Below are positions 1 to 59,602 of a stretch of 59,602 nt of DNA, one piece after another. Positions within the stretch are counted from its first letter, which is position 1, and every line of letters starts with the position of its first letter. The position numbers and the translations under genes are program-made. The DNA is from Kineosporia sp. NBRC 101731 (GTDB taxonomy: Bacteria; Actinomycetota; Actinomycetes; Actinomycetales; Kineosporiaceae), in contig NZ_BSTC01000025.1 in NCBI RefSeq assembly GCF_030269305.1, forward strand, positions 1-59,602, read 5' to 3'. The notes beneath the pieces were generated by a model. That model was not told where the DNA came from. It did no database searches and saw only the letters and a list, made by a program, of their open reading frames with translations.

Positions 1-3000
1 GGTCGGCGGCTGCTTCGGCGGGTGTGGAGACCATTGGTACGGCGGGTGCGGGTGCTGCGGGTCTGGGCGCGCTGGCCTTGATGAACAAGCCCAATGGTTT
101 CAACAAACCGGGCTGGTACACGAAGATCGCGGGCGGCGGCTCGGGCTCGGGCGGTAAGGGCGCGAGCGATGTGTCGGCGGGTACCTCGACGGGTGAGGGT
201 TCGGCGCCGGATCCAGAGGATCTCAAGGGCGGCTACGGCAGCAACGGCAACGGTGCGGTCGCTCCGCCTCCGGCCGTGCCGGGCGTGACCGTACCCCCGG
301 CCGTCAACGGCCAGGAGTCGGGCCAAACGACCGTCAATGTCAACGGCACCGTCCATGTCAACGGTTCCGAAGAGTCGTCCAGCCCGGAGTTCGCCGGGCC
401 GAGCCGAACGGACACCGGCAGCAGCGTGTCCTCGAACGGTTCGCAGGACAGTATTTTCGACTCCGAGCCGGGATCGGGCACGTCCACCCCGGCCAGCGTG
501 GTCAGCAGCACGGACTACACCGAGCTGCGCCACACCCTCGAGAACATCGCGCAGAATCAGGTGATACTGGGGCAAGGCACTTCCGGGAAGAACGGTTCTG
601 ATCGGCCGACCAACGGCGTTCCGCAACCCGTGGGCGATCAGAACGGGACCGGTGGCCAGAACGGAACCGGTGGTCAGAACGGGACCGGTGGCCTGAACGG
701 AACCGGTGGCCAGAATGGGACCGGCGGTCTGAACGGAACCCGTGGCCTGAACGGATCTGGCGGTCAGAACGGGACCGGCGGTCTGAACGGGACCGGTGGC
801 GAGAACGGAACCCGTGGCCAGAACGGATCCGGCGGTCAGAACGGGACCGCTGACCAGAACGGGGCCGGCGGGAACCGGTCCGCGGTCCCGGTCGGTCAGG
901 AGAGGCCTGGGTCTGCAACTCCCGCACCGGTGTCCGAACCGGTGGGCGCCTGGGCCCGGCAGCCGAACGTGACACCGGTGCCGGCACCTGAGGTGACCGG
1001 CGGGTCAGTGGTGACCTCACCGGGCATTCCTCAGCCGGTGACGCCGAACTCGCCGGTCGTCGCCTCGGCGCCGGAGGTCATGACCTCCCATGACGTGACC
1101 CCGGTGACCCCGGTGACCCCGGTGACCCCGGTGACCCCGGTGACCCCGGTGACCCCGGTGACCCCGGTGACCGTGCCCACAACGACCACGAACGGGCATC
1201 TCCCACCGGTCGTTCCGGGTGTGGCCGCGTCGAACGGCGTTTTCGGGCAGGTACCGGATGCGGTGAACGCACCGGTCGCGACCGGAACCGCCCCCGGCGT
1301 GCCGACACCGAACGGCACGACACCGAACGGCACGACACCGAACGGCACGACACCCGAGGCCGTCGTCACGGCACCGGTCGTTCCGGGCGTGGTGGCGTCG
1401 AACACCGTGCTCGCCTCGGTACCGGGTGCGGTGAACATGCCCACACCGGGTGGTGCGAGCACGCCCGGCGTGGTGCCGGGCGATCTCGGTCAGACTGCGA
1501 ACGGGGCCGTTCGGCAGACGGTTCCGGCGAGCTCCGGCATTCCGGCCATGCCTGCGGGGCCATCCCCCGATGCTGCCACCGCCCGTTCCGAGGTCAGCCG
1601 GTTCCTCAGCGACCGCCCGGTTCAGCCGCAGGCCACCGAGCCATCAGTGGCACTGCAACAGAACAACGCGCTGGACCTCATCCGGCAGGCCCACACGCTG
1701 ATGTACCCGGCGGCGGTGCCGGTCGTCCCGAGCGTGACGGATACCTCGTCCATTGCTGATTCGCCCCTTTCGCAGTCCCTGGGATGGAGGCCGGTCGGCG
1801 ATTCCTGGGACGGCGTGGTCCGGTCGGTCACCGAAGGAGAACACGGCACCACTGCCTTCGTGCACGCACAGACGCCCGGCCACCCGGGCCAGGCTTTCGC
1901 CGCGGTCAACTGGAAAGGGCAGGTGGTGTGGACGGAGCTCCAGGCCCTACCGGGGGAGCAGATCCGTACCCAGACCCAGACGCCCCCGGTCCCGGTCGCT
2001 GCCCAGGCTGTCGTGGTCACGAACTCTGGTGCCGTGGCCTCTGTTCCGGTCCGACCGAACGTCGTCGAGGGGCAGGGAACACCGGTCGTCCCGCCGAACG
2101 TGCGACCGCAGCCGACCGGTGGCGTGACCGCAGGTACACCGGGTACGGACGCCCACACCGGCAGCGTTCCCTCACCAGGCCTCACCGGTCCGGAGATCCC
2201 GCCGGTGATCGTTCCGGAACCGGTCGGCCAGATCTCCACCGCGCCCGATCCACTGGTGGTCGAAACACCTTTGGCGCAGGAAGCGGCCCCGTCCTCGGCC
2301 CCGTCGCCGGAGCCGGAGGCCCCGGCACTCTCGGACATTCCGGGACAGCGGCAGCTCGTCCCGGCACCCTCGTTCATCGCACCCGATCAGGTGCAGCTGC
2401 CGGACACGCTGCCCGTAGCTCCGCCGGCCTGGAATCTGCCGGCGGTCTCGCAGGCGCTGTCGTGGTTGCCGGAGCCGATTCGTGGCGTCGAGATGGACCC
2501 GGCCCGGCTGCAGGAGGTGAAAACTTGGTGGGCCGGCTGGAAAGCGTCCACCCAGGAATACCTCGGCACCATCGCTGATCAACGGCAGGTGCGGGAAACC
2601 CAGCAACTGGCGAAAGACATTGTCCAGCAGGGAGCGCGCGTCCGAGGGAGCGTGGTGTCCTCGTCGTACGGCCTGGGTGCGCGGCTAGAGACGGACTTCA
2701 ACTCCTTCGTCTCGGCCGTGCTGCTGGCCAGTGACGAAACCGGGAGCGCACAGACCACAGCGGAGACTGTGGGCGAGGTTCGGGAGATGGTGCAGCGGCT
2801 GGTTCCGTTGCTCGAGCACGACACCAACGCCCTGCCCGGCGGTGCGGTCGGTATGGAAGCGGAGTTCAAGTACACCCTTTCGTACTCGGACCGGTCTTTT
2901 GACTCGGCGGGTAAGGCCGTTCTGGTGGACAGTCCGTATTTCGCGTTGCACCTGGACACCACTGCTATCGCGGGTGTCAAGAAGGCCATCGCCGAGGTGG

Positions 3001-6000
3001 TGCCCAAGCCGGTGAACGTTCTTCGCGGCGAGACGAGACACCTGAGGCAGGCGGACATGCGGGCCGCCGTCGAGGACGCCGCGAAGCGATTGGCGAAGGC
3101 GGCGGCCAAGGCCACGAGCAGCGGGAAACCGGTGTCGCTGACCGATATCTTCCCCAGCTCCAAGGGATATCAGCACAATTACCCGAAGGCCGGACTCGGG
3201 ATCAGCGGTGGCGTCGGCATGCCCGGAGTGCAGTTCACGGCGGGGGTGTCGGTTCCGGCAGTTCGTTCGATGACCGCACTGGCGATCGAGAAGGCCGTCG
3301 GGCAGGAAGGGCGTGCGACCGAGCATGCCCGGGCCGCCATGACCTTCGGCGACGCGATGGCAGCGAAGTATCTCGGGGTCGAGCTGCCCTCGATCGAGTC
3401 CGGAGACCGGGACGTGGTGCTGCAGCCAAGCGATCAGCCGGATGCGGCGGTGCTGCGCAACTACATGACCTATGCGTACTCGCAGCTGGCGCCGGTGCAG
3501 GGCTATCTGTTGCTGAAGCCGAACATTCCCAGCCGGGGGCTGCTGAAGGACGAGCTGCTCCTGGCCAGCCGCACCGACGTCGCTGAGGTCCGTCAGTCAT
3601 TGCCGCCGGCCGTGCAGCGGTGGCTGGACGACCACGCCGATTCGGTGCGTCAGGAATTCGTGGACCATTTCCGGACCTCGAACGCAGACGAACTCGTGTA
3701 CCAGGATCTGATCCGGGACGAGTCCTTCGACATGACGTCGCTGCGCCGGGAGGCGAAAGACTTCTCGGTCCGGCAGTTCATCGACAACGCGCTTCTGACG
3801 AACCCGGAAAAGCTGATCAGTCAGGCTCAGGCCTACGGTATGACCAAGGGCTTCGAGAAAATGGATCCGCACTTCGGCGCGCGGTCCGACCTGCCGCTGA
3901 TCCTTCTCGAGTTCCGCGACTTCGGCGTGGTCACCTACCTGAGCGATTCCTTCGTGCTGTTCGACGATCTGGTGGCTGCGTCCCGGGCGTCCGACTGGGA
4001 GGCACGGCGGATCGCCGGGCTCCAGGACCCTCAGGTCGAGGTGTCTTTCGAATCGGGCCAGGGAAACATGTCGGAGTTCGCCGAGCCGGAACTGAAGGCG
4101 TTCGCTGCTCATGCGGCGACGCTGGTCCGGTCGGGGCAACCGATAGCGATCACCGTGGAGGGCGGCGGCAACGGCGGGACGCTGGGCAACGCGACGAAAC
4201 GCGGTGCTCAACGGGCGCATGCGGTCGCTGATCTTCTGCGCCCGCAGTTGCGGGACGCGCTGTCGGCGCGAGGACTGTCCACTTCCTCGATCGAGGTGCG
4301 GGAGATCTCGCGGGGTGACGGGAACACCAGCGGTCCGTACAAGTTCTCCGACGGGCCGATGGAGGAGCAGCGGCGTCGGGTGCTGGTCTGGGCGGAACCA
4401 CTGACGGCGGTGCCGGGTACGCGGGGTCTGCCGGGCGGCCGGATGCAGCCGCTGACCCGGACCCAGGATGACGACACGGTCCAGTTCGTACCGACCGATC
4501 CTGCGACGGTTGTGCCTGAGTCGATCAAGCTCCCGGAAAACCTCCCGGAGCCTCCGCGGGACTGGAACGTCGCAGCGGTCTCCACGGCGTTGTCGTGGTT
4601 GCCGGAGCCACGGCCGGGCGGTGCCCTTCACCCGCGACGGGTTCAGGAGCTGCGAACCTGGTGGGACAGCTGGAACACGGCTGTTCGCGACCACCTCGAC
4701 GGGATCGCCGATCGGCAGGAGGTGGGAGCGGCCCGGCAGACGGCCCGGGACGTGGTCCAGCAAGGTGCCGGAGTGCGGGGCAACGTGGTGTCGACGTCGT
4801 ACGGAGCCGGACGGAAGCTGCTGTCCGACTTCGAGTCGTTCGCTGCGGCCGTGATGCTGTCGACCGGTGAGGCCGGTACCGCGCAGACCACGGCAGACGT
4901 CGTGGGTCAGGTCCGGGAGACCGTACGGCGACTGTTCCCGCTGCTGCAGCACGACGCCAACCGTCTGCTCGGTGGTGGCCAGGACGAAACCGCCGTGGAG
5001 GCCGGCCCACGTTCCATGGAGATGGGGCCGAGGGGCGGCGCCGAGTCCGTTGTCACGGTGGCCAATGCGCCGTCCCCGGAAGCCCCGGCCCAGCAGAATG
5101 ACAGCAGCGACGGTGACAGCACCGACGGGAGCGATTCCGGCAGCGAGAGTGACGGCAGCGAAGCCCCCTACGAACCGGATGACTTCCGGCGCATGGAGGC
5201 TGACGAGTTCCGGCAGATCTCGTCGGAAATCGCGTCGCTGAGTCAGGCGGAGACCGCCGGTGATCCGAAGGCGGTGAAGAAGGCCCAGGACCTACTGCGG
5301 AGGTCATACTCCCATTACCTGGGGCGTCTCAGCGAGATCGTCCGTGATCTCCGGGACGAGCGCGCCGATCGCGAGGGTTACCACGACCAGGATTTCGATG
5401 TCGCTCTGAACGAGCTGAACGACAAGCGCCAGCAGGCGTGGGCCCAGATGCTGGGGCTGGTGCCGAAGGGAGAGACAGCTGTCCTGCCGGTGGGGAATGC
5501 CTATCGACCGGCGGAATTTGACGACGTCATCGACCGGTTGGCACAGCTCCCCCCGGATCGGCGACCGGACATCAGGATCGACCAGGGCGACCGGTCCTGG
5601 CCACTGCCGGACTGGATCGACCGGAGCCTGGCTCCCGATCTCACGGATATAGCACAGGTGAAGGGCATTTCGGCGGTGGACGATGCGCTGTCGCGGATGT
5701 CGCCGCCCCCGGATGCCTCGCCGCTCACCACCCAGGCTCTCGGTGTAGCGGCCCAGGCCTTGACCGGGGACCTGCGCGCGGCCCGGGACGCTGCGGACAC
5801 CAAGGTTCGAACCGTTCAGGAATCCCTGGATCGCAGGGCCCGGACGGCGCTGAAGTTCCCGGACCTGAAAGGGTTGGGACAGAGCGTCCGGACGGGAACC
5901 GCGCTGGATGCGGCCAGGCAGGCGCTGCAGTACCGCGACGGGCAGTTGTCCGCGGCCGAGAAGCTGGTGGCGGCGGGCGCGGCATCGCCCTCCGGGCCAC

Positions 6001-9000
6001 CGGGTACGTCTCTGACGCCGGAGTCCGTGTATCACCCCGTTCTCCTTGACGACCGCTGGATGGTGCAGCTGACCTCCGACGGCAGCCTGGTGCTCGCCAC
6101 GCCGGGCACCTATCCGAGCGACCAGCGGGCACAACCGGAAGCCGGTCACCTGGCCCAGCACGTGGCCGCGCTCACCGGCCTGCCGGTGACGGCGCTGACC
6201 GTGACCGAGGGCGTGCAGCGACCGGCGTGGCTCACGTTCCCACCGGACGGTACTCGTCCGGAACTGAACGACGTACCGGAGCCCACCACCAGAAAACCCT
6301 TCGTGGAGACCGTTCTCAGCCCTGATGGCTGGGCCGGGGACACCGGGACGCCCGGCTTCGTGATGCGCCGGGGAGCCACACCGGGCACGCCCGAGGTGGC
6401 CTGGCGGAACGAGGCCGGCGAGGTCACGGTCGCCGACGGATCCCGTGCTGCGGTCCGGCGCGACCTGGACAGCTTCCTGGCCGAACACCGGGACGAGCTG
6501 AACGGTGCCCGGTTGCTGATCTCGGATCTGCACGAGTACGCCGCCAGTGGTCTGAGCGGCAAGCACGGCATCGATCTCGTCTTCTCCGCCGAACCACTGG
6601 TACGGGGGGCCGAGAACGGTCTCCAGGTGCGTCCTGTCCCGGAGACCGACGTGCTGCGGGGCTGGCTGCGAGCCACACCGCCGGCCGACGGTACGGGGTC
6701 GGCCACGGTCACGGTCGAGGGCGGCGCTCTACATCCGACTCCGAAATGGGAGTCGGACTCGTTCACGAAAACCCTGCCCGAGTCCTTCGTGGTGCTGGAC
6801 TCGCAGAAGGTCGAGTACGTCCTTCACGCGCGCCGGATCCCCTCTGGCGTGCTCATTTCCGATCAAGCGGGCGGCTCCCGGGGTACGGATCAGGGCACAC
6901 CGGCCGCCGACGGGCTCACGGTCACCTACGACATCCTCGACCCGAAGCTGAAAACGCTCGCCCAGGAGGCCTTCGCCAAGATCGCGCCCTGGCTCGACGG
7001 GGTGGACAAGCACGATTCGAAGACCCCGGAGCTTCCGCCGTCCTACTCACGGGCAGGGCGACAGCCCTTCGGTGAAGGGCCCGCGCAACGGGCACCGATG
7101 ACGACGACGGGCCCCCAGGCTCCCCAGATCGACCAGACCCGGCGTGACAAGACGCCCTTGCAGAGGATCAGTACCCCCGGCAACAACTACCGCAACAATC
7201 CGGACGCCCAGCCGCTGACCTGGTGGCCGCAACTCTCCGGACCGGCCGGGGTGACCGGACTGCCGAAGGAGGTCGCCGCACATCTGGTCCGGATGATCCC
7301 GAAGGTGGTGCCCGGTGTCGCCGGGCGGGCGAAGCGGGTCAAGGACGTCCACGCGCAGCTCACGGCGTACCTGGACGCACTGCGGACGGAACCGGGCATC
7401 GGTTCAGACCTGAAGCCGGTGATCGACCGGATCGAGCTGGGCCAGGAAGTGAAGAAGCGGTTCGCGTTCTACGAACCGTTCCCCTTCCAGGCCCGGGTCT
7501 ACCGGACGCCAGGGCAGCCGACCGTTGTCGAACTGGAGACCACTCTCAAGTACCAGCCCCACGAGTCGGTGACCAAGCGTCAGCTGAACGATCTGTGGGA
7601 GCGGGACAAGGCAAGTCTGCTGGATGCCTGGAACACGACAGGTCCCGTGACGTTCAACGGCGAGACCGTCTTCGTCCGGATGCGGGCCGAACGCGTTCTG
7701 GACAACGGGACGGCGGACCACGTCATGCATGTCTGGCCCCGGATCACGGCGGAGGGTCACAGGCTCGGGGAGGACTCGTCCAATCTCGCGGCTGACTCCA
7801 CGGGGTTGGTGGTTCAGCACGAACGTGGGCATCTCGTGGGTCTGCCGGACCGGTACTCGACCGCGACCGGCCAGTCTTCCGACCCTCTGCGCAACCCGAA
7901 GCTGCCCATTCGCCCGTCCGGTCAGTCGGGCGACCCGCAGCGACCGGTGGTGCGGGGAACGACCTATCTCGACGCCAAGGGCGCGCTCATGTCCGAAGCC
8001 AAGAACACGGTGACAGCGCGCGACCTGTTCATGATTCTCGAAGCGGTCGAGGCCGGCGATCAGGGGCCGCAGACCCGGCAGAGGCTTTCCCAGGAACGGT
8101 TCCAGCGGGTCGTGGCTCCTGCTGTTCAGCGGCTGGAACAGGTCAAGAAGGAGGTGGACGCCGGTTCGGCCACCCCGGCGGACCTCCGGGCGGCGGGGGA
8201 AGCCCTTCATCGGGCCTGGATCACCCAGGCACGGCAGCTCCGGCGCCTGCGTCAGCCGCTGGCCCCGTCCACCGGACGTCCGACGACCCACCCGGCCGAG
8301 ATCAACCAGCGGGTGCGCGAGCGGATGCGGCTGGACGAGGAAATCGCCCTGGCCGAGGAGCAGGTGCTGAGAGTGGCGGCCGAGGCCGGTCTGCCGGTCA
8401 TCACCGAGTCCGGTGGCGGGCGACTGACCCTCTCGCCCTCCGGGCGGGAATACACCCTGGACTGGGCGGGTCACCGGGGTCGGCCGACGCCGGCCGAGCT
8501 CAACAAGCTGGCCACCGGCCTGGGGAAGACGGTGGAGGTGGAACTGTTCCCGGCGGGTGACGCGGCGTCCGCCCAGCAGTCCGCCGCTTCGCTGGCCACC
8601 CATGCTTCGGTCGGGCCGGAAGGCAATCCGGCACCCCTCATGAGCGGTATCCGACATGGCTGGTACGCCGCAGCAGCGCCGGCGGCCAAGCCGAGCCTGT
8701 TCGCTCCGCAGCCGTCAACGGCCACTCTGTTCATGGGGGCGCCGCCTCCAGCGAGCCTGTTCGCACAACCCACGTCCACTGCCGGGCAGATCACCCCCGA
8801 TCCGTTCGATGCCGCGAAGTTCACCCTCCACGGCTCGATGATCGAAGTGGTGTTCTCCGGTCTGAAGATCACGTTCCCTCAGCAGGGACACCCCGGGTAC
8901 TCCCCGAAGCACGAGCCCATGGTGCCCGGCGAGTTCCAGATCCACGTGGCCGATCTGAAGACCACCACCCATGACCAGCGCGTGGTCGTGCGTAAGGTGC

Positions 9001-12000
9001 TCCGCGCCCTGGATCCGGCGCTGCTCGACCGGACAGTGGTTCGTGGTCTGGACTACCGAAAGAGCGGAAAGGCCTGGATCCAGGGAGCTCAGCTGTCCGA
9101 CCCGGTGCCGCCGTCGGACGCCATCAGCACCGCCGGAGTGTCTTCTCCGGCGGGCACCACCGTTTCGCCGATGCGTGGGCAGGGCACGGCAACGCAGCTG
9201 GACGGACTTGGCTTCGGAGCCGACGGCCTGCCGAAACCCGTGATGAGGCAACCGATGGCCGATCACGGTCGGCCGGACCCGAGCGTCTCGGATCTCGATG
9301 AAAGTGCGGGCAGCATCGAGATGATTGATCTTTCCGGGCGGGGGGATGTTCAGAGGCCGACCGATGCGGATGCCGGTACGACGCCTGTCCTGGATACGTC
9401 CGCCCGGCCGGTGACCGATCCCTCCGCAGAGACGACCGCGACCGGATCCCTGGTCCCCCCGGTCCCATCGGTCCTTGGGGAGGAAAGCGTCGAAGGTACG
9501 CAGGATCCGGAGACCGACCGGTCAGCGACGCCTTCGGTGCCGGAACAACAGATCGGGTCCACCTCGGACGCGGTGGTGGTGGATCCTGCCCGGGAGGACG
9601 AGCCGGCCATCCCGGTGACGCCTCGACCGACGGCCTCCGAGGCGCAAACCGATTCCGGGATGACCGAACCGGTTTCCCTGGAGCCAGAATCGGGCGATCC
9701 CGCATCGTCCTCAGTTCCGGAGGAGCCAGCCGAACGGCTGGTGACCCGTGACGACGCAAACCTCTCGGAGACCAAGGAAGCAGAGATCGTCTCCACCCCG
9801 GAGGCGGAGACGGTGACGGACGTCCAGAGGCCTCAGATCGAGACGGAACCCGACCCGGAGGTGGGGATCAGGCCCACGACCACGTCGGAGCTCAAGAACG
9901 AGCCGGAACCTGAGGCCGGACTCTGGGCTGAAGCCGAAGTCGAGGGGGATGCCCGGCCCGAGCTGAAGACCGAGCCGACGACCGAGCCGACGACCGAGCC
10001 GGGCGGCACGACGGAGCCGGCAACCGGGACGAACAGCCAGGCCGAGTCGACGCCAGAGATCGAGACCAGAGCAGAGCCGGAGGCGGATTCCGAAACCACT
10101 GCCCAGGTCGAAACTGTCGAACCTCAGGGGGAGAGTGGGCTCGAGGGAGACATCCAGCCTGAGCTCACGACCAATCCGGGGTCGACAACCCATCCTGGTG
10201 GCCGGACCGGGTCGAGGGCAGGGACCGAGTCCGGGGCCGAGAAACTGACCGGGGCCGAGAATCTGACCGGGATCGAGACCGTGTCCGGGAGCGAGAACCA
10301 GGCCGGAACGAAGGTAGAGGGCGAGCCGGAGACCCCGGTCATGACCCGCACGGATGGCGAGCCGAAGTCCGAGATCGAGATCGAGCCGGCACCCGTGCTC
10401 GGGCTGGGGGCCGAAGCGAAATTCAGGGACCGGACTTTGTCGGTCGGTGAGACCGCAAAGAAGTCGGATGCGGAGACCGGACCCGAGACAAAGGTGAAGC
10501 CCGAGACCGGGCCGGAGCTGGAAGTCATTCCGGAGAAGGAGTTCACGGCAGAAGGTGAGCCGGAGACGCAGCCTGAGCCCGAGACCGATCTCGAGACTGA
10601 ACTGAAGACCACGCCTGAGGTCGAGGTGACGCCGGAGCCGAAGGTCGATCAGAAGGTGGAGACGCAGGCGGAGTCTGCGCCTGCGGTGTCGCCGGAGCTG
10701 AAGAGCGATCCTGAGGTGGAGACGCAGGCGGAGTCTGCGCCCGAGGTGTCGCCGGAGCCGAAGGTTGATCCTGAGGTGGAGACGCGGCTGGAGTCTGCGC
10801 CTGAGGTGGTGCGGGAGCCGAAGGTTGATCCTGAGGTGGAGACGCGGCTGGAGTCTGCGCCTGAGGTGTCGCCGGAACTGAAGGTCAACCCGAAGGTGGA
10901 GACGCAGCGGGAGACGGTGCCCGAGGTGTCGCCGGAACTGAAGGTCGACCCCAAGGTGGAGACGCAGCCGGAGACCGACCCTGAGATCGAGGTGGAGACC
11001 GAACCGGAGACTGCGCCCAAGGTGCAGCCGGAGCCGGAATCCAAGACCGCGGAGACGGAATCGAAGACCAGGACCACGTCGGACCAGGACGGGACCAGGT
11101 CGACGCGGGAGAGGGACGAGGTCACCCCGCCGGAGCAGGACCTGACCGACGATCCGCGACCCGAGCACCGGGACACGATGTCCACCACGAACTCGAGGCG
11201 GAGGGACACCGGGTCCACGGTAAGCTCGTCGAACAGCGTGGACACGGCGGCGACCAGTACGTCCGGGAGCTCCCACGGTTCCCGGACCGGGCGCGACCAG
11301 GTTTCCCCCTGGTACGTGAAGGTTCTCAACGGGTTGCGCGATCTGGGGCGGGTCTCCCCGGACCGCGAGGTGCTGCGCAAGCCGTACCCCAGCCTGGGGG
11401 CACAGCCCCGCGGGCCCCGTCCGCGGCACCTGGAGAACCACCTCTCGCACCCGCGGGCCATCACCAGTCTCACCCCTCAGGCCACGGACCGTCTGGGTGA
11501 TGCCCGTTTCCCACCCGGCACCCAGCCCTCGGCCAATGCGAACGGTGCTCGGGCCCGGCTCCAGAACCTGACCGATGCCCAGCGCAAACGGGTTCTGAAG
11601 GTCGCCGACGAGGTGATCGCCGAGCGGCTGGCCTGGTCCGGCACCGATCCCCAGGACGCCGCCCGGGCGTCGAAGAGCCGTAACCTGCGGGACCTCGTGG
11701 CCGAGACGCTCGTCATCGAGGCCGGCCGCAAGTGGCGGGACACGGAGCTGGCGGCCACGCTGGTGATCGACAGCCATCTGAACGGGATCGAGCTCGCCCG
11801 GGCCCAGGTGCCGGGGACCTCGTCGGTTCTGCCTCCCGTACCCCGGGTCGAGATCACTGACGTCGATGCCGACATGGGTGGGGATCGGTCACAGACCTCG
11901 CAGATCAGCGAGACGTCCGATCCCACGCGACTGACGCCCGACGTCTCCCGCGGTAAGGCCGTCGACCGGTCCGACCGGGACAGCATCCATCCCGAGCCGG

Positions 12001-15000
12001 AGACGGACCGGGAGATCGAGAGCTTCTCCCTGACACCGGAGGAGTCGGCCTGGATCAAGCGGTCCGGGGATTCCCGGAGGGGCGGAGGCTCGAAGGTGGG
12101 GGAGAGCTCCGGGTCGAGGGGGACCTTCGGGTTCGGCGAGACCCTGACGGTCCCCGAGACACCCGAGTTCGGCGAGACGCCGATGGTCGATGAGATGCCC
12201 ACGATCGATGAGATGTCTGAGATCGGTGAAACCTCCGGGACTCCCGCCGTCGACGTCCCCCGTTTCGAGGTCACCGACCCGGCCGGGGACGTTACCGAAC
12301 TCAAGCAGGATCCCGATCCCGAAACTCCCGAGCCGGCACCGGTACCGCCGGAGGTGCGCACCCCGATCGAGCCGCGGGACGCAGCCGAGGTGCACTCGCT
12401 CGGCACGCCGCGCTCGCGGCTGCCCGACATCAACCGGGTGGTGGACGAGGCGCTCACCGCGGCGGAGGCCGCCGGCGCCACGGTGCCCACCGATCTGCGG
12501 TCCAAGCTGCCGGCCCGCCTGCTGTCGGCCTCCCGCGGACTCGTCAGCAGCGGATACCTGCTGGAGCTGCCGGGCGCCAAGATTCCCGGGGTCGAGGTGC
12601 TGGTGCAGATGCGTCCCGGCAATCCTCGTCTGGTGCAGAACCCGGCCGGGGTGACCCGGGCCGTGCCCACCACGGGGACGAACCTGGAGACCATTCCGGA
12701 GGACGGGACGCCCAACCCCTTCCACGCCAACCAGAACACCCACGGCGTGTTCAACACCGGTGGTCACAGCCATGTGAACTCGGGACAGGCGGGTGCTTTC
12801 CGGATCAACGGAACGGCGGGAGCGGTGTTCGCCGGACTGGTGAAGGGAAGCCTCACCGTGTCCGGGACGGCCGACCAGACGAACGTCTCGACCTCCGCGT
12901 TCAAGGATGCCGAGTCGGGCCGGGTGATGGACAACCGGGGTGACTCGACCATGGTCGCCTACGACGCGAACTGGACGGTGCGGGTGCGTACCGATCCGAG
13001 CATCCCGTGGGACTCGATCACCCCGAGCTGGAGCAGCGACCCCGACGATCCCGGCCCGGACGGAGCCGTGGCGACCGTCAGTGAACCGTTGCTGACGTAC
13101 GTCCCCAATGATCTTCTGCGCGAGGGTGGGGCTCAGGTCACCGCGGTCGCGCCCGCGGACGGGGAGTTGGCCCGGACCCTCTCCGAGAACCAGAAGCGAC
13201 TGCCGGATACCTATTTCGCTTCCGGCATGACCAAGCTGACGGAGCTGCAGGACCAGATCACCGACGAGTTGCGCGCCCAGGGGGTCGACCTCAAACCCGA
13301 CAGCTACGAGATGCTGCAGCTGCAGGAGCAGATCGTGCGGTACAACGCGAACCTCGGTCAGGCGATGAACACGCCCGAGGGTTCGGAGATCCTGCTGCGC
13401 GACAAGGCCGGTGAGGTGATCGCGCAGGTGGCGCTGCACTCGGAACGGCTGGCCGGGCAGGTGGAACGGCTCGGGCGCACCAGTGAGGTCATGCACATCG
13501 AGCGGGTGCGCACCGCGATCGCCGGCAGCAGTGCGGGCGAGACCCTGACCAACTCCAGTGGGGTGAGCGCGAGTATCAGCGGTGATGTGTCACCGGTGCC
13601 GGGCACCGTCATCGGGCCGTCGGCGAAGGTCGGTATGAGCTGGAACAACTCCGATTCCGTGAGTGCGGGCAAGACCGGCCTGTGGGTGCTCGTGTCCCGG
13701 TTCACCGGGCCGGCGGCCACGTATCGCGCGGGCCTGCACCACACGGCGACCGTCTCGGTGGCCAAGCGTCCGGACGCCCTGCCCCGGCAGACTCTCGGGG
13801 TGGACGGGCACGCCGTGCTGGTGCTGCCCCAGGGAGAAGCGTTCCGGCACGGGTTCCCGGTGGACGAGTCGGCCCTGGCCCCCGGGTTCACGGCGACGAA
13901 CGGCACCATCGCCTTCGATCCGGCTGCGGTGCTTGACAATCCGAAGACCGTGCAGCCCGAGACGTCACCGCCCCTGCCGGCCCACGTGCGTGAGGGGCAC
14001 GGCATCGGTACCGGTCTGACCCGGGCGCAGGAGTCGACGTCGAAGTCGCTGAACGACCAGATCACCTCCGAACTGGGCCGTACCGGCTTCCTGCCGCCCG
14101 ACCCGGGAAAACCTTTCTCGCAGAAGGCGCCGAAGCGGGGCAGGTATCGCAAGCTGATCGCCGAACGGATCAAGATGGCCAGGAACGACCGGCTCGAGAA
14201 CATCCGTCTGATCAAGAAATTCACCTCCACCGACGCCCTCGACTCGCACCACGACCAGATTCACCAGGACGGACTGCAGTTCACGGTCCGCGGTCTGAGC
14301 CCGCTGGGCGTGACCCGCAATGCCCGGGTGACGATCCGCGCCGAGCAGATCCTGGAACCGGGCAAGGACTACTTCCGGGGCCGGGTCTCGGACGCGCACA
14401 GCGTGAACCTGTCGATCTCCTCGACCAGCGCGGGGCACTCGGCGTCGGGGTCGAAGAGCCTCACCGGCGGGGTCCGCGCCAACGTCGGGGTGAGCTGGGC
14501 CCAGATGATCGGTGCCGGTGTCGATCGGCAGCGAACCGTGGGGGCCGGGCAGTCCGGCACCTTCATCGGGAACCGGCCCGAACTGCTGGAGTACCCGGGT
14601 GATCTGGATACCTACGCCCTGCCGAGCCGGTACACCGTCACCATCGAGTACGAGAGCCTGTCCACCGCCGGGCGCAAGCGTCTACGGGCGATGTTCCGGA
14701 ACGGTTCCCCGCAGCAGAGGCTCGCGCTGCAGGAACGCCTGGCGGCCAAGGCAGACCGCCTGGCGAGCGTCCGGAGGGGCCTCGGCGGCGGGCAACCGGG
14801 AGGGCCGACGGCCGATCGGGCCCAGGCCCGCGCCGATGCCCACCACCGGCTGGCCGCTCACTACCGCCAGGCGATCGCTGCGGCGCAGGACGGGCTGACC
14901 TGGACCGGCCCGCCGGTCGACGGTGAGTCCCTCGTGCACCTGAACCCGGCCTTCGGGCTGCCGGACTTCGACCCGGCCGGTGACTTCGGGGGCCGCCCGG

Positions 15001-18000
15001 ACACCGATCCGTCGCTCATCGACGAAGGGCTGATCTACCACCTCGACACCAAGGGCCTGGTGCCCCTGGCCCAGCAACTGCAGGCCGAACTGACCGGCCC
15101 GGGACAGCCCGGTGACGAGCAGGTGTCGAACCTGGCCGGCAACGTCATGACCCGGTCGTTCTTCAAGGAGATCCTGCGCGACGAGTACCAGACGGGGCAG
15201 CTCTTCCAACCACGCCTGTCCGGGCATTACCGGCACGCCGGTCTGGGCGTCGCGGCGTCGGTGGGCCCGTCGGTGTACGCGGGCTCGACGAAGGACCAGT
15301 TCACCTCGGGCCTGATCAAGCTGTACCTGTCGCAGGCCAGTGACTCCGAGACCGTGCAGAACGACTGGGTGGTCAACGCGGGCGTGAAGTTCGGCCAGGC
15401 TCTCGGGGACAGCGCCGACGGCGCGGTCGGTACGGTCGCCGGTGAGGTGGGCGGGACGATCCGGGACGGTCGGCAGAAGGGCAAGTCGTTCGCCCGGACC
15501 GGCGGTAAGGAACTGCTGCAGCTCGACTTCCACCGGGCCTACGCGTTCGCCGCCCCGGCTCACCTGACGGTTTCAGCGGTGGACGAGATCCACGGGAAGC
15601 TGCGCCCGACCCGGGTGAACGTCGCCGATTCCCAGACCCTTCCGCCGCGCACGATGATGTACGTGCTGCCGGAACCGAAGGCCCTCGCGGCCTACGGGCG
15701 CGATCAGGTACCGATCGACGTCGCGGATGTCCGCAACGCGCTGGAGCGCTGGAGCAAGGGTGAACTGCCCGGCATCGACGACAGCGTGGTGACGTCGGTG
15801 CTCGACCGGCTCGAGCGGGACACCTCTGATCACGAGCAGAACGTCGTCATCGCCGCGGAGGTGAGGCAGTACCGGGAGAACACCGGGGTGTCGAACCTGG
15901 ACACGCACCTGCAGGCGATCGGCCGGACCCGGGCGGACCTGACGATCCCGGAGTACCTCACCAAGAACGGCCAGAAAGCTTTCGGCCACAGTGGTATCGA
16001 GTCGATGAGCTATCACCCGGTCAAGGAGACAACGGACCCGAAGGCCACACCGGCCGACGGGACGACGGTGACGACCGGCGTTCCGGCCCCCAGGGTCTCG
16101 GCCGTGGAGCTGCTGCACCGGGCGATCGAGGACGCGGCTCCCGGTCTGGTGGGTCTCCAGCGCAAGGACTGGGACCGCGCCAAGGCGCCCGAGGTCTGGT
16201 ACCGCACGGTGAAGAACGACAAGCCGGTGCTCGGCCGTCTGTCCGGGGGTATGGACTTCGTGACCGGTCTGGTCGCCGGGGACCGCGACCATCAGATGAC
16301 CGAGGATCTGCTGCACACCGAGGGCGTCTCGTTCTACCTGGTCAACCGGATCGGCGGGGTGCTGGCCGACGTGGTCGAGCTCAACCTCGGGCTGGAGATC
16401 ACCTCGAAGCCGAAGATCACCGGGTACACCCTGGGAACCGGTCTGGAGAACTACGACCACGCCTACTCCGGCGTGACCAAGTCGTCCACGCACCATCTGT
16501 CCGGCGGCGTGAGCGCGAGCAAGATCAGCCTGGGCGGCCGGGACGCCACCAGTAAGACCTCCGGTGGTGGGGGCGTCGACTTCGGGGCGGGCCGCCACCG
16601 GGGGGTGAGTCGCGGTGACCAGATCACCGAGGAGCAGACCGCCTACGACTGGACCGGTCACTACACCGCCGAGGTGGATCACCGTCTGACCGTGAAGACC
16701 CGGCGGCTCGACATGGCCGGCCGCCCGCTCAACAACCTGTTCGCCGGCGCCTACCGTCGATCGATCGACAAGGCCGCCCCGCAGGTCACCCGGTACGAGG
16801 GGGCGACCGTGATGCAGTTGCCGCGTTCCCTCGTCGAGGGCGTGCCCGGCACCGCCTCCGACCGGCCCGACCCGGACGACCTGACCCGGGTGCCGGAACT
16901 GCCGAACGACGCCTACGTCACCACCGCGCTGATCGACGAACTGGTGCCGGCCGGGTGGGAACTGATGGGCCGGATGTTCGGCGCGGACGCCAACGACAGC
17001 ACGGTGCGCTCGTCGATCACGCTGCAGCAGCTGGAGTCCCGCAGCCACCTGAAGAACCACCTGATGGAGGCGCTGGGCGGCAAGCGGTATCAGCTGGCCT
17101 CGAACCTGTTCCTGCCCGGCCACTCCTCCGACCGGGCGGCCGTCTACCTGAAGGGCGACCTCTTCCACCTGGAGAAGGTCGAGGACATGCCCACCGGTAC
17201 CGGTACCGGTCGCTACGCCAAGCACCAGATCGGCACCACGGCCTCGAACACCGCGGACACCTGGCAGCCGACGCTGAGCGCCACGATGAGCCAGAGCGGT
17301 GAAGTGATCACGAAACCGGACGGCCTGCTGGACGCCTCCGGCTCGACCGCGGTGAACCGGCTGGTGGCGAAGGGTGAGGGTGCCCGCGACACGGTGAACA
17401 AGCGCGACGAGCAGCACGTCAAGCAGCAGGGCCCGATGGTCCTCGTGAAGGCCACGTTCAAGGGACATCTGGAGGCCGAACTCACCAGCCACGAGTTGTT
17501 CCGCAGCTACGGCACCGGAGTCATGACGTCGGACCCGGTGATGGGCGACGTCTACATCGAGTTGGGCGTCGAGGAGTACGAGGATCTGCGTGCGGAGATG
17601 AACAACAGCGTTCTGCCGCCGAGAGGGAGCGACGGTGCCTGGTCGCTGCCCGGCCCGAACACCCCCAGCTACCACCTGGACGAGATGGCCCAGCGGGCCG
17701 GGCAGAACGCCGACCACGACCTCGCGATCGCCCACGAGGTGGCCCGGGGCCTGAGGTCGCACGCCCGGTCACAGCAGATCGAGCTCACCTCCTCGGCGGC
17801 TCACGCGGCCCACAGCCGCTGGCTGGCGGCTCACCAGTGGGCGGTCAAGGCCCTCTCCGCGGAACACGGCCGAGAGGCGTCCCGGCTGAAACTGCTGCAG
17901 GTCCGGACCGGCCGCGATCTGCAGCAGTCGATGCTCGGTGACACTCCGCCCCCGGTCGAAGACATCGACAAGCTCAACCAGCTCGTCGACGAGATGCTGG

Positions 18001-18398
18001 ACGGCGTCCGCGACGCGGTGCCGCACGCGGTGCCGCCGCGCTCGATCACCCTGCCGCCCGAGCCCTTGCGCATCGCCCGGCTGATCGCCCACGACCTCGG
18101 CCGGGCCGTCGACCTGGTCCACACCGACGCCGACGGCACGGTCGTGCGGCACCGGATCGCCCCGGACGGAAGGGTTCTCGGCGGGGCGATGCCACCGCCT
18201 CCGCCGTCGGTGTCGACCCAGGAGGAGGACCACCTGTTCGACACCCGGTCGCTGGGGTCGGGCTCGATCCTCACCATCGGGTTCAGCCCGGAGGGCATTC
18301 CTCTCGTCCAGGTGGGTCAGGTGGCCGCCCCGATGACGTCCGGTGACGGGGGAGGCGTCTCGGCGGCCGGGGCCGCCGGCGGCGGAGGCGGGGTCTGA
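1..18398 (+). CDS. Giant multidomain exoprotein, polymorphic-toxin-like (5' end outside window)
   Basis: The frame is open to the left edge; the first in-window start-like codon is a GTG at 24 with no ribosome site, so the true N-terminus lies upstream. Numbering from 24: Gly/Asn/Thr low complexity with NGTGG repeats (about 206-283) and VTP repeats (358-383); module A (about 792-941); OmpA-like domain (about 1341-1463) containing GGGNGGTLGNATKRG; second copy of module A (about 1504-1652); metzincin-like region with HERGHLVGLPD at 2599-2609 and a possible Met-turn near GALMSEAK; Glu/Pro/Val repeat stalk (about 3260-3690); a helical segment (about 3750-3940); then about six Gly/Ser/Thr beta-rich modules separated by helical stretches (about 4245-5825); Gly-rich C-terminus. 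No transmembrane helix or signal is visible in the part present. Families of this size and style in actinomycetes are secreted, often by type VII systems, but that role is inferred. A stem-loop follows the stop. Confidence 0.85.
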   Translation, partial: SAAASAGVETIGTAGAGAAGLGALALMNKPNGFNKPGWYTKIAGGGSGSGGKGASDVSAGTSTGEGSAPDPEDLKGGYGSNGNGAVAPPPAVPGVTVPPAVNGQESGQTTVNVNGTVHVNGSEESSSPEFAGPSRTDTGSSVSSNGSQDSIFDSEPGSGTSTPASVVSSTDYTELRHTLENIAQNQVILGQGTSGKNGSDRPTNGVPQPVGDQNGTGGQNGTGGQNGTGGLNGTGGQNGTGGLNGTRGLNGSGGQNGTGGLNGTGGENGTRGQNGSGGQNGTADQNGAGGNRSAVPVGQERPGSATPAPVSEPVGAWARQPNVTPVPAPEVTGGSVVTSPGIPQPVTPNSPVVASAPEVMTSHDVTPVTPVTPVTPVTPVTPVTPVTPVTVPTTTTNGHLPPVVPGVAASNGVFGQVPDAVNAPVATGTAPGVPTPNGTTPNGTTPNGTTPEAVVTAPVVPGVVASNTVLASVPGAVNMPTPGGASTPGVVPGDLGQTANGAVRQTVPASSGIPAMPAGPSPDAATARSEVSRFLSDRPVQPQATEPSVALQQNNALDLIRQAHTLMYPAAVPVVPSVTDTSSIADSPLSQSLGWRPVGDSWDGVVRSVTEGEHGTTAFVHAQTPGHPGQAFAAVNWKGQVVWTELQALPGEQIRTQTQTPPVPVAAQAVVVTNSGAVASVPVRPNVVEGQGTPVVPPNVRPQPTGGVTAGTPGTDAHTGSVPSPGLTGPEIPPVIVPEPVGQISTAPDPLVVETPLAQEAAPSSAPSPEPEAPALSDIPGQRQLVPAPSFIAPDQVQLPDTLPVAPPAWNLPAVSQALSWLPEPIRGVEMDPARLQEVKTWWAGWKASTQEYLGTIADQRQVRETQQLAKDIVQQGARVRGSVVSSSYGLGARLETDFNSFVSAVLLASDETGSAQTTAETVGEVREMVQRLVPLLEHDTNALPGGAVGMEAEFKYTLSYSDRSFDSAGKAVLVDSPYFALHLDTTAIAGVKKAIAEVVPKPVNVLRGETRHLRQADMRAAVEDAAKRLAKAAAKATSSGKPVSLTDIFPSSKGYQHNYPKAGLGISGGVGMPGVQFTAGVSVPAVRSMTALAIEKAVGQEGRATEHARAAMTFGDAMAAKYLGVELPSIESGDRDVVLQPSDQPDAAVLRNYMTYAYSQLAPVQGYLLLKPNIPSRGLLKDELLLASRTDVAEVRQSLPPAVQRWLDDHADSVRQEFVDHFRTSNADELVYQDLIRDESFDMTSLRREAKDFSVRQFIDNALLTNPEKLISQAQAYGMTKGFEKMDPHFGARSDLPLILLEFRDFGVVTYLSDSFVLFDDLVAASRASDWEARRIAGLQDPQVEVSFESGQGNMSEFAEPELKAFAAHAATLVRSGQPIAITVEGGGNGGTLGNATKRGAQRAHAVADLLRPQLRDALSARGLSTSSIEVREISRGDGNTSGPYKFSDGPMEEQRRRVLVWAEPLTAVPGTRGLPGGRMQPLTRTQDDDTVQFVPTDPATVVPESIKLPENLPEPPRDWNVAAVSTALSWLPEPRPGGALHPRRVQELRTWWDSWNTAVRDHLDGIADRQEVGAARQTARDVVQQGAGVRGNVVSTSYGAGRKLLSDFESFAAAVMLSTGEAGTAQTTADVVGQVRETVRRLFPLLQHDANRLLGGGQDETAVEAGPRSMEMGPRGGAESVVTVANAPSPEAPAQQNDSSDGDSTDGSDSGSESDGSEAPYEPDDFRRMEADEFRQISSEIASLSQAETAGDPKAVKKAQDLLRRSYSHYLGRLSEIVRDLRDERADREGYHDQDFDVALNELNDKRQQAWAQMLGLVPKGETAVLPVGNAYRPAEFDDVIDRLAQLPPDRRPDIRIDQGDRSWPLPDWIDRSLAPDLTDIAQVKGISAVDDALSRMSPPPDASPLTTQALGVAAQALTGDLRAARDAADTKVRTVQESLDRRARTALKFPDLKGLGQSVRTGTALDAARQALQYRDGQLSAAEKLVAAGAASPSGPPGTSLTPESVYHPVLLDDRWMVQLTSDGSLVLATPGTYPSDQRAQPEAGHLAQHVAALTGLPVTALTVTEGVQRPAWLTFPPDGTRPELNDVPEPTTRKPFVETVLSPDGWAGDTGTPGFVMRRGATPGTPEVAWRNEAGEVTVADGSRAAVRRDLDSFLAEHRDELNGARLLISDLHEYAASGLSGKHGIDLVFSAEPLVRGAENGLQVRPVPETDVLRGWLRATPPADGTGSATVTVEGGALHPTPKWESDSFTKTLPESFVVLDSQKVEYVLHARRIPSGVLISDQAGGSRGTDQGTPAADGLTVTYDILDPKLKTLAQEAFAKIAPWLDGVDKHDSKTPELPPSYSRAGRQPFGEGPAQRAPMTTTGPQAPQIDQTRRDKTPLQRISTPGNNYRNNPDAQPLTWWPQLSGPAGVTGLPKEVAAHLVRMIPKVVPGVAGRAKRVKDVHAQLTAYLDALRTEPGIGSDLKPVIDRIELGQEVKKRFAFYEPFPFQARVYRTPGQPTVVELETTLKYQPHESVTKRQLNDLWERDKASLLDAWNTTGPVTFNGETVFVRMRAERVLDNGTADHVMHVWPRITAEGHRLGEDSSNLAADSTGLVVQHERGHLVGLPDRYSTATGQSSDPLRNPKLPIRPSGQSGDPQRPVVRGTTYLDAKGALMSEAKNTVTARDLFMILEAVEAGDQGPQTRQRLSQERFQRVVAPAVQRLEQVKKEVDAGSATPADLRAAGEALHRAWITQARQLRRLRQPLAPSTGRPTTHPAEINQRVRERMRLDEEIALAEEQVLRVAAEAGLPVITESGGGRLTLSPSGREYTLDWAGHRGRPTPAELNKLATGLGKTVEVELFPAGDAASAQQSAASLATHASVGPEGNPAPLMSGIRHGWYAAAAPAAKPSLFAPQPSTATLFMGAPPPASLFAQPTSTAGQITPDPFDAAKFTLHGSMIEVVFSGLKITFPQQGHPGYSPKHEPMVPGEFQIHVADLKTTTHDQRVVVRKVLRALDPALLDRTVVRGLDYRKSGKAWIQGAQLSDPVPPSDAISTAGVSSPAGTTVSPMRGQGTATQLDGLGFGADGLPKPVMRQPMADHGRPDPSVSDLDESAGSIEMIDLSGRGDVQRPTDADAGTTPVLDTSARPVTDPSAETTATGSLVPPVPSVLGEESVEGTQDPETDRSATPSVPEQQIGSTSDAVVVDPAREDEPAIPVTPRPTASEAQTDSGMTEPVSLEPESGDPASSSVPEEPAERLVTRDDANLSETKEAEIVSTPEAETVTDVQRPQIETEPDPEVGIRPTTTSELKNEPEPEAGLWAEAEVEGDARPELKTEPTTEPTTEPGGTTEPATGTNSQAESTPEIETRAEPEADSETTAQVETVEPQGESGLEGDIQPELTTNPGSTTHPGGRTGSRAGTESGAEKLTGAENLTGIETVSGSENQAGTKVEGEPETPVMTRTDGEPKSEIEIEPAPVLGLGAEAKFRDRTLSVGETAKKSDAETGPETKVKPETGPELEVIPEKEFTAEGEPETQPEPETDLETELKTTPEVEVTPEPKVDQKVETQAESAPAVSPELKSDPEVETQAESAPEVSPEPKVDPEVETRLESAPEVVREPKVDPEVETRLESAPEVSPELKVNPKVETQRETVPEVSPELKVDPKVETQPETDPEIEVETEPETAPKVQPEPESKTAETESKTRTTSDQDGTRSTRERDEVTPPEQDLTDDPRPEHRDTMSTTNSRRRDTGSTVSSSNSVDTAATSTSGSSHGSRTGRDQVSPWYVKVLNGLRDLGRVSPDREVLRKPYPSLGAQPRGPRPRHLENHLSHPRAITSLTPQATDRLGDARFPPGTQPSANANGARARLQNLTDAQRKRVLKVADEVIAERLAWSGTDPQDAARASKSRNLRDLVAETLVIEAGRKWRDTELAATLVIDSHLNGIELARAQVPGTSSVLPPVPRVEITDVDADMGGDRSQTSQISETSDPTRLTPDVSRGKAVDRSDRDSIHPEPETDREIESFSLTPEESAWIKRSGDSRRGGGSKVGESSGSRGTFGFGETLTVPETPEFGETPMVDEMPTIDEMSEIGETSGTPAVDVPRFEVTDPAGDVTELKQDPDPETPEPAPVPPEVRTPIEPRDAAEVHSLGTPRSRLPDINRVVDEALTAAEAAGATVPTDLRSKLPARLLSASRGLVSSGYLLELPGAKIPGVEVLVQMRPGNPRLVQNPAGVTRAVPTTGTNLETIPEDGTPNPFHANQNTHGVFNTGGHSHVNSGQAGAFRINGTAGAVFAGLVKGSLTVSGTADQTNVSTSAFKDAESGRVMDNRGDSTMVAYDANWTVRVRTDPSIPWDSITPSWSSDPDDPGPDGAVATVSEPLLTYVPNDLLREGGAQVTAVAPADGELARTLSENQKRLPDTYFASGMTKLTELQDQITDELRAQGVDLKPDSYEMLQLQEQIVRYNANLGQAMNTPEGSEILLRDKAGEVIAQVALHSERLAGQVERLGRTSEVMHIERVRTAIAGSSAGETLTNSSGVSASISGDVSPVPGTVIGPSAKVGMSWNNSDSVSAGKTGLWVLVSRFTGPAATYRAGLHHTATVSVAKRPDALPRQTLGVDGHAVLVLPQGEAFRHGFPVDESALAPGFTATNGTIAFDPAAVLDNPKTVQPETSPPLPAHVREGHGIGTGLTRAQESTSKSLNDQITSELGRTGFLPPDPGKPFSQKAPKRGRYRKLIAERIKMARNDRLENIRLIKKFTSTDALDSHHDQIHQDGLQFTVRGLSPLGVTRNARVTIRAEQILEPGKDYFRGRVSDAHSVNLSISSTSAGHSASGSKSLTGGVRANVGVSWAQMIGAGVDRQRTVGAGQSGTFIGNRPELLEYPGDLDTYALPSRYTVTIEYESLSTAGRKRLRAMFRNGSPQQRLALQERLAAKADRLASVRRGLGGGQPGGPTADRAQARADAHHRLAAHYRQAIAAAQDGLTWTGPPVDGESLVHLNPAFGLPDFDPAGDFGGRPDTDPSLIDEGLIYHLDTKGLVPLAQQLQAELTGPGQPGDEQVSNLAGNVMTRSFFKEILRDEYQTGQLFQPRLSGHYRHAGLGVAASVGPSVYAGSTKDQFTSGLIKLYLSQASDSETVQNDWVVNAGVKFGQALGDSADGAVGTVAGEVGGTIRDGRQKGKSFARTGGKELLQLDFHRAYAFAAPAHLTVSAVDEIHGKLRPTRVNVADSQTLPPRTMMYVLPEPKALAAYGRDQVPIDVADVRNALERWSKGELPGIDDSVVTSVLDRLERDTSDHEQNVVIAAEVRQYRENTGVSNLDTHLQAIGRTRADLTIPEYLTKNGQKAFGHSGIESMSYHPVKETTDPKATPADGTTVTTGVPAPRVSAVELLHRAIEDAAPGLVGLQRKDWDRAKAPEVWYRTVKNDKPVLGRLSGGMDFVTGLVAGDRDHQMTEDLLHTEGVSFYLVNRIGGVLADVVELNLGLEITSKPKITGYTLGTGLENYDHAYSGVTKSSTHHLSGGVSASKISLGGRDATSKTSGGGGVDFGAGRHRGVSRGDQITEEQTAYDWTGHYTAEVDHRLTVKTRRLDMAGRPLNNLFAGAYRRSIDKAAPQVTRYEGATVMQLPRSLVEGVPGTASDRPDPDDLTRVPELPNDAYVTTALIDELVPAGWELMGRMFGADANDSTVRSSITLQQLESRSHLKNHLMEALGGKRYQLASNLFLPGHSSDRAAVYLKGDLFHLEKVEDMPTGTGTGRYAKHQIGTTASNTADTWQPTLSATMSQSGEVITKPDGLLDASGSTAVNRLVAKGEGARDTVNKRDEQHVKQQGPMVLVKATFKGHLEAELTSHELFRSYGTGVMTSDPVMGDVYIELGVEEYEDLRAEMNNSVLPPRGSDGAWSLPGPNTPSYHLDEMAQRAGQNADHDLAIAHEVARGLRSHARSQQIELTSSAAHAAHSRWLAAHQWAVKALSAEHGREASRLKLLQVRTGRDLQQSMLGDTPPPVEDIDKLNQLVDEMLDGVRDAVPHAVPPRSITLPPEPLRIARLIAHDLGRAVDLVHTDADGTVVRHRIAPDGRVLGGAMPPPPPSVSTQEEDHLFDTRSLGSGSILTIGFSPEGIPLVQVGQVAAPMTSGDGGGVSAAGAAGGGGGV
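639..872 (+). repeat. 18-bp coding repeat (Q/L-N-G-T-G-G)
   Basis: About 13 imperfect copies of an 18-bp unit of the form cagaacgggaccggtggc encode NGTGG-type hexapeptides inside the giant protein. The copies keep the reading frame and differ mostly at the first residue (Gln, Leu or Glu) and at Thr/Arg/Ser positions, so this is a flexible linker that expanded by slippage rather than a regulatory array. Confidence 0.85.
1095..1172 (+). repeat. 9-bp tandem repeat (VTP)n
   Basis: An almost perfect run of the 9-bp unit gtgaccccg, about eight and two-thirds copies, encodes consecutive Val-Thr-Pro. Nucleotide identity between copies is essentially complete, which implies recent expansion and likely length variation between strains. 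A shorter ACGG-CAC-type TPNGT repeat follows near 1306-1350. Confidence 0.9.
2397..2846 (+). other. Module A, first copy, in giant protein
   Basis: About 150 residues starting LPDTLPVAPPAWNLPAV and ending near LLEHDTNALPGG. It aligns end to end with 4533-4980: shared ALSWLPEP, TWW.(G/S)W, IADRQEV-like, DIVQQGA.VRG, SSYG.G, DF.SF..AV and AQTTA..VG.VRE. Predicted to be helical. I do not recognise a named family. Confidence 0.8.
4044..4412 (+). other. OmpA-like C-terminal domain in giant protein
   Basis: The segment from about residue 1341 reads like an OmpA/MotB domain: an initial beta strand with Phe, a strand ITVEGGG, a GNATKRGAQRAHAVADLL helix (the family has a similar A..RA.AV...L helix after its N.xLS.xRA motif), a strand IEVREISRGDG and a final RRVLVWAE strand. 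The family binds peptidoglycan or acts as an adhesion/anchoring fold. Key peptidoglycan-contacting Asp/Arg are only partly present, so binding is not assured. Confidence 0.6.
4533..4980 (+). other. Module A, second copy, in giant protein
   Basis: Second copy of the ~150-residue module found at 2397-2846, starting LPENLPEPPRDWNVAAV. Roughly half of the residues are identical by eye to the first copy, and length is conserved almost without gaps, so this is an old internal duplication flanking the OmpA-like domain and the region before it. Confidence 0.8.
7470..8040 (+). other. Metzincin-like zinc metalloprotease region in giant protein
   Basis: The codons at 7818-7850 spell HERGHLVGLPD, matching HExxHxxGxxD. 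In metzincins the two His and the third ligand (His, or Asp in the snapalysin family) bind zinc and the Glu is catalytic. The preceding ~110 residues supply strands (VELETTLKY, VFVRMRAERV, HVMHVWPRI) and a Met in GALMSEAK lies ~50 residues downstream, where a Met-turn would be. Proteolysis by a secreted giant protein, perhaps as an effector or self-processing domain, is inferred. Confidence 0.65.
10621..10980 (+). repeat. 60-bp tandem repeat, six copies
   Basis: Six head-to-tail copies with an exact 60-bp period encode 20-residue units of the type PEVETQ.ESAPEVSPE.KVD. The copies at 10681-10740, 10741-10800, 10801-10860 and 10861-10920 differ by only a few bases. The flanks (9780-11090) are the same Glu/Pro/Thr-rich style in a degenerate form, suggesting a long acidic extended stalk. 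Confidence 0.9.
12750..17500 (+). repeat. Series of about six beta-rich modules in the giant protein
   Basis: Recurring Gly/Ser/Thr-rich amphipathic strand segments occur near 12760-13005, 13537-13785, 14393-14655, 15215-15590, 16430-16720 and 17230-17495. Shared features are motifs such as SGGV.A..., G.SW or G...G..., a central loop, then a closing V.V..R or T.TIEYE strand. Helical segments of 100-200 residues separate them. Divergence is high, so this is a protein-level repeat only. Confidence 0.5.
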
Positions 18399-18405
18399 GC
18401 CGGAG

Positions 18406-18433
18406 CCGGCCCGCACCGGTGGGTGCGGGCCGG
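18406..18433 (+). terminator. Stem-loop terminator after the giant gene
   Basis: A perfect 12-bp stem (18406-18417 with 18422-18433) closes a 4-nt loop, starting 8 nt after the TGA. There is no T-run, as is usual for actinobacterial terminators. Confidence 0.7.
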
Positions 18434-18507
18434 GCGTCCACCATTCAGTTCGTGCACCGGGTCCCGTAGGGTCGGCGGACGGCGAGCCGGACTCCCGGTT
18501 GAACGAT

Positions 18508-18512
18508 GGAGG
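18508..18512 (+). promoter_or_regulatory. Ribosome binding site GGAGG for the alcohol dehydrogenase
   Basis: GGAGG lies 8 nt before a GTG at 18521. It overlaps the alternative ATG at 18506, so it argues for the downstream GTG as the real start. Confidence 0.7.
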
Positions 18513-18520
18513 TACGTGGC

Positions 18521-19567
18521 GTGCGGGCAGTGGTCTTCGACACCTTCGGTGGCGTTCCGGAGGTCAGGGAGGTCCCCGATCCGCAGGCGCCGGCCGGCGG
18601 CGTGGTGGTGGCCGTGGAGGCGACCGGGCTGTGCCGTTCGGACTGGCACGCCCTGGCCGGTCACGACGACGACGTGCGGCTGCCGCACGTGCCCGGTCAC
18701 GAGTTCGCCGGTCGGGTGCACGCGATCGGTGAGGGCGTGACCGGCGTCGAGGTGGGGCAGCGGGTCACCGCGCCGTTCGTCTACGCCTGCGGGGTCTGCG
18801 AGCCGTGCCGCCAGGGCGACGGGCAGGTCTGCCTCGACCAGCGGCAGCCCGGCTTCACCCGCTGGGGCTCGTTCGCGCAGTACGTCGTGATCGAGCGGGC
18901 CGCCGTGAATCTGGTGCCGCTGCCCGAGGAGGTGCCGATGGAGGTCGCCGCGGTTCTGGGTTGCCGGTTCGGGACTGCCTTCCGCGCGGTGACGCAGGTC
19001 GGCCGGGTGCGCGCGGGGGAGTGGGTGGCCGTGCACGGTTGTGGTGGCGTCGGCCTGTCCGCCGTCGCGGTCGCGGTCGCCGCCGGGGCCCGGGTGGTCG
19101 CGGTCGACGTGTCGCCCGGTGCACTGGAGCTGGCCCTCTCGCTCGGGGCGGAGAAGGTGGTCGACGCCCGCGAGGTGAGCACCGACGTCCACCATCTGGT
19201 TCGTGATCTGACCGGGGGCGGTGCCCACGTCTCGCTCGACGCGCTCGGCAGTCACGCGACCTGCGTCAGCTCGATCCAGAGTTTGAGGACGAGGGGGAGG
19301 CACGTGCAGGTCGGTCTCCTCCCGCCGTCGCTGGGGCTCCCGCAGGTGCCGATGCACACGGTGATCGCCCGGGAACTGGAGGTTCTCGGTAGTCACGGAA
19401 TGGCAGCGCACGCCTACCCCCAGTTGCTGGCGATGGTGGGGGGCGGCCGGCTGAACCCCTCGTCCATGATCACCACGCACCTCACCCTGGACCAGGCCGG
19501 AGGGGCTCTGGCGGCCATGGCGGAGCATCCGCCCCGGGGTGTGGCCGTGATCGACCCACGTCTTTGA
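18521..19567 (+). CDS. Zinc-dependent alcohol dehydrogenase (MDR family)
   Basis: Cytosolic medium-chain dehydrogenase/reductase of 348 aa that would oxidise an alcohol or reduce an aldehyde with NAD(P). Catalytic zinc ligands are visible as C38 (GLCRSDW), H60-E61 (GHEFAG) and a later acidic/Cys position near VLGCRFG; the structural zinc site has the complete four cysteines C90, C93, C96 and C104. A Rossmann glycine motif GCGGVGLSAVAVA and the acidic residue in VVAVDVS (typical of NAD preference) follow. Start: GTG at 18521, because the ATG at 18506 is part of the ribosome site and MRAVVFD is the normal N-terminus. It stands alone after the terminator of the giant gene. Substrate unknown. Confidence 0.88.
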   Translation: MRAVVFDTFGGVPEVREVPDPQAPAGGVVVAVEATGLCRSDWHALAGHDDDVRLPHVPGHEFAGRVHAIGEGVTGVEVGQRVTAPFVYACGVCEPCRQGDGQVCLDQRQPGFTRWGSFAQYVVIERAAVNLVPLPEEVPMEVAAVLGCRFGTAFRAVTQVGRVRAGEWVAVHGCGGVGLSAVAVAVAAGARVVAVDVSPGALELALSLGAEKVVDAREVSTDVHHLVRDLTGGGAHVSLDALGSHATCVSSIQSLRTRGRHVQVGLLPPSLGLPQVPMHTVIARELEVLGSHGMAAHAYPQLLAMVGGGRLNPSSMITTHLTLDQAGGALAAMAEHPPRGVAVIDPRL

Positions 19568-19822
19568 ATTGCCCTGGTGATGGATGTGTACCCGGGAGAG
19601 GCCGGGGAACAGGAGAGATGACCGCGGGTAACGTAGATATGACCAGCAGGCAACGTCGGGCGGGTCAGGGCTCATGGGGACTGTGAGAGACTTTCAGCGC
19701 TCGAGCCTGTTCGGGCGAGAGGCCCGTCCCATTCTTGATCCTGCCGCCCGGGGGTTCCGCTGACGACTCACGACGTCGCATTCGAGCCTTTCCAGGCATC
19801 GGCTCGACTCCGACTTGCCGGT

Positions 19823-20536
19823 ATGGCCGTTCACCTCTACACCGCGAGCGGCACTGTTCTTGCGTTCCTCATGGTGATCGCGGCCTTCGACGGCGACGCG
19901 ATCAGGGCCCTGTGGATCAGTCTGGCGGCGCTCGTCATCGACGGCACCGACGGCATGCTCGCCCGGCGCCTGCGGGTGAAGGAGACCATCCCGTCGTTCG
20001 ACGGCGCGCGGCTCGACGACATCGTCGACTACATCACGTACGTCTTCGCTCCCGTGGTGCTGCTGTGGACCGGCGGCTACCTGCCCGAGGGCTGGGTCGG
20101 CGGAACGCTCGCCGCCCTGCCGCTGCTGGCCTCGAGCTACCAGTTCTGCCGGGTGGACGCGAAGACCGACGACCACTTCTTCCTGGGCTTCCCCAGCTAC
20201 TGGAACGTGGTCGCCTTCTACGCGATCGTCGCGAGCCTCAGCCCGATGACCACCGGCATCATCCTGGTGATCTGCTCGGCGATGGTCTTCGTGCCGATCA
20301 AGTACATCTACCCTTCGCGCACCAAGATCTTCCGCAGCGCGAACCTGCTCTTCGCGGCGCTCTGGCTGGTGGCGTACGCGGTGATCCTGGCCCAGATGCC
20401 GGACAACGCGAACTTCATCATCATCTGGCTGTCGCTGCTCTACATCGGTTACTACGTGGTCAGCAGCGTGTACCTCACCCTTACGGGTACGTCACGCCGG
20501 CGCACGGTCACCCCGGAGACGGTCGAGGCCGCCTGA
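19823..20536 (+). CDS. CDP-alcohol phosphatidyltransferase, phosphatidylcholine synthase-like
   Basis: Integral membrane enzyme, 237 aa from the ATG at 19823, with about eight hydrophobic helices. It carries DGMLARR...GARLDDIVDY, which fits the DGx2ARx12Gx3Dx3D form of the motif used by bacterial phosphatidylcholine synthase (CDP-diacylglycerol plus choline gives phosphatidylcholine and CMP) rather than the x8 spacing of phosphatidylglycerophosphate or phosphatidylserine synthases. VHLYTASG near the N-terminus is also typical of that enzyme. The frame stays open upstream (ASARLRLAG before the ATG looks family-like), so the true start is probably a CTG at 19760 preceded by GGGGG, or a TTG at 19736. 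Substrate assignment is inferred from motif spacing. Confidence 0.75.
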   Translation: MAVHLYTASGTVLAFLMVIAAFDGDAIRALWISLAALVIDGTDGMLARRLRVKETIPSFDGARLDDIVDYITYVFAPVVLLWTGGYLPEGWVGGTLAALPLLASSYQFCRVDAKTDDHFFLGFPSYWNVVAFYAIVASLSPMTTGIILVICSAMVFVPIKYIYPSRTKIFRSANLLFAALWLVAYAVILAQMPDNANFIIIWLSLLYIGYYVVSSVYLTLTGTSRRRTVTPETVEAA

Positions 20537-20552
20537 GCCTCGGCAGACACTG

Positions 20553-20586
20553 AAAGGCCCGCCCGGATGCCCCCGGGCGGGCCTTT
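20553..20586. terminator. Bidirectional rho-independent terminator
   Basis: A perfect 14-bp stem (20553-20566 with 20573-20586) with a 6-nt loop, AAA at the outer left and TTT at the outer right. It sits between the convergent Pcs-like and GH71/99-like genes and can serve both. Confidence 0.85.
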
Positions 20587-20671
20587 CGCTTTCTCTCGCT
20601 CAGACGCTCAGATGCTCAGGCGCCGGTGAGAGTGAACGACTCCCAGGGGCCGATGGCCTCCCGATCGGCGA

Positions 20672-21967
20672 TCAGACCGGACCCGCCGGGTCGTCGTCGC
20701 CCCCGGGGTCGGCGCCGACCAGCGGGGAGGTGGGACGCCGGTCGGTGAGCGCGATCTCACCCCTCAGCATCCTCCCGCCGTCGTTCGTCAGCCGGAGGTA
20801 GTAGTCGGACGAGCAGGCCGTGCCGTCCTCGTCGAGCGCGAGGAAGCCGGCCGGGGTCGTGGCCGCGGTCTCGGTGGTCTTGGCGATCTGATTGCCCTCG
20901 TTGTACTCGTCGAACATCGAGATGTAGAGGCCCGCCGCACCGACCCGCACCAGGTTGTAGAACTGCCGCCACATGAAGTCGCCGTGCGCGCGCTGGCGCT
21001 CGCTGACGTCACCGGGCAGCACACACGGCTGGTAGTCGATGCCGTGGGCGTCGCAGTCGGCCTGGTCGTCGACGTTCACGTTCGTGAAGAACCAGTCCGA
21101 GGCGTCGGCGTCGCCGATCCGCCCGACCATCCACGGCGAGAGCATGTCGAACGCGTGGTAGACGTCGAGGAACCCGGCGCGCGAGTCGTTCTTCCCACTG
21201 CGCCAGTAGGTGGGCACGCCCCCGATCACGTAGCAGCCCTGGGCCTTCAGCCAGGTGATCACCTTCAGGCAGTCGGCGGCGCTGAACGCGTGGTTCTCGT
21301 CGTTGAACCCGAAGCCCCAGATGCAGACCACCGGCTTGCCGTTCTGGGTCGCATACGCCCTGGACGAGGTGTACGCCGCCATCTTGGCGGTCCAGTCGGC
21401 GGGTAGCTGGGTCGCCATCTGCGACCAGCCGCTGACGTCGTACATGATGTAGAACGCGCGCCCGGTCGCCTCGGCGGCGGTGCGCACCTTCGCGGTCATG
21501 TCGTCGCGGGTGGGGCCCTCGCCGCCGGTCGGGTTGAACCGTTGCAGGGCGGCTGTGTCGCAGCCGTTCTCCTGCATCCAGGCGAAGTGCACGTCGACGG
21601 TCTGCTGGTCGTACGAGGAGAACAGCGTCGCCGGGGTGCCGTTGCCGAGCCGGCCGAAGCCCGTGGCGTACGTGTTCTCGTACTCGTTCATCTCGGGCCA
21701 GGCCTTGATGCCGTTGTTGGACGGAGAGGGGGCCTTCTGCGCGTCCGGACTCCAGTGCCACCAGCAGTTGACGGGCGCGTCGTCACCGATGGCCGCGAAC
21801 CAGCCCTGGTAGCCCACGGTGATCTTGCCGACGACGTCGCCGGCGGCGCTCTTCGCGGCGGTGGCGGCAGTCTGTGCCGGGGCGGCGACGACTCTCTGGA
21901 CGCCGAGTGCGGCCAGGGGCGCCGCGAGGGCGGCGACGAGGAGGGTGCGGCGGCGTGTGCTGGGCAC
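20672..21967 (-). CDS. Secreted glycoside hydrolase, GH71/GH99-like (C-terminus probably frameshifted)
   Basis: 431 aa with an RRR signal peptide (RRRTLLVAALAAPLAAL, residues 5-20, Tat- or Sec-type) and a TIM-barrel-like catalytic region starting VGKITVGYQGWFAAIGDD. Features typical of the GH71/99-like 'xylosidase/arabinosidase' proteins of actinomycetes are the GYQGWF start, HFAWMQENG, the YIMYDVSGW strand, KPVVCIWGFGFND and MFDEYNEGNQI (candidate catalytic acids in the last two). Sugar specificity is unknown. The frame closes after DDDPAGPV, but another frame immediately past the stop encodes GLIADREAIGPWESFTLTG and then stops at 20616, which looks like the lost C-terminal end of this protein. 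The break is near GC-rich runs at 20690-20705. Confidence 0.75.
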   Translation of the reverse strand: MPSTRRRTLLVAALAAPLAALGVQRVVAAPAQTAATAAKSAAGDVVGKITVGYQGWFAAIGDDAPVNCWWHWSPDAQKAPSPSNNGIKAWPEMNEYENTYATGFGRLGNGTPATLFSSYDQQTVDVHFAWMQENGCDTAALQRFNPTGGEGPTRDDMTAKVRTAAEATGRAFYIMYDVSGWSQMATQLPADWTAKMAAYTSSRAYATQNGKPVVCIWGFGFNDENHAFSAADCLKVITWLKAQGCYVIGGVPTYWRSGKNDSRAGFLDVYHAFDMLSPWMVGRIGDADASDWFFTNVNVDDQADCDAHGIDYQPCVLPGDVSERQRAHGDFMWRQFYNLVRVGAAGLYISMFDEYNEGNQIAKTTETAATTPAGFLALDEDGTACSSDYYLRLTNDGGRMLRGEIALTDRRPTSPLVGADPGGDDDPAGPV

Positions 21968-22207
21968 GAGGGGAGCTCCCGGGACGAGTGCGGTCGGAGA
22001 GCCCGACGCTAGTCAAGGAGTATCAAACGGGACTCAGTATCTCTTCAAAGTCAGCCCATACCAAGGTAGTTCAATGATCTATCCAACAAAATCCGCGAGA
22101 ACCGATCAATCCTGCGATACGTAACGATCCGCCCCCGGCGGCGATCAGGGCGCGCCCGCACAGCTACCTCCCCACCGACGCCCAGACTGACCTGGGACAA
22201 TGCTGGT

Positions 22208-23062
22208 GTGCTCCTCGGACTCGGTTCGGCCCTCGTCGCTGCCCTCATGTATGGGGTGGCCGCGATTCTTCAGGCGATTGCCGCCCGGGAGATCCCCGAA
22301 GGGGGTCTGACCCCGCGCACCGTCATCAACCTCCTGCGTCGCCGGATGCTGCTGGCCGCCATCGCCCTGATGATGTGTGGCTATGTGTTCCATCTGATCG
22401 CGGTGCGCCACGTGCCGCTGTTCGTGGCCCAGGCCGGTATCGCGGTCAGCCTGGTGGTCACCGCGCTCCTGGCCGTGCGCTACTTCCACGACCCGCTCAG
22501 CCGTCTGGAGTGGGCGGCCATCGCCGCCGTCATTGCCGGTCTCGTGCTGCTCTCCTCGGCCGCCGGTGACACCGGCACCACCCGGGCCACCTCGGCCCTC
22601 ACCGGGTCGCTTTTCACCGTGCTGTTCGGGATGGTGGTGGTGGCACTCTTCGCGATCCGGTTCCACGGCTCCTTCGCCGCGGCCGTGCTCGGGCTGGTCT
22701 CGGGCCTGGGCTACGCCGTGGTCGCGATCGCCTCCCGCCTGCTGCCCGACTTCGTGATCGGCGACCTGGTCACCTCGGCCTCGACCTACACCCTGGTGAT
22801 TGCCGGCGTCCTTGCTTTCATCCTGTACTCCCTTGCCCTGCAGCGAGGTTCGGTCACCGCGGCGACCACGGCCATGATCAGCACGCAGACCGTGGCTCCC
22901 ACCGTGGCCGGCGTGGTGTTCCTCGGCGACCAGGTACGAGACGGCTTCTGGCCGGTCGCGATCTCCGGTTTCGTGCTCACCGCGGTCGCCGCCGCCGTCC
23001 TCGTGCGGTTCGAGGGGATCGGCGCCACCCCGGTGGACGACGGAGAACCTCTCGTCAGCTGA
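22208..23062 (+). CDS. DMT-superfamily (EamA-like) membrane protein
   Basis: 284 aa with about nine to ten hydrophobic helices and little else. The first helix LGLGSALVAALMYGVAAILQ is a common opening of actinobacterial DMT-type transporters. Two halves are visible: residues 1-118 (ending AAIAAVIAGLVLLSS) and 132-275 (ending WPVAISGFVLTAVAAAVLV), each finishing with a 'W..A..G' helix as in EamA domains. The second half has TTAMISTQTVAPTVAGVVFLGDQV, resembling the family's conserved late helices. Small-molecule export or import is inferred; no substrate can be named. No operon partner. Confidence 0.75.
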   Translation: MLLGLGSALVAALMYGVAAILQAIAAREIPEGGLTPRTVINLLRRRMLLAAIALMMCGYVFHLIAVRHVPLFVAQAGIAVSLVVTALLAVRYFHDPLSRLEWAAIAAVIAGLVLLSSAAGDTGTTRATSALTGSLFTVLFGMVVVALFAIRFHGSFAAAVLGLVSGLGYAVVAIASRLLPDFVIGDLVTSASTYTLVIAGVLAFILYSLALQRGSVTAATTAMISTQTVAPTVAGVVFLGDQVRDGFWPVAISGFVLTAVAAAVLVRFEGIGATPVDDGEPLVS

Positions 23063-23196
23063 CGTCTTCCCCCACGGCATCACGGGGCCGCCGGTCGATG
23101 CGGGAGGGGCGAAAGTGCTTCTTTTTCCGGATTTGGCCCCTTCTTGGCACCGACGTGTGCACCATGGGTGCGTTCCAGTACCCAAGGGGGGTCATC

Positions 23197-24009
23197 ATGC
23201 GCAGGAAAATGGCATCGGTGTTGGCCGCGGTGGTCGCGGTGCTCGGTGTGGCGGCAATTCAGGCGGGGCCGGCGCAGGCCGGTACCGGGCGGAGTCTCGA
23301 ATACGTGGCGCTCGGCGACTCGTACGCGGCCGGGGTGGGTGCCCCGCCGTACGATCCGGCCAGCGGTGACTGCCTGCGCAGCCCGGTGAACTACTCGCAC
23401 ACCTGGGCCGCGGACCACGCTCGCTTCACCCTGACCGACGTCACGTGCAGCGGCGCCACCACCGACGATGTCTGGGCCGAGCAGCTGAGCGCGCTCAGCC
23501 GGAAGACGCGGCTGGTCACGCTGACGATCGGCGGCAACGACAACAAGGGCTTCTCCCGCTCGCTGCAGGCCTGCCTGCAGGGAACGGACGCCGACTGCGA
23601 GGCCGCGACCGCGGCCGGCGCCGAGTATTCGAGCACCGTGCTGGTCGGGGACCTCGAGAAGCTGTACCGGCAGGTGCGGCTTCTGGCCCCGCGGGCGCGC
23701 ATCGTGGTGCTGAACTACCCGCAGCTCATCGACCAGGGCACGGGTAGCTGCGGGGTCATCAGCCCGAGTGTCTACCGGCGGGGCCTGATCGCCGACCAGA
23801 TCACCGCTCTCGACGCCGCGGTCTCGACGGCGGCCCACCGGGCCCGGGTGAAGCTGGTAGACGTCCGCCCCGACTTCGTGGGTCACGCGGCCTGCTCGGC
23901 CGACCCGTGGATCATCGGCACGAACGTGCAGGCACAGGTCGAGTGGTTCCACCCGACGGCCACGGGCCACGCCGCCTACGCGGACGCCCTGGAGTCAGCC
24001 ATCGGCTGA
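23197..24009 (+). CDS. Secreted SGNH/GDSL-type esterase
   Basis: 270 aa, start ATG at 23197 preceded by AAGGGGGG 6 nt upstream; an upstream in-frame start at 23098 would place the signal peptide internally. Signal peptide RRKMASVLAAVVAVLGVAA to about AQAG. Block I is ALGDSYAAG with nucleophile Ser42; block III is TIGGNDN; block V is EWFHPTATGH, with His but Glu in place of the usual Asp three residues before it. Cysteines at CLRSP/VTCSG and CLQGTDADC fit the disulfides of actinobacterial secreted lipases and esterases. It would hydrolyse ester bonds of lipids or polysaccharide acetyls outside the cell. Convergent with the next gene. Confidence 0.85.
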   Translation: MRRKMASVLAAVVAVLGVAAIQAGPAQAGTGRSLEYVALGDSYAAGVGAPPYDPASGDCLRSPVNYSHTWAADHARFTLTDVTCSGATTDDVWAEQLSALSRKTRLVTLTIGGNDNKGFSRSLQACLQGTDADCEAATAAGAEYSSTVLVGDLEKLYRQVRLLAPRARIVVLNYPQLIDQGTGSCGVISPSVYRRGLIADQITALDAAVSTAAHRARVKLVDVRPDFVGHAACSADPWIIGTNVQAQVEWFHPTATGHAAYADALESAIG

Positions 24010-24030
24010 CCTCCAGAAGCCTGTTGGGTG

Positions 24031-24063
24031 CGCGCCGTCGCCCCGGCTCTGGACGACGGCGCG
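24031..24063. terminator. Bidirectional stem-loop between convergent genes
   Basis: Perfect 10-bp stem (24031-24040 with 24054-24063) with a 13-nt loop, located between the ends of the esterase and the LLM oxidoreductase. Confidence 0.6.
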
Positions 24064-24071
24064 GCTCCCAC

Positions 24072-25100
24072 TCAGATCTTGGCCACGACCTGGTCCCGCA
24101 CGGCAGGGATGATGCTCTCGCCGTACAGACGCAGGGTCTCTTCCTTGTTGTCGTGGTCGAGGTAACCGGCGAACTGGGTGGCCCCGGCGGCCTTCAGCTG
24201 CTCCAGTTTGGCGATGTGCTGCTCGGGCGTGCCGATCAGGCAGAACCGGTCGACGATCTCGTCCGGGACGAAGTCGACGTGGTCGTTACCGGCCCGGCCG
24301 TGGGAGTTGTAGTCGTAACCGGTGCGGCCGGCGATGTAATCGGTGAGTGCCTTCGGAATGTCGCCGTCGGTGCCGTACTTGGCGACGATGTCGGCCACGT
24401 GGTTACCCACCATGCCGCCGAACCAGCGGCACTGGTCGAGGGCGTGCCGGTAGGACGCGTCGGTGCCGTCGGTGACATACATCGGGCCGGCCACGCAGAA
24501 CGACAGGCTGTCGGGATCGCGCCCGGCGTCCGCCGCGGCCTTACGGACGGTGGAGATCATCCAGGTGGCGATGTCCACGTCGGCGCACTGCAGGATGAAC
24601 CCGTCGCCGACCTCACCGGCCGCCTTCAGGGCGAGCGGTCCGTAGGCGGCCACCCAGACGTCGAGCTGTGAATTGCGGCTCCAGGGAAAGCGAATGGTCG
24701 ATCCTTCGATCTCGACCGATCGGGAGTTGGCCAGCTCGCGGATGACGTGGGTGGCCTCGCGCATCTGCTTGAGCGTGGTCGGTTTACCGTTGGTGACCCG
24801 CACCGCCGAGTCACCCCGGCCGATCCCGCAGATCGTCCGGTTGCCGAACATCGAGTTCAGCGTGGCGAAGGTGGATGCGGTGACGGTCGCGTCCCGGGTG
24901 GCCGGGTTCGTCACCATCGGGCCGACCTTGATCTGCGCCGTCTGACTCAGGATCTGCGAGTGAACCACGTACGGTTCGAGCCACAGCACGTGCGAGTCGT
25001 AGGTCCAGAAGTAGTCGAAGCCGTGGTCCTCGGCCAGCCGGGCGAGCGAGACCACGCGGGTGGCAGGCGGATTGATCTGTACGACGACACCGAAATCCAT
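24072..25100 (-). CDS. LLM-class F420-dependent-type oxidoreductase of the hydantoin operon
   Basis: 342 aa, TIM-barrel luciferase-like monooxygenase fold: MDFGVVVQINPPA start, YFWTYDSHVLW (cofactor-binding strand), VGPMVTNPATRD, ICGIGRGDSAVR and WVAAYGPLALKAAGEVGDGFILQ, the last being a hallmark of F420-dependent members. It matches the subfamily repeatedly found beside hydantoinase genes. It is third in an operon (12 nt after the hydantoinase stop), so a reductive or oxidative step on a pyrimidine or hydantoin derivative is inferred. F420 rather than FMN as cofactor is probable in an actinobacterium but not proven by sequence. Confidence 0.85.
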   Translation of the reverse strand: MDFGVVVQINPPATRVVSLARLAEDHGFDYFWTYDSHVLWLEPYVVHSQILSQTAQIKVGPMVTNPATRDATVTASTFATLNSMFGNRTICGIGRGDSAVRVTNGKPTTLKQMREATHVIRELANSRSVEIEGSTIRFPWSRNSQLDVWVAAYGPLALKAAGEVGDGFILQCADVDIATWMISTVRKAAADAGRDPDSLSFCVAGPMYVTDGTDASYRHALDQCRWFGGMVGNHVADIVAKYGTDGDIPKALTDYIAGRTGYDYNSHGRAGNDHVDFVPDEIVDRFCLIGTPEQHIAKLEQLKAAGATQFAGYLDHDNKEETLRLYGESIIPAVRDQVVAKI

Positions 25101-25112
25101 GGTCTGATCCTT

Positions 25113-26534
25113 TCAGGCCAGGTACTGGCTCAGGCCGCGCTTGAGGTAGCGGCCGTGGCCGGCCCGGCCGAGGTACTTCTCGTCGTCCACGATGACCTCG
25201 CCTCGGCTGATCACGGTGTCGACGTGACCGTCGATCTCGAAACCCTCCCAGGCCGAGTAGTCCATGTTCATGTGGTGGGTCTTGTCCAGGCCGATGGACG
25301 TGTGGCCGTTCGGGTCGTAGATCACGACGTCGGCGTCGGCGCCCGGCTGGATCACGCCCTTGCGCCCGTAGAGCCCGAACATCCGGGCCGGGGTGGTGGA
25401 GGTGATCTCCACCCATCGCTCCAGGCTGATCTGCCCGTTGACGACGCCCTGGTACATCAGGTCCATCCGGTGCTCGACGCTGCCGATGCCGTTGGGGATC
25501 TTCGAGAAGTCGCCGACCCCCATCTCCTTCTGGTCTTTCATGCAGAAGGGACAGTGGTCGGTGGAGACCATCTGGATGTCGTTGGTGCGCAGGCTCTGCC
25601 ACATGTGGTCCTGGTGACCCTCGGCGCGGGAGCGCAGCGGTGTCGAGCAGACCCACTTGGCACCTTCGAAACCCGTTGCCCCGAGCTGTTCCTCGAGCGA
25701 CAGGTAGAGATACTGCGGGCAGGTCTCGCCGAACACGTTCAGGCCGCGGTCGCGGGCGGCGGCGATCTGCTCGACCGCCTGCTTGGCGCTGACGTGCACC
25801 ACGTAGAGCGGGGCGCCGGTGAGGTCGGCGATCATGATCGCCCGGTGGGTGGCTTCCTCCTCGGCCTGCCAGGGGCGGGTGAGCCCGTGGTAATACGGGG
25901 AGGTGTTGCCGGCCTCGATCGCCTGCTGCACGAGAACGTCGATCATCGCGCCGTTCTCGGCGTGCATCATCATCATGGCGCCGTTCTCGGCGCCCTTCTG
26001 GAAGGCCCGCAGGATCTGGCCGTCGTCACTGAGGAAGACGCCCTTGTAGGCCATGAAGAGCTTGAAGCTCGTGACGCCCTCGTCGATCAGCTCGTCCATC
26101 GCCTTGAGGCTGGAGTCCTGGACGTCGGAGAGGATCTGGTGGAAGCCGTAGTCGATGGCGCAGTTCCCGGCCGCCTTCTCCTGCCACACCTGGTGCTGGC
26201 TGAGCACGTCCTGCTCGGGGTACTGCACCACGAAGTCGACGATGCTGGTGGTGCCGCCCCAGGCCGCGGCCCGGGTACCGGTCTCGAACGTGTCGCTCGC
26301 CTGGGTGCCGCCGAACGGCATCTCCATGTGGGTGTGGGCGTCGACGCCACCGGGGATGACGTACTTGCCCGCCGCGTCGATCACCCGGTCCACGTTGCGC
26401 TCGATCTCGAAGCCGAGCAGGGTCGAGCCGGGCTGCAGCACGGCGGCGACGGTGTCGCCGTCGATCAGCACGTCGGCCTGGGCCCGGCCGGTCGCCGAGA
26501 CCACGGTGCCGTTCTTGATCAGTGTTTTCGTCAT
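25113..26534 (-). CDS. hydA: Dihydropyrimidinase / D-hydantoinase
   Basis: 473 aa amidohydrolase that opens cyclic amides (dihydrouracil, dihydrothymine, 5-substituted hydantoins). Visible metal-site features are PGGVDAHTHMEMPFGG (HxH), the carboxylated lysine in SFKLFMAYKG, His in MMMHAENG, YVVHVSA, and the Asp in VSTDHCPF. The C-terminal domain includes GADADVVIYDPNG and a typical hydantoinase end. Start: ATG at 26534, with GGAG 8 nt upstream; a GTG at 26540 would overlap the upstream stop by 4 nt but sits only 2 nt from the same site. Translationally coupled to the ureidopropionase-like gene before it. Confidence 0.92.
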   Translation of the reverse strand: MTKTLIKNGTVVSATGRAQADVLIDGDTVAAVLQPGSTLLGFEIERNVDRVIDAAGKYVIPGGVDAHTHMEMPFGGTQASDTFETGTRAAAWGGTTSIVDFVVQYPEQDVLSQHQVWQEKAAGNCAIDYGFHQILSDVQDSSLKAMDELIDEGVTSFKLFMAYKGVFLSDDGQILRAFQKGAENGAMMMMHAENGAMIDVLVQQAIEAGNTSPYYHGLTRPWQAEEEATHRAIMIADLTGAPLYVVHVSAKQAVEQIAAARDRGLNVFGETCPQYLYLSLEEQLGATGFEGAKWVCSTPLRSRAEGHQDHMWQSLRTNDIQMVSTDHCPFCMKDQKEMGVGDFSKIPNGIGSVEHRMDLMYQGVVNGQISLERWVEITSTTPARMFGLYGRKGVIQPGADADVVIYDPNGHTSIGLDKTHHMNMDYSAWEGFEIDGHVDTVISRGEVIVDDEKYLGRAGHGRYLKRGLSQYLA

Positions 26535-26536
26535 GA

Positions 26537-27385
26537 TCACGGCTCCACGATCAGGCCGTAGGCGTCGGGACGACGGTCGCGGTAGAACTGCCAGTCGTCG
26601 CGCACCTGGCGAATCCGGTCCAGGTCGAGATCCCGCACGAGCAACTGCTCCTCGCTGCCGGAACCGACCTCGCCGACGTAGTTGCCCTGCGGGTCGGCGA
26701 CGTACGAGGTGCCGTAGAAGTTCACGGCCTCGTCACCGAACTCGTTGTCCTCGCTGCCGACCCGGTTCGGCACCAGCACGTAGTAGCCGTTCGCGGCGGC
26801 GGCACCGGTCTGCTCCAGCTCCCAGAGCCGGTTCGACAGGCCGGGCTTGGAGGCGTTGGGGTTGAACACGATCTGCGCCCCGGCCAGGCCGAGCATGCGC
26901 CAGCCCTCGGGGAAGTGCCGGTCGTAGCAGATCGTCACGCCGACCTTGCCGACCGACGTCTCGAACACCGGCCAGCCCAGGTTGCCCGGACGGAAGTAGA
27001 ACTTCTCCCAGAACTTGTCCAGGTGCGGGATGTGGTTCTTGCGGTACTTGCCCACCACTGAGCCGTCGGAGTCGACCACCACCGCGGTGTTGTAGTACAC
27101 GCCCGGCATCTCCTCCTCGTAGATCGGGAGGATCATGACCATGGACAGTTCCTTGGCCAGCGCCTGGAAACGCTGCACCACCGGGCCGTCGGCCGGTTCG
27201 GCGAACTCGTAGTACTTCTTGTCCTGGGTGATACCGAAATAAGGACCGTAGAAAAGTTCCTGGAAGCAGATGACCTGGGCGCCCTGCGACGCGGCGGCGC
27301 GAGCGAAGTCCTCGTGCCGCTTGATCATCGATTCTTTGTCGCCGGTCCAGGTGGTCTGGGTGATCGCGGCTCGGATGACGGTCAT
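26537..27385 (-). CDS. Nitrilase-superfamily beta-ureidopropionase / N-carbamoyl-amino-acid hydrolase
   Basis: 282 aa carbon-nitrogen hydrolase that would cleave N-carbamoyl-beta-alanine or N-carbamoyl amino acids made by the next enzyme. The Glu-Lys-Cys triad is clear: Glu in CFQELFYGPYF, Lys in YRKNHIPH and Cys in VTICYDRHFPEG. The IPHLDKFWEKFYFRPGN stretch is typical of beta-ureidopropionases. Length is normal. AAAGGAC lies 3 nt before the ATG. First gene of the operon, behind a promoter-like region shared with the divergent DinB gene. Confidence 0.9.
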   Translation of the reverse strand: MTVIRAAITQTTWTGDKESMIKRHEDFARAAASQGAQVICFQELFYGPYFGITQDKKYYEFAEPADGPVVQRFQALAKELSMVMILPIYEEEMPGVYYNTAVVVDSDGSVVGKYRKNHIPHLDKFWEKFYFRPGNLGWPVFETSVGKVGVTICYDRHFPEGWRMLGLAGAQIVFNPNASKPGLSNRLWELEQTGAAAANGYYVLVPNRVGSEDNEFGDEAVNFYGTSYVADPQGNYVGEVGSGSEEQLLVRDLDLDRIRQVRDDWQFYRDRRPDAYGLIVEP

Positions 27386-27474
27386 GACGTCCTTTCTGCC
27401 GAGGAAGCCAGGTCTCCCGATATGGGAGGGGCCCCGCCGATCGGGGAATTCTCCTGACTCGCGTGGGTACCGGT

Positions 27475-27503
27475 CTAACAGATGTTCTGCGTCGTCCGGT
27501 CAA
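27475..27503 (-). promoter_or_regulatory. Candidate sigma70-type promoter of the hydantoin operon
   Basis: On the minus strand a TTGACC (-35, 27503-27498) is followed after exactly 17 nt by TGTTAG (-10, 27480-27475), about 90 nt before the start codon of the nitrilase gene. The leader contains CTCCCgatatGGGAG (27415-27429). Confidence 0.4.
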
Positions 27504-27506
27504 TGA

Positions 27507-27548
27507 AATCGATTCGAACACTGATTTATCTGGGAGAAACATCGATGT
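27507..27548. promoter_or_regulatory. Cluster of short palindromes in the divergent promoter region
   Basis: AATCGATT (27507-27514), TTCGAA (27513-27518) and ACATCGATGT (27539-27548) lie between the hydantoin operon promoter and the DinB start in a locally AT-richer stretch. They could be operator half-sites, but no regulator gene is adjacent. Confidence 0.3.
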
Positions 27549-27591
27549 CATCGAGTGGTCATGGTCACGGAGTCAGGCATAGGTTCGGTGG

Positions 27592-28098
27592 ATGAACACC
27601 TTCGACCTGCTGAACGATTCACTGGAGCGCATCAAGGAGAACGTGGCCGCGGCGGCGGCAGGGCTGAACGCCGATCAGCTGTCCTACCGGCCCGGCGGCA
27701 CGGGCAACTCCATCGCCTGGCTGCTGTGGCACCTGGCCCGGGTCCAGGACGCCCAGATCGCCGACGTCGCGGGCACCGAGCAGGTGTGGACGTCGCAGGG
27801 CTGGTTCGGGCGGTTCGCGTTGACGTTCGACGCGAAGGCCCACGGGTACGGCATGTCGGGCGACGACGTGGCCAAGGTGCGGGTCGACGACCCGCAGTTG
27901 CTCGTGGACTACTACAACGCCGCCCACGCCCGCACGGTCGAGTACCTCTCCGGGCTGAGCGAGACCGATCTGGACAAGATCGTGGACGAGGCCTGGGACC
28001 CGCCCGTCACCCTCGGCGTGCGGATCGTCAGCGTCATCGACGACGACGCCCAGCACGTCGGGCAGGCCGCCTACGTGCGTGGACTGCTGCCGAGCTGA
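27592..28098 (+). CDS. DinB-superfamily protein (DUF664 type)
   Basis: 168 aa four-helix-bundle protein. Family signs are IAWLLWHLARVQDAQIADVAG (first His of the metal site), the buried helix DDPQLLVDYYNAAHARTVEYL and the C-terminal IDDDAQHVGQAAYVRGLL with the final His and Gln. Such proteins include thiol-dependent transferases using mycothiol or bacillithiol, but most members have no known reaction. Transcribed divergently from the hydantoin operon; no functional link is evident. Confidence 0.85.
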   Translation: MNTFDLLNDSLERIKENVAAAAAGLNADQLSYRPGGTGNSIAWLLWHLARVQDAQIADVAGTEQVWTSQGWFGRFALTFDAKAHGYGMSGDDVAKVRVDDPQLLVDYYNAAHARTVEYLSGLSETDLDKIVDEAWDPPVTLGVRIVSVIDDDAQHVGQAAYVRGLLPS

Positions 28099-28148
28099 GT
28101 CAGCCAGTGCTCGATCGGCCGACCCCACCCGTCCGCGGCGACCTGGTC

Positions 28149-28964
28149 TCACCGCACGGTGCTGCCTGCGGTGCTGCCTGAGGTGCTGCTGCTTGATCCG
28201 GTGCCGCCCGGTTCGTCCGGGGTGAGGGCCCGTAGCCAGTTGTGGGCCCTCAGCACAGGTGCCAGGCCGACCCGGCGGGCGAACAGCAGGGGCAGATCCA
28301 TCGTGGTGAACGGGTGGGCCACGGTGGAGTCGCCGAAGTCGAAGAACCGGGCGCGGCCCTCGGCGTCCACCGCCACGTTGCCGTCGTGCAGGTCGCCGTG
28401 CTGGATCGAGACCGGAATGCTGGACGCCCGCCACCACCGGGGTTCCCGGGTCTCCCACCGGTCGGCGAGGGTTGCCAGGCGGTCGCGCATCGCCGCCGGA
28501 AGCTGCCCCGCGGTGCTGAAATCCCGCAGCATCTGCGGGTACCGGTGGGGTCGTTCGTCCGGGACCCCCTGCGTCAGAAGCTTGTCGGCGTGGGGGGGGG
28601 CGACCCGGCGCTGCAACCGGGCGAAGCTCTCGACCGGGGGTACCCAGGCGGTGAGGTCGAACGTGTCGATCTTCTTCAGGTCGCGGAGCACGGTGCCGGC
28701 CGAGGCCACGACGAGTCGGTGGGCGGCCGGGTCGGCGGCGACGAGTTCCGGCACCAGATCGGGGACGACCTCCGTGAGCGTCTGCAGCACCGTGGCCTCG
28801 TGGCCGGTCTGCGCGGTGGAACATTTGAGGTACAGATCCGGGGCCTGCGGTCTTTCGACGCGCCAGGTCGCGGCCCACGGCCGCAGCTTTATCACCTGCA
28901 GTTCCACCGGGCCGAGCACCTGGTGCGCCCAGGTGATGGCCGCAGCGATCCGTTCGTCGTGCAC
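28149..28964 (-). CDS. APH-family phosphotransferase
   Basis: 271 aa kinase-like protein. VSIQHGDLHDGNVAVDAEG is the catalytic loop and RFFDFGDSTVAHPF the metal-binding DFG-like motif of aminoglycoside/choline/homoserine kinase-like phosphotransferases. The N-lobe is visible (LYLKCSTAQTGHEATVLQTL, with a candidate Lys and Glu). Start chosen at GTG 28964 (VHDERIAAAITWAH); upstream in-frame sequence has no domain signal. It ends in a Ser/Gly/Thr tail. A nine-G run at 28592-28600 lies in the coding sequence. Substrate unknown; not a recognisable resistance gene. Confidence 0.75.
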   Translation of the reverse strand: MHDERIAAAITWAHQVLGPVELQVIKLRPWAATWRVERPQAPDLYLKCSTAQTGHEATVLQTLTEVVPDLVPELVAADPAAHRLVVASAGTVLRDLKKIDTFDLTAWVPPVESFARLQRRVAPPHADKLLTQGVPDERPHRYPQMLRDFSTAGQLPAAMRDRLATLADRWETREPRWWRASSIPVSIQHGDLHDGNVAVDAEGRARFFDFGDSTVAHPFTTMDLPLLFARRVGLAPVLRAHNWLRALTPDEPGGTGSSSSTSGSTAGSTVR

Positions 28965-29134
28965 AGCGCCATCGTCGCACCTGCGGGTCGTTGGCAAACG
29001 GTAATTTTCGGGTCGCAGAGGACGCGGTAAAGTCGCCTTTCGAGGGTAATCCCCTCTTTGCGCGTTGCACCGCGAGTCGATGGCGTCGGGCGTGTGCCGG
29101 ATGGCCGTGAGAGCAGATGTGAGAGGCAGCGGTT

Positions 29135-31018
29135 GTGGACAGCACTGAGCCGGCGCCGCGTACCCGTGCGGAGGCCCGGCGTGCGCAGGCCCGGAAGACG
29201 GGCCGGACACAGCCGGACCAGCCGAGTAAACCGGATCAGGTAAGTCAACCGGATCGGTCAGGTCAGCTGGATCGGTCAGGTCAACCGGATCGGCCGGGTC
29301 AACCGGATCGGCCGGGTCACTCGGGGCAGCCGGGCCGGATCACTCAGCCGGACGGGACGGGGCCGTCGGCTCAGACGGGGCTGCCGGATCGCCCGGGCTG
29401 GATCCGGCCGGGCCAGACCGGGCCGGTGAACCCGCGCCGCCCCCAGGCCAGGCCGCTGCTGGGCCCACCAGGGCGGGGCCCACAGCCCAGGACGGTGTGG
29501 GAGCGGTCGGCTCCGGGCACGCAGATCCCGGGCACGCAGATCCCGGGCACGCAGATCCCGGGCACGCAGACGCCGGGTTCGCAGACGCCGGATTCGGGAG
29601 CGAACGACTCGGCCGGTCGTGGCTCAGGTGAGCACGATCCGGGGGGACGAGGTTCTGGGGCACGGGATTCGGAGATTTCGGGTGCGGCGGTGCCTGGTTC
29701 GGGCCCGCGGGACTCGCAGGGACAGGCCGGGTGGGGTTCGGCGGTCGATGGTTCCGGTGGGCAGGGGCCGGCGGCGCCAGTTCTGGGGAGACGGGGTTTC
29801 GGGGCGCGGGATTCGGTGATTCCGGGCTCCGGCGCGCAGGGTTCAGGGGCGCAGGGTTCAGGGGCGCGCGCTCCGGCGGCACCGGATCCGGCGCCGGTCT
29901 CCGGGGTGCGTGGCTCGGGCTCGGTGGTTCAGGTCTCGGCGGAGCGTTTTTCGAGGACGTCGGATCCTTCGGCGGAGGCACCGGGCACATCGGGTTCGGG
30001 GGATCGGGCCTCGTCGAGGGCTCCTTCGTCCGGCCCGGTTCCACGGGCGGAGTCCCGGAAGGCCGGGACTCTGGGGGCCGGCGGTGAGAGGCCGGGCGAT
30101 GACGGGCCGGGCGATGAGGGGCCGGACGATGAGGAGCGGCGCGATGTCGCCTCGTGGAGCGGCTCGGTGGTGAGCCGGGGGCCCGCGGCGCGGATGCCTC
30201 TGCGAGGGCCGCGGGGCGTTGCCGTGATCGCCGGCACGGTTGCCATCGTGGCGGGCGTGATCGTGGGTGGGATCGCGACCGTGCAGTCGCTGAACCAGCA
30301 GGACGGCTCCGGTGGGAACGCGTCCCTGGCCTCCGATCCGCTGACCCCGAGCGCCACCGCTTCGGCGAGCGGGACGGCCGCCCCGTCGGCATCGGCGGCC
30401 GCCTCGTCCACCGCCCGGAAGACCCCGGAGCCGACGAAGAAGCCCACCCGCCGGGCGGCCTCGGGCGAGAAGACCACCGCGCCCACCCAGCGGGCCGCCT
30501 CCACCGGGCGTTCGGGCACCACCACGAAGAAGGCGACCGCGGCGAGCAGCACCACGAAGGCATCGAGCGCGTCCACGGTGAAGGTGGCGGACCCTTCGGT
30601 GAACCTGGCCGCGTCGAAGTCGGTGCAGACCGGCGGGCACATCCAGGACTACGTCGCGAGCAATATCACCGACGGCGATGTGAGTACCTACTGGGAGGCC
30701 GAAGCCGGTTTCCCGCAGACGGTCACGGTGGATCTGGGTTCTCTGCAGACCGTCGGCCGGCTACAGCTCGCCCTGCCCCAGGTCTCGGACTGGAACAGCC
30801 GCACCCAGACGATCGCGATCAGCGGCAGCCGCACCGGCTCGTCCTGGTCACAGCTCAAGGGAGCCGCGGGTTACTCCTTCGACGCGAATTCGTCGTCGCA
30901 GAACGCGGTATCGACGTCATTCACGCAGGCCCGGGTGCGCTACCTGAGGCTGACCTTCACCGCGAACAGCGGCTGGAGTGCCGCGCAGCTGTCGGAGCTA
31001 CGGGCCCATTCCTCCTGA
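29135..31018 (+). CDS. Membrane-anchored Pro-rich stalk protein with discoidin (F5/8 type C) domain
   Basis: 627 aa. Residues 1-30 are charged (RTRAEARRAQARK), 30-350 are Pro/Gly/Ser low complexity with hexa- and heptapeptide repeats (QPDR.GQ; GTQIP), one transmembrane helix lies near 360-385 (GVAVIAGTVAIVAGVIVGG), 390-480 is a Thr/Ser/Lys linker, and 485-627 is an F5/8 type C beta-sandwich (VNLAASKSVQTGG, NITDGDVSTYWEA, TVTVDLGSLQTVGRLQLALP, YLRLTF). The long N-terminal part is probably cytoplasmic and the carbohydrate-binding domain outside. Start GTG 29135 has GAGAGG 8 nt upstream. The transmembrane segment closely matches the ricin-lectin protein at 40765. Confidence 0.82.
   Translation: MDSTEPAPRTRAEARRAQARKTGRTQPDQPSKPDQVSQPDRSGQLDRSGQPDRPGQPDRPGHSGQPGRITQPDGTGPSAQTGLPDRPGWIRPGQTGPVNPRRPQARPLLGPPGRGPQPRTVWERSAPGTQIPGTQIPGTQIPGTQTPGSQTPDSGANDSAGRGSGEHDPGGRGSGARDSEISGAAVPGSGPRDSQGQAGWGSAVDGSGGQGPAAPVLGRRGFGARDSVIPGSGAQGSGAQGSGARAPAAPDPAPVSGVRGSGSVVQVSAERFSRTSDPSAEAPGTSGSGDRASSRAPSSGPVPRAESRKAGTLGAGGERPGDDGPGDEGPDDEERRDVASWSGSVVSRGPAARMPLRGPRGVAVIAGTVAIVAGVIVGGIATVQSLNQQDGSGGNASLASDPLTPSATASASGTAAPSASAAASSTARKTPEPTKKPTRRAASGEKTTAPTQRAASTGRSGTTTKKATAASSTTKASSASTVKVADPSVNLAASKSVQTGGHIQDYVASNITDGDVSTYWEAEAGFPQTVTVDLGSLQTVGRLQLALPQVSDWNSRTQTIAISGSRTGSSWSQLKGAAGYSFDANSSSQNAVSTSFTQARVRYLRLTFTANSGWSAAQLSELRAHSS
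29220..29330 (+). repeat. Short tandem repeats in the stalk gene (QPDRPGQ type)
   Basis: About six imperfect 18-21 bp copies of a ggatcggtcaggtcaacc-like unit encode Gln-Pro-Asp-Arg-Pro/Ser-Gly. A second, almost perfect set, cgcagatcccgggca, follows at 29518-29575 (GTQIP). Both lie in frame and are likely length-variable. Confidence 0.75.
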
Positions 31019-31026
31019 AACACAGC

Positions 31027-31055
31027 GGTAGCCGCGGTGATCCACCGCGGCTACC
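31027..31055. terminator. Bidirectional terminator
   Basis: Perfect 13-bp stem (31027-31039 with 31043-31055) and a 3-nt loop, 9 nt after the discoidin gene and 22 nt past the end of the convergent LuxR gene. Confidence 0.85.
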
Positions 31056-31076
31056 ACGTCGTCCATCATGAGTGCT

Positions 31077-31772
31077 CTAAATGATGCCCGAACGCATGGC
31101 GTAAGCGACCGCGTGCGAACGGTTGCGCAGGTTCAGCCGGGTCATCATCGCGTAGAGGATGTTCTTCACGGTGCGCTCGGAATACTTCATCCGGTCGGCG
31201 ATCTCGGCGGTGTCGAGGCCCTCGGCGATCAGCCGCAGCACGTCCACCTCGCGGGTCTCCAGCCCGGAGGCGGTCAGGCCGCGCGGGCCGAGCACGGTCT
31301 CCTGCAGGTGGGCGACGTCTTTCAGCAACTGACCCTGGACCTCGGGCGGCAACTGACTGCCACCGCTCATCACGGTCCGGATCAGTTCGGTGAACTGGTC
31401 GGGGGTGACCTCGGAGCGCCACATCGCCCCGGCGACCCCGACCTCGGCGGCGGCCAGCCAGTCGCCGTCACCGAGATTGTCGAGGATGAGGACGAACGGG
31501 GCCGAGCAGACCTCACGCAGGCCCCGCAGGCGCCGCAGGGCCCGGCCACTGAGGCGGGGGGCCACGATCACCACGACGTCGGCCTGGGGGAGCTGGGGGG
31601 TCGGCAGCAGCTGGATGTCGGGGCTGGGGCCGATCAGTCCGGCGACCCCGGCCCGGCTGAACACGTCCACGGCCTCGACCGCGATCTTGATCCGTTGTAG
31701 CTGCCGTTCTGTCACCACGGCCGGACGGCTGGAGCCGGGCCAGGTGCGGGCGCTTTGCGGGCCGACGCTCAT
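31077..31772 (-). CDS. LuxR/FixJ-type regulator with degenerate receiver domain
   Basis: 231 aa from the ATG at 31772 (GGAGGGG 12 nt upstream). The C-terminal HTH is clear: LTASGLETREVDVLRLIAEG, LDTAEIADRMKYSERTVKNILY and MMTRLNLRNRSHAVAYAMR. The N-terminal 125 residues fold like a receiver (IKIAVEAVDVF; DVVVIVAPRLSG; FVLILDNLGD; AAAEVGVAGAMWR; a Thr/Ser-poor fourth strand), but the strand that should end in the phospho-accepting Asp reads VVVIVAP, so normal phosphorylation is unlikely. No histidine kinase is nearby. Similar regulators occur with actinobacterial type VII loci; control of the neighbouring surface proteins is an inference. Confidence 0.82.
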   Translation of the reverse strand: MSVGPQSARTWPGSSRPAVVTERQLQRIKIAVEAVDVFSRAGVAGLIGPSPDIQLLPTPQLPQADVVVIVAPRLSGRALRRLRGLREVCSAPFVLILDNLGDGDWLAAAEVGVAGAMWRSEVTPDQFTELIRTVMSGGSQLPPEVQGQLLKDVAHLQETVLGPRGLTASGLETREVDVLRLIAEGLDTAEIADRMKYSERTVKNILYAMMTRLNLRNRSHAVAYAMRSGII

Positions 31773-31914
31773 AGTCGAAACCGTCCCCTCCGTATGGTGC
31801 TTCTCTGGTCGGCCACCCACCGGGCCGCGTCGTGGGGTGCCCGGCCCCATCCTCCGGTCGAGACTTACCGGTGTGGGCCCGGATGTTCGAGCGACGCTGG
31901 TGAACGGTAGGCGG

Positions 31915-31920
31915 TGTCAA
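31915..31920 (-). promoter_or_regulatory. Possible -35 element upstream of the LuxR-type gene
   Basis: A perfect TTGACA on the minus strand about 145 nt before the start codon, with TATACA immediately 5' of it. No convincing -10 is found at the right spacing, so this is weak. The rest of 31773-32051 is an AT-richer non-coding stretch with no other clear signal. Confidence 0.25.
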
Positions 31921-32051
31921 TGTATACCGCGATTTTGGCACTCAAGGACATGAATGGAATGTTAAGGCTCCTTTAGATCGGGAGTTCTGATAAAGGGGCC
32001 CTGTCGAAAAGCGGGAATGCACGTGCGTATCCGGTGACCGGACGAGAGCGG

Positions 32052-32798
32052 TCAGTGAATCCGGGGCTGGAGGTCCGCGGTGGTGAACCGGGCCGCGTGG
32101 CTCGCGGGGAGCCCGCGCCACTGCGGCCGGGGCTGCGGCCAGCCCTCGGACGCGACGACCGTCTTGTGTTCTTCCTGACGGTAACTCAGGCCGAAATAGC
32201 CCGGACCGCGACGGCCGATCACCTCGGAGTGAGGATCGTGCTCCGCATAGGTGAAGAGCCCGTCCGGGGTGAGCATCATGCAGTTCAGGCTGACGACCAT
32301 CTCGGCCCGCTCGCGAATCGACTGCGCCGTACGGGTGATCGCCTGCTCGGGCGGTGATCCCTGGTCCATCTGCTCACGGATGGCGAGGAAGTATCGCTCG
32401 CTGTCCGTGGTGCCGACGGCCGTGGCCAGGAGGCCGGGGGAGATCAGTGCGTCGAGGCTGGTGACCGGCCGGATCTCGCCGTTGTGGGCGAAGGCCGCCC
32501 GGGCGTCACCGAACGGGTGCGTGTTGTCCATCGACACTGCGAGATGGGGGCTTGCCATCCGGATGTGCAGGACGGCCATGTCGGTCACGCAGCTCTTCAG
32601 CAGGCCGCGCAGCAGATCGCTGTCGTCCGCCCGGTCGGTGCCCTTGACGATGCTGACCGCGCCGAGCTCGTCCCGGAAGGCGATCCCCCACCCGTCCTTG
32701 TGCTCACAGGCGAGTTGCAGGAAAGGGTCCAGGTCTTCGGCCAGCAGTTCGGCGATGGGGGCGGATTTTCGGGCGACTACGCCCAGAAGACGGCACAC
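32052..32798 (-). CDS. Class II (Ntn-type) glutamine amidotransferase-like protein
   Basis: 248 aa of the YafJ/EgtC-like class. The chosen GTG at 32798 puts Cys at position 2 (M-CRLLGVVARKS), as needed for the N-terminal nucleophile after Met removal; the frame opens further upstream but that would bury the cysteine. Other active-site signs are GWGIAF, VLHIRMASP (Arg for the glutamine carboxylate), NTHPFGD and FAHNGEI (oxyanion Asn-Gly). It releases ammonia from glutamine or is a related amide hydrolase. It lies 34 nt behind a polar amino acid importer operon, which suggests that the imported amino acid or its amide is the substrate. Confidence 0.85.
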   Translation of the reverse strand: MCRLLGVVARKSAPIAELLAEDLDPFLQLACEHKDGWGIAFRDELGAVSIVKGTDRADDSDLLRGLLKSCVTDMAVLHIRMASPHLAVSMDNTHPFGDARAAFAHNGEIRPVTSLDALISPGLLATAVGTTDSERYFLAIREQMDQGSPPEQAITRTAQSIRERAEMVVSLNCMMLTPDGLFTYAEHDPHSEVIGRRGPGYFGLSYRQEEHKTVVASEGWPQPRPQWRGLPASHAARFTTADLQPRIH

Positions 32799-32832
32799 GG
32801 TGTTCACACTCCAGAAGTCAGGGAAGGGCGGA

Positions 32833-33759
32833 TCAGGCTCGGCCGCCGGCGCCACCGATGCGGCGCTCGACCTGGCCGGCGACAGCGGCCAGGGTGAGGT
32901 TTGCGACGATGAAGACGGCTGCGACGACCACGAAGCTCTGGATCACGGTGTGGTTGAACTCTCCGAGAACTCTTGCCGAGTAGAGAAGTTCGAGATAGCT
33001 CACGACGTAGCCCAGGGTGCTGTCCTTGAGCAGGCGGATGATCTGGCTGATCAGGGCGGGCGCGGCGAGACGGATGGCCTGGGGCAGCACCACCAGGCGC
33101 ATCGTCGGCCAGTAGCCCAGGCCGAGGGCGTAGGCGGCCTCGGTCTGACCCCTCGGAAGGGCTTTCACCGCGGCGCGGAAGATCTCGGCCAGCACGGCGG
33201 CGTTGGTCAGCACGATCGGGATGATCAGCTGCCAGAACAGCGGGATCCGGATGCCGGTGCTGGGCAGGCCGAGCAGGAGGGCGTAGATCAGCAGCAGCAG
33301 CGGAACGGCCCGCAAGATCTCGACGTACAGCGTGGCGGGCTTGCTCAGCAGCCGGCTGCGCGACAACCGGGCCAGGGCCAGCAGGGCCCCCAGCGGCAGG
33401 GCGATCGCGCCGCTGATCAGCGTGACCTGGAGGGTGGCCCACAGCGCGTTGAGAAGGTATCGGATCACTGGCCACTGGGTGAAAAGTTGCCATTTCGACC
33501 ATTCCAGCTGGCCGTTGACGGCGAACTGTCGCACACCGGCGGCGAACATCGCCATCAGCACGATGATCGAGATCACCGTGGCGATCCGGATGCGTTGCCG
33601 GCCGCGAGGTCCCGGGACGTCGAACAGGGCGGCGTCCTGGGCCCCGATGGCCGCCAACCGGGCCCGCAGGCCGGCCGGGGACGTCACCGTGACCGGGGTC
33701 AGGCCGATCTCCGGGTCGCCGACCCCGCCCCGGGCCTGCTGCTGCGTGGTCGAGCTCAT
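32833..33759 (-). CDS. Polar amino acid ABC transporter permease (HisM type)
   Basis: 308 aa with an ~85-residue N-terminal extension, then about five membrane helices. The EAA loop is ALPRGQTEAAYALGLGYWPTMRLVVLPQA, and YVEILRAVPLLLLIYALL is typical of the glutamate/glutamine/His permease family. It overlaps the other permease by 4 nt (ATGA), so the two are coupled and likely form a heterodimer. Confidence 0.92.
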   Translation of the reverse strand: MSSTTQQQARGGVGDPEIGLTPVTVTSPAGLRARLAAIGAQDAALFDVPGPRGRQRIRIATVISIIVLMAMFAAGVRQFAVNGQLEWSKWQLFTQWPVIRYLLNALWATLQVTLISGAIALPLGALLALARLSRSRLLSKPATLYVEILRAVPLLLLIYALLLGLPSTGIRIPLFWQLIIPIVLTNAAVLAEIFRAAVKALPRGQTEAAYALGLGYWPTMRLVVLPQAIRLAAPALISQIIRLLKDSTLGYVVSYLELLYSARVLGEFNHTVIQSFVVVAAVFIVANLTLAAVAGQVERRIGGAGGRA

Positions 33760-34403
33760 CGCTGCACCGCCAATCGCCTGTCCAGGTAACCGGCGGACCG
33801 GCCGATGATGAAGGCCATGGCCACGTAACAGACCGCGGCCGCACCGAACGTGACCAGGGGCTGGGCGTATCGCTGGTCCAGCAGCTGGGTCTGCCCGGTG
33901 AGTTCCTGCGTCACCCCGACCGCCGCGGCGAGCGAGGAGTTCAGGATGATCGCGATGAGCAGCGAGGCCAGCGGCTGGATGATGGTGCGCAGGGCCTGGG
34001 GGAGCACCACCAGCCGCAGTACCTGGCCGAAGGTGAACCCCAGAGCCCGGGCCGCCTCGATCTGCCCCTTCGCGACGGCCCGGACCCCGGATCTCATGGT
34101 TTCACTGAAAAATGTTGCCCAGTAGAGACTCATCGCCACTACCGCGGTCCCCAGCAGCGGCCCGATCAGGCCGATCTCCGGCAGGCCGAAGACGAACAGG
34201 ATGAGCAGGACGAGCAGGGGGATGCTCCGCACCAGTTCCACGTAGACGGTGGCGGCCAGGCGCAGCGGCAGCACCGGACTGATCCGGCACACCGTGAGCA
34301 GCAGGCCCAGGACCCCCGCCAGGACGAACGTGGAGACGCTGATCTGGATCGAGATCAGCAGACCCTGACCGAAGACATCGAGGTTGTCGGCGATGACGTC
34401 CAC
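33756..34403 (-). CDS. Polar amino acid ABC transporter permease
   Basis: 215 aa, five membrane helices. Signature parts are YVELVRSIPLLVLLILFVFGLP and the EAA loop AVAKGQIEAARALGFTFGQVLRLVVLPQALR. It starts 3 nt after the stop of the substrate-binding lipoprotein gene and overlaps the second permease. Confidence 0.92.
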   Translation of the reverse strand: MDVIADNLDVFGQGLLISIQISVSTFVLAGVLGLLLTVCRISPVLPLRLAATVYVELVRSIPLLVLLILFVFGLPEIGLIGPLLGTAVVAMSLYWATFFSETMRSGVRAVAKGQIEAARALGFTFGQVLRLVVLPQALRTIIQPLASLLIAIILNSSLAAAVGVTQELTGQTQLLDQRYAQPLVTFGAAAVCYVAMAFIIGRSAGYLDRRLAVQR

Positions 34404-34406
34404 GGA

Positions 34407-35342
34407 TCAGCCGATCGTGGGCGGGGTCGGGACGTCGCCCGGCACCTCGGTGCCGACCGTGGCCTGCCACACCTTGGCCCAGGTGCCGTCGTCGATCTTC
34501 GCCTGCAGCCAGGTGTTCACGAACTTCTTGAAGTCGGCGTCGTCCTTGGCCAGGCCGATACCGTAGGGGTCTTCGGTGAACTTGCCGCCGATCACCTCGA
34601 CATCGTCGTTGGTCACGGCGTTTCCGGCCAGGATGGACTGGTCGATCACGTAGGCGTCGGCCCGGCCCTGCTGCAGTGCCTGCAGTGCCTCGGTGTTGGT
34701 CTCGAACAGCTGGATCTTCGCCTCCGGCGCGGCTTCAGTGATCTTGTTCGGTGCGGTCGAGGCCGACTGCGTGACCACGGTCTTGCCGTTCAGATCGGCC
34801 AGGGTGTTGATGCCCGTGGTGCCCTTCTTCACCTCGATACCGAGACCGTCCTGGTAGTACGGGCCGGCGAAGGAGATCTTCTCGGCACGCTCCGGGGTGA
34901 TCGTGTAGGTGGCGAAAACTACGTCCACCGAGCCGTTCTGGATCAGCGCCTCACGCGTCTGCGAGGTCACGTTGACCAGCTTGGTGTTCGGCTCGCCGAT
35001 GATGTAGTCGGCCAGCAGCTGTGACATCGCGGCGTCGAAGCCCTCCACCTTGCCGGTGGTCGGGTTCAGCAGGGAGAACAGGGCCGAGGTCTGCACACCG
35101 CCGACGGTGAGCTCGCCCTTCTCCTTGATCTTGGCGGCGGTCGAGCCCGCCGGAAGGTCGGTGGCCGGCTGCTGGGCCTCGATCAGCGCGGCGATGGCGT
35201 CGCTGTCGGCGTTCGAGGTGGCCTGGGCGCCGCCACCGGGGACGGCGCCGGTGTCGGAGGAACCGCCGGAGCAGGCGGCGGCGAGGGCCAGGACGGCGCC
35301 GGCGGCTGCGACGGTGCCGGTGCGGCGAATGATGCTCGTCAT
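34407..35342 (-). CDS. Amino acid ABC transporter substrate-binding lipoprotein
   Basis: 311 aa with lipoprotein signal ending LAAAC, acylated at Cys24 and then exported to the outer membrane face of the cytoplasmic membrane. Family-3 solute-binding features are GELTVGG, the ligand strand GFDAAMSQLLADYI, VDVVFATYTITPERAEKISFAGPYY and ALQQGRADAYVIDQSILAG. The spacing to the ATPase gene upstream is 92 nt. Glutamate/aspartate/glutamine are the likely ligands from family membership, not from a decisive residue. Confidence 0.92.
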   Translation of the reverse strand: MTSIIRRTGTVAAAGAVLALAAACSGGSSDTGAVPGGGAQATSNADSDAIAALIEAQQPATDLPAGSTAAKIKEKGELTVGGVQTSALFSLLNPTTGKVEGFDAAMSQLLADYIIGEPNTKLVNVTSQTREALIQNGSVDVVFATYTITPERAEKISFAGPYYQDGLGIEVKKGTTGINTLADLNGKTVVTQSASTAPNKITEAAPEAKIQLFETNTEALQALQQGRADAYVIDQSILAGNAVTNDDVEVIGGKFTEDPYGIGLAKDDADFKKFVNTWLQAKIDDGTWAKVWQATVGTEVPGDVPTPPTIG

Positions 35343-35434
35343 CGGAATCTCCAGGTGAAGGGTGTTGGGGGAGAAGGCATAGCGAATTAATCCAGATACA
35401 TCAGCGCGTCGGTGCGCCGCCGGACGAGAGCTGC

Positions 35435-36238
35435 TCAGTGGGTGAGCACCTTGGCGAGAAAGTCCGCGGCCCGGTCGTTACGCGGGTTGGTGAAGAACTG
35501 CTCGGGCGGTGCGACGTCGAGAACGCGCCCGCCGTCCATGAACACCACCCGGTCGGCCGCCTTGCGGGCGAAACCCATCTCGTGGGTGACCACGAGCATC
35601 GTCATCCCCTCGGCGGCCAGGCCGGTGAGGACGTCGAGCACCTCCTGGATCATCTCCGGGTCGAGCGCCGAGGTCGGCTCGTCGCAGAGCAGCACCTTGG
35701 GCTCCATCGCCAGGGCCCGGGCGATGGCCACTCGCTGCTGCTGGCCCCCGGAGAGCTGACCAGGGTGTTTGTGGGCGTGATCGGCCATCCCGACCCGGCC
35801 GAGCAACTCCCTGGCCAGGGCGTGGGCCCGGTCTTTGGACAGCCCGCGCACCTTGATCGGGGCCAGGGCCACGTTCTGCAGGATGGTCAGGTGCGAGAAC
35901 AGGTTGAACGACTGGAACACCATGCCGGCCTGGGCCCGCAGCTGGGCCAGCTCGCGTCCCTCGGCCGGTACCGGCTTACCGGCGACCTCGATCACCCCGG
36001 AACTGATGGTCTCCAGCCGGTTGATGCATCGGCAGAGCGTGGACTTGCCCGACCCGGAGGGGCCGATCACCACCACCACTTCGCCCAGTGCCACATCCAG
36101 ATTGATGTCGAAAAGGCACTGGAAAGAACCGAAGTGCTTATTAAGGTTACGAATCCGGATCAGTGAGTCCGAGTTCGCACCGCTGGTGTCCGCGACCGTT
36201 ACGTCCGGCTGGTTCTGGACCTGATTCCTGCCGAACAC
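35435..36238 (-). CDS. Amino acid ABC transporter ATP-binding protein
   Basis: 267 aa GlnQ-like ATPase: Walker A GPSGSGKST, Q-loop in MVFQSFNLFSHLT, signature LSGGQQQR, Walker B LLCDEPTSALD and switch His in VVTHEMGFA. A ~25-residue N-terminal extension precedes the usual LIRIRNLNKHFG start. GTG at 36238 has GGAGG 5-6 nt upstream. First gene of a five-gene operon (ATPase, binding protein, two permeases, amidotransferase) divergent from a LysR gene. Confidence 0.93.
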   Translation of the reverse strand: MFGRNQVQNQPDVTVADTSGANSDSLIRIRNLNKHFGSFQCLFDINLDVALGEVVVVIGPSGSGKSTLCRCINRLETISSGVIEVAGKPVPAEGRELAQLRAQAGMVFQSFNLFSHLTILQNVALAPIKVRGLSKDRAHALARELLGRVGMADHAHKHPGQLSGGQQQRVAIARALAMEPKVLLCDEPTSALDPEMIQEVLDVLTGLAAEGMTMLVVTHEMGFARKAADRVVFMDGGRVLDVAPPEQFFTNPRNDRAADFLAKVLTH

Positions 36239-36323
36239 GGTGACCTCCGGAGGGAACGGGGTGGGCGATGCGGTAATTAGAGCGAACGGCGCTCACCAGC
36301 GTCCAACGGGAGTTTTTTCGTGG

Positions 36324-36346
36324 ATCCATCAAGACTCTTTATGGAT
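36324..36346. promoter_or_regulatory. LysR-type T-N11-A operator candidate
   Basis: ATCCAT (36324-36329) and its reverse complement ATGGAT (36341-36346) are separated by exactly 11 nt, giving the T-N11-A core with dyad symmetry that extends to GTGG...CAC. It sits between the divergent ATPase and LysR genes, where LysR regulators normally bind. Confidence 0.6.
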
Positions 36347-36388
36347 CACGAACGCCCAGGTGAAACATGGGGCGGACATACTGGTTCG

Positions 36389-37342
36389 GTGGACGTACAG
36401 CAGCTCAAGGTGCTGGCCGAGGTGGCCCGCACTGGCTCGTACACGGCCGCCGCGGCTTCGCTGGGTTACACCCAGCCAGCAGTGAGTTACCAGATGCGAC
36501 GCCTCCAGCAGTCCCTCGGGGCGCCGGTGGTGGTGCGGGTGGGCCGGGGTCTGCAGCTCACCGAGCTCGGCGAGGTGCTGCTGCAGCACGCCGACAATGT
36601 GTTCTCGGTGATCCGCGCGGTGGAGCAGGACATGTCCTCGGCCGTGGCCCGGGGCGGTGGCCTGGTGCGGGTGGTGGCCTTCCAGAGTGGGCTCATCCGT
36701 CTGCTCCCGCCGGTGATCGACCGGCTGCGGGTGTCGCACCCGAACATCCGCATCAGTGTCACCCAGGCCGAACCGGTGGAGGCCCGGAGACTCATCCGCT
36801 CCGGCGAGGTCGAGCTGGGCCTGCTCTGCAACTGGGCCAACGAAGACCTGCCCGAGGGCGAGAGCACCATGCTGCGGCGGGAACTCATCACCGACCGGCG
36901 GTGTGTGGTGATGCCGGCCGGACATGCCCTGGCCCAGCGCAAGGCCATCGACCTGACCGAGCTGGCCGACCAGAACTGGGTGATGGAGAGTTTCCGCGAC
37001 CGCTTCATGGCGGCCTGCACCAACGCCGGTTTCAGCCCTCGCATCGTGGCCACCGTCGACGACGTGCTCACCGTCCAGGCCCTGGTGGCGAGCGGTATGG
37101 GCATCAGCATGATGAACGAGCTCGGCCTGCTCGGCCACACCCGCCCCGACCTGGTCTATCGCCCGCTGCGCGACTGGCCCTTGCGTCGTACCTACGCCCT
37201 GCTGTGGCCCGACATGGCCCGGGTGCCGGCGGTGGGCGTGGTGCTGCACGAGATCCAGGCCGTGGCCAGGGCGGTGCGCAAGAACACCCCTGGCCGCCCC
37301 GTCCCGGCCCCAGACCTGACGGGCCCCCCACCTCGTTCGTGA
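36389..37342 (+). CDS. LysR-family transcriptional regulator of the divergent importer operon
   Basis: 317 aa from GTG 36389. The N-terminal winged HTH is VDVQQLKVLAEVARTGSYTAAAASLGYTQPAVSYQMRRLQQSLGAPVVVR; a C-terminal periplasmic-binding-like effector domain follows (LVRVVAFQSGLIRLLPPVIDRL, MVLCN-like strands, and a GMGISMMNEL end). An alternative GTG at 36320 adds 23 residues but would run through the T-N11-A site. The effector may be the amino acid carried by the divergent transporter (inference from position). Confidence 0.88.
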   Translation: MDVQQLKVLAEVARTGSYTAAAASLGYTQPAVSYQMRRLQQSLGAPVVVRVGRGLQLTELGEVLLQHADNVFSVIRAVEQDMSSAVARGGGLVRVVAFQSGLIRLLPPVIDRLRVSHPNIRISVTQAEPVEARRLIRSGEVELGLLCNWANEDLPEGESTMLRRELITDRRCVVMPAGHALAQRKAIDLTELADQNWVMESFRDRFMAACTNAGFSPRIVATVDDVLTVQALVASGMGISMMNELGLLGHTRPDLVYRPLRDWPLRRTYALLWPDMARVPAVGVVLHEIQAVARAVRKNTPGRPVPAPDLTGPPPRS

Positions 37343-37385
37343 TCAGGCCAGGCGTCGCGCAGTTCCGGATCATGCGGTCGGCCCG

Positions 37386-37431
37386 CCGGGGTCCTGCCGG
37401 GACTCCGCCGGGACTCTGCCGGGACTCTGGC
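37386..37431 (+). repeat. Short tandem repeat, ctgccgggact type
   Basis: Four imperfect 12-bp copies of a cgccgggactct-like unit lie in the 195-nt gap before the YbaB gene. No hairpin or coding potential is evident, so its role is unknown. Confidence 0.5.
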
Positions 37432-37537
37432 TGGGGTGATCGACCACACTTCGCCGCTGCGGGAGGTGCGGCCGGTTGCCGGGAAGGACGAAGATAAGGG
37501 CCGACCCTTACCAGATGATCACGGAGAGCTGCATATC

Positions 37538-37987
37538 ATGACCTCACCGGCCGGCGACGACCCGAACGGCGCGGCCCAGCCGCAGGCTGACGAGATGGCC
37601 GCAGCGGTGGCCGAGTTCGCCCGGCAGCGAGACGAGTTGGCCGTGATCACCCACCGGATGGAGACGGAGACCGTCGAGGTCACCTCACCTGATGGCCTGA
37701 TCACCGTCACCAGCGCGCTCAACGGTGCGATCACCGGCCTGAGCCTCGCCGGTGAGGAGCACCGTGACCTGACCGGTGCCGCCCTGGCCGCGAAGCTGCT
37801 GGAGGCCCTGGTCACGACCCGCGAGGCCGCCCAGGCCGCCGCGCTGCAGGTGGCCGGGCCGCTCGTGGCCGGTCCTGGACCGGCCGGCACGATGGTGCCG
37901 GGCGACCCGCTGGGTGACGCCCTGGCCGATCTGGACGCGCTGTTCCGCAATCCTTTCCAGCAGCAGACCGAGCAGGACCGGCTGTGA
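37538..37987 (+). CDS. YbaB/EbfC-family protein, type VII locus copy 1
   Basis: 149 aa, mostly a helix (MAAAVAEFARQRDELAVITHRMETET) followed by strands (VEVTSPDGLITVTSALNGAITGLSLA) and another helix, the YbaB order. The Pro/Gly-rich C-terminus (LVAGPGPAGTMVPGD) is not part of the fold. YbaB proteins bind DNA in some bacteria; in actinomycetes such genes commonly accompany type VII secretion genes with unknown function. The start ATG 37538 follows GGAGAG. Its stop overlaps the next GTG by 4 nt, so the two are translated together. Confidence 0.72.
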   Translation: MTSPAGDDPNGAAQPQADEMAAAVAEFARQRDELAVITHRMETETVEVTSPDGLITVTSALNGAITGLSLAGEEHRDLTGAALAAKLLEALVTTREAAQAAALQVAGPLVAGPGPAGTMVPGDPLGDALADLDALFRNPFQQQTEQDRL

Positions 37988-40707
37988 GGCTCGGCGGCCG
38001 CGAGCCCCGGCAGAACGCGCGCCCCGCTCCGGACCCGGGCGCCTCATCGGTGGTGCGGGTCGTGCCCGGCGACCGCCGGGCGATCGGCACGATCACCGAG
38101 GCGCTGGCCGCAGCCCAGGACGGGCAGACCGTGGCCGTGGCGCCGGGGGTCTACCTGGAGAACCTGGTGATCTCCCGCCCGGTGGCGATCGTGGCCGAAC
38201 AAGGGCCGGGTACGGTCCGGATCGTCAGCCCGGCGGGGGTCATGCTGGCCGCGCCGGTGCGCATTCACGGGCTGGTGCTCACCGGTGCCACCGACGGCAA
38301 CCCCCAGCTGCGGGTGACCGGCGGGGTGGCGGAGCTGTCGGAGTGCGATGTGATCGCCGGCCGGGTCGACCTGGAGAACGAGGCCGCGGTGCGGATGACC
38401 ATGTGCCGCATCAGCAGCGCGCCCATGGTCGGCCTGCACCTGACCGCCTCCAGCCAGGCCGTGATGGACACCTGTGTGATCACGGCCATCGACGGAACCG
38501 GCGTCGTCGTCAGCGATTCCGCCCGGTTGACGTTGCAGGAGACGCAGATCCGATCCACCCGGGGCTCCGGTCTGCGGGTGCGGGGCCAGGGCCGGGTGCA
38601 GGCCGAGGGTAGCGAGTTCTCGCGCACCGGCCGCAGCGGTGTGCTGGTCGAGGACGACGCGTCGGTGATCCTGCGCGGCTGCCGGATCGAGCGCTCAGGC
38701 ACCGAGGGTCTGCGCATCCTCGGCAGCGGGCCCGCATCCGCGGCCGGTACGGCGCCGGCCGATGCCACCGGCGTCCTCCTGACCGACTGCGTGATCGAGA
38801 AGGCCACCGGCGACGGTGTTCTGGCGGGCGCGGGACAGGCCCGCCTGAGCGACTGCCGGATCGCCGGGACCGGGCGTTCCGGGGTGGTCGCGGCCGGCAC
38901 CAGCGTGCTCACGCTGGAGAACTGCGTGCTCGAGAAGATGACCGGCACCGGCGTGGTCTCCCGCGACCAGGCTCAGCTCTCGTTCAGCGACGGCTCGGTG
39001 CGCCGTAGCGGGGCGAACGGGTTCTACCTCTCCGGCAGCTCCGGTGCCCGTCTGAGCGATGTCCGGGTCGAGGAGGCCACTTTCAGCGCCGTCTGCGCGG
39101 GTGACTCGGCCCAGATCGACGTCACCGGCCTGGTGGTCGCCGGAACCCCGGAGCACGGCCTGCACATCAAGGGACGCGCGGGCGCCCGGGTGCGGGGAGG
39201 TTCCGTCCGCGCGGCCGGCCTGAGCGGTGTGCAGACCGAGGGCGATGCCGAACTCGACCTCTCCGGGACAGATCTCGAGCGCTGCGGGGTAGGGGTCTCG
39301 CTGGCGTCGCGGGAGCGGGCGACGGTGGGGAAGACCGTCATCAGTGAGAGCGAGCGTTCGGCCGTGCAGATCGGGCCGGGGGCCGGTGCCACGATCCGTG
39401 AGGTGCGCGTGCGCCGGGCCGGTACGGCCGGGATCGTGCTGGAGAAGGACGCGCGGGGCACGCTCGAGGAATGTCACATTGAGGGGGCGGGCGGTTCGGG
39501 CCTGGTGGTCTGGACCGGGGCCAGTCCCACGGTGACCCGGCTGACGGTGCGGGACACCACCAAGAACGGCATCTTCGTCGGCGACGGGGCCTCGGGAACC
39601 TACGAGGACTGCGATGTCTCGGCGAGCGGGTTCCCGGCCCTGCACGTGGGCAGGAAGGCCACCCCCACGGTGACCGGCTGGCGGATCCACGACACCGAGG
39701 CCGATCTGAGTCAGGACGAGGACGCGAATCCGGAGTTCGCGAAGATTACCGTCGCGAACGTCCAGACGTCGACGATCCCGGCGGCCGCGGTCACCGCGCG
39801 CACCGGTGCGCGACTCGAGAAGGCCACGGCCGAGGGTGCTTCCGAGGCCGAGCTGGGTGTGGACGGGTTGGCGACGACCGAGCCGCAGGAGTCGCTGGAC
39901 GAACTACACCACAAGCTGACCGAACTGGTCGGCCTGGAGCAGGTCAAGAACGATGTGAACGCGCTGGTCAAGCTCATGCAGATGGTGCGACGGCGGCAGG
40001 AGGCCGGACTGGCGGCGCCGCCGCTGAACCGGCACCTGGTGTTCGCCGGCAACCCGGGCACCGGCAAGACCACGGTGGCGCGGCTCTACGGAGGTCTGCT
40101 GGCCCGGCTCGGGGTGCTGGAGAAGGGGCACCTGGTCGAGGCCGACCGGGGCGCGCTGGTCGGCTCGTACGTCGGTCACACGGCGCCCAAGACCGAGGCG
40201 GTGTTCCGTAAGGCCCTGGGCGGCGTGCTGTTCCTCGACGAGGCGTACTCGCTCTCGCCGCCCGGGCAGTCGAACGACTTCGGTCAGGAGGCCATCGTCA
40301 CGCTGATGAAGCTGATGGAGGACTACCGCGACGAGATCGTCGTGATCGTGGCCGGGTACTCGGGCGAGATGCACCACTTCCTCAGCTCGAACCCCGGCCT
40401 GAAGTCCCGGTTCTCGCGCACCCTGGAGTTCGTTGACTACACCTCGGAGGAACTCACCCGGATTGTCGAGATGCAGGCCGCGCACCACGAGTACGACATC
40501 ACCGAGAAGACCCGTGCGTCGCTGGTGGAGTACTTCGACGCGATGGGGCGGAACGTCGGTTTCGGTAACGGCCGGGTGGCTCGTCAGCTGTTCCAGACGA
40601 TGACGGAGCGTCAGGCGGCGCGACTGGCTGACACGGACCTGTCGGAATCCTCGAACGAGCTGCTGCAGCGCATCGATCCTGCGGACATCCCTCCGCATTC
40701 GATCTGA
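37984..40707 (+). CDS. Right-handed beta-helix / EccA-like AAA ATPase fusion
   Basis: 907 aa. Residues about 20-620 form a right-handed parallel beta-helix: repeated ~22-residue turns such as NLVISRPVAIVAEQ, VELSECDVIAG and LTLENCVLEKMTGTGVV, with regular Gly/Ser/Arg-Ser-Gly turns (GRSGVVA, GTGVVS, NGFYLSG). Residues about 635-905 are a CbxX/EccA-type AAA domain: ELVGLEQVKNDVNAL, Walker A GNPGTGKTT at 689, ALVGSYVGHTA pore-type loop, Walker B FLDEAYSL near 750, and Arg-finger region LKSRFSRTLEF. Classical EccA of type VII systems has TPRs before this AAA domain; here the TPRs are replaced by a beta-helix. Cytosolic chaperone-like role in substrate handling is inferred from context. Confidence 0.85.
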   Translation: MRLGGREPRQNARPAPDPGASSVVRVVPGDRRAIGTITEALAAAQDGQTVAVAPGVYLENLVISRPVAIVAEQGPGTVRIVSPAGVMLAAPVRIHGLVLTGATDGNPQLRVTGGVAELSECDVIAGRVDLENEAAVRMTMCRISSAPMVGLHLTASSQAVMDTCVITAIDGTGVVVSDSARLTLQETQIRSTRGSGLRVRGQGRVQAEGSEFSRTGRSGVLVEDDASVILRGCRIERSGTEGLRILGSGPASAAGTAPADATGVLLTDCVIEKATGDGVLAGAGQARLSDCRIAGTGRSGVVAAGTSVLTLENCVLEKMTGTGVVSRDQAQLSFSDGSVRRSGANGFYLSGSSGARLSDVRVEEATFSAVCAGDSAQIDVTGLVVAGTPEHGLHIKGRAGARVRGGSVRAAGLSGVQTEGDAELDLSGTDLERCGVGVSLASRERATVGKTVISESERSAVQIGPGAGATIREVRVRRAGTAGIVLEKDARGTLEECHIEGAGGSGLVVWTGASPTVTRLTVRDTTKNGIFVGDGASGTYEDCDVSASGFPALHVGRKATPTVTGWRIHDTEADLSQDEDANPEFAKITVANVQTSTIPAAAVTARTGARLEKATAEGASEAELGVDGLATTEPQESLDELHHKLTELVGLEQVKNDVNALVKLMQMVRRRQEAGLAAPPLNRHLVFAGNPGTGKTTVARLYGGLLARLGVLEKGHLVEADRGALVGSYVGHTAPKTEAVFRKALGGVLFLDEAYSLSPPGQSNDFGQEAIVTLMKLMEDYRDEIVVIVAGYSGEMHHFLSSNPGLKSRFSRTLEFVDYTSEELTRIVEMQAAHHEYDITEKTRASLVEYFDAMGRNVGFGNGRVARQLFQTMTERQAARLADTDLSESSNELLQRIDPADIPPHSI

Positions 40708-40764
40708 GGTACTTTCGGTCGTTGTTCGCCTCGTGACAGCATCCGCTCTCCCTAGGAGTAGACC

Positions 40765-41715
40765 GTGAACAGCGAACCGACGACCAGGCCGGCGGAGGAC
40801 GACGACGGCAGCCGCCCGGAACTCCTCGGCCCCGGGAAGAGCCCGGTGATGGGCCGGCGTGCGATGGCCGCCGTGCCCACCCGGGGTCTGCAGGGCGTGG
40901 CCGTGATCGCCGGGTCGCTCGCGGTGGTGGCGGGCGTCGTGATCGGTGGTGTGGCGGCCGTCAGCACGGTCGCCGGCTCCGGTGGCCAAGAGCCGCAGAA
41001 CGCCTCGCTGGCCGCATCGAACGTGCAGTCGACAGCAGCCCCGATCAGCTCGGCGACCGCGTCGGACACCACCGCGACCCCGACCGCCACGCCGACGGTG
41101 CGGAAGCGGAGGACGGCCACCCAGGATGCGGTTCCGGTGCGCACCCGGACGGTGACCGAGACCGCGGCGCCGACCGGCACGGCCACGGCCAAGAAGCAGT
41201 CGTCGGCCGCGAAGAAGAAGGCCTCGACCGCTGCGAAGAAGGCTGAGGCATCGCCGAACACCACGGTGCAGTGGGTCGGCATGGTCAAGAACGAGATGGT
41301 CGCCGACCGGTGCATCGACCTGGCCGGCGTCGACGGGGTGGCCCTGGGCACCAAGCCGGTGTCGCTCGTCTGCTACCCGGGCAGCACGGACAACCAGGAG
41401 TACGAGACCATCGCGCAGGCGAACGGCTCGTTTCTCCTGCGCAACGTCAAGTCTCACTACTGCCTCGACGTTCCGGGCCGGGGCGCGGACGCTTCCGGTA
41501 CCGAGATCGGTATCAGTGACTGCCTGATCGGTGCGCAGGACAACCAGATGTTCAAGAAGCAGGCGCAGGGTAACGGTTTTTATCTCGTCAACGTCAAGAG
41601 CGGCCTATGTCTTGACATTTCGAACGAGGGTGGCAACGACAAGCTGGAGCAGGTGCTGACCTTGTTCCCGTGCTCGCCGACCGACGACCACATCTGGAAC
41701 TTCGTCACCTCCTGA
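40765..41715 (+). CDS. Membrane-anchored ricin B-lectin (CBM13-like) protein
   Basis: 316 aa: short acidic N-terminus (RPAEDDDGSR), transmembrane segment at about 40-66 (GVAVIAGSLAVVAGVVIGG), Ala/Thr/Lys linker with repeated KKKASTAAKKA (about 150-170), then a ricin-type trefoil at about 172-316 with CIDLAGVD, CYPGSTDNQEYE, CLDVPGRGAD, CLIGAQDNQMF and CLDISNEG blocks, one cysteine pair per repeat. It would display a sugar-binding domain outside the cell. GTG 40765 has AGGAG 6 nt upstream. Two other surface proteins and type VII genes surround it. Confidence 0.85.
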   Translation: MNSEPTTRPAEDDDGSRPELLGPGKSPVMGRRAMAAVPTRGLQGVAVIAGSLAVVAGVVIGGVAAVSTVAGSGGQEPQNASLAASNVQSTAAPISSATASDTTATPTATPTVRKRRTATQDAVPVRTRTVTETAAPTGTATAKKQSSAAKKKASTAAKKAEASPNTTVQWVGMVKNEMVADRCIDLAGVDGVALGTKPVSLVCYPGSTDNQEYETIAQANGSFLLRNVKSHYCLDVPGRGADASGTEIGISDCLIGAQDNQMFKKQAQGNGFYLVNVKSGLCLDISNEGGNDKLEQVLTLFPCSPTDDHIWNFVTS

Positions 41716-41798
41716 TTCGGGGTCCCGGGGCAATCCTGGAGGTATCTCCGGGCATTGTTCGGATCCGGGTTCGGGGCGTATTCGGTGGGGGAGGGGCG

Positions 41799-41826
41799 GT
41801 GCGGCCGGCTGGTCCGCCGGCCGCAC
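41799..41826. terminator. Bidirectional terminator
   Basis: Perfect 11-bp stem (41799-41809 with 41816-41826) and 6-nt loop, between the convergent ricin-lectin gene and the ART-like membrane protein gene. Confidence 0.75.
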
Positions 41827-41830
41827 ACGT

Positions 41831-42880
41831 TTATCCCACCGTCTCGGGCTCGGCGTCGGCCGTCTCGGTGAGCAGTGCGTAGGGATGCCCCGAGTCGTCG
41901 AGGCCCGGATGGGACACCGGTGACGGGGCGGGGCCGTCGATCGGCCCGACACCGGCCGTGGTGGCCCGGGTGCGTAGATGTTCCAGCACCTGGTGCTCGC
42001 GGCGACTGCGGGCCGAGGGCCGGGGCGTCTCCTCGACCAGGTACACGGTGGCGTCACCGTGCTGGTGGTCGAGGGCCAGCACCCGGAACCGGGACGCGGC
42101 GGGAAACAGCACAGTGTCGGTATGGCCGACGAGAAGCGGTGTGCGGCGTCCCGATTCGGACCAGATCACGTAATTGACCACGGGCCCGGTGCCGATCCCA
42201 CCAGCCGGGAAGGCCTCTCGCTCGGCACGGGCGAAAGCGGGCTCGATGAGCACGCTCCCGGGGAAGAACGCGTCCAGCGACACGTCACCGCGGGGCGCCC
42301 GGTGGAAGCAGGCCCCGGGGTGCACGGGCAGCCGGGTCAGGCCGGACACCAGGCAGGCCACCGTGGGCTGGTCCTCCTCGTGGTGCTGCCCGTTGCGCAG
42401 CCGGGTGTCCAGGCCGGTCAGGGCGCCGCGCAGGTAGGCGCGCAGTACCGAGAGCTCCTGCGAGATCACGGCGGAGGACGCGTTCATCAGCATCCCGCGC
42501 AGCTGCGGCGGTTTGCTCTCGATCAGCCGGATCACCTCGGCCAGATCGGCGTCCAGCTCGGAACCGGTGCGCTCGCGGCACAGCCGGCGTTCCTGAGGAG
42601 TGCTCTGGTGACCGGGCGTCACGAGGGGTGCGAACGGCCGGGTCTCGAGCATGACCAGCGGGGGAGTCGGGTCCTCGACGTCCTCGGGCGGGTCTGCCGG
42701 GTCGGCGAGCGCGTCCAGGGCGTCGAGTTCGGGGAGCTCGTCGGTCGACTCGGGGGGTTCGGCCTCGTCCACGGGGGCGGCGGCCGGCTGTGGACCCGGG
42801 CGGGTGCCCAGACCGATCAGCAGCACGCCCAGGAGGATCAGGATGATCGATGCCGCGATCGCGACCTGCTGTGCGGACAT
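41831..42880 (-). CDS. Membrane-anchored protein with ADP-ribosyltransferase-like C-terminal region
   Basis: 349 aa: a transmembrane helix at 6-26 (VAIAASIILILLGVLLIGLG), an acidic linker with EAEPPESTDELPELDALDAL, a helical region (about 100-170), and from about 185 a segment with the order of an ADP-ribosyltransferase fold: CFHRAPRG (Arg position, ~190), VLIEPAFARAEREAF (~211, where STS is expected), then TDTVLFPAASRFRVLALD (~255), which strongly resembles the EVLFPPGTRFRV strand of mono-ADP-ribosyltransferases. The catalytic Glu of ExE is replaced by Asp/Thr, so activity is doubtful. It begins at the base after the sigma factor stop (TAG then ATG), so it sits where an anti-sigma factor usually is. 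Confidence 0.65.
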   Translation of the reverse strand: MSAQQVAIAASIILILLGVLLIGLGTRPGPQPAAAPVDEAEPPESTDELPELDALDALADPADPPEDVEDPTPPLVMLETRPFAPLVTPGHQSTPQERRLCRERTGSELDADLAEVIRLIESKPPQLRGMLMNASSAVISQELSVLRAYLRGALTGLDTRLRNGQHHEEDQPTVACLVSGLTRLPVHPGACFHRAPRGDVSLDAFFPGSVLIEPAFARAEREAFPAGGIGTGPVVNYVIWSESGRRTPLLVGHTDTVLFPAASRFRVLALDHQHGDATVYLVEETPRPSARSRREHQVLEHLRTRATTAGVGPIDGPAPSPVSHPGLDDSGHPYALLTETADAEPETVG

Positions 42881-43468
42881 CTAGCCGGCCCGGAGCCCGC
42901 TCTCCAGCGCGTTCCCCCGCAGCGTACGCAGCGCGTAGAACAGCCGGCTCTTCACCGTTCCGACCGGGATACCGAGGACGGCCGCGGCCTCGGCCGCGGT
43001 GCGGTCCTTCAGATAAACCTCTTCGAGAACTGCCCGGTGTTCCGGCCAGATGGAGCTGAGCATGTCGCGTACCACCATCCCGACGAGGATCTGGTCTGTC
43101 CCGTCTGTCCCATCTTGCCGCATGGGAGTGTCGTGGTGTTGCAGCTCTACCTCGGAAGGGCGGACCTGACGCATCCGGTGGCTGTCGATCGCGACGTTCG
43201 AGGCCACCCGGCGTAGCCAGGAGTTCACCGAACCGTGCTCCGGAGTGAGCATATCGATGCGTCGCCAGGCCCGGACGAACGTTTCCTGAACAATGTCCTC
43301 CGCCCGGCCGATGTCGCCGCCGACCAGCCGGGTGGTGAAGGCCAGCAGGGCCGGACGGTGGGTGCGGACGATATCGATGAAGCGCTGTTCCTGCTCGCTC
43401 CGGGGGGTGGCCGGGACGGCCTGCGGGACGGTGGACGCGGGCCGGGTCAGTTCCGCTGTCTGCGACAT
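42881..43468 (-). CDS. ECF-subfamily RNA polymerase sigma factor
   Basis: 195 aa. Region 2 includes RPALLAFTTRLVGGDIGRAEDIVQETFVRAWRRID and SWLRRVASNVAIDSHR; region 4 includes MLSSIWPEHRAVLEEVYLKDRTAAEAAAVLGIPVGTVKSRLFYALRTL. Start ATG 43468 lacks a clear ribosome site, so a leaderless or atypical start is possible. The next gene, with no gap, encodes a membrane protein that would fit the anti-sigma position. The region upstream holds a perfect 23-bp palindrome. Confidence 0.93.
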   Translation of the reverse strand: MSQTAELTRPASTVPQAVPATPRSEQEQRFIDIVRTHRPALLAFTTRLVGGDIGRAEDIVQETFVRAWRRIDMLTPEHGSVNSWLRRVASNVAIDSHRMRQVRPSEVELQHHDTPMRQDGTDGTDQILVGMVVRDMLSSIWPEHRAVLEEVYLKDRTAAEAAAVLGIPVGTVKSRLFYALRTLRGNALESGLRAG

Positions 43469-43532
43469 GCTCAGACATTCGCAAAACCAGAGCTGTGCTC
43501 GGTATGGGGTGTGCCCTCCTCCCGGGGGGATG

Positions 43533-43555
43533 TTCCCCCGTCCAGGACGGGGGAA
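43533..43555. promoter_or_regulatory. Perfect 23-bp palindrome upstream of the sigma factor
   Basis: Arms of 11 bp (43533-43543 and 43545-43555) surround a single central base. A second, overlapping GGGGGA...TCCCCC pairing is available at 43524-43539. It is 65-87 nt before the sigma factor start. It could be an operator for a dimeric regulator or an attenuator-type hairpin of the sigma mRNA. Confidence 0.55.
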
Positions 43556-43620
43556 AACCCTATTGCCTCTGGCCGCCTCACAGCTTTATGGCCCGGCTCC
43601 CACAGCTTTCCGGGCACCGC

Positions 43621-43636
43621 CCCACAGGTCTGTGGG
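43621..43636 (-). terminator. Short stem-loop after eccC
   Basis: CCCACAG and CTGTGGG (7 bp, 2-nt loop) lie 22 nt beyond the stop of eccC on the minus strand. It could end the eccC transcript. Confidence 0.45.
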
Positions 43637-43657
43637 TGACGGAACGACTACTCCCGG

Positions 43658-46600
43658 CTACACCTCGGCCGTCTCGGGAATCGGTGCCATCGCCGTCTGG
43701 ATCAGCCGCCCGCCGCGCCGGGTGAGCAGCTGGGCCCGCCCGGGGGGCAGGTGCCGGGCCTTCACGTTGCCGAGCAGTGGACCTTCGTTCGGCGGGCAGG
43801 ACAACGCCAGGTCGGGGGTGTTCAGCTCCTGCATCCGGCGCAGCACCGGGTCCATGGACATCCGCATCACGCCGGCCGCGGACCGGGTGAGCACCATGTG
43901 CAGCCCGATGTCCCCGGCCTGCGGCAGCAGCGGCACCAGGTCGGTCAGCGGGTTGTCCATGCCGGCGATCAGGTCGTAGTCGTCGATCAGCAGGAACAGC
44001 AGGGGGCCCTTCCACCAGTCGCGGCGGCGCAGCTGGTCCGGGGTGACCTCGGGTCCGGGCAGGCGGGGCTTCAGACCGGCGACGGCGTCCTGGGCGGTGG
44101 CCCGGGTGCTGTCCAGGGAGACCGAGTAGCCCAGCCGGTACTCCTCGGGGATCAGGTCGAAGAGCTCACGGCGGTAGTCCACCGCCATGATCCGCGCCTC
44201 CTTGGGGGAGTAGCGGGACAGGATGCCCCGCAGAATCACCCTCAGCATGTTGGTCTTGCCGCTCTCGGTGTCGCCCAGCACGGTCAGGTGCGGCTGGGCC
44301 CGGAAGTCGTGCCACACCGGCTTGAGGTGGGTCTCGTCCAGTCCGATCGCGATCCGCATGTCACCCTCGACCGGCGGGAGCTGGTCGACCGGCAGCTGCA
44401 TCGGCAGGGTCCGTACCGGGCGCACCGTCGGCCCGGTCCAGCTGTCCACGGCGGACGACACCAGATGCCGGGTGCCCTGGGCCAGGTCGTCGGCCGTGCC
44501 CACACCGTCGATCCGGGGCAGCGCCCCGATGAAGTGCAGTTTGCTGTCGGTCAGGCCGCGGCCGGGCTTCTTGGGCACCTGCGCAGCGGCCCGCAGGTCG
44601 ATGCCGGACTCCACCGCGTCACCCAGCCGCAGTTCCAGGCGGGTGCCGATCTTGTCGCGCATCGTGTGGTGGATCTCCGACCAGCGGGCCGCGGTGAGCA
44701 GGATGTGGATGCCGTAACTCAGGCCCCGGCCAGCGATCTCGCGTACCTGGGTCTCGGCCGCCTCGAACTCCTGGCGCAACGTGAACCAGCCGTCGACCAC
44801 CAGGAACAGGTCACCGAACTGGTCCTCGACCTGACCGGTCGCCAGCAGCTCGCGGTAGGCCGCCATCCCGGCCACGTCGTGCTCGGCGAACTTGCGCTCC
44901 CGCTCGGTGAGGAGCGAGGAGACCTCGGCGATGGTCCGGTTGATGCGGTCCGGGTCGTGCCGGCCGGTCACCCCACCCACGTGCGGCAGGTCGGCGATCG
45001 CCGACAGCGAACCACCGCCGAAGTCCAGGCAGTAGAACTGCACCTCGCGCGGGGAATGGGTGAGTGCCAGACCGGTGATCATGGTGCGCAGCAGGGTGCT
45101 CTTGCCGCTCTGCGGGCCACCGGCGATGCCGGCGTGCCCGCCGACCCCGGACAGGTCCACCACCAGCAGGTCACGGATCTGCTCGAACGGCTTGTCGATC
45201 AGGCCGACCGGCACCTTCAGGGTCTGGCTCGGATCGGTGTCCACCGGCCGCAGACCCCGTTCGGGGTCGGGCAGCAACGGCGGCAGCACCTGGTCCAGCG
45301 TGGGCGGCTGGTCCAGCGGCGGCAGCCACACCTGGTGCGCGGGCGGGCCCTGGTCGAACAACCGGGCAGCGAGCACCGACATCACCGACGACTGCAGCGG
45401 CGCGGCCACGCCCTCCTCGTCGTCCTCCGACGTGCTGCGCTCCACGACCTCCGGCTCGGCCGGCTTCGCCACCGGCAGGTAGGTCACCCCGTACGGCAGC
45501 ACCTGGCTGGCGATCACCTCCTGCCGGATCTTCGCCGAGCGCAGGCGGTGCGGGCCGGAGACGTAGGCGGCCTTGAACCGGGTGATCGTGGCGACGTCCG
45601 AACGCAGGTAGCCGTTGCCCGGAGCGGACGGCAGCTCGTAGGCGTCCGGCACACCGATGACCGAGCGCGACTCCATCGCCGAGAACGTGCGCAGGCCGAT
45701 CCGGTACGAGAGGTGACCCTCCAGCTGGTGGATACGGCCGTCGTCGAGGCGCTGCGAGGCCAGCAGCAGGTGCACCGCCAGCGACCGGCCGAGCCGGCCG
45801 ATCATCACGAACAGCTCGATGAAGTCGCCGTGGGTCGCGATCAGCTCGCTGAACTCGTCGACGACGAGGAAGAGGGTGGGTAGTGGGTCGAGTGAGGCAC
45901 CCTTCTGCCGGGCCCGCTCGTAGTCCCGGACCGAGCTGAAATTGCCCGCCGACCGCAGCAGTTCCTGCCGGCGCACCAGCTCGCCGCTGAGCGCGTCGTG
46001 CATCCGGTCGACCAGCGCGGCCTCGTCGGCCAGGTTGGTGATGGTCGCGGACACGTGCGGCAGATCGTCCAGACCGGCGAAGGTGGCGCCACCCTTGAAG
46101 TCGACGAGGACGAAGTTCAGGGTCTCCGACGAGTGCGTCGCCGCCAGCGCCATCACCAGTGTGCGCAGCAGTTCGCTCTTGCCGGAACCGGTCGCACCGA
46201 TCAGCATGCCGTGCGGGCCCATGCCGTCCTCGGCCGACTCCTTGATGTCCAGCTCGATCGGCGAACCGTCGGCCGCCACCCCGATCGGCACCCGCAGCCG
46301 GTCCTTGGGCTTGCGTGACGACCAGACCGGCCGGGGGTCGAAGGCCTCCAGGTCGTTGATGCCCAGCAGCAGCGGCAGGTCCAGGTCGGCGCTCAGGCCG
46401 TCCTGCTGCTGCTGTTCGGCCGCCCCCACCCGGGTCGAGTGCGGAGCCAGCAGCCGCGCCAGCGCATGAGCCCGGCGCAGCGACAGGCCGTCGGGGGAGC
46501 ACAGACGGGTGCGCACCTCACGGCCCACCCGGTCCTTCTTCACCATGTCGACGTCCGTCGCCGTCACGTCGAGCGTCAGCACGCCCCGGCCGGCCATCTC

Positions 46601-47692
46601 GGCGTGACCGTCCAGGTCGATCATCACCGCGTTGCGGTACCCGGTGGCCAGGAAGCGGGCCCCGGGCGGGATCCGCCCGCCGTCGTTGATCACCACGACG
46701 AACGGTTCGTCCCGCGAAGGCGTCGCACCCGACTCGAACTTGGCGCGTTCGCCGAACGGCTGGCCGAGCATGCGCTCGACGTCCTCCAGCGAGTCGCCGA
46801 ACAACCGCACCGGCCCCGCCGCGTCCACCGAACTGACGTGCTGGGCGTGCGGCAGCCACTTCAGCCACGTCCACTCGTCCACCGTCTGCTCCGAGGTGCA
46901 CACCGCCAGCAGCACCTCGTCGGGAGCGTGGAAGGTGACCAGCTGGGCCAGCAGCGCCCGGATCAGCCGCCGCGCGTCGTCCTTCGATCCCTTGTCACTG
47001 CCCACCCGGATGTGGGCGAAACCCCGGATGTACAGGGCCACCGGCTGGTCCGGGATCATCGTGTAGGCCTTGATGAACCGGCGCAGGGCCTTCGCCGCGA
47101 TCGGCTCCAGGTCTTCCACCGGCTTGGTCTGCAACGGCGTGATCCGCACCGCGAGCCGCTGCGAGCCGTACCCCACCCGCAGCTCGCCGAAGTCCGGGTG
47201 CGCCGGTCGGCGCTCCCAGAGACGGCTCGTCATCGCCAGCGACCACAGCGACTCCGGATCGGGATGACGCCAGGCCAGGGCCGAGCGCTGCTTCTCCGCG
47301 AACGTGCGCACCTGACGGCGGCTCTGGGAGAGATAACGCAGGTAGTCGCGGCGGTCGCCACCGACCTGGTGCTTGCGGTCGCCACCGGCGGAGACCATCT
47401 GGCCCGCCGCCATACCGATCATGCCGGCGCCCATCATGCCCATCATCAGGTAGCTCATGCCGCCACCACTGCCGTTGTTGGTGTACATGAGCACCATGCC
47501 GCCGGACATGAGCATCATCGGCAGCACGGTCACCAGCATCCGCATCCCGGCCGGCTTGACCTCCGGCAGTTCGGGCGGCTCCTGAAGAGTGATCTCCCCG
47601 TGCGGCATTTCCGGCCCGTTACGGCGGGCGGGCCGGCGGAAGGGTACGGTCGTCACACCCCTCACACGGATGGACCCGGGCACAGCGCTCAC
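43658..47692 (-). CDS. eccC: Type VII secretion ATPase EccC (fused EccCa/EccCb)
   Basis: 1,344 aa membrane ATPase that powers ESX export and recognises substrates. The N-terminus has EMPHGEITLQEPPELPE, two Met-rich transmembrane helices (MLVTVLPMMLMSGGMVLMY and GMSYLMMGMMGAGMIGM, about 50-100), then three FtsK-like ATPase domains with Walker A sequences GATGSGKSE (about 497), GGPQSGKST (about 857) and GDTESGKTN (about 1139). Walker B is DEFSEL in the first domain but VDGW in the second and DDYD in the third, as is usual for EccC. Start chosen at GTG 47692; the GTG at 47656 (TTVPFRRPARRNGPEMP) is also possible. Divergent from eccD. Confidence 0.95.
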   Translation of the reverse strand: MSAVPGSIRVRGVTTVPFRRPARRNGPEMPHGEITLQEPPELPEVKPAGMRMLVTVLPMMLMSGGMVLMYTNNGSGGGMSYLMMGMMGAGMIGMAAGQMVSAGGDRKHQVGGDRRDYLRYLSQSRRQVRTFAEKQRSALAWRHPDPESLWSLAMTSRLWERRPAHPDFGELRVGYGSQRLAVRITPLQTKPVEDLEPIAAKALRRFIKAYTMIPDQPVALYIRGFAHIRVGSDKGSKDDARRLIRALLAQLVTFHAPDEVLLAVCTSEQTVDEWTWLKWLPHAQHVSSVDAAGPVRLFGDSLEDVERMLGQPFGERAKFESGATPSRDEPFVVVINDGGRIPPGARFLATGYRNAVMIDLDGHAEMAGRGVLTLDVTATDVDMVKKDRVGREVRTRLCSPDGLSLRRAHALARLLAPHSTRVGAAEQQQQDGLSADLDLPLLLGINDLEAFDPRPVWSSRKPKDRLRVPIGVAADGSPIELDIKESAEDGMGPHGMLIGATGSGKSELLRTLVMALAATHSSETLNFVLVDFKGGATFAGLDDLPHVSATITNLADEAALVDRMHDALSGELVRRQELLRSAGNFSSVRDYERARQKGASLDPLPTLFLVVDEFSELIATHGDFIELFVMIGRLGRSLAVHLLLASQRLDDGRIHQLEGHLSYRIGLRTFSAMESRSVIGVPDAYELPSAPGNGYLRSDVATITRFKAAYVSGPHRLRSAKIRQEVIASQVLPYGVTYLPVAKPAEPEVVERSTSEDDEEGVAAPLQSSVMSVLAARLFDQGPPAHQVWLPPLDQPPTLDQVLPPLLPDPERGLRPVDTDPSQTLKVPVGLIDKPFEQIRDLLVVDLSGVGGHAGIAGGPQSGKSTLLRTMITGLALTHSPREVQFYCLDFGGGSLSAIADLPHVGGVTGRHDPDRINRTIAEVSSLLTERERKFAEHDVAGMAAYRELLATGQVEDQFGDLFLVVDGWFTLRQEFEAAETQVREIAGRGLSYGIHILLTAARWSEIHHTMRDKIGTRLELRLGDAVESGIDLRAAAQVPKKPGRGLTDSKLHFIGALPRIDGVGTADDLAQGTRHLVSSAVDSWTGPTVRPVRTLPMQLPVDQLPPVEGDMRIAIGLDETHLKPVWHDFRAQPHLTVLGDTESGKTNMLRVILRGILSRYSPKEARIMAVDYRRELFDLIPEEYRLGYSVSLDSTRATAQDAVAGLKPRLPGPEVTPDQLRRRDWWKGPLLFLLIDDYDLIAGMDNPLTDLVPLLPQAGDIGLHMVLTRSAAGVMRMSMDPVLRRMQELNTPDLALSCPPNEGPLLGNVKARHLPPGRAQLLTRRGGRLIQTAMAPIPETAEV

Positions 47693-47757
47693 CTGACGTT
47701 CACCCGAATCCAAAAGATTCTCGTGAACCGCCCGCCCCCCGGCCACGTGCAACGGGT

Positions 47758-49155
47758 ATGCCCGACACCAGCACCGGCGAGCTGTGCAGGCTCGTCATCA
47801 CCGGACCGACCAGTCAGGTCGATCTGTCGGTGCCCGTGCACGTGCCGCTCGCGGACCTCCTTCCCGCCCTGCTGCACGCGCTCGGCCCGGACCTTGCCGA
47901 CCGCGGTCTCGAACACAGCGGCTGGGTACTGCAGCGACTCGGTGAGACCCCGCTGGACGAGGACCTCACCGTCGACGAGCTCCACCTCGTCGACGGGCAG
48001 CACCTGCACCTGCGGCCCCGCTCGGAGCAGATCCCCCCGCTCGACTTCGACGACCTGATCGACGGCATCGCCGACGGCCTGGCCAACCGCTCGGGCCTGT
48101 GGCGCGTGGCCTGGACCCGGGCCGGCGCCCTGGCCGTCGCGGTCGCCACCCTGATCACCGGCGTCGCCACCCTGTGGTTCGAGGACGACTCGATCGCCCG
48201 CGCCGCCTTCGGCCTGGTCGCGGCCATCGCCCTGCTCAGCGGCAGCTGGCCGGCCGAGCGCCGCGCCCAGGACCGCACCGTCGCCGTCGTCCTGGCCGGC
48301 GGGGGAGTGCTCTTCGGGATCGACGGCGCGATCGGCCTGGCCCGGGCCTTCGAGCTCGATGCCGACATCGCCCCGGCCGTCACGATGTTCGCCGTCACCA
48401 CGCTGCTCGTGCTGACCGGCCTGGCCGCCATCATGATCATCGCACCGCGTCGCCCGGGCCCGTGGATCACCCTGGTACTGCTGCTCGCCGGACTGTGCCT
48501 GGCCACCGGCGTGCTACTGATCACCACCGACCTCAGTGACGCCCAGATCGGCACCCTGGCACTGCTTCTGGGAGCGGCCTTCCGGCCCTACGTGCCCAAC
48601 ATCGGATTCCGGCTGTGCAAGCTACGGCTGCCCGAACTCCCGGTCACCCCCGAGGACCTGCAGAAAGACATCGACCCCGAACCCGGCGCCGAGGTCCTCG
48701 ACGGCGCCACCACGGCCGACCAGTCGATGACCGCGATCTACGTCGGCATCGGCCTGGCCTCCGCCGTCGCCCTGGTCCTGCTCGCCGCCGAACCGGGCTG
48801 GCTGGGCCCCGCCACCGCCGCCGTCGCCGTCGTGCCGCCGCTGCTGGCCCTGCGGGTCATGACCAGCGCCTGGCACCGCCTGGCCCTCGCCCTGCCCTCC
48901 CTGACCGGCCTGGCCGCACTCGCGATCTGCACCGCGATGGACGCCAGCACCATGTGGCGCCTGGCGCTCGCGGCCGCCCTGGCCGCTACCGGCGCCACCC
49001 TGGCCACGCTCGGCCACACCCTGCCGCTGCGCCGCCTCACCCCGATCTGGGGCCGGATCGGCGATGTCGTGCACGTGATCGCGCTGGCCGCGCTGGTGCC
49101 GCTGGCCATCGGCGTCCTGGGCTACTACGCCCTGATCCGTTCGATGGTGGGCTGA
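47758..49155 (+). CDS. eccD: Type VII secretion channel protein EccD
   Basis: 465 aa: an N-terminal YukD/ubiquitin-like domain (1-85: LCRLVITGPTSQVDLSVPVHVPLADLLPALLHAL), then about 11 membrane helices from residue ~110 to the C-terminus. This pattern is specific to EccD, which forms the hydrophobic cavity of the ESX inner-membrane complex. It is one base from eccB (TGA, c, ATG) and divergent from eccC, with about 65 nt between the starts, so a shared bidirectional promoter is likely. Confidence 0.93.
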   Translation: MPDTSTGELCRLVITGPTSQVDLSVPVHVPLADLLPALLHALGPDLADRGLEHSGWVLQRLGETPLDEDLTVDELHLVDGQHLHLRPRSEQIPPLDFDDLIDGIADGLANRSGLWRVAWTRAGALAVAVATLITGVATLWFEDDSIARAAFGLVAAIALLSGSWPAERRAQDRTVAVVLAGGGVLFGIDGAIGLARAFELDADIAPAVTMFAVTTLLVLTGLAAIMIIAPRRPGPWITLVLLLAGLCLATGVLLITTDLSDAQIGTLALLLGAAFRPYVPNIGFRLCKLRLPELPVTPEDLQKDIDPEPGAEVLDGATTADQSMTAIYVGIGLASAVALVLLAAEPGWLGPATAAVAVVPPLLALRVMTSAWHRLALALPSLTGLAALAICTAMDASTMWRLALAAALAATGATLATLGHTLPLRRLTPIWGRIGDVVHVIALAALVPLAIGVLGYYALIRSMVG

Positions 49156-49156
49156 C

Positions 49157-50527
49157 ATGCAGTCGCGCCGGGACCAGGTCGAGGCCCAGTCATACATGCA
49201 CCACCGGCTGACCGGTGCACTGGTCAGTGCCGAGCCGGACGGCCTGGACAACCCCACCGGCCGCGACCTGCGCGGTATCGCGGCGAGCATCATGGTGGGC
49301 CTGCTGGCCTGCGGCGCGGTGGCTCTGTACGCACTGCTCTCCGGCCGGGGGTCCACGGCCTGGCAGGCGGCCAACACGCTGATCATCGACAAGAGCGACG
49401 GCAGCCGTTACCTGATGGTGGACGGGCTGCTGCGCCCGGTCGAGAACCTGGCCTCGGCCCGGCTCGCCGTGGGCGGTTCGGTGAAGACCGCCTCGGTGAA
49501 GAGCAGCACCCTGGAAGACGTTCCGCGCGGCGAGCCGATCGGGGTGAGCGGTGCCCCGGACAACCTGCCCGCTGTCTCCACCCTGAACACCGGGGTCTGG
49601 AGGGTCTGCGCGACCACGCCGGAGACCCAGTACGTGCAGGCGCCCACGGTCGCCCTGGTCTCGGACATCGGTGGGCAGCCGTCGGCCGACCGGTTCGCCG
49701 ACTCCGAAGGGCTTCTCGTCACCGCCCCGGGCCGGAGCCTGACGCTGCTCTGGCAGGGGCAGGCTCTGGAACTGGCCGAACCCTGGGTCGCCGACGTGTT
49801 CGGCTGGGGCAACGTGACCCCGCTGACCGTTCCCACCGCCTGGCTCGACCTGTTCCCGGCCGGTCCGGCCCTGGCCCCCCAGGCCGTGCCCGGGGCCGGG
49901 GACGCCGGGCCGACGATCGACGGCGAGCCGACGAAGATCGGTGACTTCTTCTCCACCGGCACCACGCCGGAGAGCACCTACTACCTGCTCCAGAAGAACG
50001 GCCTGTCGGCGCTGACCCGCACCCAGTACCTGCTCGACAGTGCCGATTCGGGGCGGCCCACCCGCACGATCAGCGCGGCCGCGCTGGCCTCGGTGCCGAA
50101 GGGGCCGGCGGCCTCGGGCAACGGGCTGCCGCAGGAACCGCCGGCCATCGACGCCCCCGCCGCGGGCTCCGCCCCCTGCGTGGAGTACCCCGGCAAGCTG
50201 CGCGCGGACCGGGCCGACCTGGTGCGTGCCGCGCTGCCGACCGGAGCCCACACCGGTTCCGGGAAGGGGCAGGAGAGTGTCACCGACCCCACCCAGGCTG
50301 TCCGGGTGGTTCCGGGATCCGGCCGTCTGGTAGGACTTTCGCTGGCCAAGGACGGCTCGAACCCGAGCTATCTGCTCGTCAACGATTCCGGCACCGTCTA
50401 CCCCCTGGCCAGTACCGACGTGATCAAGGCCCTGGGGTACGACGCCAAGCGGGCGGTCCCGGTACCGCCGGCGTTCATCGACTTGCTGCGCCCCGGAACC
50501 CTTCTCACCACCTCCGGCATGCGCTGA
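49157..50527 (+). CDS. eccB: Type VII secretion membrane protein EccB
   Basis: 456 aa: a short cytoplasmic N-terminus RRDQVEAQSYMHHRLTGALVSAEPD (typical of EccB), one transmembrane helix (GIAASIMVGLLACGAVALYALL, about 42-63), then a large periplasmic-side domain with LRPVENLASARLAVG, which matches the EccB repeat core, and GSGRLVGLSL...YLLVNDSGTVYPLAS near the end. EccB is the outward-facing lobe of the ESX machine and is implicated in pore gating and substrate processing. It follows eccD immediately. Confidence 0.93.
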   Translation: MQSRRDQVEAQSYMHHRLTGALVSAEPDGLDNPTGRDLRGIAASIMVGLLACGAVALYALLSGRGSTAWQAANTLIIDKSDGSRYLMVDGLLRPVENLASARLAVGGSVKTASVKSSTLEDVPRGEPIGVSGAPDNLPAVSTLNTGVWRVCATTPETQYVQAPTVALVSDIGGQPSADRFADSEGLLVTAPGRSLTLLWQGQALELAEPWVADVFGWGNVTPLTVPTAWLDLFPAGPALAPQAVPGAGDAGPTIDGEPTKIGDFFSTGTTPESTYYLLQKNGLSALTRTQYLLDSADSGRPTRTISAAALASVPKGPAASGNGLPQEPPAIDAPAAGSAPCVEYPGKLRADRADLVRAALPTGAHTGSGKGQESVTDPTQAVRVVPGSGRLVGLSLAKDGSNPSYLLVNDSGTVYPLASTDVIKALGYDAKRAVPVPPAFIDLLRPGTLLTTSGMR

Positions 50528-50656
50528 TGCGGATGTCGGGGACGGACTCACAGACCACCGGAACCTGCGTAAGCGCAGTGCCTTTCCGGAGAGGAGCCGG
50601 CGCTGCCGAAAGACGGTGCGACGGTGCGTATGACCCGACCAGGAGAGGAATTCGCA

Positions 50657-51010
50657 ATGGCGGAAGTTACCCAGACCGGTCAGAGGACGTTCGAGCCGGT
50701 CACGACCAAGAACATGCTGGCCGCGTTCGACACCGCGGAGGGCGACTGTAAGACCATCAAGGGCGGCGTCGAGCAGGCGTCGGCGATGCTGGCGCAGGCC
50801 TACCAGGGTGACGCCGCGACGCGTTACCAGAACAGCATGTCCGAGTGGATGACCGGTTTCCGGCAGATCGAGCAGGCGCTCGCCATGATCAACGAGTCGA
50901 TGGGCGTCTACCGCACGGTGTCGGTCACGACCGAGACCAACAACCAGAGCTACGCCAGCGGCTGGGCCAACGGCTGATCCAGCTGTACGGAACCACCACC
51001 GAACATCACG
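50657..51010 (+). CDS. WXG100/ESAT-6-like small secreted protein 1
   Basis: 106 aa helical hairpin protein. Start ATG 50657 has AGGAGAGG 8 nt upstream. MLAQAYQGDAATRYQNSMSEWMTG lies where the WXG turn is found (YQG instead of WxG). It is the first gene after eccB and should be a substrate or substrate-binding partner of the secretion system. The C-terminal half ends with NNQSYASGWANG, with no YxxxD/E signal. Correct end is the TGA at 50975-50977; coordinates here extend slightly past it only in the reported end and the coding part stops at 50977. Confidence 0.6.
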
Positions 51011-51029
51011 ACGGATCCTGGGAGAAACC

Positions 51030-51320
51030 ATGTCGGACGGATACAGCTACAACCCCGCAGGTGGTCTGGACACCAGTGCCGACCTGATCGCGGTGACCAA
51101 GAAGCTCGAGCAGTCGCTGGACGCCCTCGAGCGGGCCGCCGAAGCGTTCAAGCAGGCCAACCACGGTGAGGCCCCCGCCAACTACTCCCTCGCGCAGGCG
51201 CAGTGGAACCAGGGCCAGATCAAGATGAACATGGCCATGGGCAAGGGCATCAAGGCCCTGGACGAGATCCACGCCGCGATCCTGCACGGTGACCGCGTGG
51301 GCGCCAACCAGTTCCTCTGA
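51030..51320 (+). CDS. WXG100-like small secreted protein 2
   Basis: 96 aa, predicted helix-turn-helix: TSADLIAVTKKLEQSLDALERAAEAFKQ, then YSLAQAQWNQGQIKMNMAMGKGIKALDEIHAAIL. A WNQG at the turn corresponds to WXG. GGGAGA lies a few bases before the ATG. It follows the first WXG100-like gene closely and precedes a strong intergenic stem-loop, so the two are probably co-expressed and may pair. Confidence 0.75.
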   Translation: MSDGYSYNPAGGLDTSADLIAVTKKLEQSLDALERAAEAFKQANHGEAPANYSLAQAQWNQGQIKMNMAMGKGIKALDEIHAAILHGDRVGANQFL

Positions 51321-51337
51321 ACCCGGAGTCCGGTGGT

Positions 51338-51370
51338 GCCATCGGTGACCGGAACCCGGTCGCCGATGGC
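51338..51370 (+). terminator. Strong intergenic stem-loop behind WXG-like gene 2
   Basis: A 15-bp stem (51338-51352 with 51356-51370; one T-G wobble) and a 3-nt loop, starting 17 nt after the stop codon. It is either a terminator or an mRNA-stabilising/processing hairpin separating small substrate genes from the next gene. Confidence 0.65.
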
Positions 51371-51396
51371 CCCGCACGAGAAGACAGGCAGGTGCG

Positions 51397-51801
51397 ATGG
51401 CTGACAAGATCACGATCAACGAGGCGTACCTGAAGGCCCGGATCACGGACTTCACGAACTTCGATACCGAGGCCTACAACCGGCTTCACACCTTCAACTG
51501 GGGTGGCAACCTCACGGCCAACCTGACCACCGCGCTGCGGATGGGAACGGGTAAGGACGGATTCACCCCCGGCAAGGACCTGTACACCGCGGCCGAAGGT
51601 GTCAGGAGCAACTTCTCCACCCGGATGACGCAGTTCAAGGAGCAGTCGCAGCATCTCTACAGCGGCCTCCAGGACCTGCTGGACGACCAGGAAGAGATCC
51701 AGTCGCTGAACAACATCACGGCTTCCGAGTTCGGTGACTACGTCGGCGAGACCACCAGTGGGCTCGGCACGACGACCACCGGTAACGGTGAGACGGCCTG
51801 A
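51397..51801 (+). CDS. WXG100-like/ESX-associated small protein 3
   Basis: 134 aa helical protein with NWGGNLTANL, ALRMGTGKDGFTPGKDLY and helices RSNFSTRMTQFKEQSQHLYSGLQDLLDDQEEIQSL. The WGG and arrangement in a cluster with two WXG100-like genes suggest a secreted partner or chaperone-like ESX protein. I cannot assign a named family. It is followed by a large structured intergenic region. Confidence 0.6.
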   Translation: MADKITINEAYLKARITDFTNFDTEAYNRLHTFNWGGNLTANLTTALRMGTGKDGFTPGKDLYTAAEGVRSNFSTRMTQFKEQSQHLYSGLQDLLDDQEEIQSLNNITASEFGDYVGETTSGLGTTTTGNGETA

Positions 51802-51844
51802 TCCGCGCTGACGCGGTGAGGGAGTAGGGAAACGGCAGGAACGG

Positions 51845-51890
51845 CAGCCGGCCGGACCGACCGGCAAGGCCGGATCGGTGCGGCCGGCTG
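51845..51890 (+). terminator. Long imperfect stem-loop between small protein 3 and the first large substrate
   Basis: Outer arms 51845-51854 and 51881-51890 are exact complements (10 bp); inner bases 51857-51865 and 51868-51877 continue the stem with one bulge. It sits 44 nt after one stop and 32 nt before the next start, so it may separate expression levels of adjacent genes. Confidence 0.55.
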
Positions 51891-51921
51891 ACGGCCGGAC
51901 ACGTCAGGAGCGATGAGGGCG

Positions 51922-54900
51922 ATGGCAGGGTACGAGGTCGGCACCACGATCTGGGACGTTGTGAACAACGTCCTGGGGTTCGGGCTCGGCACCGGTAAGG
52001 ACGGTGCGATCTCCCAGGAAGTCACGCCCGCAGCGATCGGGGCCGGCAACGCCAAGCCGTGGATCTACTCCGACGGAAAGCACGACAAGCTCACCGCGGG
52101 GTGGAAGCCGGGCGCCGGGGAGGGCAAGCTCGTCTTCTGGCGGAAACACCCGGGTACCCACGTCGAGTGGATCGACATCAAGATCTCCGGCACCGCGGAC
52201 AAGGGCACCACCATCCGCAAGGAGGACGACGGTACCTTCACCGGTGACCTGGCCAAGATCCGCGACGCCTGGGTCTCTTTCGTGCGGGACGTGCCGAACT
52301 ACGTCGGAACCGGTACCGACTCGCGCCTGAACCCGAACAGCATCGCCGAGGCCCGGGCCCTGCTCACCGCCGCCGCGACCTACTACGAGGCACGTCACAA
52401 GGACATGGAGGCGATGCTGGCCAACCTCAACAAGGACGAAAAAACCTTCCGGGGCTCGGCCAGCGAGGCGTACGAACAGCGGGTCCAGACCGCGATGCGC
52501 AAGGTGGAGAACGTCAAGTCGAAGCTGGATGCCTGGGACAAGGCCTTCGACAACGCTTATCACGGTGCCCGGCTCTTCCGTGACCACCTCGTCACCGAGC
52601 TCTACAACCTGTCCCGGCAGTACGACGGCCAGATCCTCAACCCGCACAACTTCGTGATCAAGGCGCTCAACGGGGCGAAGGTCGAGAGCACCTACAACTC
52701 GACCCAGCCGAGCTACACCTACGGGCCGGACGGCAGCCTGATGTACGACAGCCCCGACCCGAACGCCGCGCTGACATCGCTCAACGACGACCACAACCTG
52801 ACCTCGGACGGTTCCGCCGGTGACAAGGGCGGCGGTCTGATCACCGACCAGGTCGCCAACTGGTACACCATCCAGATCACGCTTCCCGGTCTGCCGATCC
52901 CCGGCCCGTACGACGTCTTCGTCGAGAACAACTGGAAGCTGATCGACGCCCAGATCCGCCAGATGTGGGCCAAGACGGTTGCGGATGCCTTCCCGGAGAC
53001 CATCAAGCAGGCCGCGCAGATGGTGGTCGACTTCACCAACGCGACGGCCGCGCTGATCCCGCCGGACATGCGGCCCAACCCGAAGATGAAGAAGCCGAAC
53101 GTCGATACCGGCGGGAACAACAACTTCTGGCCGAATTACGCGAACTACTTCCCGAACTACAACACCGGCGGTGGGGGCGGTGGCGGTGGCGGCGATCTCA
53201 ACATCAACTTCCCCAACCTCAACTTCGATGGCCTCGGTGGTGGTGGCGGGGGCAACCTCAACTTCGACGGCCTCGGTGGTGGCGGCGGTAATGGCAACCT
53301 GAACCTGGACGGCCTCGGTGGTGGTGGCGGGGGCAACCTCAACCTCGACGGCCTCGGTGGTGGCGGCGGGGGGAACCTCAATCTCGACGGTCTGGGCGGC
53401 GGCGGTGACGGCCTGGGCGGCGGTGGCGGGAACGAGAACCTGAACATCCCGGAAACCGCGTTCAGCTCGGGTGCGGGTGGGGGCCTGGATCTGGACGGGG
53501 ACGGGATTCCGGATTCTGAGCAGTTGGGTGCGGGTGCGGGTGGGGGCCTGGATCTGGATGGCGACGGGATTCCGGATTCTGAGCAGTTGGGTGCGGGTGC
53601 GGGTGGGGGCCTGGATCTGGATGGCGACGGGATTCCGGATTCTGAGCAGTTGGGTGCGGGTGCGGGTGGGGGCCTGGATCTGGACGGGGACGGGATTCCG
53701 GACAGCGAGGGCTCCACCGGTGGTTTCGGTGGTCTGGGTGGTCTGGGGGCCGCGGTCCCGACGACCCTTGGTCAGCTCGGCGGCAAACAGCTGGCCGCGC
53801 TGCGCGACGCGGGCGCCCTGGACGACGTTCCGCTGACCGACGAGATGCGTGACGCGCTGGACGAGGCCGGTATGGGCGCGGGCGGCGCCCTGAACCTCGG
53901 CGACCTGAGTGACGACCAGCTCGACACGCTGGCCGACGCCGGACTCCTGGACGGCATCGAGCTGAGCCCCGAGGACCAGCAGGCACTCTCGGACGCGGGC
54001 CTGCTCACACCGGACGACCTGGGTGACCTGTCGGCCAGCCAGCTGGACGCGCTGCAGGAGTCCGGCGCCCTCGACGACGTTCCGCTCACCGGCGCCATGA
54101 TGGACGCACTGGACGCGGCCGGTATGCCCGCCGACGGAGCCGGCAGCCTCGGCGATCTCGACCTCCAGCAGCTGGACGCACTCCAGGACGCCGGGCTGCT
54201 CGACGACCTGGCCCTGACCCCGGAAGACCAGCAGATCCTCCAGGACGCGGGACTTCTCGGCAGCGCCGACGGCCTGGACCTGGGCTCGTCACTGGCCGAT
54301 CAGCCGCAGGACCTGGGCGATCTGTCGTCCGGACAGCTCAACCAGTTGCAGAACGCCGGCCTGCTGGACGACATCCCGGTCACCCCGGAACAGCTGGCCG
54401 AGCTCCAGGCCGACGGTCTGCTCGGCTCGGACACCTCCGGCATCGACAGTCTCGGTGACCTGAGTACCGGTCAGCTGCAGGACCTTCAGCGGGCCGGTCT
54501 GCTGGACGACCTCGACCTGAGCCCGACCCAGCAGGCCGAACTGGGTCTGGACGACAGCGGTCTGGGCACGTCGGGTCTGGGCGGTCTGGGCACGGAGGAT
54601 CTGAGCACCGGCGGCACGTCCGGGCTGGGTGGTCTGGGCGGTCTGGACACCGACGGTCTGGGCACAGGTGGTCTGGACGGTCTGGGCACGGACGGTCTGA
54701 GCACCGGTGGAGTGGGTGGTCTGGGCGGTCTGGGTACGGACGGACTCGGCGCGGGTCTGGGTGCCGGTCTGGGCGCTGGTCTGAGCCCGGACTCGTTCGG
54801 CTCAAGCACGCCCTCCAGCCAGTTCCCCACCGCGGTCGACGGTCTGGACGTCGGTGGTGGCGTGGGCGGTGGTGGTCTCGGTGACCTCGGCAGCGGCGGC

Positions 54901-55332
54901 GGTACGCCGCTGAAGAACGTGTCGCAGCCGATGTCCTCGACGATGCCCGGGGGTGTCGGACTGGCCACGGGCGGGCTCGCCCCGAACGGCGACCTCGAGG
55001 GCGTGAGCAATATCGGCTCCCTGGGCACGTCGATGGAGGACGCGCTGGCGGCCGACGCGGCGGCGGCCAAGAGCGGTACCGGCTCCGGGATGATGCCGCC
55101 GATGATGCCCCAGGGGGCCAACAACCAGGGCGGCAAGGAACGCGAACGCAAGACCTGGCTGACCGAGGACGAGGACGTCTGGGGCACCGACCCGGACGGC
55201 GCCCCCGCCGTGATCGGCCGGTCGGACGACGACGACACCGAATCGACCGAGGAACCGACGATGCCGGGCTTCCCGTCCTCGCCGCGCCCGACGCAGCGTC
55301 CGGACCACCAGCGTCGCCCCGGACGGGCCTGA
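51922..55332 (+). CDS. Large repeat-containing putative type VII substrate A
   Basis: 1,136 aa. Start ATG 51922 (MAGYEVGTTIWDVVNNVLGFG). N-terminal part (1-300) is helical, with WXG100-like FRGSASEAYEQRVQTAM and AFDNAYHGARLFRDHL. Then a Gly-rich NLNLDGLGGGG segment (about 415-510), four 21-residue Ca2+-binding-type units GGGLDLDGDGIPDSE (about 517-595), six ~42-residue helical repeats with core GDLS..QL..LQ.AGLLDD (about 614-880), a Gly-Leu-rich tract, and a C-terminal TWLTEDEDVWGTDPDGAPAVIGR. It is a paralogue of the gene at 55412 and likely secreted by the adjacent EccBCD system; that is inferred. No known enzymatic domain is seen. Confidence 0.8.
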   Translation: MAGYEVGTTIWDVVNNVLGFGLGTGKDGAISQEVTPAAIGAGNAKPWIYSDGKHDKLTAGWKPGAGEGKLVFWRKHPGTHVEWIDIKISGTADKGTTIRKEDDGTFTGDLAKIRDAWVSFVRDVPNYVGTGTDSRLNPNSIAEARALLTAAATYYEARHKDMEAMLANLNKDEKTFRGSASEAYEQRVQTAMRKVENVKSKLDAWDKAFDNAYHGARLFRDHLVTELYNLSRQYDGQILNPHNFVIKALNGAKVESTYNSTQPSYTYGPDGSLMYDSPDPNAALTSLNDDHNLTSDGSAGDKGGGLITDQVANWYTIQITLPGLPIPGPYDVFVENNWKLIDAQIRQMWAKTVADAFPETIKQAAQMVVDFTNATAALIPPDMRPNPKMKKPNVDTGGNNNFWPNYANYFPNYNTGGGGGGGGGDLNINFPNLNFDGLGGGGGGNLNFDGLGGGGGNGNLNLDGLGGGGGGNLNLDGLGGGGGGNLNLDGLGGGGDGLGGGGGNENLNIPETAFSSGAGGGLDLDGDGIPDSEQLGAGAGGGLDLDGDGIPDSEQLGAGAGGGLDLDGDGIPDSEQLGAGAGGGLDLDGDGIPDSEGSTGGFGGLGGLGAAVPTTLGQLGGKQLAALRDAGALDDVPLTDEMRDALDEAGMGAGGALNLGDLSDDQLDTLADAGLLDGIELSPEDQQALSDAGLLTPDDLGDLSASQLDALQESGALDDVPLTGAMMDALDAAGMPADGAGSLGDLDLQQLDALQDAGLLDDLALTPEDQQILQDAGLLGSADGLDLGSSLADQPQDLGDLSSGQLNQLQNAGLLDDIPVTPEQLAELQADGLLGSDTSGIDSLGDLSTGQLQDLQRAGLLDDLDLSPTQQAELGLDDSGLGTSGLGGLGTEDLSTGGTSGLGGLGGLDTDGLGTGGLDGLGTDGLSTGGVGGLGGLGTDGLGAGLGAGLGAGLSPDSFGSSTPSSQFPTAVDGLDVGGGVGGGGLGDLGSGGGTPLKNVSQPMSSTMPGGVGLATGGLAPNGDLEGVSNIGSLGTSMEDALAADAAAAKSGTGSGMMPPMMPQGANNQGGKERERKTWLTEDEDVWGTDPDGAPAVIGRSDDDDTESTEEPTMPGFPSSPRPTQRPDHQRRPGRA
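53212..53455 (+). repeat. Coding Gly-rich repeat NLNLDGLGGGGG
   Basis: About six copies of a 36-39 bp unit encode (N)LNLDGLGGGG(GG). It forms a flexible Gly/Asn/Leu segment of substrate A and shows near-identical nucleotides between copies. Confidence 0.75.
53470..53709 (+). repeat. 63-bp tandem repeat, four copies, Ca2+-binding type
   Basis: Four copies of a 63-bp unit encode GAGAGGGLDLDGDGIPDSEQL. The DLDGDGIPDSE core has the DxDxDGxxD spacing of thrombospondin type 3 or dockerin-type calcium loops. The middle copies are nearly identical at nucleotide level, indicating recent duplication. Confidence 0.85.
53761..54560 (+). repeat. Six ~42-residue helical repeats in substrate A
   Basis: Protein-level repeats LGDLSxxQLxxLxxAGLLDDxxLTPxxxxxLxxAGLL, six units of about 42 residues. 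Only the amino acid pattern repeats; nucleotides have diverged. The order and odd/even differences correspond unit by unit to those in substrate B. Confidence 0.75.
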
Positions 55333-55411
55333 GAAGCGCGTGAAAGATTGTTCAGTAGCAGTTTCGGGACGCGGGCCGAGCGGCCACACAGATCAGGGGC
55401 GATGAGGAGCG

Positions 55412-58400
55412 ATGGCACCGTACGATCCGGGCAGCACGATCGAGGACGTGGTGAACACCGTGCTCGGGTACGCTCTGGGTGCGCCCGGTGGTCAGGGCGG
55501 GGTCGACCGGACGGTCACCCCGACCGAGGTGGGGAAACCCTCCTCGGCCCCCTGGCTGGTCCGGGTCGCCCAGGGGGAGAAGCCCACGGCCGGCTGGACC
55601 CCCGACCGCACCGAGGGCAAGCTCACCTTCTGGCGGCGGCTGGACGAGACACGTAACGAGTACGTGGAGATCCAGCTCGCCGGTACGCCGAGCATCAACA
55701 CCTACGACTCCGGGGCGGCCGGCAGCGGCAACCTGGTGCTGGCCCGGGACGCCTGGCAGGCGTTCTTCCGCGAGGTTCCCGGGTTCATGGGTGACGGCAA
55801 GGTGCTCGACCCGACGAGTATCCAGAACACCCGACTCTGGTTCGCCGCGACCGCGAACTTCTACGGTGAGAAGTACGACCAGATGGTCGCGATGCTGGAG
55901 AACCTCGACCAGAACGCCGAGTCGTTCCGCGGTTCGGCCAGTGAGACCTTCGTGCAGCGGGTCAACACGGCGATGGGCAAGGTGCAGGGGGCCCGCGAAC
56001 GCGCCCAGCAGTGGGACAAGGCCTTCGACAACGCTTATCACGGGGCCCGCATCTTCCGCGACCAGACCTTGCGGGAACTGGCGAACCTGGGGGCCCGGTA
56101 CGAGGGGGCCCTGCTCAACCCGATCAATTTCGTGATCAAACTGCTGAACAGCGCCCGGGTGGAGTCGACCCTGGCCTCGGTCGCCGGTCAGGACCTCAAT
56201 GCCGGTCACAACGTGACCTCGGCCGGCATCGTGGGAGCGGGCTCCAGCGATGCCAAAACGGTTCCCACGCACACCATCCTGATCACGATTCCGGAGCTGG
56301 GCGCGGCCGCCGGCCCGTACGACGTCTTCGGCGCGGGCGGCTGGGAAGCCCTGGACGCGGCGATCCGGGCCAAGTGGGCGGCCGAGGTGTCGGCGCTGTT
56401 CCCGGACACCCTGACCGCATCGGACCAGCTGGTGATCGACTTCCAGAACGCGACCGCGGCCCTGGAGGGACGGCCGATCCCCACCGATCCCACGATCGTG
56501 GTGACGGATCCGGGCCCAAACGCGAACAGCAACCCGAACATTCCGGTGAACGGCTCGGAGAACAACTTCGTCACGGAAGGGAACGGCGTCACCGGGGGCA
56601 ACGCGGATCTGGGGAACTCCGACACGCTCTTCAAGGACGTGCCCGAGTCGGGCGGCACCTCCGGTGGGGTCACCGGTGGGGACGGGCTCACCACGAACAC
56701 CTTCTTCTCCGGCGGCGGCAACGGCCCGGGCGAGTTCTCGCCCCAGAGCCTCGACGCCGGTTCCATGGGTGCCGGGAACGGTGCCACCACTCAGTTCGCG
56801 CAGACGGACGCGGGTGGGGGCGGAGGTGGCTTCGGCAACGGTTTCGGTGACGGCAGCGAGGGTTCCGGTTCCGGGTCGACGTTCGCCACGACCGGCGGCT
56901 TCGGTGACGGTTTCGGTGACGGCACCGGCGGTTCGGGCTCCGGCGCGGACTCGGGGACGGGCGGCGGGATGATCTCCGGCGCGGGTCTGCTGATGGCCGC
57001 CAGTACCCGGGTTCCGGGTGCCGACGATTCGCAGAGCGGTGGCGGCGGCACCTTCGGCTTCAGCGGTACCGGTATGAGCCTGGGGCAGATGCAACGGGAC
57101 GAACTGCAGAGGGTGCATGACGCCGGTCTGCTGGAACAGTTCGTGCTCACCGACGAGATGCTGGATGCGCTGCGGGCGGGCGGCCTGCCGGCTGACGGCG
57201 CGGTGACCCTCGCCGAACTGAGCATGGATCAGCTCGGTGTGCTGCAGGATGCCGGCCTGTTGGACTCACTGACCCTGAGTTCCCAGGACCAGCAACTCAT
57301 CACGGACAACTGGACCCTGGGAACCGACGGGCTGGGCGACCTGAGCGCGTCCGAACTGATCCGGCGGCGCGACGACGGGGCTCTGGACGGCATCTCGCTC
57401 ACCGACGACATGCGGGACGCCCTGGCGGACGCCGGGCTCGGCGGTGGCGATGCATCGACGCTCGGTGACCTCACCGACGATCAACTGATCGAGCTGCAGG
57501 ACGCCGGTCTGCTCGACAACCTGCCGGGAGCGGACGGTCAGGCCGTCGACGACGGTGGCATGCTGTTCGCGGCCCGGCAGCTCGACCTCGGGACGATGCT
57601 GAACGAGCAGTTCGACATTCCGCAGGACCTCGGTGATCTCAGTGTCGGCCAGATCAGTCAGCTGCAGGATGCCGGGCTCCTGGACGACGTCACCCTCACC
57701 CCCGATCAGATCATGGAGCTGCAGCAGGACGGTCTGCTCGGCGCCGACACCTCGGGCTTCGACGTGCTGGCCGATCTGACCCCCGGTCAGCTCGAAGACC
57801 TGCAGCGGGCCGGGCTGCTGGACGACCTCGGTCTCACCCCGGCCCAGCAGGCCGAACTGGGCCTGGGCGGTCAGGGCGGTACGGGCGGTACCGGGAGCAC
57901 GGGCAGCTCGACGAAGCTTGCGCTGTCGCCGGGCGGTTTCGGCCTGGACCTGCCCTCCAGTCAGTTCCCCACGGCTGTCGACGGTCTCGGTGTCTCCGGC
58001 GGCGGGGGCGTCGGTCTGCCCTCGGGCACCGGAGCACCCCTGGGCAACGTTTCCCGTTCGCTGGCTACCGATCTGGGCAGTGGGACGGGATTTTCGATCA
58101 AGGCTTTCCCCCCGGGCGGGCAACTGTCGGGGGTCGAGCACATCGGAACCCTCAACATGCCCTCGGCCTTGGCGGGCAGCGCCGGTGCCGGGGCGGGAGC
58201 AGCGGTCGGAGCGGCCTCGGCCGGCTCGATGGGGTCGCCAGGGATGGGCGGACCAGGCATGATGTCACCCCACATGCCGATGTCCGCCATGCCGGGCGGC
58301 GGCGGAGACAGGAAACGTAACCGTAACAAGGACTTGAATGTCGCCGACCTCGATGACTTCTGGGGAGCTGATCCGGAGGTCGGGCCGGCGGTGGTCGGAC

Positions 58401-58516
58401 GCACCGATGTCGATGTCCGCCAGCCGCTGGAGGCGCCGGCGGTACGGGACGCGGAGGCCGACACCGACTTCCTGAACACTCCCGGCCGGGTGCGCCGACC
58501 CGAGGCCGGCCGATGA
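55412..58516 (+). CDS. Large repeat-containing putative type VII substrate B (paralogue of A)
   Basis: 1,034 aa. Start ATG 55412 (MAPYDPGSTIEDVVNTVLGYALG), paralogous to MAGYEVGTTIWDVVNNVLGFG of substrate A. The N-terminal helical region has FRGSASETFVQRVNTAMGK and AFDNAYHGARIFRDQTL. A Gly/Asn-rich linker (about 380-520) lacks the Ca2+ motifs of A. Six helical repeats (about 556-830) have core GDL..QL..LQ.AGLLD. The C-terminus has LNVADLDDFWGADPEVGPAVVGR, aligning with VWGTDPDGAPAVIGR of A. A few unit deviations occur (RRRDDGALDG; DNWTLG). As for A, secretion by the adjacent system is inferred. Followed closely by a YbaB-like gene. Confidence 0.8.
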   Translation: MAPYDPGSTIEDVVNTVLGYALGAPGGQGGVDRTVTPTEVGKPSSAPWLVRVAQGEKPTAGWTPDRTEGKLTFWRRLDETRNEYVEIQLAGTPSINTYDSGAAGSGNLVLARDAWQAFFREVPGFMGDGKVLDPTSIQNTRLWFAATANFYGEKYDQMVAMLENLDQNAESFRGSASETFVQRVNTAMGKVQGARERAQQWDKAFDNAYHGARIFRDQTLRELANLGARYEGALLNPINFVIKLLNSARVESTLASVAGQDLNAGHNVTSAGIVGAGSSDAKTVPTHTILITIPELGAAAGPYDVFGAGGWEALDAAIRAKWAAEVSALFPDTLTASDQLVIDFQNATAALEGRPIPTDPTIVVTDPGPNANSNPNIPVNGSENNFVTEGNGVTGGNADLGNSDTLFKDVPESGGTSGGVTGGDGLTTNTFFSGGGNGPGEFSPQSLDAGSMGAGNGATTQFAQTDAGGGGGGFGNGFGDGSEGSGSGSTFATTGGFGDGFGDGTGGSGSGADSGTGGGMISGAGLLMAASTRVPGADDSQSGGGGTFGFSGTGMSLGQMQRDELQRVHDAGLLEQFVLTDEMLDALRAGGLPADGAVTLAELSMDQLGVLQDAGLLDSLTLSSQDQQLITDNWTLGTDGLGDLSASELIRRRDDGALDGISLTDDMRDALADAGLGGGDASTLGDLTDDQLIELQDAGLLDNLPGADGQAVDDGGMLFAARQLDLGTMLNEQFDIPQDLGDLSVGQISQLQDAGLLDDVTLTPDQIMELQQDGLLGADTSGFDVLADLTPGQLEDLQRAGLLDDLGLTPAQQAELGLGGQGGTGGTGSTGSSTKLALSPGGFGLDLPSSQFPTAVDGLGVSGGGGVGLPSGTGAPLGNVSRSLATDLGSGTGFSIKAFPPGGQLSGVEHIGTLNMPSALAGSAGAGAGAAVGAASAGSMGSPGMGGPGMMSPHMPMSAMPGGGGDRKRNRNKDLNVADLDDFWGADPEVGPAVVGRTDVDVRQPLEAPAVRDAEADTDFLNTPGRVRRPEAGR
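57078..57870 (+). repeat. Six ~42-residue helical repeats in substrate B
   Basis: Protein-level repeats with core GDL..QL..LQDAGLLD..xLT.., six units matching those of substrate A in order, with one expanded unit carrying a linker before DLGDLSVGQIS. Confidence 0.7.
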
Positions 58517-58574
58517 GCCGCTCGGTGACAACCACGATGACCAGCTTCATGACCAGGCAGGATCGGAGGATTCA

Positions 58575-59018
58575 GTGAAACCCGATGACAACATCACGGG
58601 CGATTTCGAGCGCGCCCAAGGTGAGCTGGACGAGGTGCGGCGGCTGGCCGAGGACATCCGCACCCGCGGTGACGCGGCCGTCTTCAAGGTCACGCCGAAG
58701 AACAAGATGTTCACGGTGACCGTCGGCGGCCGGGGCAACGTGCAGGACATCACTTTCCGGGCCACCGCCTATCGTTCCCTGGCCCCGGCCGAGCTGGGTA
58801 AACTGCTGGTCGAAACCATTGAACAAGCTCGTGAGCAGGCGGTTTCCGCGGCGATGGCCAGCATCGCCGAGATTTCGCCGACCACCGCAATGCCGCTTGA
58901 CCTGCTGAAACCGGCCTCTTCCATGGACGAGCTGATGGACAGTCTGCTCGAGGCCGCCGGGCAGTTCATGCCCGAGACCGCGCCCGACAGTATTCCGAGA
59001 CGCAGGGAGATCACATGA
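58575..59018 (+). CDS. YbaB/EbfC-family protein, type VII locus copy 2
   Basis: 147 aa: helix FERAQGELDEVRRLAEDIR, strands VFKVTPKNKMFTVTVGGRGNVQDITFR and helix AELGKLLVETIEQAREQAVSAAMASI, the YbaB order. GTG 58575 has GGAGG 5 nt upstream. The next gene starts in the ATGA overlap of this stop. Pairing with small WXG-like proteins suggests a chaperone- or DNA-related role in the locus, unproven. Confidence 0.75.
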   Translation: MKPDDNITGDFERAQGELDEVRRLAEDIRTRGDAAVFKVTPKNKMFTVTVGGRGNVQDITFRATAYRSLAPAELGKLLVETIEQAREQAVSAAMASIAEISPTTAMPLDLLKPASSMDELMDSLLEAAGQFMPETAPDSIPRRREIT

Positions 59019-59365
59019 GCGAACAGATCGTCCACAACTCCAAGGACCTCGGGGAGAAGATCGTCGGTCTCGACAGTCTGCGCGACGTGCATGCGCAGAC
59101 CGAGAACAGCCTGGTGCGCGACTTCGGCCAGATCGGCGAGATCATCGACGGTGAGGCCATCGACGAGCTTTCGCAGGGCATCGACGCCATGTGGAAGATG
59201 GTGCGGGAGAACTCCACCGCGGTCCTCGGCATGTGTGGCAACGTGCTGAACGACCAGCAGTTCGGCGTGAGCAACGCCAAGACCGCGCGCGACATTGCCG
59301 GCGCGGACGCCTACTCGGCGGCCAGCGGCTGGAGCGAGGGCTCCACCGGCGGCGGCAAGCACTGA
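59015..59365 (+). CDS. WXG100-like small protein 4
   Basis: 116 aa helical protein, MSEQIVHNSKDLGEKIVGLDS start; long amphipathic helices (LRDVHAQTENSLVRDFGQIGEIIDG; LSQGIDAMWKMVREN) and an ASGWSEGSTGGGKH tail. It overlaps the YbaB gene by 4 nt, so it is co-translated. Family resemblance to WXG100 is only by size, helix content and location. Confidence 0.6.
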   Translation: MSEQIVHNSKDLGEKIVGLDSLRDVHAQTENSLVRDFGQIGEIIDGEAIDELSQGIDAMWKMVRENSTAVLGMCGNVLNDQQFGVSNAKTARDIAGADAYSAASGWSEGSTGGGKH

Positions 59366-59373
59366 CACCCGGG

Positions 59374-59404
59374 CCGGCCGTTGTGTGCCACACACAGCGG
59401 CCGG
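59374..59404 (+). terminator. Stem-loop after WXG-like gene 4
   Basis: 14-bp stem with one G-T pair (59374-59387 with 59391-59404), 3-nt loop. It lies between this gene and the partial gene at the right edge. Confidence 0.7.
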
Positions 59405-59469
59405 TCATTGCTCGTCCGGCAGCGTTGCCGCATTGAACTGCAGCAGCGTCTGAGCGGGAGGAGTAGCCG

Positions 59470-59602
59470 GTGTCTATCTACAGCACGGACACCAAGCTTC
59501 TTCTTGAGGCCATTACCGGTGTGAAGTATCCGGCGGCCAATGAGTTCAAGATGAAGGCCGCGGGCGGGGCGGTGCGTCGGAATGCTCATTTGGTGCGGAC
59601 TT
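59470..59602 (+). CDS. Start of an uncharacterised gene, cut by the right edge
   Basis: GTG 59470 preceded by GGGAGGAG about 6 nt upstream. The 44 visible residues MSIYSTDTKLLLEAITGVKYPAANEFKMK... contain a helix followed by a YPAANEFK step that is reminiscent of the WXG100-like N-terminus of giant actinobacterial exoproteins (helix, then P..nE, then helix). It is too short to assign. Confidence 0.5.
   Translation, partial: MSIYSTDTKLLLEAITGVKYPAANEFKMKAAGGAVRRNAHLVRT

Follow-up and report, generated by a model that had tools for sequence, protein, structure and literature searches.

What does a reading frame of more than 18 kb at the edge of a contig of the soil actinobacterium Kineosporia sp. 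NBRC 101731 encode, is it one real gene, and could so large a chain be meant for export? The window analysed here is an entire contig (G000:C25:1-59602; 59,602 nucleotides), one of the 88 that make up the 8.26 Mb genome. An initial annotation had described a single gene for a protein of more than 6,124 residues, and the frame at 3..18398 on the plus strand, the 3' part of the giant gene, is indeed intact over 6,131 codons; it ends with a stop codon at 18396-18398 and is open on the left because the contig starts inside the gene. Codon-position GC points to one constant reading frame: in 119 of the 121 300-nt windows along it, the third position is the richest in GC. Paralogues or relatives align in-frame with residues 1-210, 504-648, 943-1386, 1722-3051, 3765-3933, 4124-4895, and 4962-6062. 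Based on the third-position signal and the in-frame homology, we conclude that this is one real gene and not the frameshift fusion that would have undone the earlier reading. The draft state of the genome and the contig edge inside the gene do invite the suspicion of a frameshift fusion or an assembly artefact; with a constant coding signal, in-frame homology over much of the length, and same-domain giants of 9,292 and 5,413 aa, both carrying the metzincin domain described below, in a one-contig Kineosporia genome (G005), this explanation is barely credible. Scans with Pfam and NCBIfam found neither a known family that spans the whole length, the second result that would have spoken against the initial annotation, nor a toxin family over its cut-off. 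A feature that had escaped that annotation is the complete lack of cysteine: none among 6,131 residues, where about 51 would be expected from the ten other genes of the window (41 in 4,904 residues).

The N-terminus of the giant lies beyond the contig edge. Contig C9 starts with the same 127 bases as the window (1..127, plus strand), a stretch that encodes the end of a shared N-terminal head, and the 127 bases that close the window reappear in reverse complement at the start of contig C17; 127 looks like the word length of the assembler. Because these contig ends are identical, we deduce a two-copy repeat entered from the right end of C25 and the left end of C17 and left through the left ends of C25 and C9. 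Judged from the sequence of the ends, the contig is thus broken at a two-copy repeat that contains the N-terminus of the giant. Other pieces of this repeat were not found in the assembled genome, and the WXG100_2 model PF25547 had no match on C25 or at the start of C9. In K. babensis JCM 31032 (G001:C12, NZ_JAJOMB010000002.1), genes like parts of the window at 19.7-43 kb are followed by an ESX cluster, a giant of 23,998 aa (G001:C12:447972-519965; L049, L056-L059) with one cysteine, and genes like those at 53-73 kb of C9. This synteny, which is rearranged in that 32-37 kb of the window is inverted, supports that the right end of C25 joins the left end of C9 and thereby giant g9 (17,664 aa in the assembly, no cysteine); by exclusion, the left end of C17 would join the left end of C25 and complete the giant gene of the window. 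The residues encoded at the right end of the window align to residues 11-47 of the large K. babensis giant (15 of 37 identical) and the first residues of the giant frame to its residues 287-332 (24 of 46 identical), with scores that 0 of 300 shuffles reached in either case. Both head ends also fit a small K. babensis giant (0/300 shuffles each), giant C3 of the same genome as the window fits the first head end only (0/300 versus 248/300), giant C3b behaves nearly as C3 (1/300 and 249/300), and in the same shuffle test neither end fits giants C9b and C5. The K. babensis head that aligns with both flanks scores PF25547, the middle of the head being absent from the assembly of the window's genome; from the flank alignment, about 230 residues are missing, and we estimate the whole protein at near 6,400 aa. 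The small K. babensis giant (L054; G001:C12:415307-424207) is a cysteine-free protein of 2,967 aa with a similar head, and it adjoins genes whose counterparts in the window, at about 32-37 kb, have no giant beside them; giants therefore appear at different sites.

A candidate export machine lies at the other end of the window and likewise went unremarked in the initial annotation. The ESX cluster with EccC, EccD, and EccB occupies 43.7-59.4 kb, 25 kb downstream of the giant gene, and ends in the start of another giant. Family matches identify EccC, the FtsK/SpoIIIE ATPase of ESX systems (43658..47752, minus strand), which is similar to the EccC-EccD-EccB loci of the siblings, and, on the plus strand like everything that follows it, EccD with a YukD domain (47758..49155), EccB (49157..50527), a WXG100 protein (50657..50977; ATG start, open frame 50624-50977), and a YbaB/EbfC-family protein (58575..59018) that we compare with EspL by family only. 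Between the last two lie a second small protein of 96 aa (51030..51320) that is WXG100-like by size and place only, a 134-aa ESX-locus protein (51397..51801) conserved in K. babensis (71%), and two cysteine-free paralogues of 1,139 aa (51913..55332) and 1,034 aa (55412..58516) without a Pfam family; the C-terminal end of the 1,139-aa protein was also matched before YbaB in six of nine other giant loci. A small protein of 116 aa (59015..59365) directly precedes the GTG start of the next giant, and the first 44 residues of this giant (59470..59602) would, by synteny, be those of g9. Among ten scanned frames to the right of the giant gene, the family matches point to ordinary enzymes, to transporters, or to a carbohydrate-binding protein.

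The association of giants with ESX genes extends beyond the window. Upstream of all nine Kineosporia frames that have a PF25547 head and at least 5,000 aa, there is a YbaB-family gene (9/9), accompanied in eight of the nine by Ecc core genes. EspL of ESX-1, which has a predicted YbaB-type domain, has been proposed as a chaperone for ESX-1 substrates (PMC6319747). Because both visible ends of the head are common with g9, which follows the ESX cluster of the window, the sequences suggest that both giants probably use that machine. Altogether, we consider it rather likely that the gene encodes a giant mosaic ESX (type VIIa) effector with proteolytic and possibly membrane-active parts, and we infer its export, protease activity, membrane action, and target. 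Two facts count against this reading: no ESX cluster directly precedes the giant gene, the one in the window being 25 kb away, and most of the protein's head is unseen.

The chain itself is built from successive modules, all encoded on the plus strand. Behind the head, a linker rich in G, N, T, and P (144..2363; residues 48-787) includes tandem repeats at 639-868, 1095-1172, and 1303-1354; the first consists of about 13 copies of an in-frame 18-nt unit and the second of 8.7 copies of a perfect 9-nt unit (Val-Thr-Pro). Of the domains proposed in the initial annotation, the duplicated module was recovered at 2364..2843 (residues 788-947) and 4497..4976 (residues 1499-1658), with 52.8% identity between the copies. 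The OmpA-like domain fared otherwise: residues 1341-1475 resemble an OmpA C-terminal domain by eye only, no OmpA family matched in Pfam or NCBIfam at E up to 1, and a PDB sequence search returned no OmpA chain. A module at 2829..4160 (residues 943-1386) is common with the C-terminal part of giant C3 (25% identity) and has a partial match in 3 of 27 relative loci. It is followed by a module of about 1,330 aa (5166..9155; residues 1722-3051) that contains the metzincin domain and recurs, whole or in part, three times in g9 (27-33% identity). The acidic repeat stalk was borne out as a stretch at 10623..10985 with a 60-nt period and about 5.8 copies; the repeats were measured at 10623-10973, and D+E make up 27% of residues 3501-3750. 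A further stretch (11295..11801; residues 3765-3933) is common with giant C3 (36%). The module order differs between giants, and the modules have therefore been shuffled; the earlier description of the protein as a mosaic agrees with the same modules being found in other orders in other giants.

The metzincin motif noted initially is present at residue 2606 and belongs to a metzincin-like domain at 7311..8285 (residues 2437-2761), with the zinc motif HERGHLVGLPD at residues 2606-2616 (nt 7818-7850) and the Met-turn GALMS. Modelling gave a metzincin-like fold: 49 of 50 rows of the fold comparison of the modelled domain are metzincins. Family cut-offs were missed (TIGR03296, 20.5 of 110.8 bits; snapalysin, 12.7 of 300; Pfam M6, 11 of 22). 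HExxH and the acidic third ligand are kept in 25 of 26 copies, 12 of which had been selected by motif to build the profile, and in 13 of the 14 copies not chosen in this way; the Met-turn methionine is present in 19 of the 21 copies having that column, which is absent in five. One copy in the 23,998-aa giant of K. babensis has lost both histidines. From sequence and model, the domain would be a zinc protease, and its activity is predicted on the same grounds. A protease inside a giant chain raises the possibility of a self-processing polyprotein, in which the metzincin would divide the chain into individual products that are exported. Each giant has one to several metzincin copies, and the linker and the acidic stretches should be accessible to a protease; by itself, this idea leaves the beta body unexplained, and we regard it as distinctly improbable as the whole account, even though self-processing is compatible with the ESX-effector explanation as one step of it.

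This beta body is C-terminal and comes in two parts. Part 1 (12372..14702; residues 4124-4900) was matched in all 27 loci returned, only partly in two of them, and part 2 (14886..17882; residues 4962-5960), which comprises further divergent copies of the body repeat, in 26 of the 27. Against giant C3, the body is 48% identical over residues 4124-4895 and 4962-6062. The beta-rich modules claimed in the initial annotation receive support from divergent repeats about 300 aa apart (among the best 30 matches, less 14 that were self-overlapping) and from the predicted structure of residues 4124-4900, which consists of long antiparallel strands with helical caps (pLDDT 85). The structures closest to the modelled part are barrel walls and perforins in the pore state, and the likeness is weak. 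Many body residues are conserved among the relatives. This conservation, the preserved catalytic residues, and 6,131 open codons with coding signal throughout argue against an orphan or decaying relative that has lost export and was kept by gene duplication of the head. Such an origin would accord with the lack of any ESX match in the first 20 kb of C17, the side to which the gene would continue, and with the head, whose visible 127 bases at either end are the same as in g9; even so, we judge it very unlikely.

In the initial annotation, the domain combination was not recognised as a described one. The protein does not stand alone: its own genome encodes at least six such giants, itself included. 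With the metzincin profile, 15 copies of the domain were located in this genome; the frames that contain them measure 17,664, 11,259, 10,965, 9,763, 9,741, 6,131, and 2,812 aa. The six largest add up to 65,523 residues or 2.4% of the genome, a cost that implies an important role, and they contain, from largest to smallest, 0, 0, 11, 8, 2, and 0 cysteines, counted from stop to stop so that some precede the likely start. In the seventh frame (2,812 aa), the domain lies at G000:C3:212563-213297. Within about 10 kb of each of giants C5 and C3b lies an FtsK-type ATPase with 26-29% identity to EccC, and C3b also has a YbaB match just downstream; EccB and EccD had no match near these two giants. The gene before giant C9b (L026:7106-10471; G000:C9:232106-235471) combines a right-handed beta helix, an AAA ATPase, and AAA_lid_6, and we take it to be perhaps an EccA-like part of that ESX locus.

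Within the genus, all six Kineosporia genomes have matches to the metzincin profile; of the 43 copies in total, 42 lie in frames of at least 2,783 aa and 39 in frames of at least 5,000 aa. Among 196 other genomes of the class, 23 have it (E up to 0.001), many over little more than the motif. PF25547 has matches in 69 of 197 genomes, for the most part in shorter frames. It shares a frame with the metzincin in at least eight cases in seven genomes (G057, two in G106, G085, G184, G167, and, weakly, G086 and G193), sameness of frame being decided from contig, strand, place, and frame length. The 27 loci with the beta body belong to ten actinobacterial genera, represented by Streptomyces, Micromonospora, Actinoallomurus, Streptacidiphilus, Actinomadura, Catellatospora, Actinocatenispora, Dactylosporangium, Actinacidiphila, and K. 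babensis, and the body is also found in five Streptomyces plasmid records, with giants of 8,748, 4,645, and 19,673 aa in the three examined. Many of the 27 frames end at the locus edge, and 17 have at least 5,000 aa within their loci. Together they contain 72 cysteines in 145,105 residues, from which we conclude that low cysteine content is a property of this kind of giant. Five of the 27 loci have six metzincin copies between them; in L067, L078, and L088 the metzincin ends about 580-610 residues before the body, in the same order as in the giant of the window, which has about 1,360 residues between the two, and in L081 and L090 it comes after the start of the body.

The view of the protein as an exported contact or effector protein, already taken initially, agrees with the genomic link to ESX and with toxin-family domains in related giants. 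Sibling giant C5 (G000:C5:33529-62817; L091-L093; 9,763 aa) matches PF15644, the family of papain-fold glutamine deamidase toxins, in part and above the cut-off (E 1.6e-8), and a plasmid relative, discussed below, has a lonely_Cys match below its cut-off. A different role would be that of a giant surface adhesin or fibre on the producer's own wall, serving contact or aggregation, with a metzincin that only trims. Giant adhesins also feature repeats, linkers, and long beta modules, and in the giant of the window itself Pfam and NCBIfam recognised no toxin domain. The same scans gave no wall-anchor family; together with the toxin-family domains in sibling and related giants and an active site kept in nearly all metzincin copies, this makes the adhesin an unlikely alternative.

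We favour the ESX effector, which may function as follows. The N-terminal WXG100_2-type helical head, lying mostly in the assembly gap, would address the chain to the ESX machine. By analogy with CpnT, the chain may pass this machine unfolded and cysteine-free with the help of a YbaB-type chaperone; the absence of cysteine would fit unfolded export and refolding outside. The long flexible linker and the acidic stretch would space the modules, the metzincin may act on a target or cut the giant itself, and the C-terminal long-strand modules may contact or enter the envelope or membrane of another cell. With heads that are identical where seen and bodies that differ, the giant of the window and g9 could represent two warheads with one address. 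A more daring version is that Kineosporia and scattered other actinomycetes use ESX to export nearly cysteine-free chains of 5,000-24,000 residues with a type VII address, zinc proteases, and a tandem array of long-strand modules, which would together form the wall of a beta-barrel pore or of a needle, built from one chain, in the envelope of a neighbouring cell. We offer it as speculation that is more probably wrong than right by a wide measure; if true, Gram-positive bacteria would possess a giant device for injection or perforation made of one molecule. In either form, what emerges is a little-studied class of very large bacterial proteins tied genus-wide to a known export machine, with one ESX cluster, one YbaB-family protein, and one giant. 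Should type VII systems be able to export chains of 6,000-24,000 residues, their substrates could no longer be pictured only as small helical proteins, as is usual. For biochemistry, the recurrent metzincin, the long-strand body, and the scarcity of cysteine across tens of thousands of residues offer handles.

How does this giant compare with known systems? The PF25547 model stands for the N-terminus of CpnT, and the giant is some eight times larger than CpnT. The likeness to CpnT comprises the PF25547 head in the sibling giants and the K. babensis relative, the long linker, the variable C-terminal part, and small Esx genes near sibling giants; the differences are that Pfam and NCBIfam recognised no NAD-glycohydrolase family in the giant and that its body is another one. 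In Mycobacterium tuberculosis, CpnT export needs ESX-4 and the WXG100 pair EsxE/EsxF. The metzincin-like domain shares HExxHxxGxxD, the Met-turn, and the result of the fold comparison with metzincins such as snapalysin, adamalysins, and MMPs, and differs from them in scoring below every family cut-off and in being embedded in giants. The lonely Cys giants of Streptomyces (NF012197) are linked to the giant of the window by plasmid relatives that have the same beta body. The end of the Streptomyces plasmid giant SAT1 matches NF012197 with E 7.1e-52 and 176.8 bits, below the cut-off of 200, and a lone7para_assoc gene (NF033532) lies just after two of the three plasmid giants examined. NF012197 had no match in the giant of the window at E up to 1 nor in the six Kineosporia genomes searched, where the control was equally silent.

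Gigantic actinobacterial multi-toxin proteins were noted in 2012 by Zhang et al. (PMC3482391). That paper describes proteins that, like the one studied here, are gigantic (some over 10,000 aa) and actinobacterial and that have several domains including metallopeptidases in a toxin-like architecture. At 6,131 aa, the giant of the window is of that size and origin; it does not have several recognised toxin domains in one chain, and none of the domains named there (anthrax-lethal-factor-type peptidase, caspase, OTU, ART, and MCF1-SHE) scored in it. Unlike those proteins, it has another metzincin-like domain, a long-strand beta body, and nearly no cysteine, and its siblings have the ESX-YbaB-giant layout. 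Given the giants of 2012 and the NCBI families for lonely Cys and type VII-associated proteins, the kind as such was already known, and the protein does not stand alone as undescribed. For four features, no description was found in the literature searched: the ESX-YbaB-giant layout, a metzincin domain that falls outside known families, the body of long strands, and the scarcity of cysteine.
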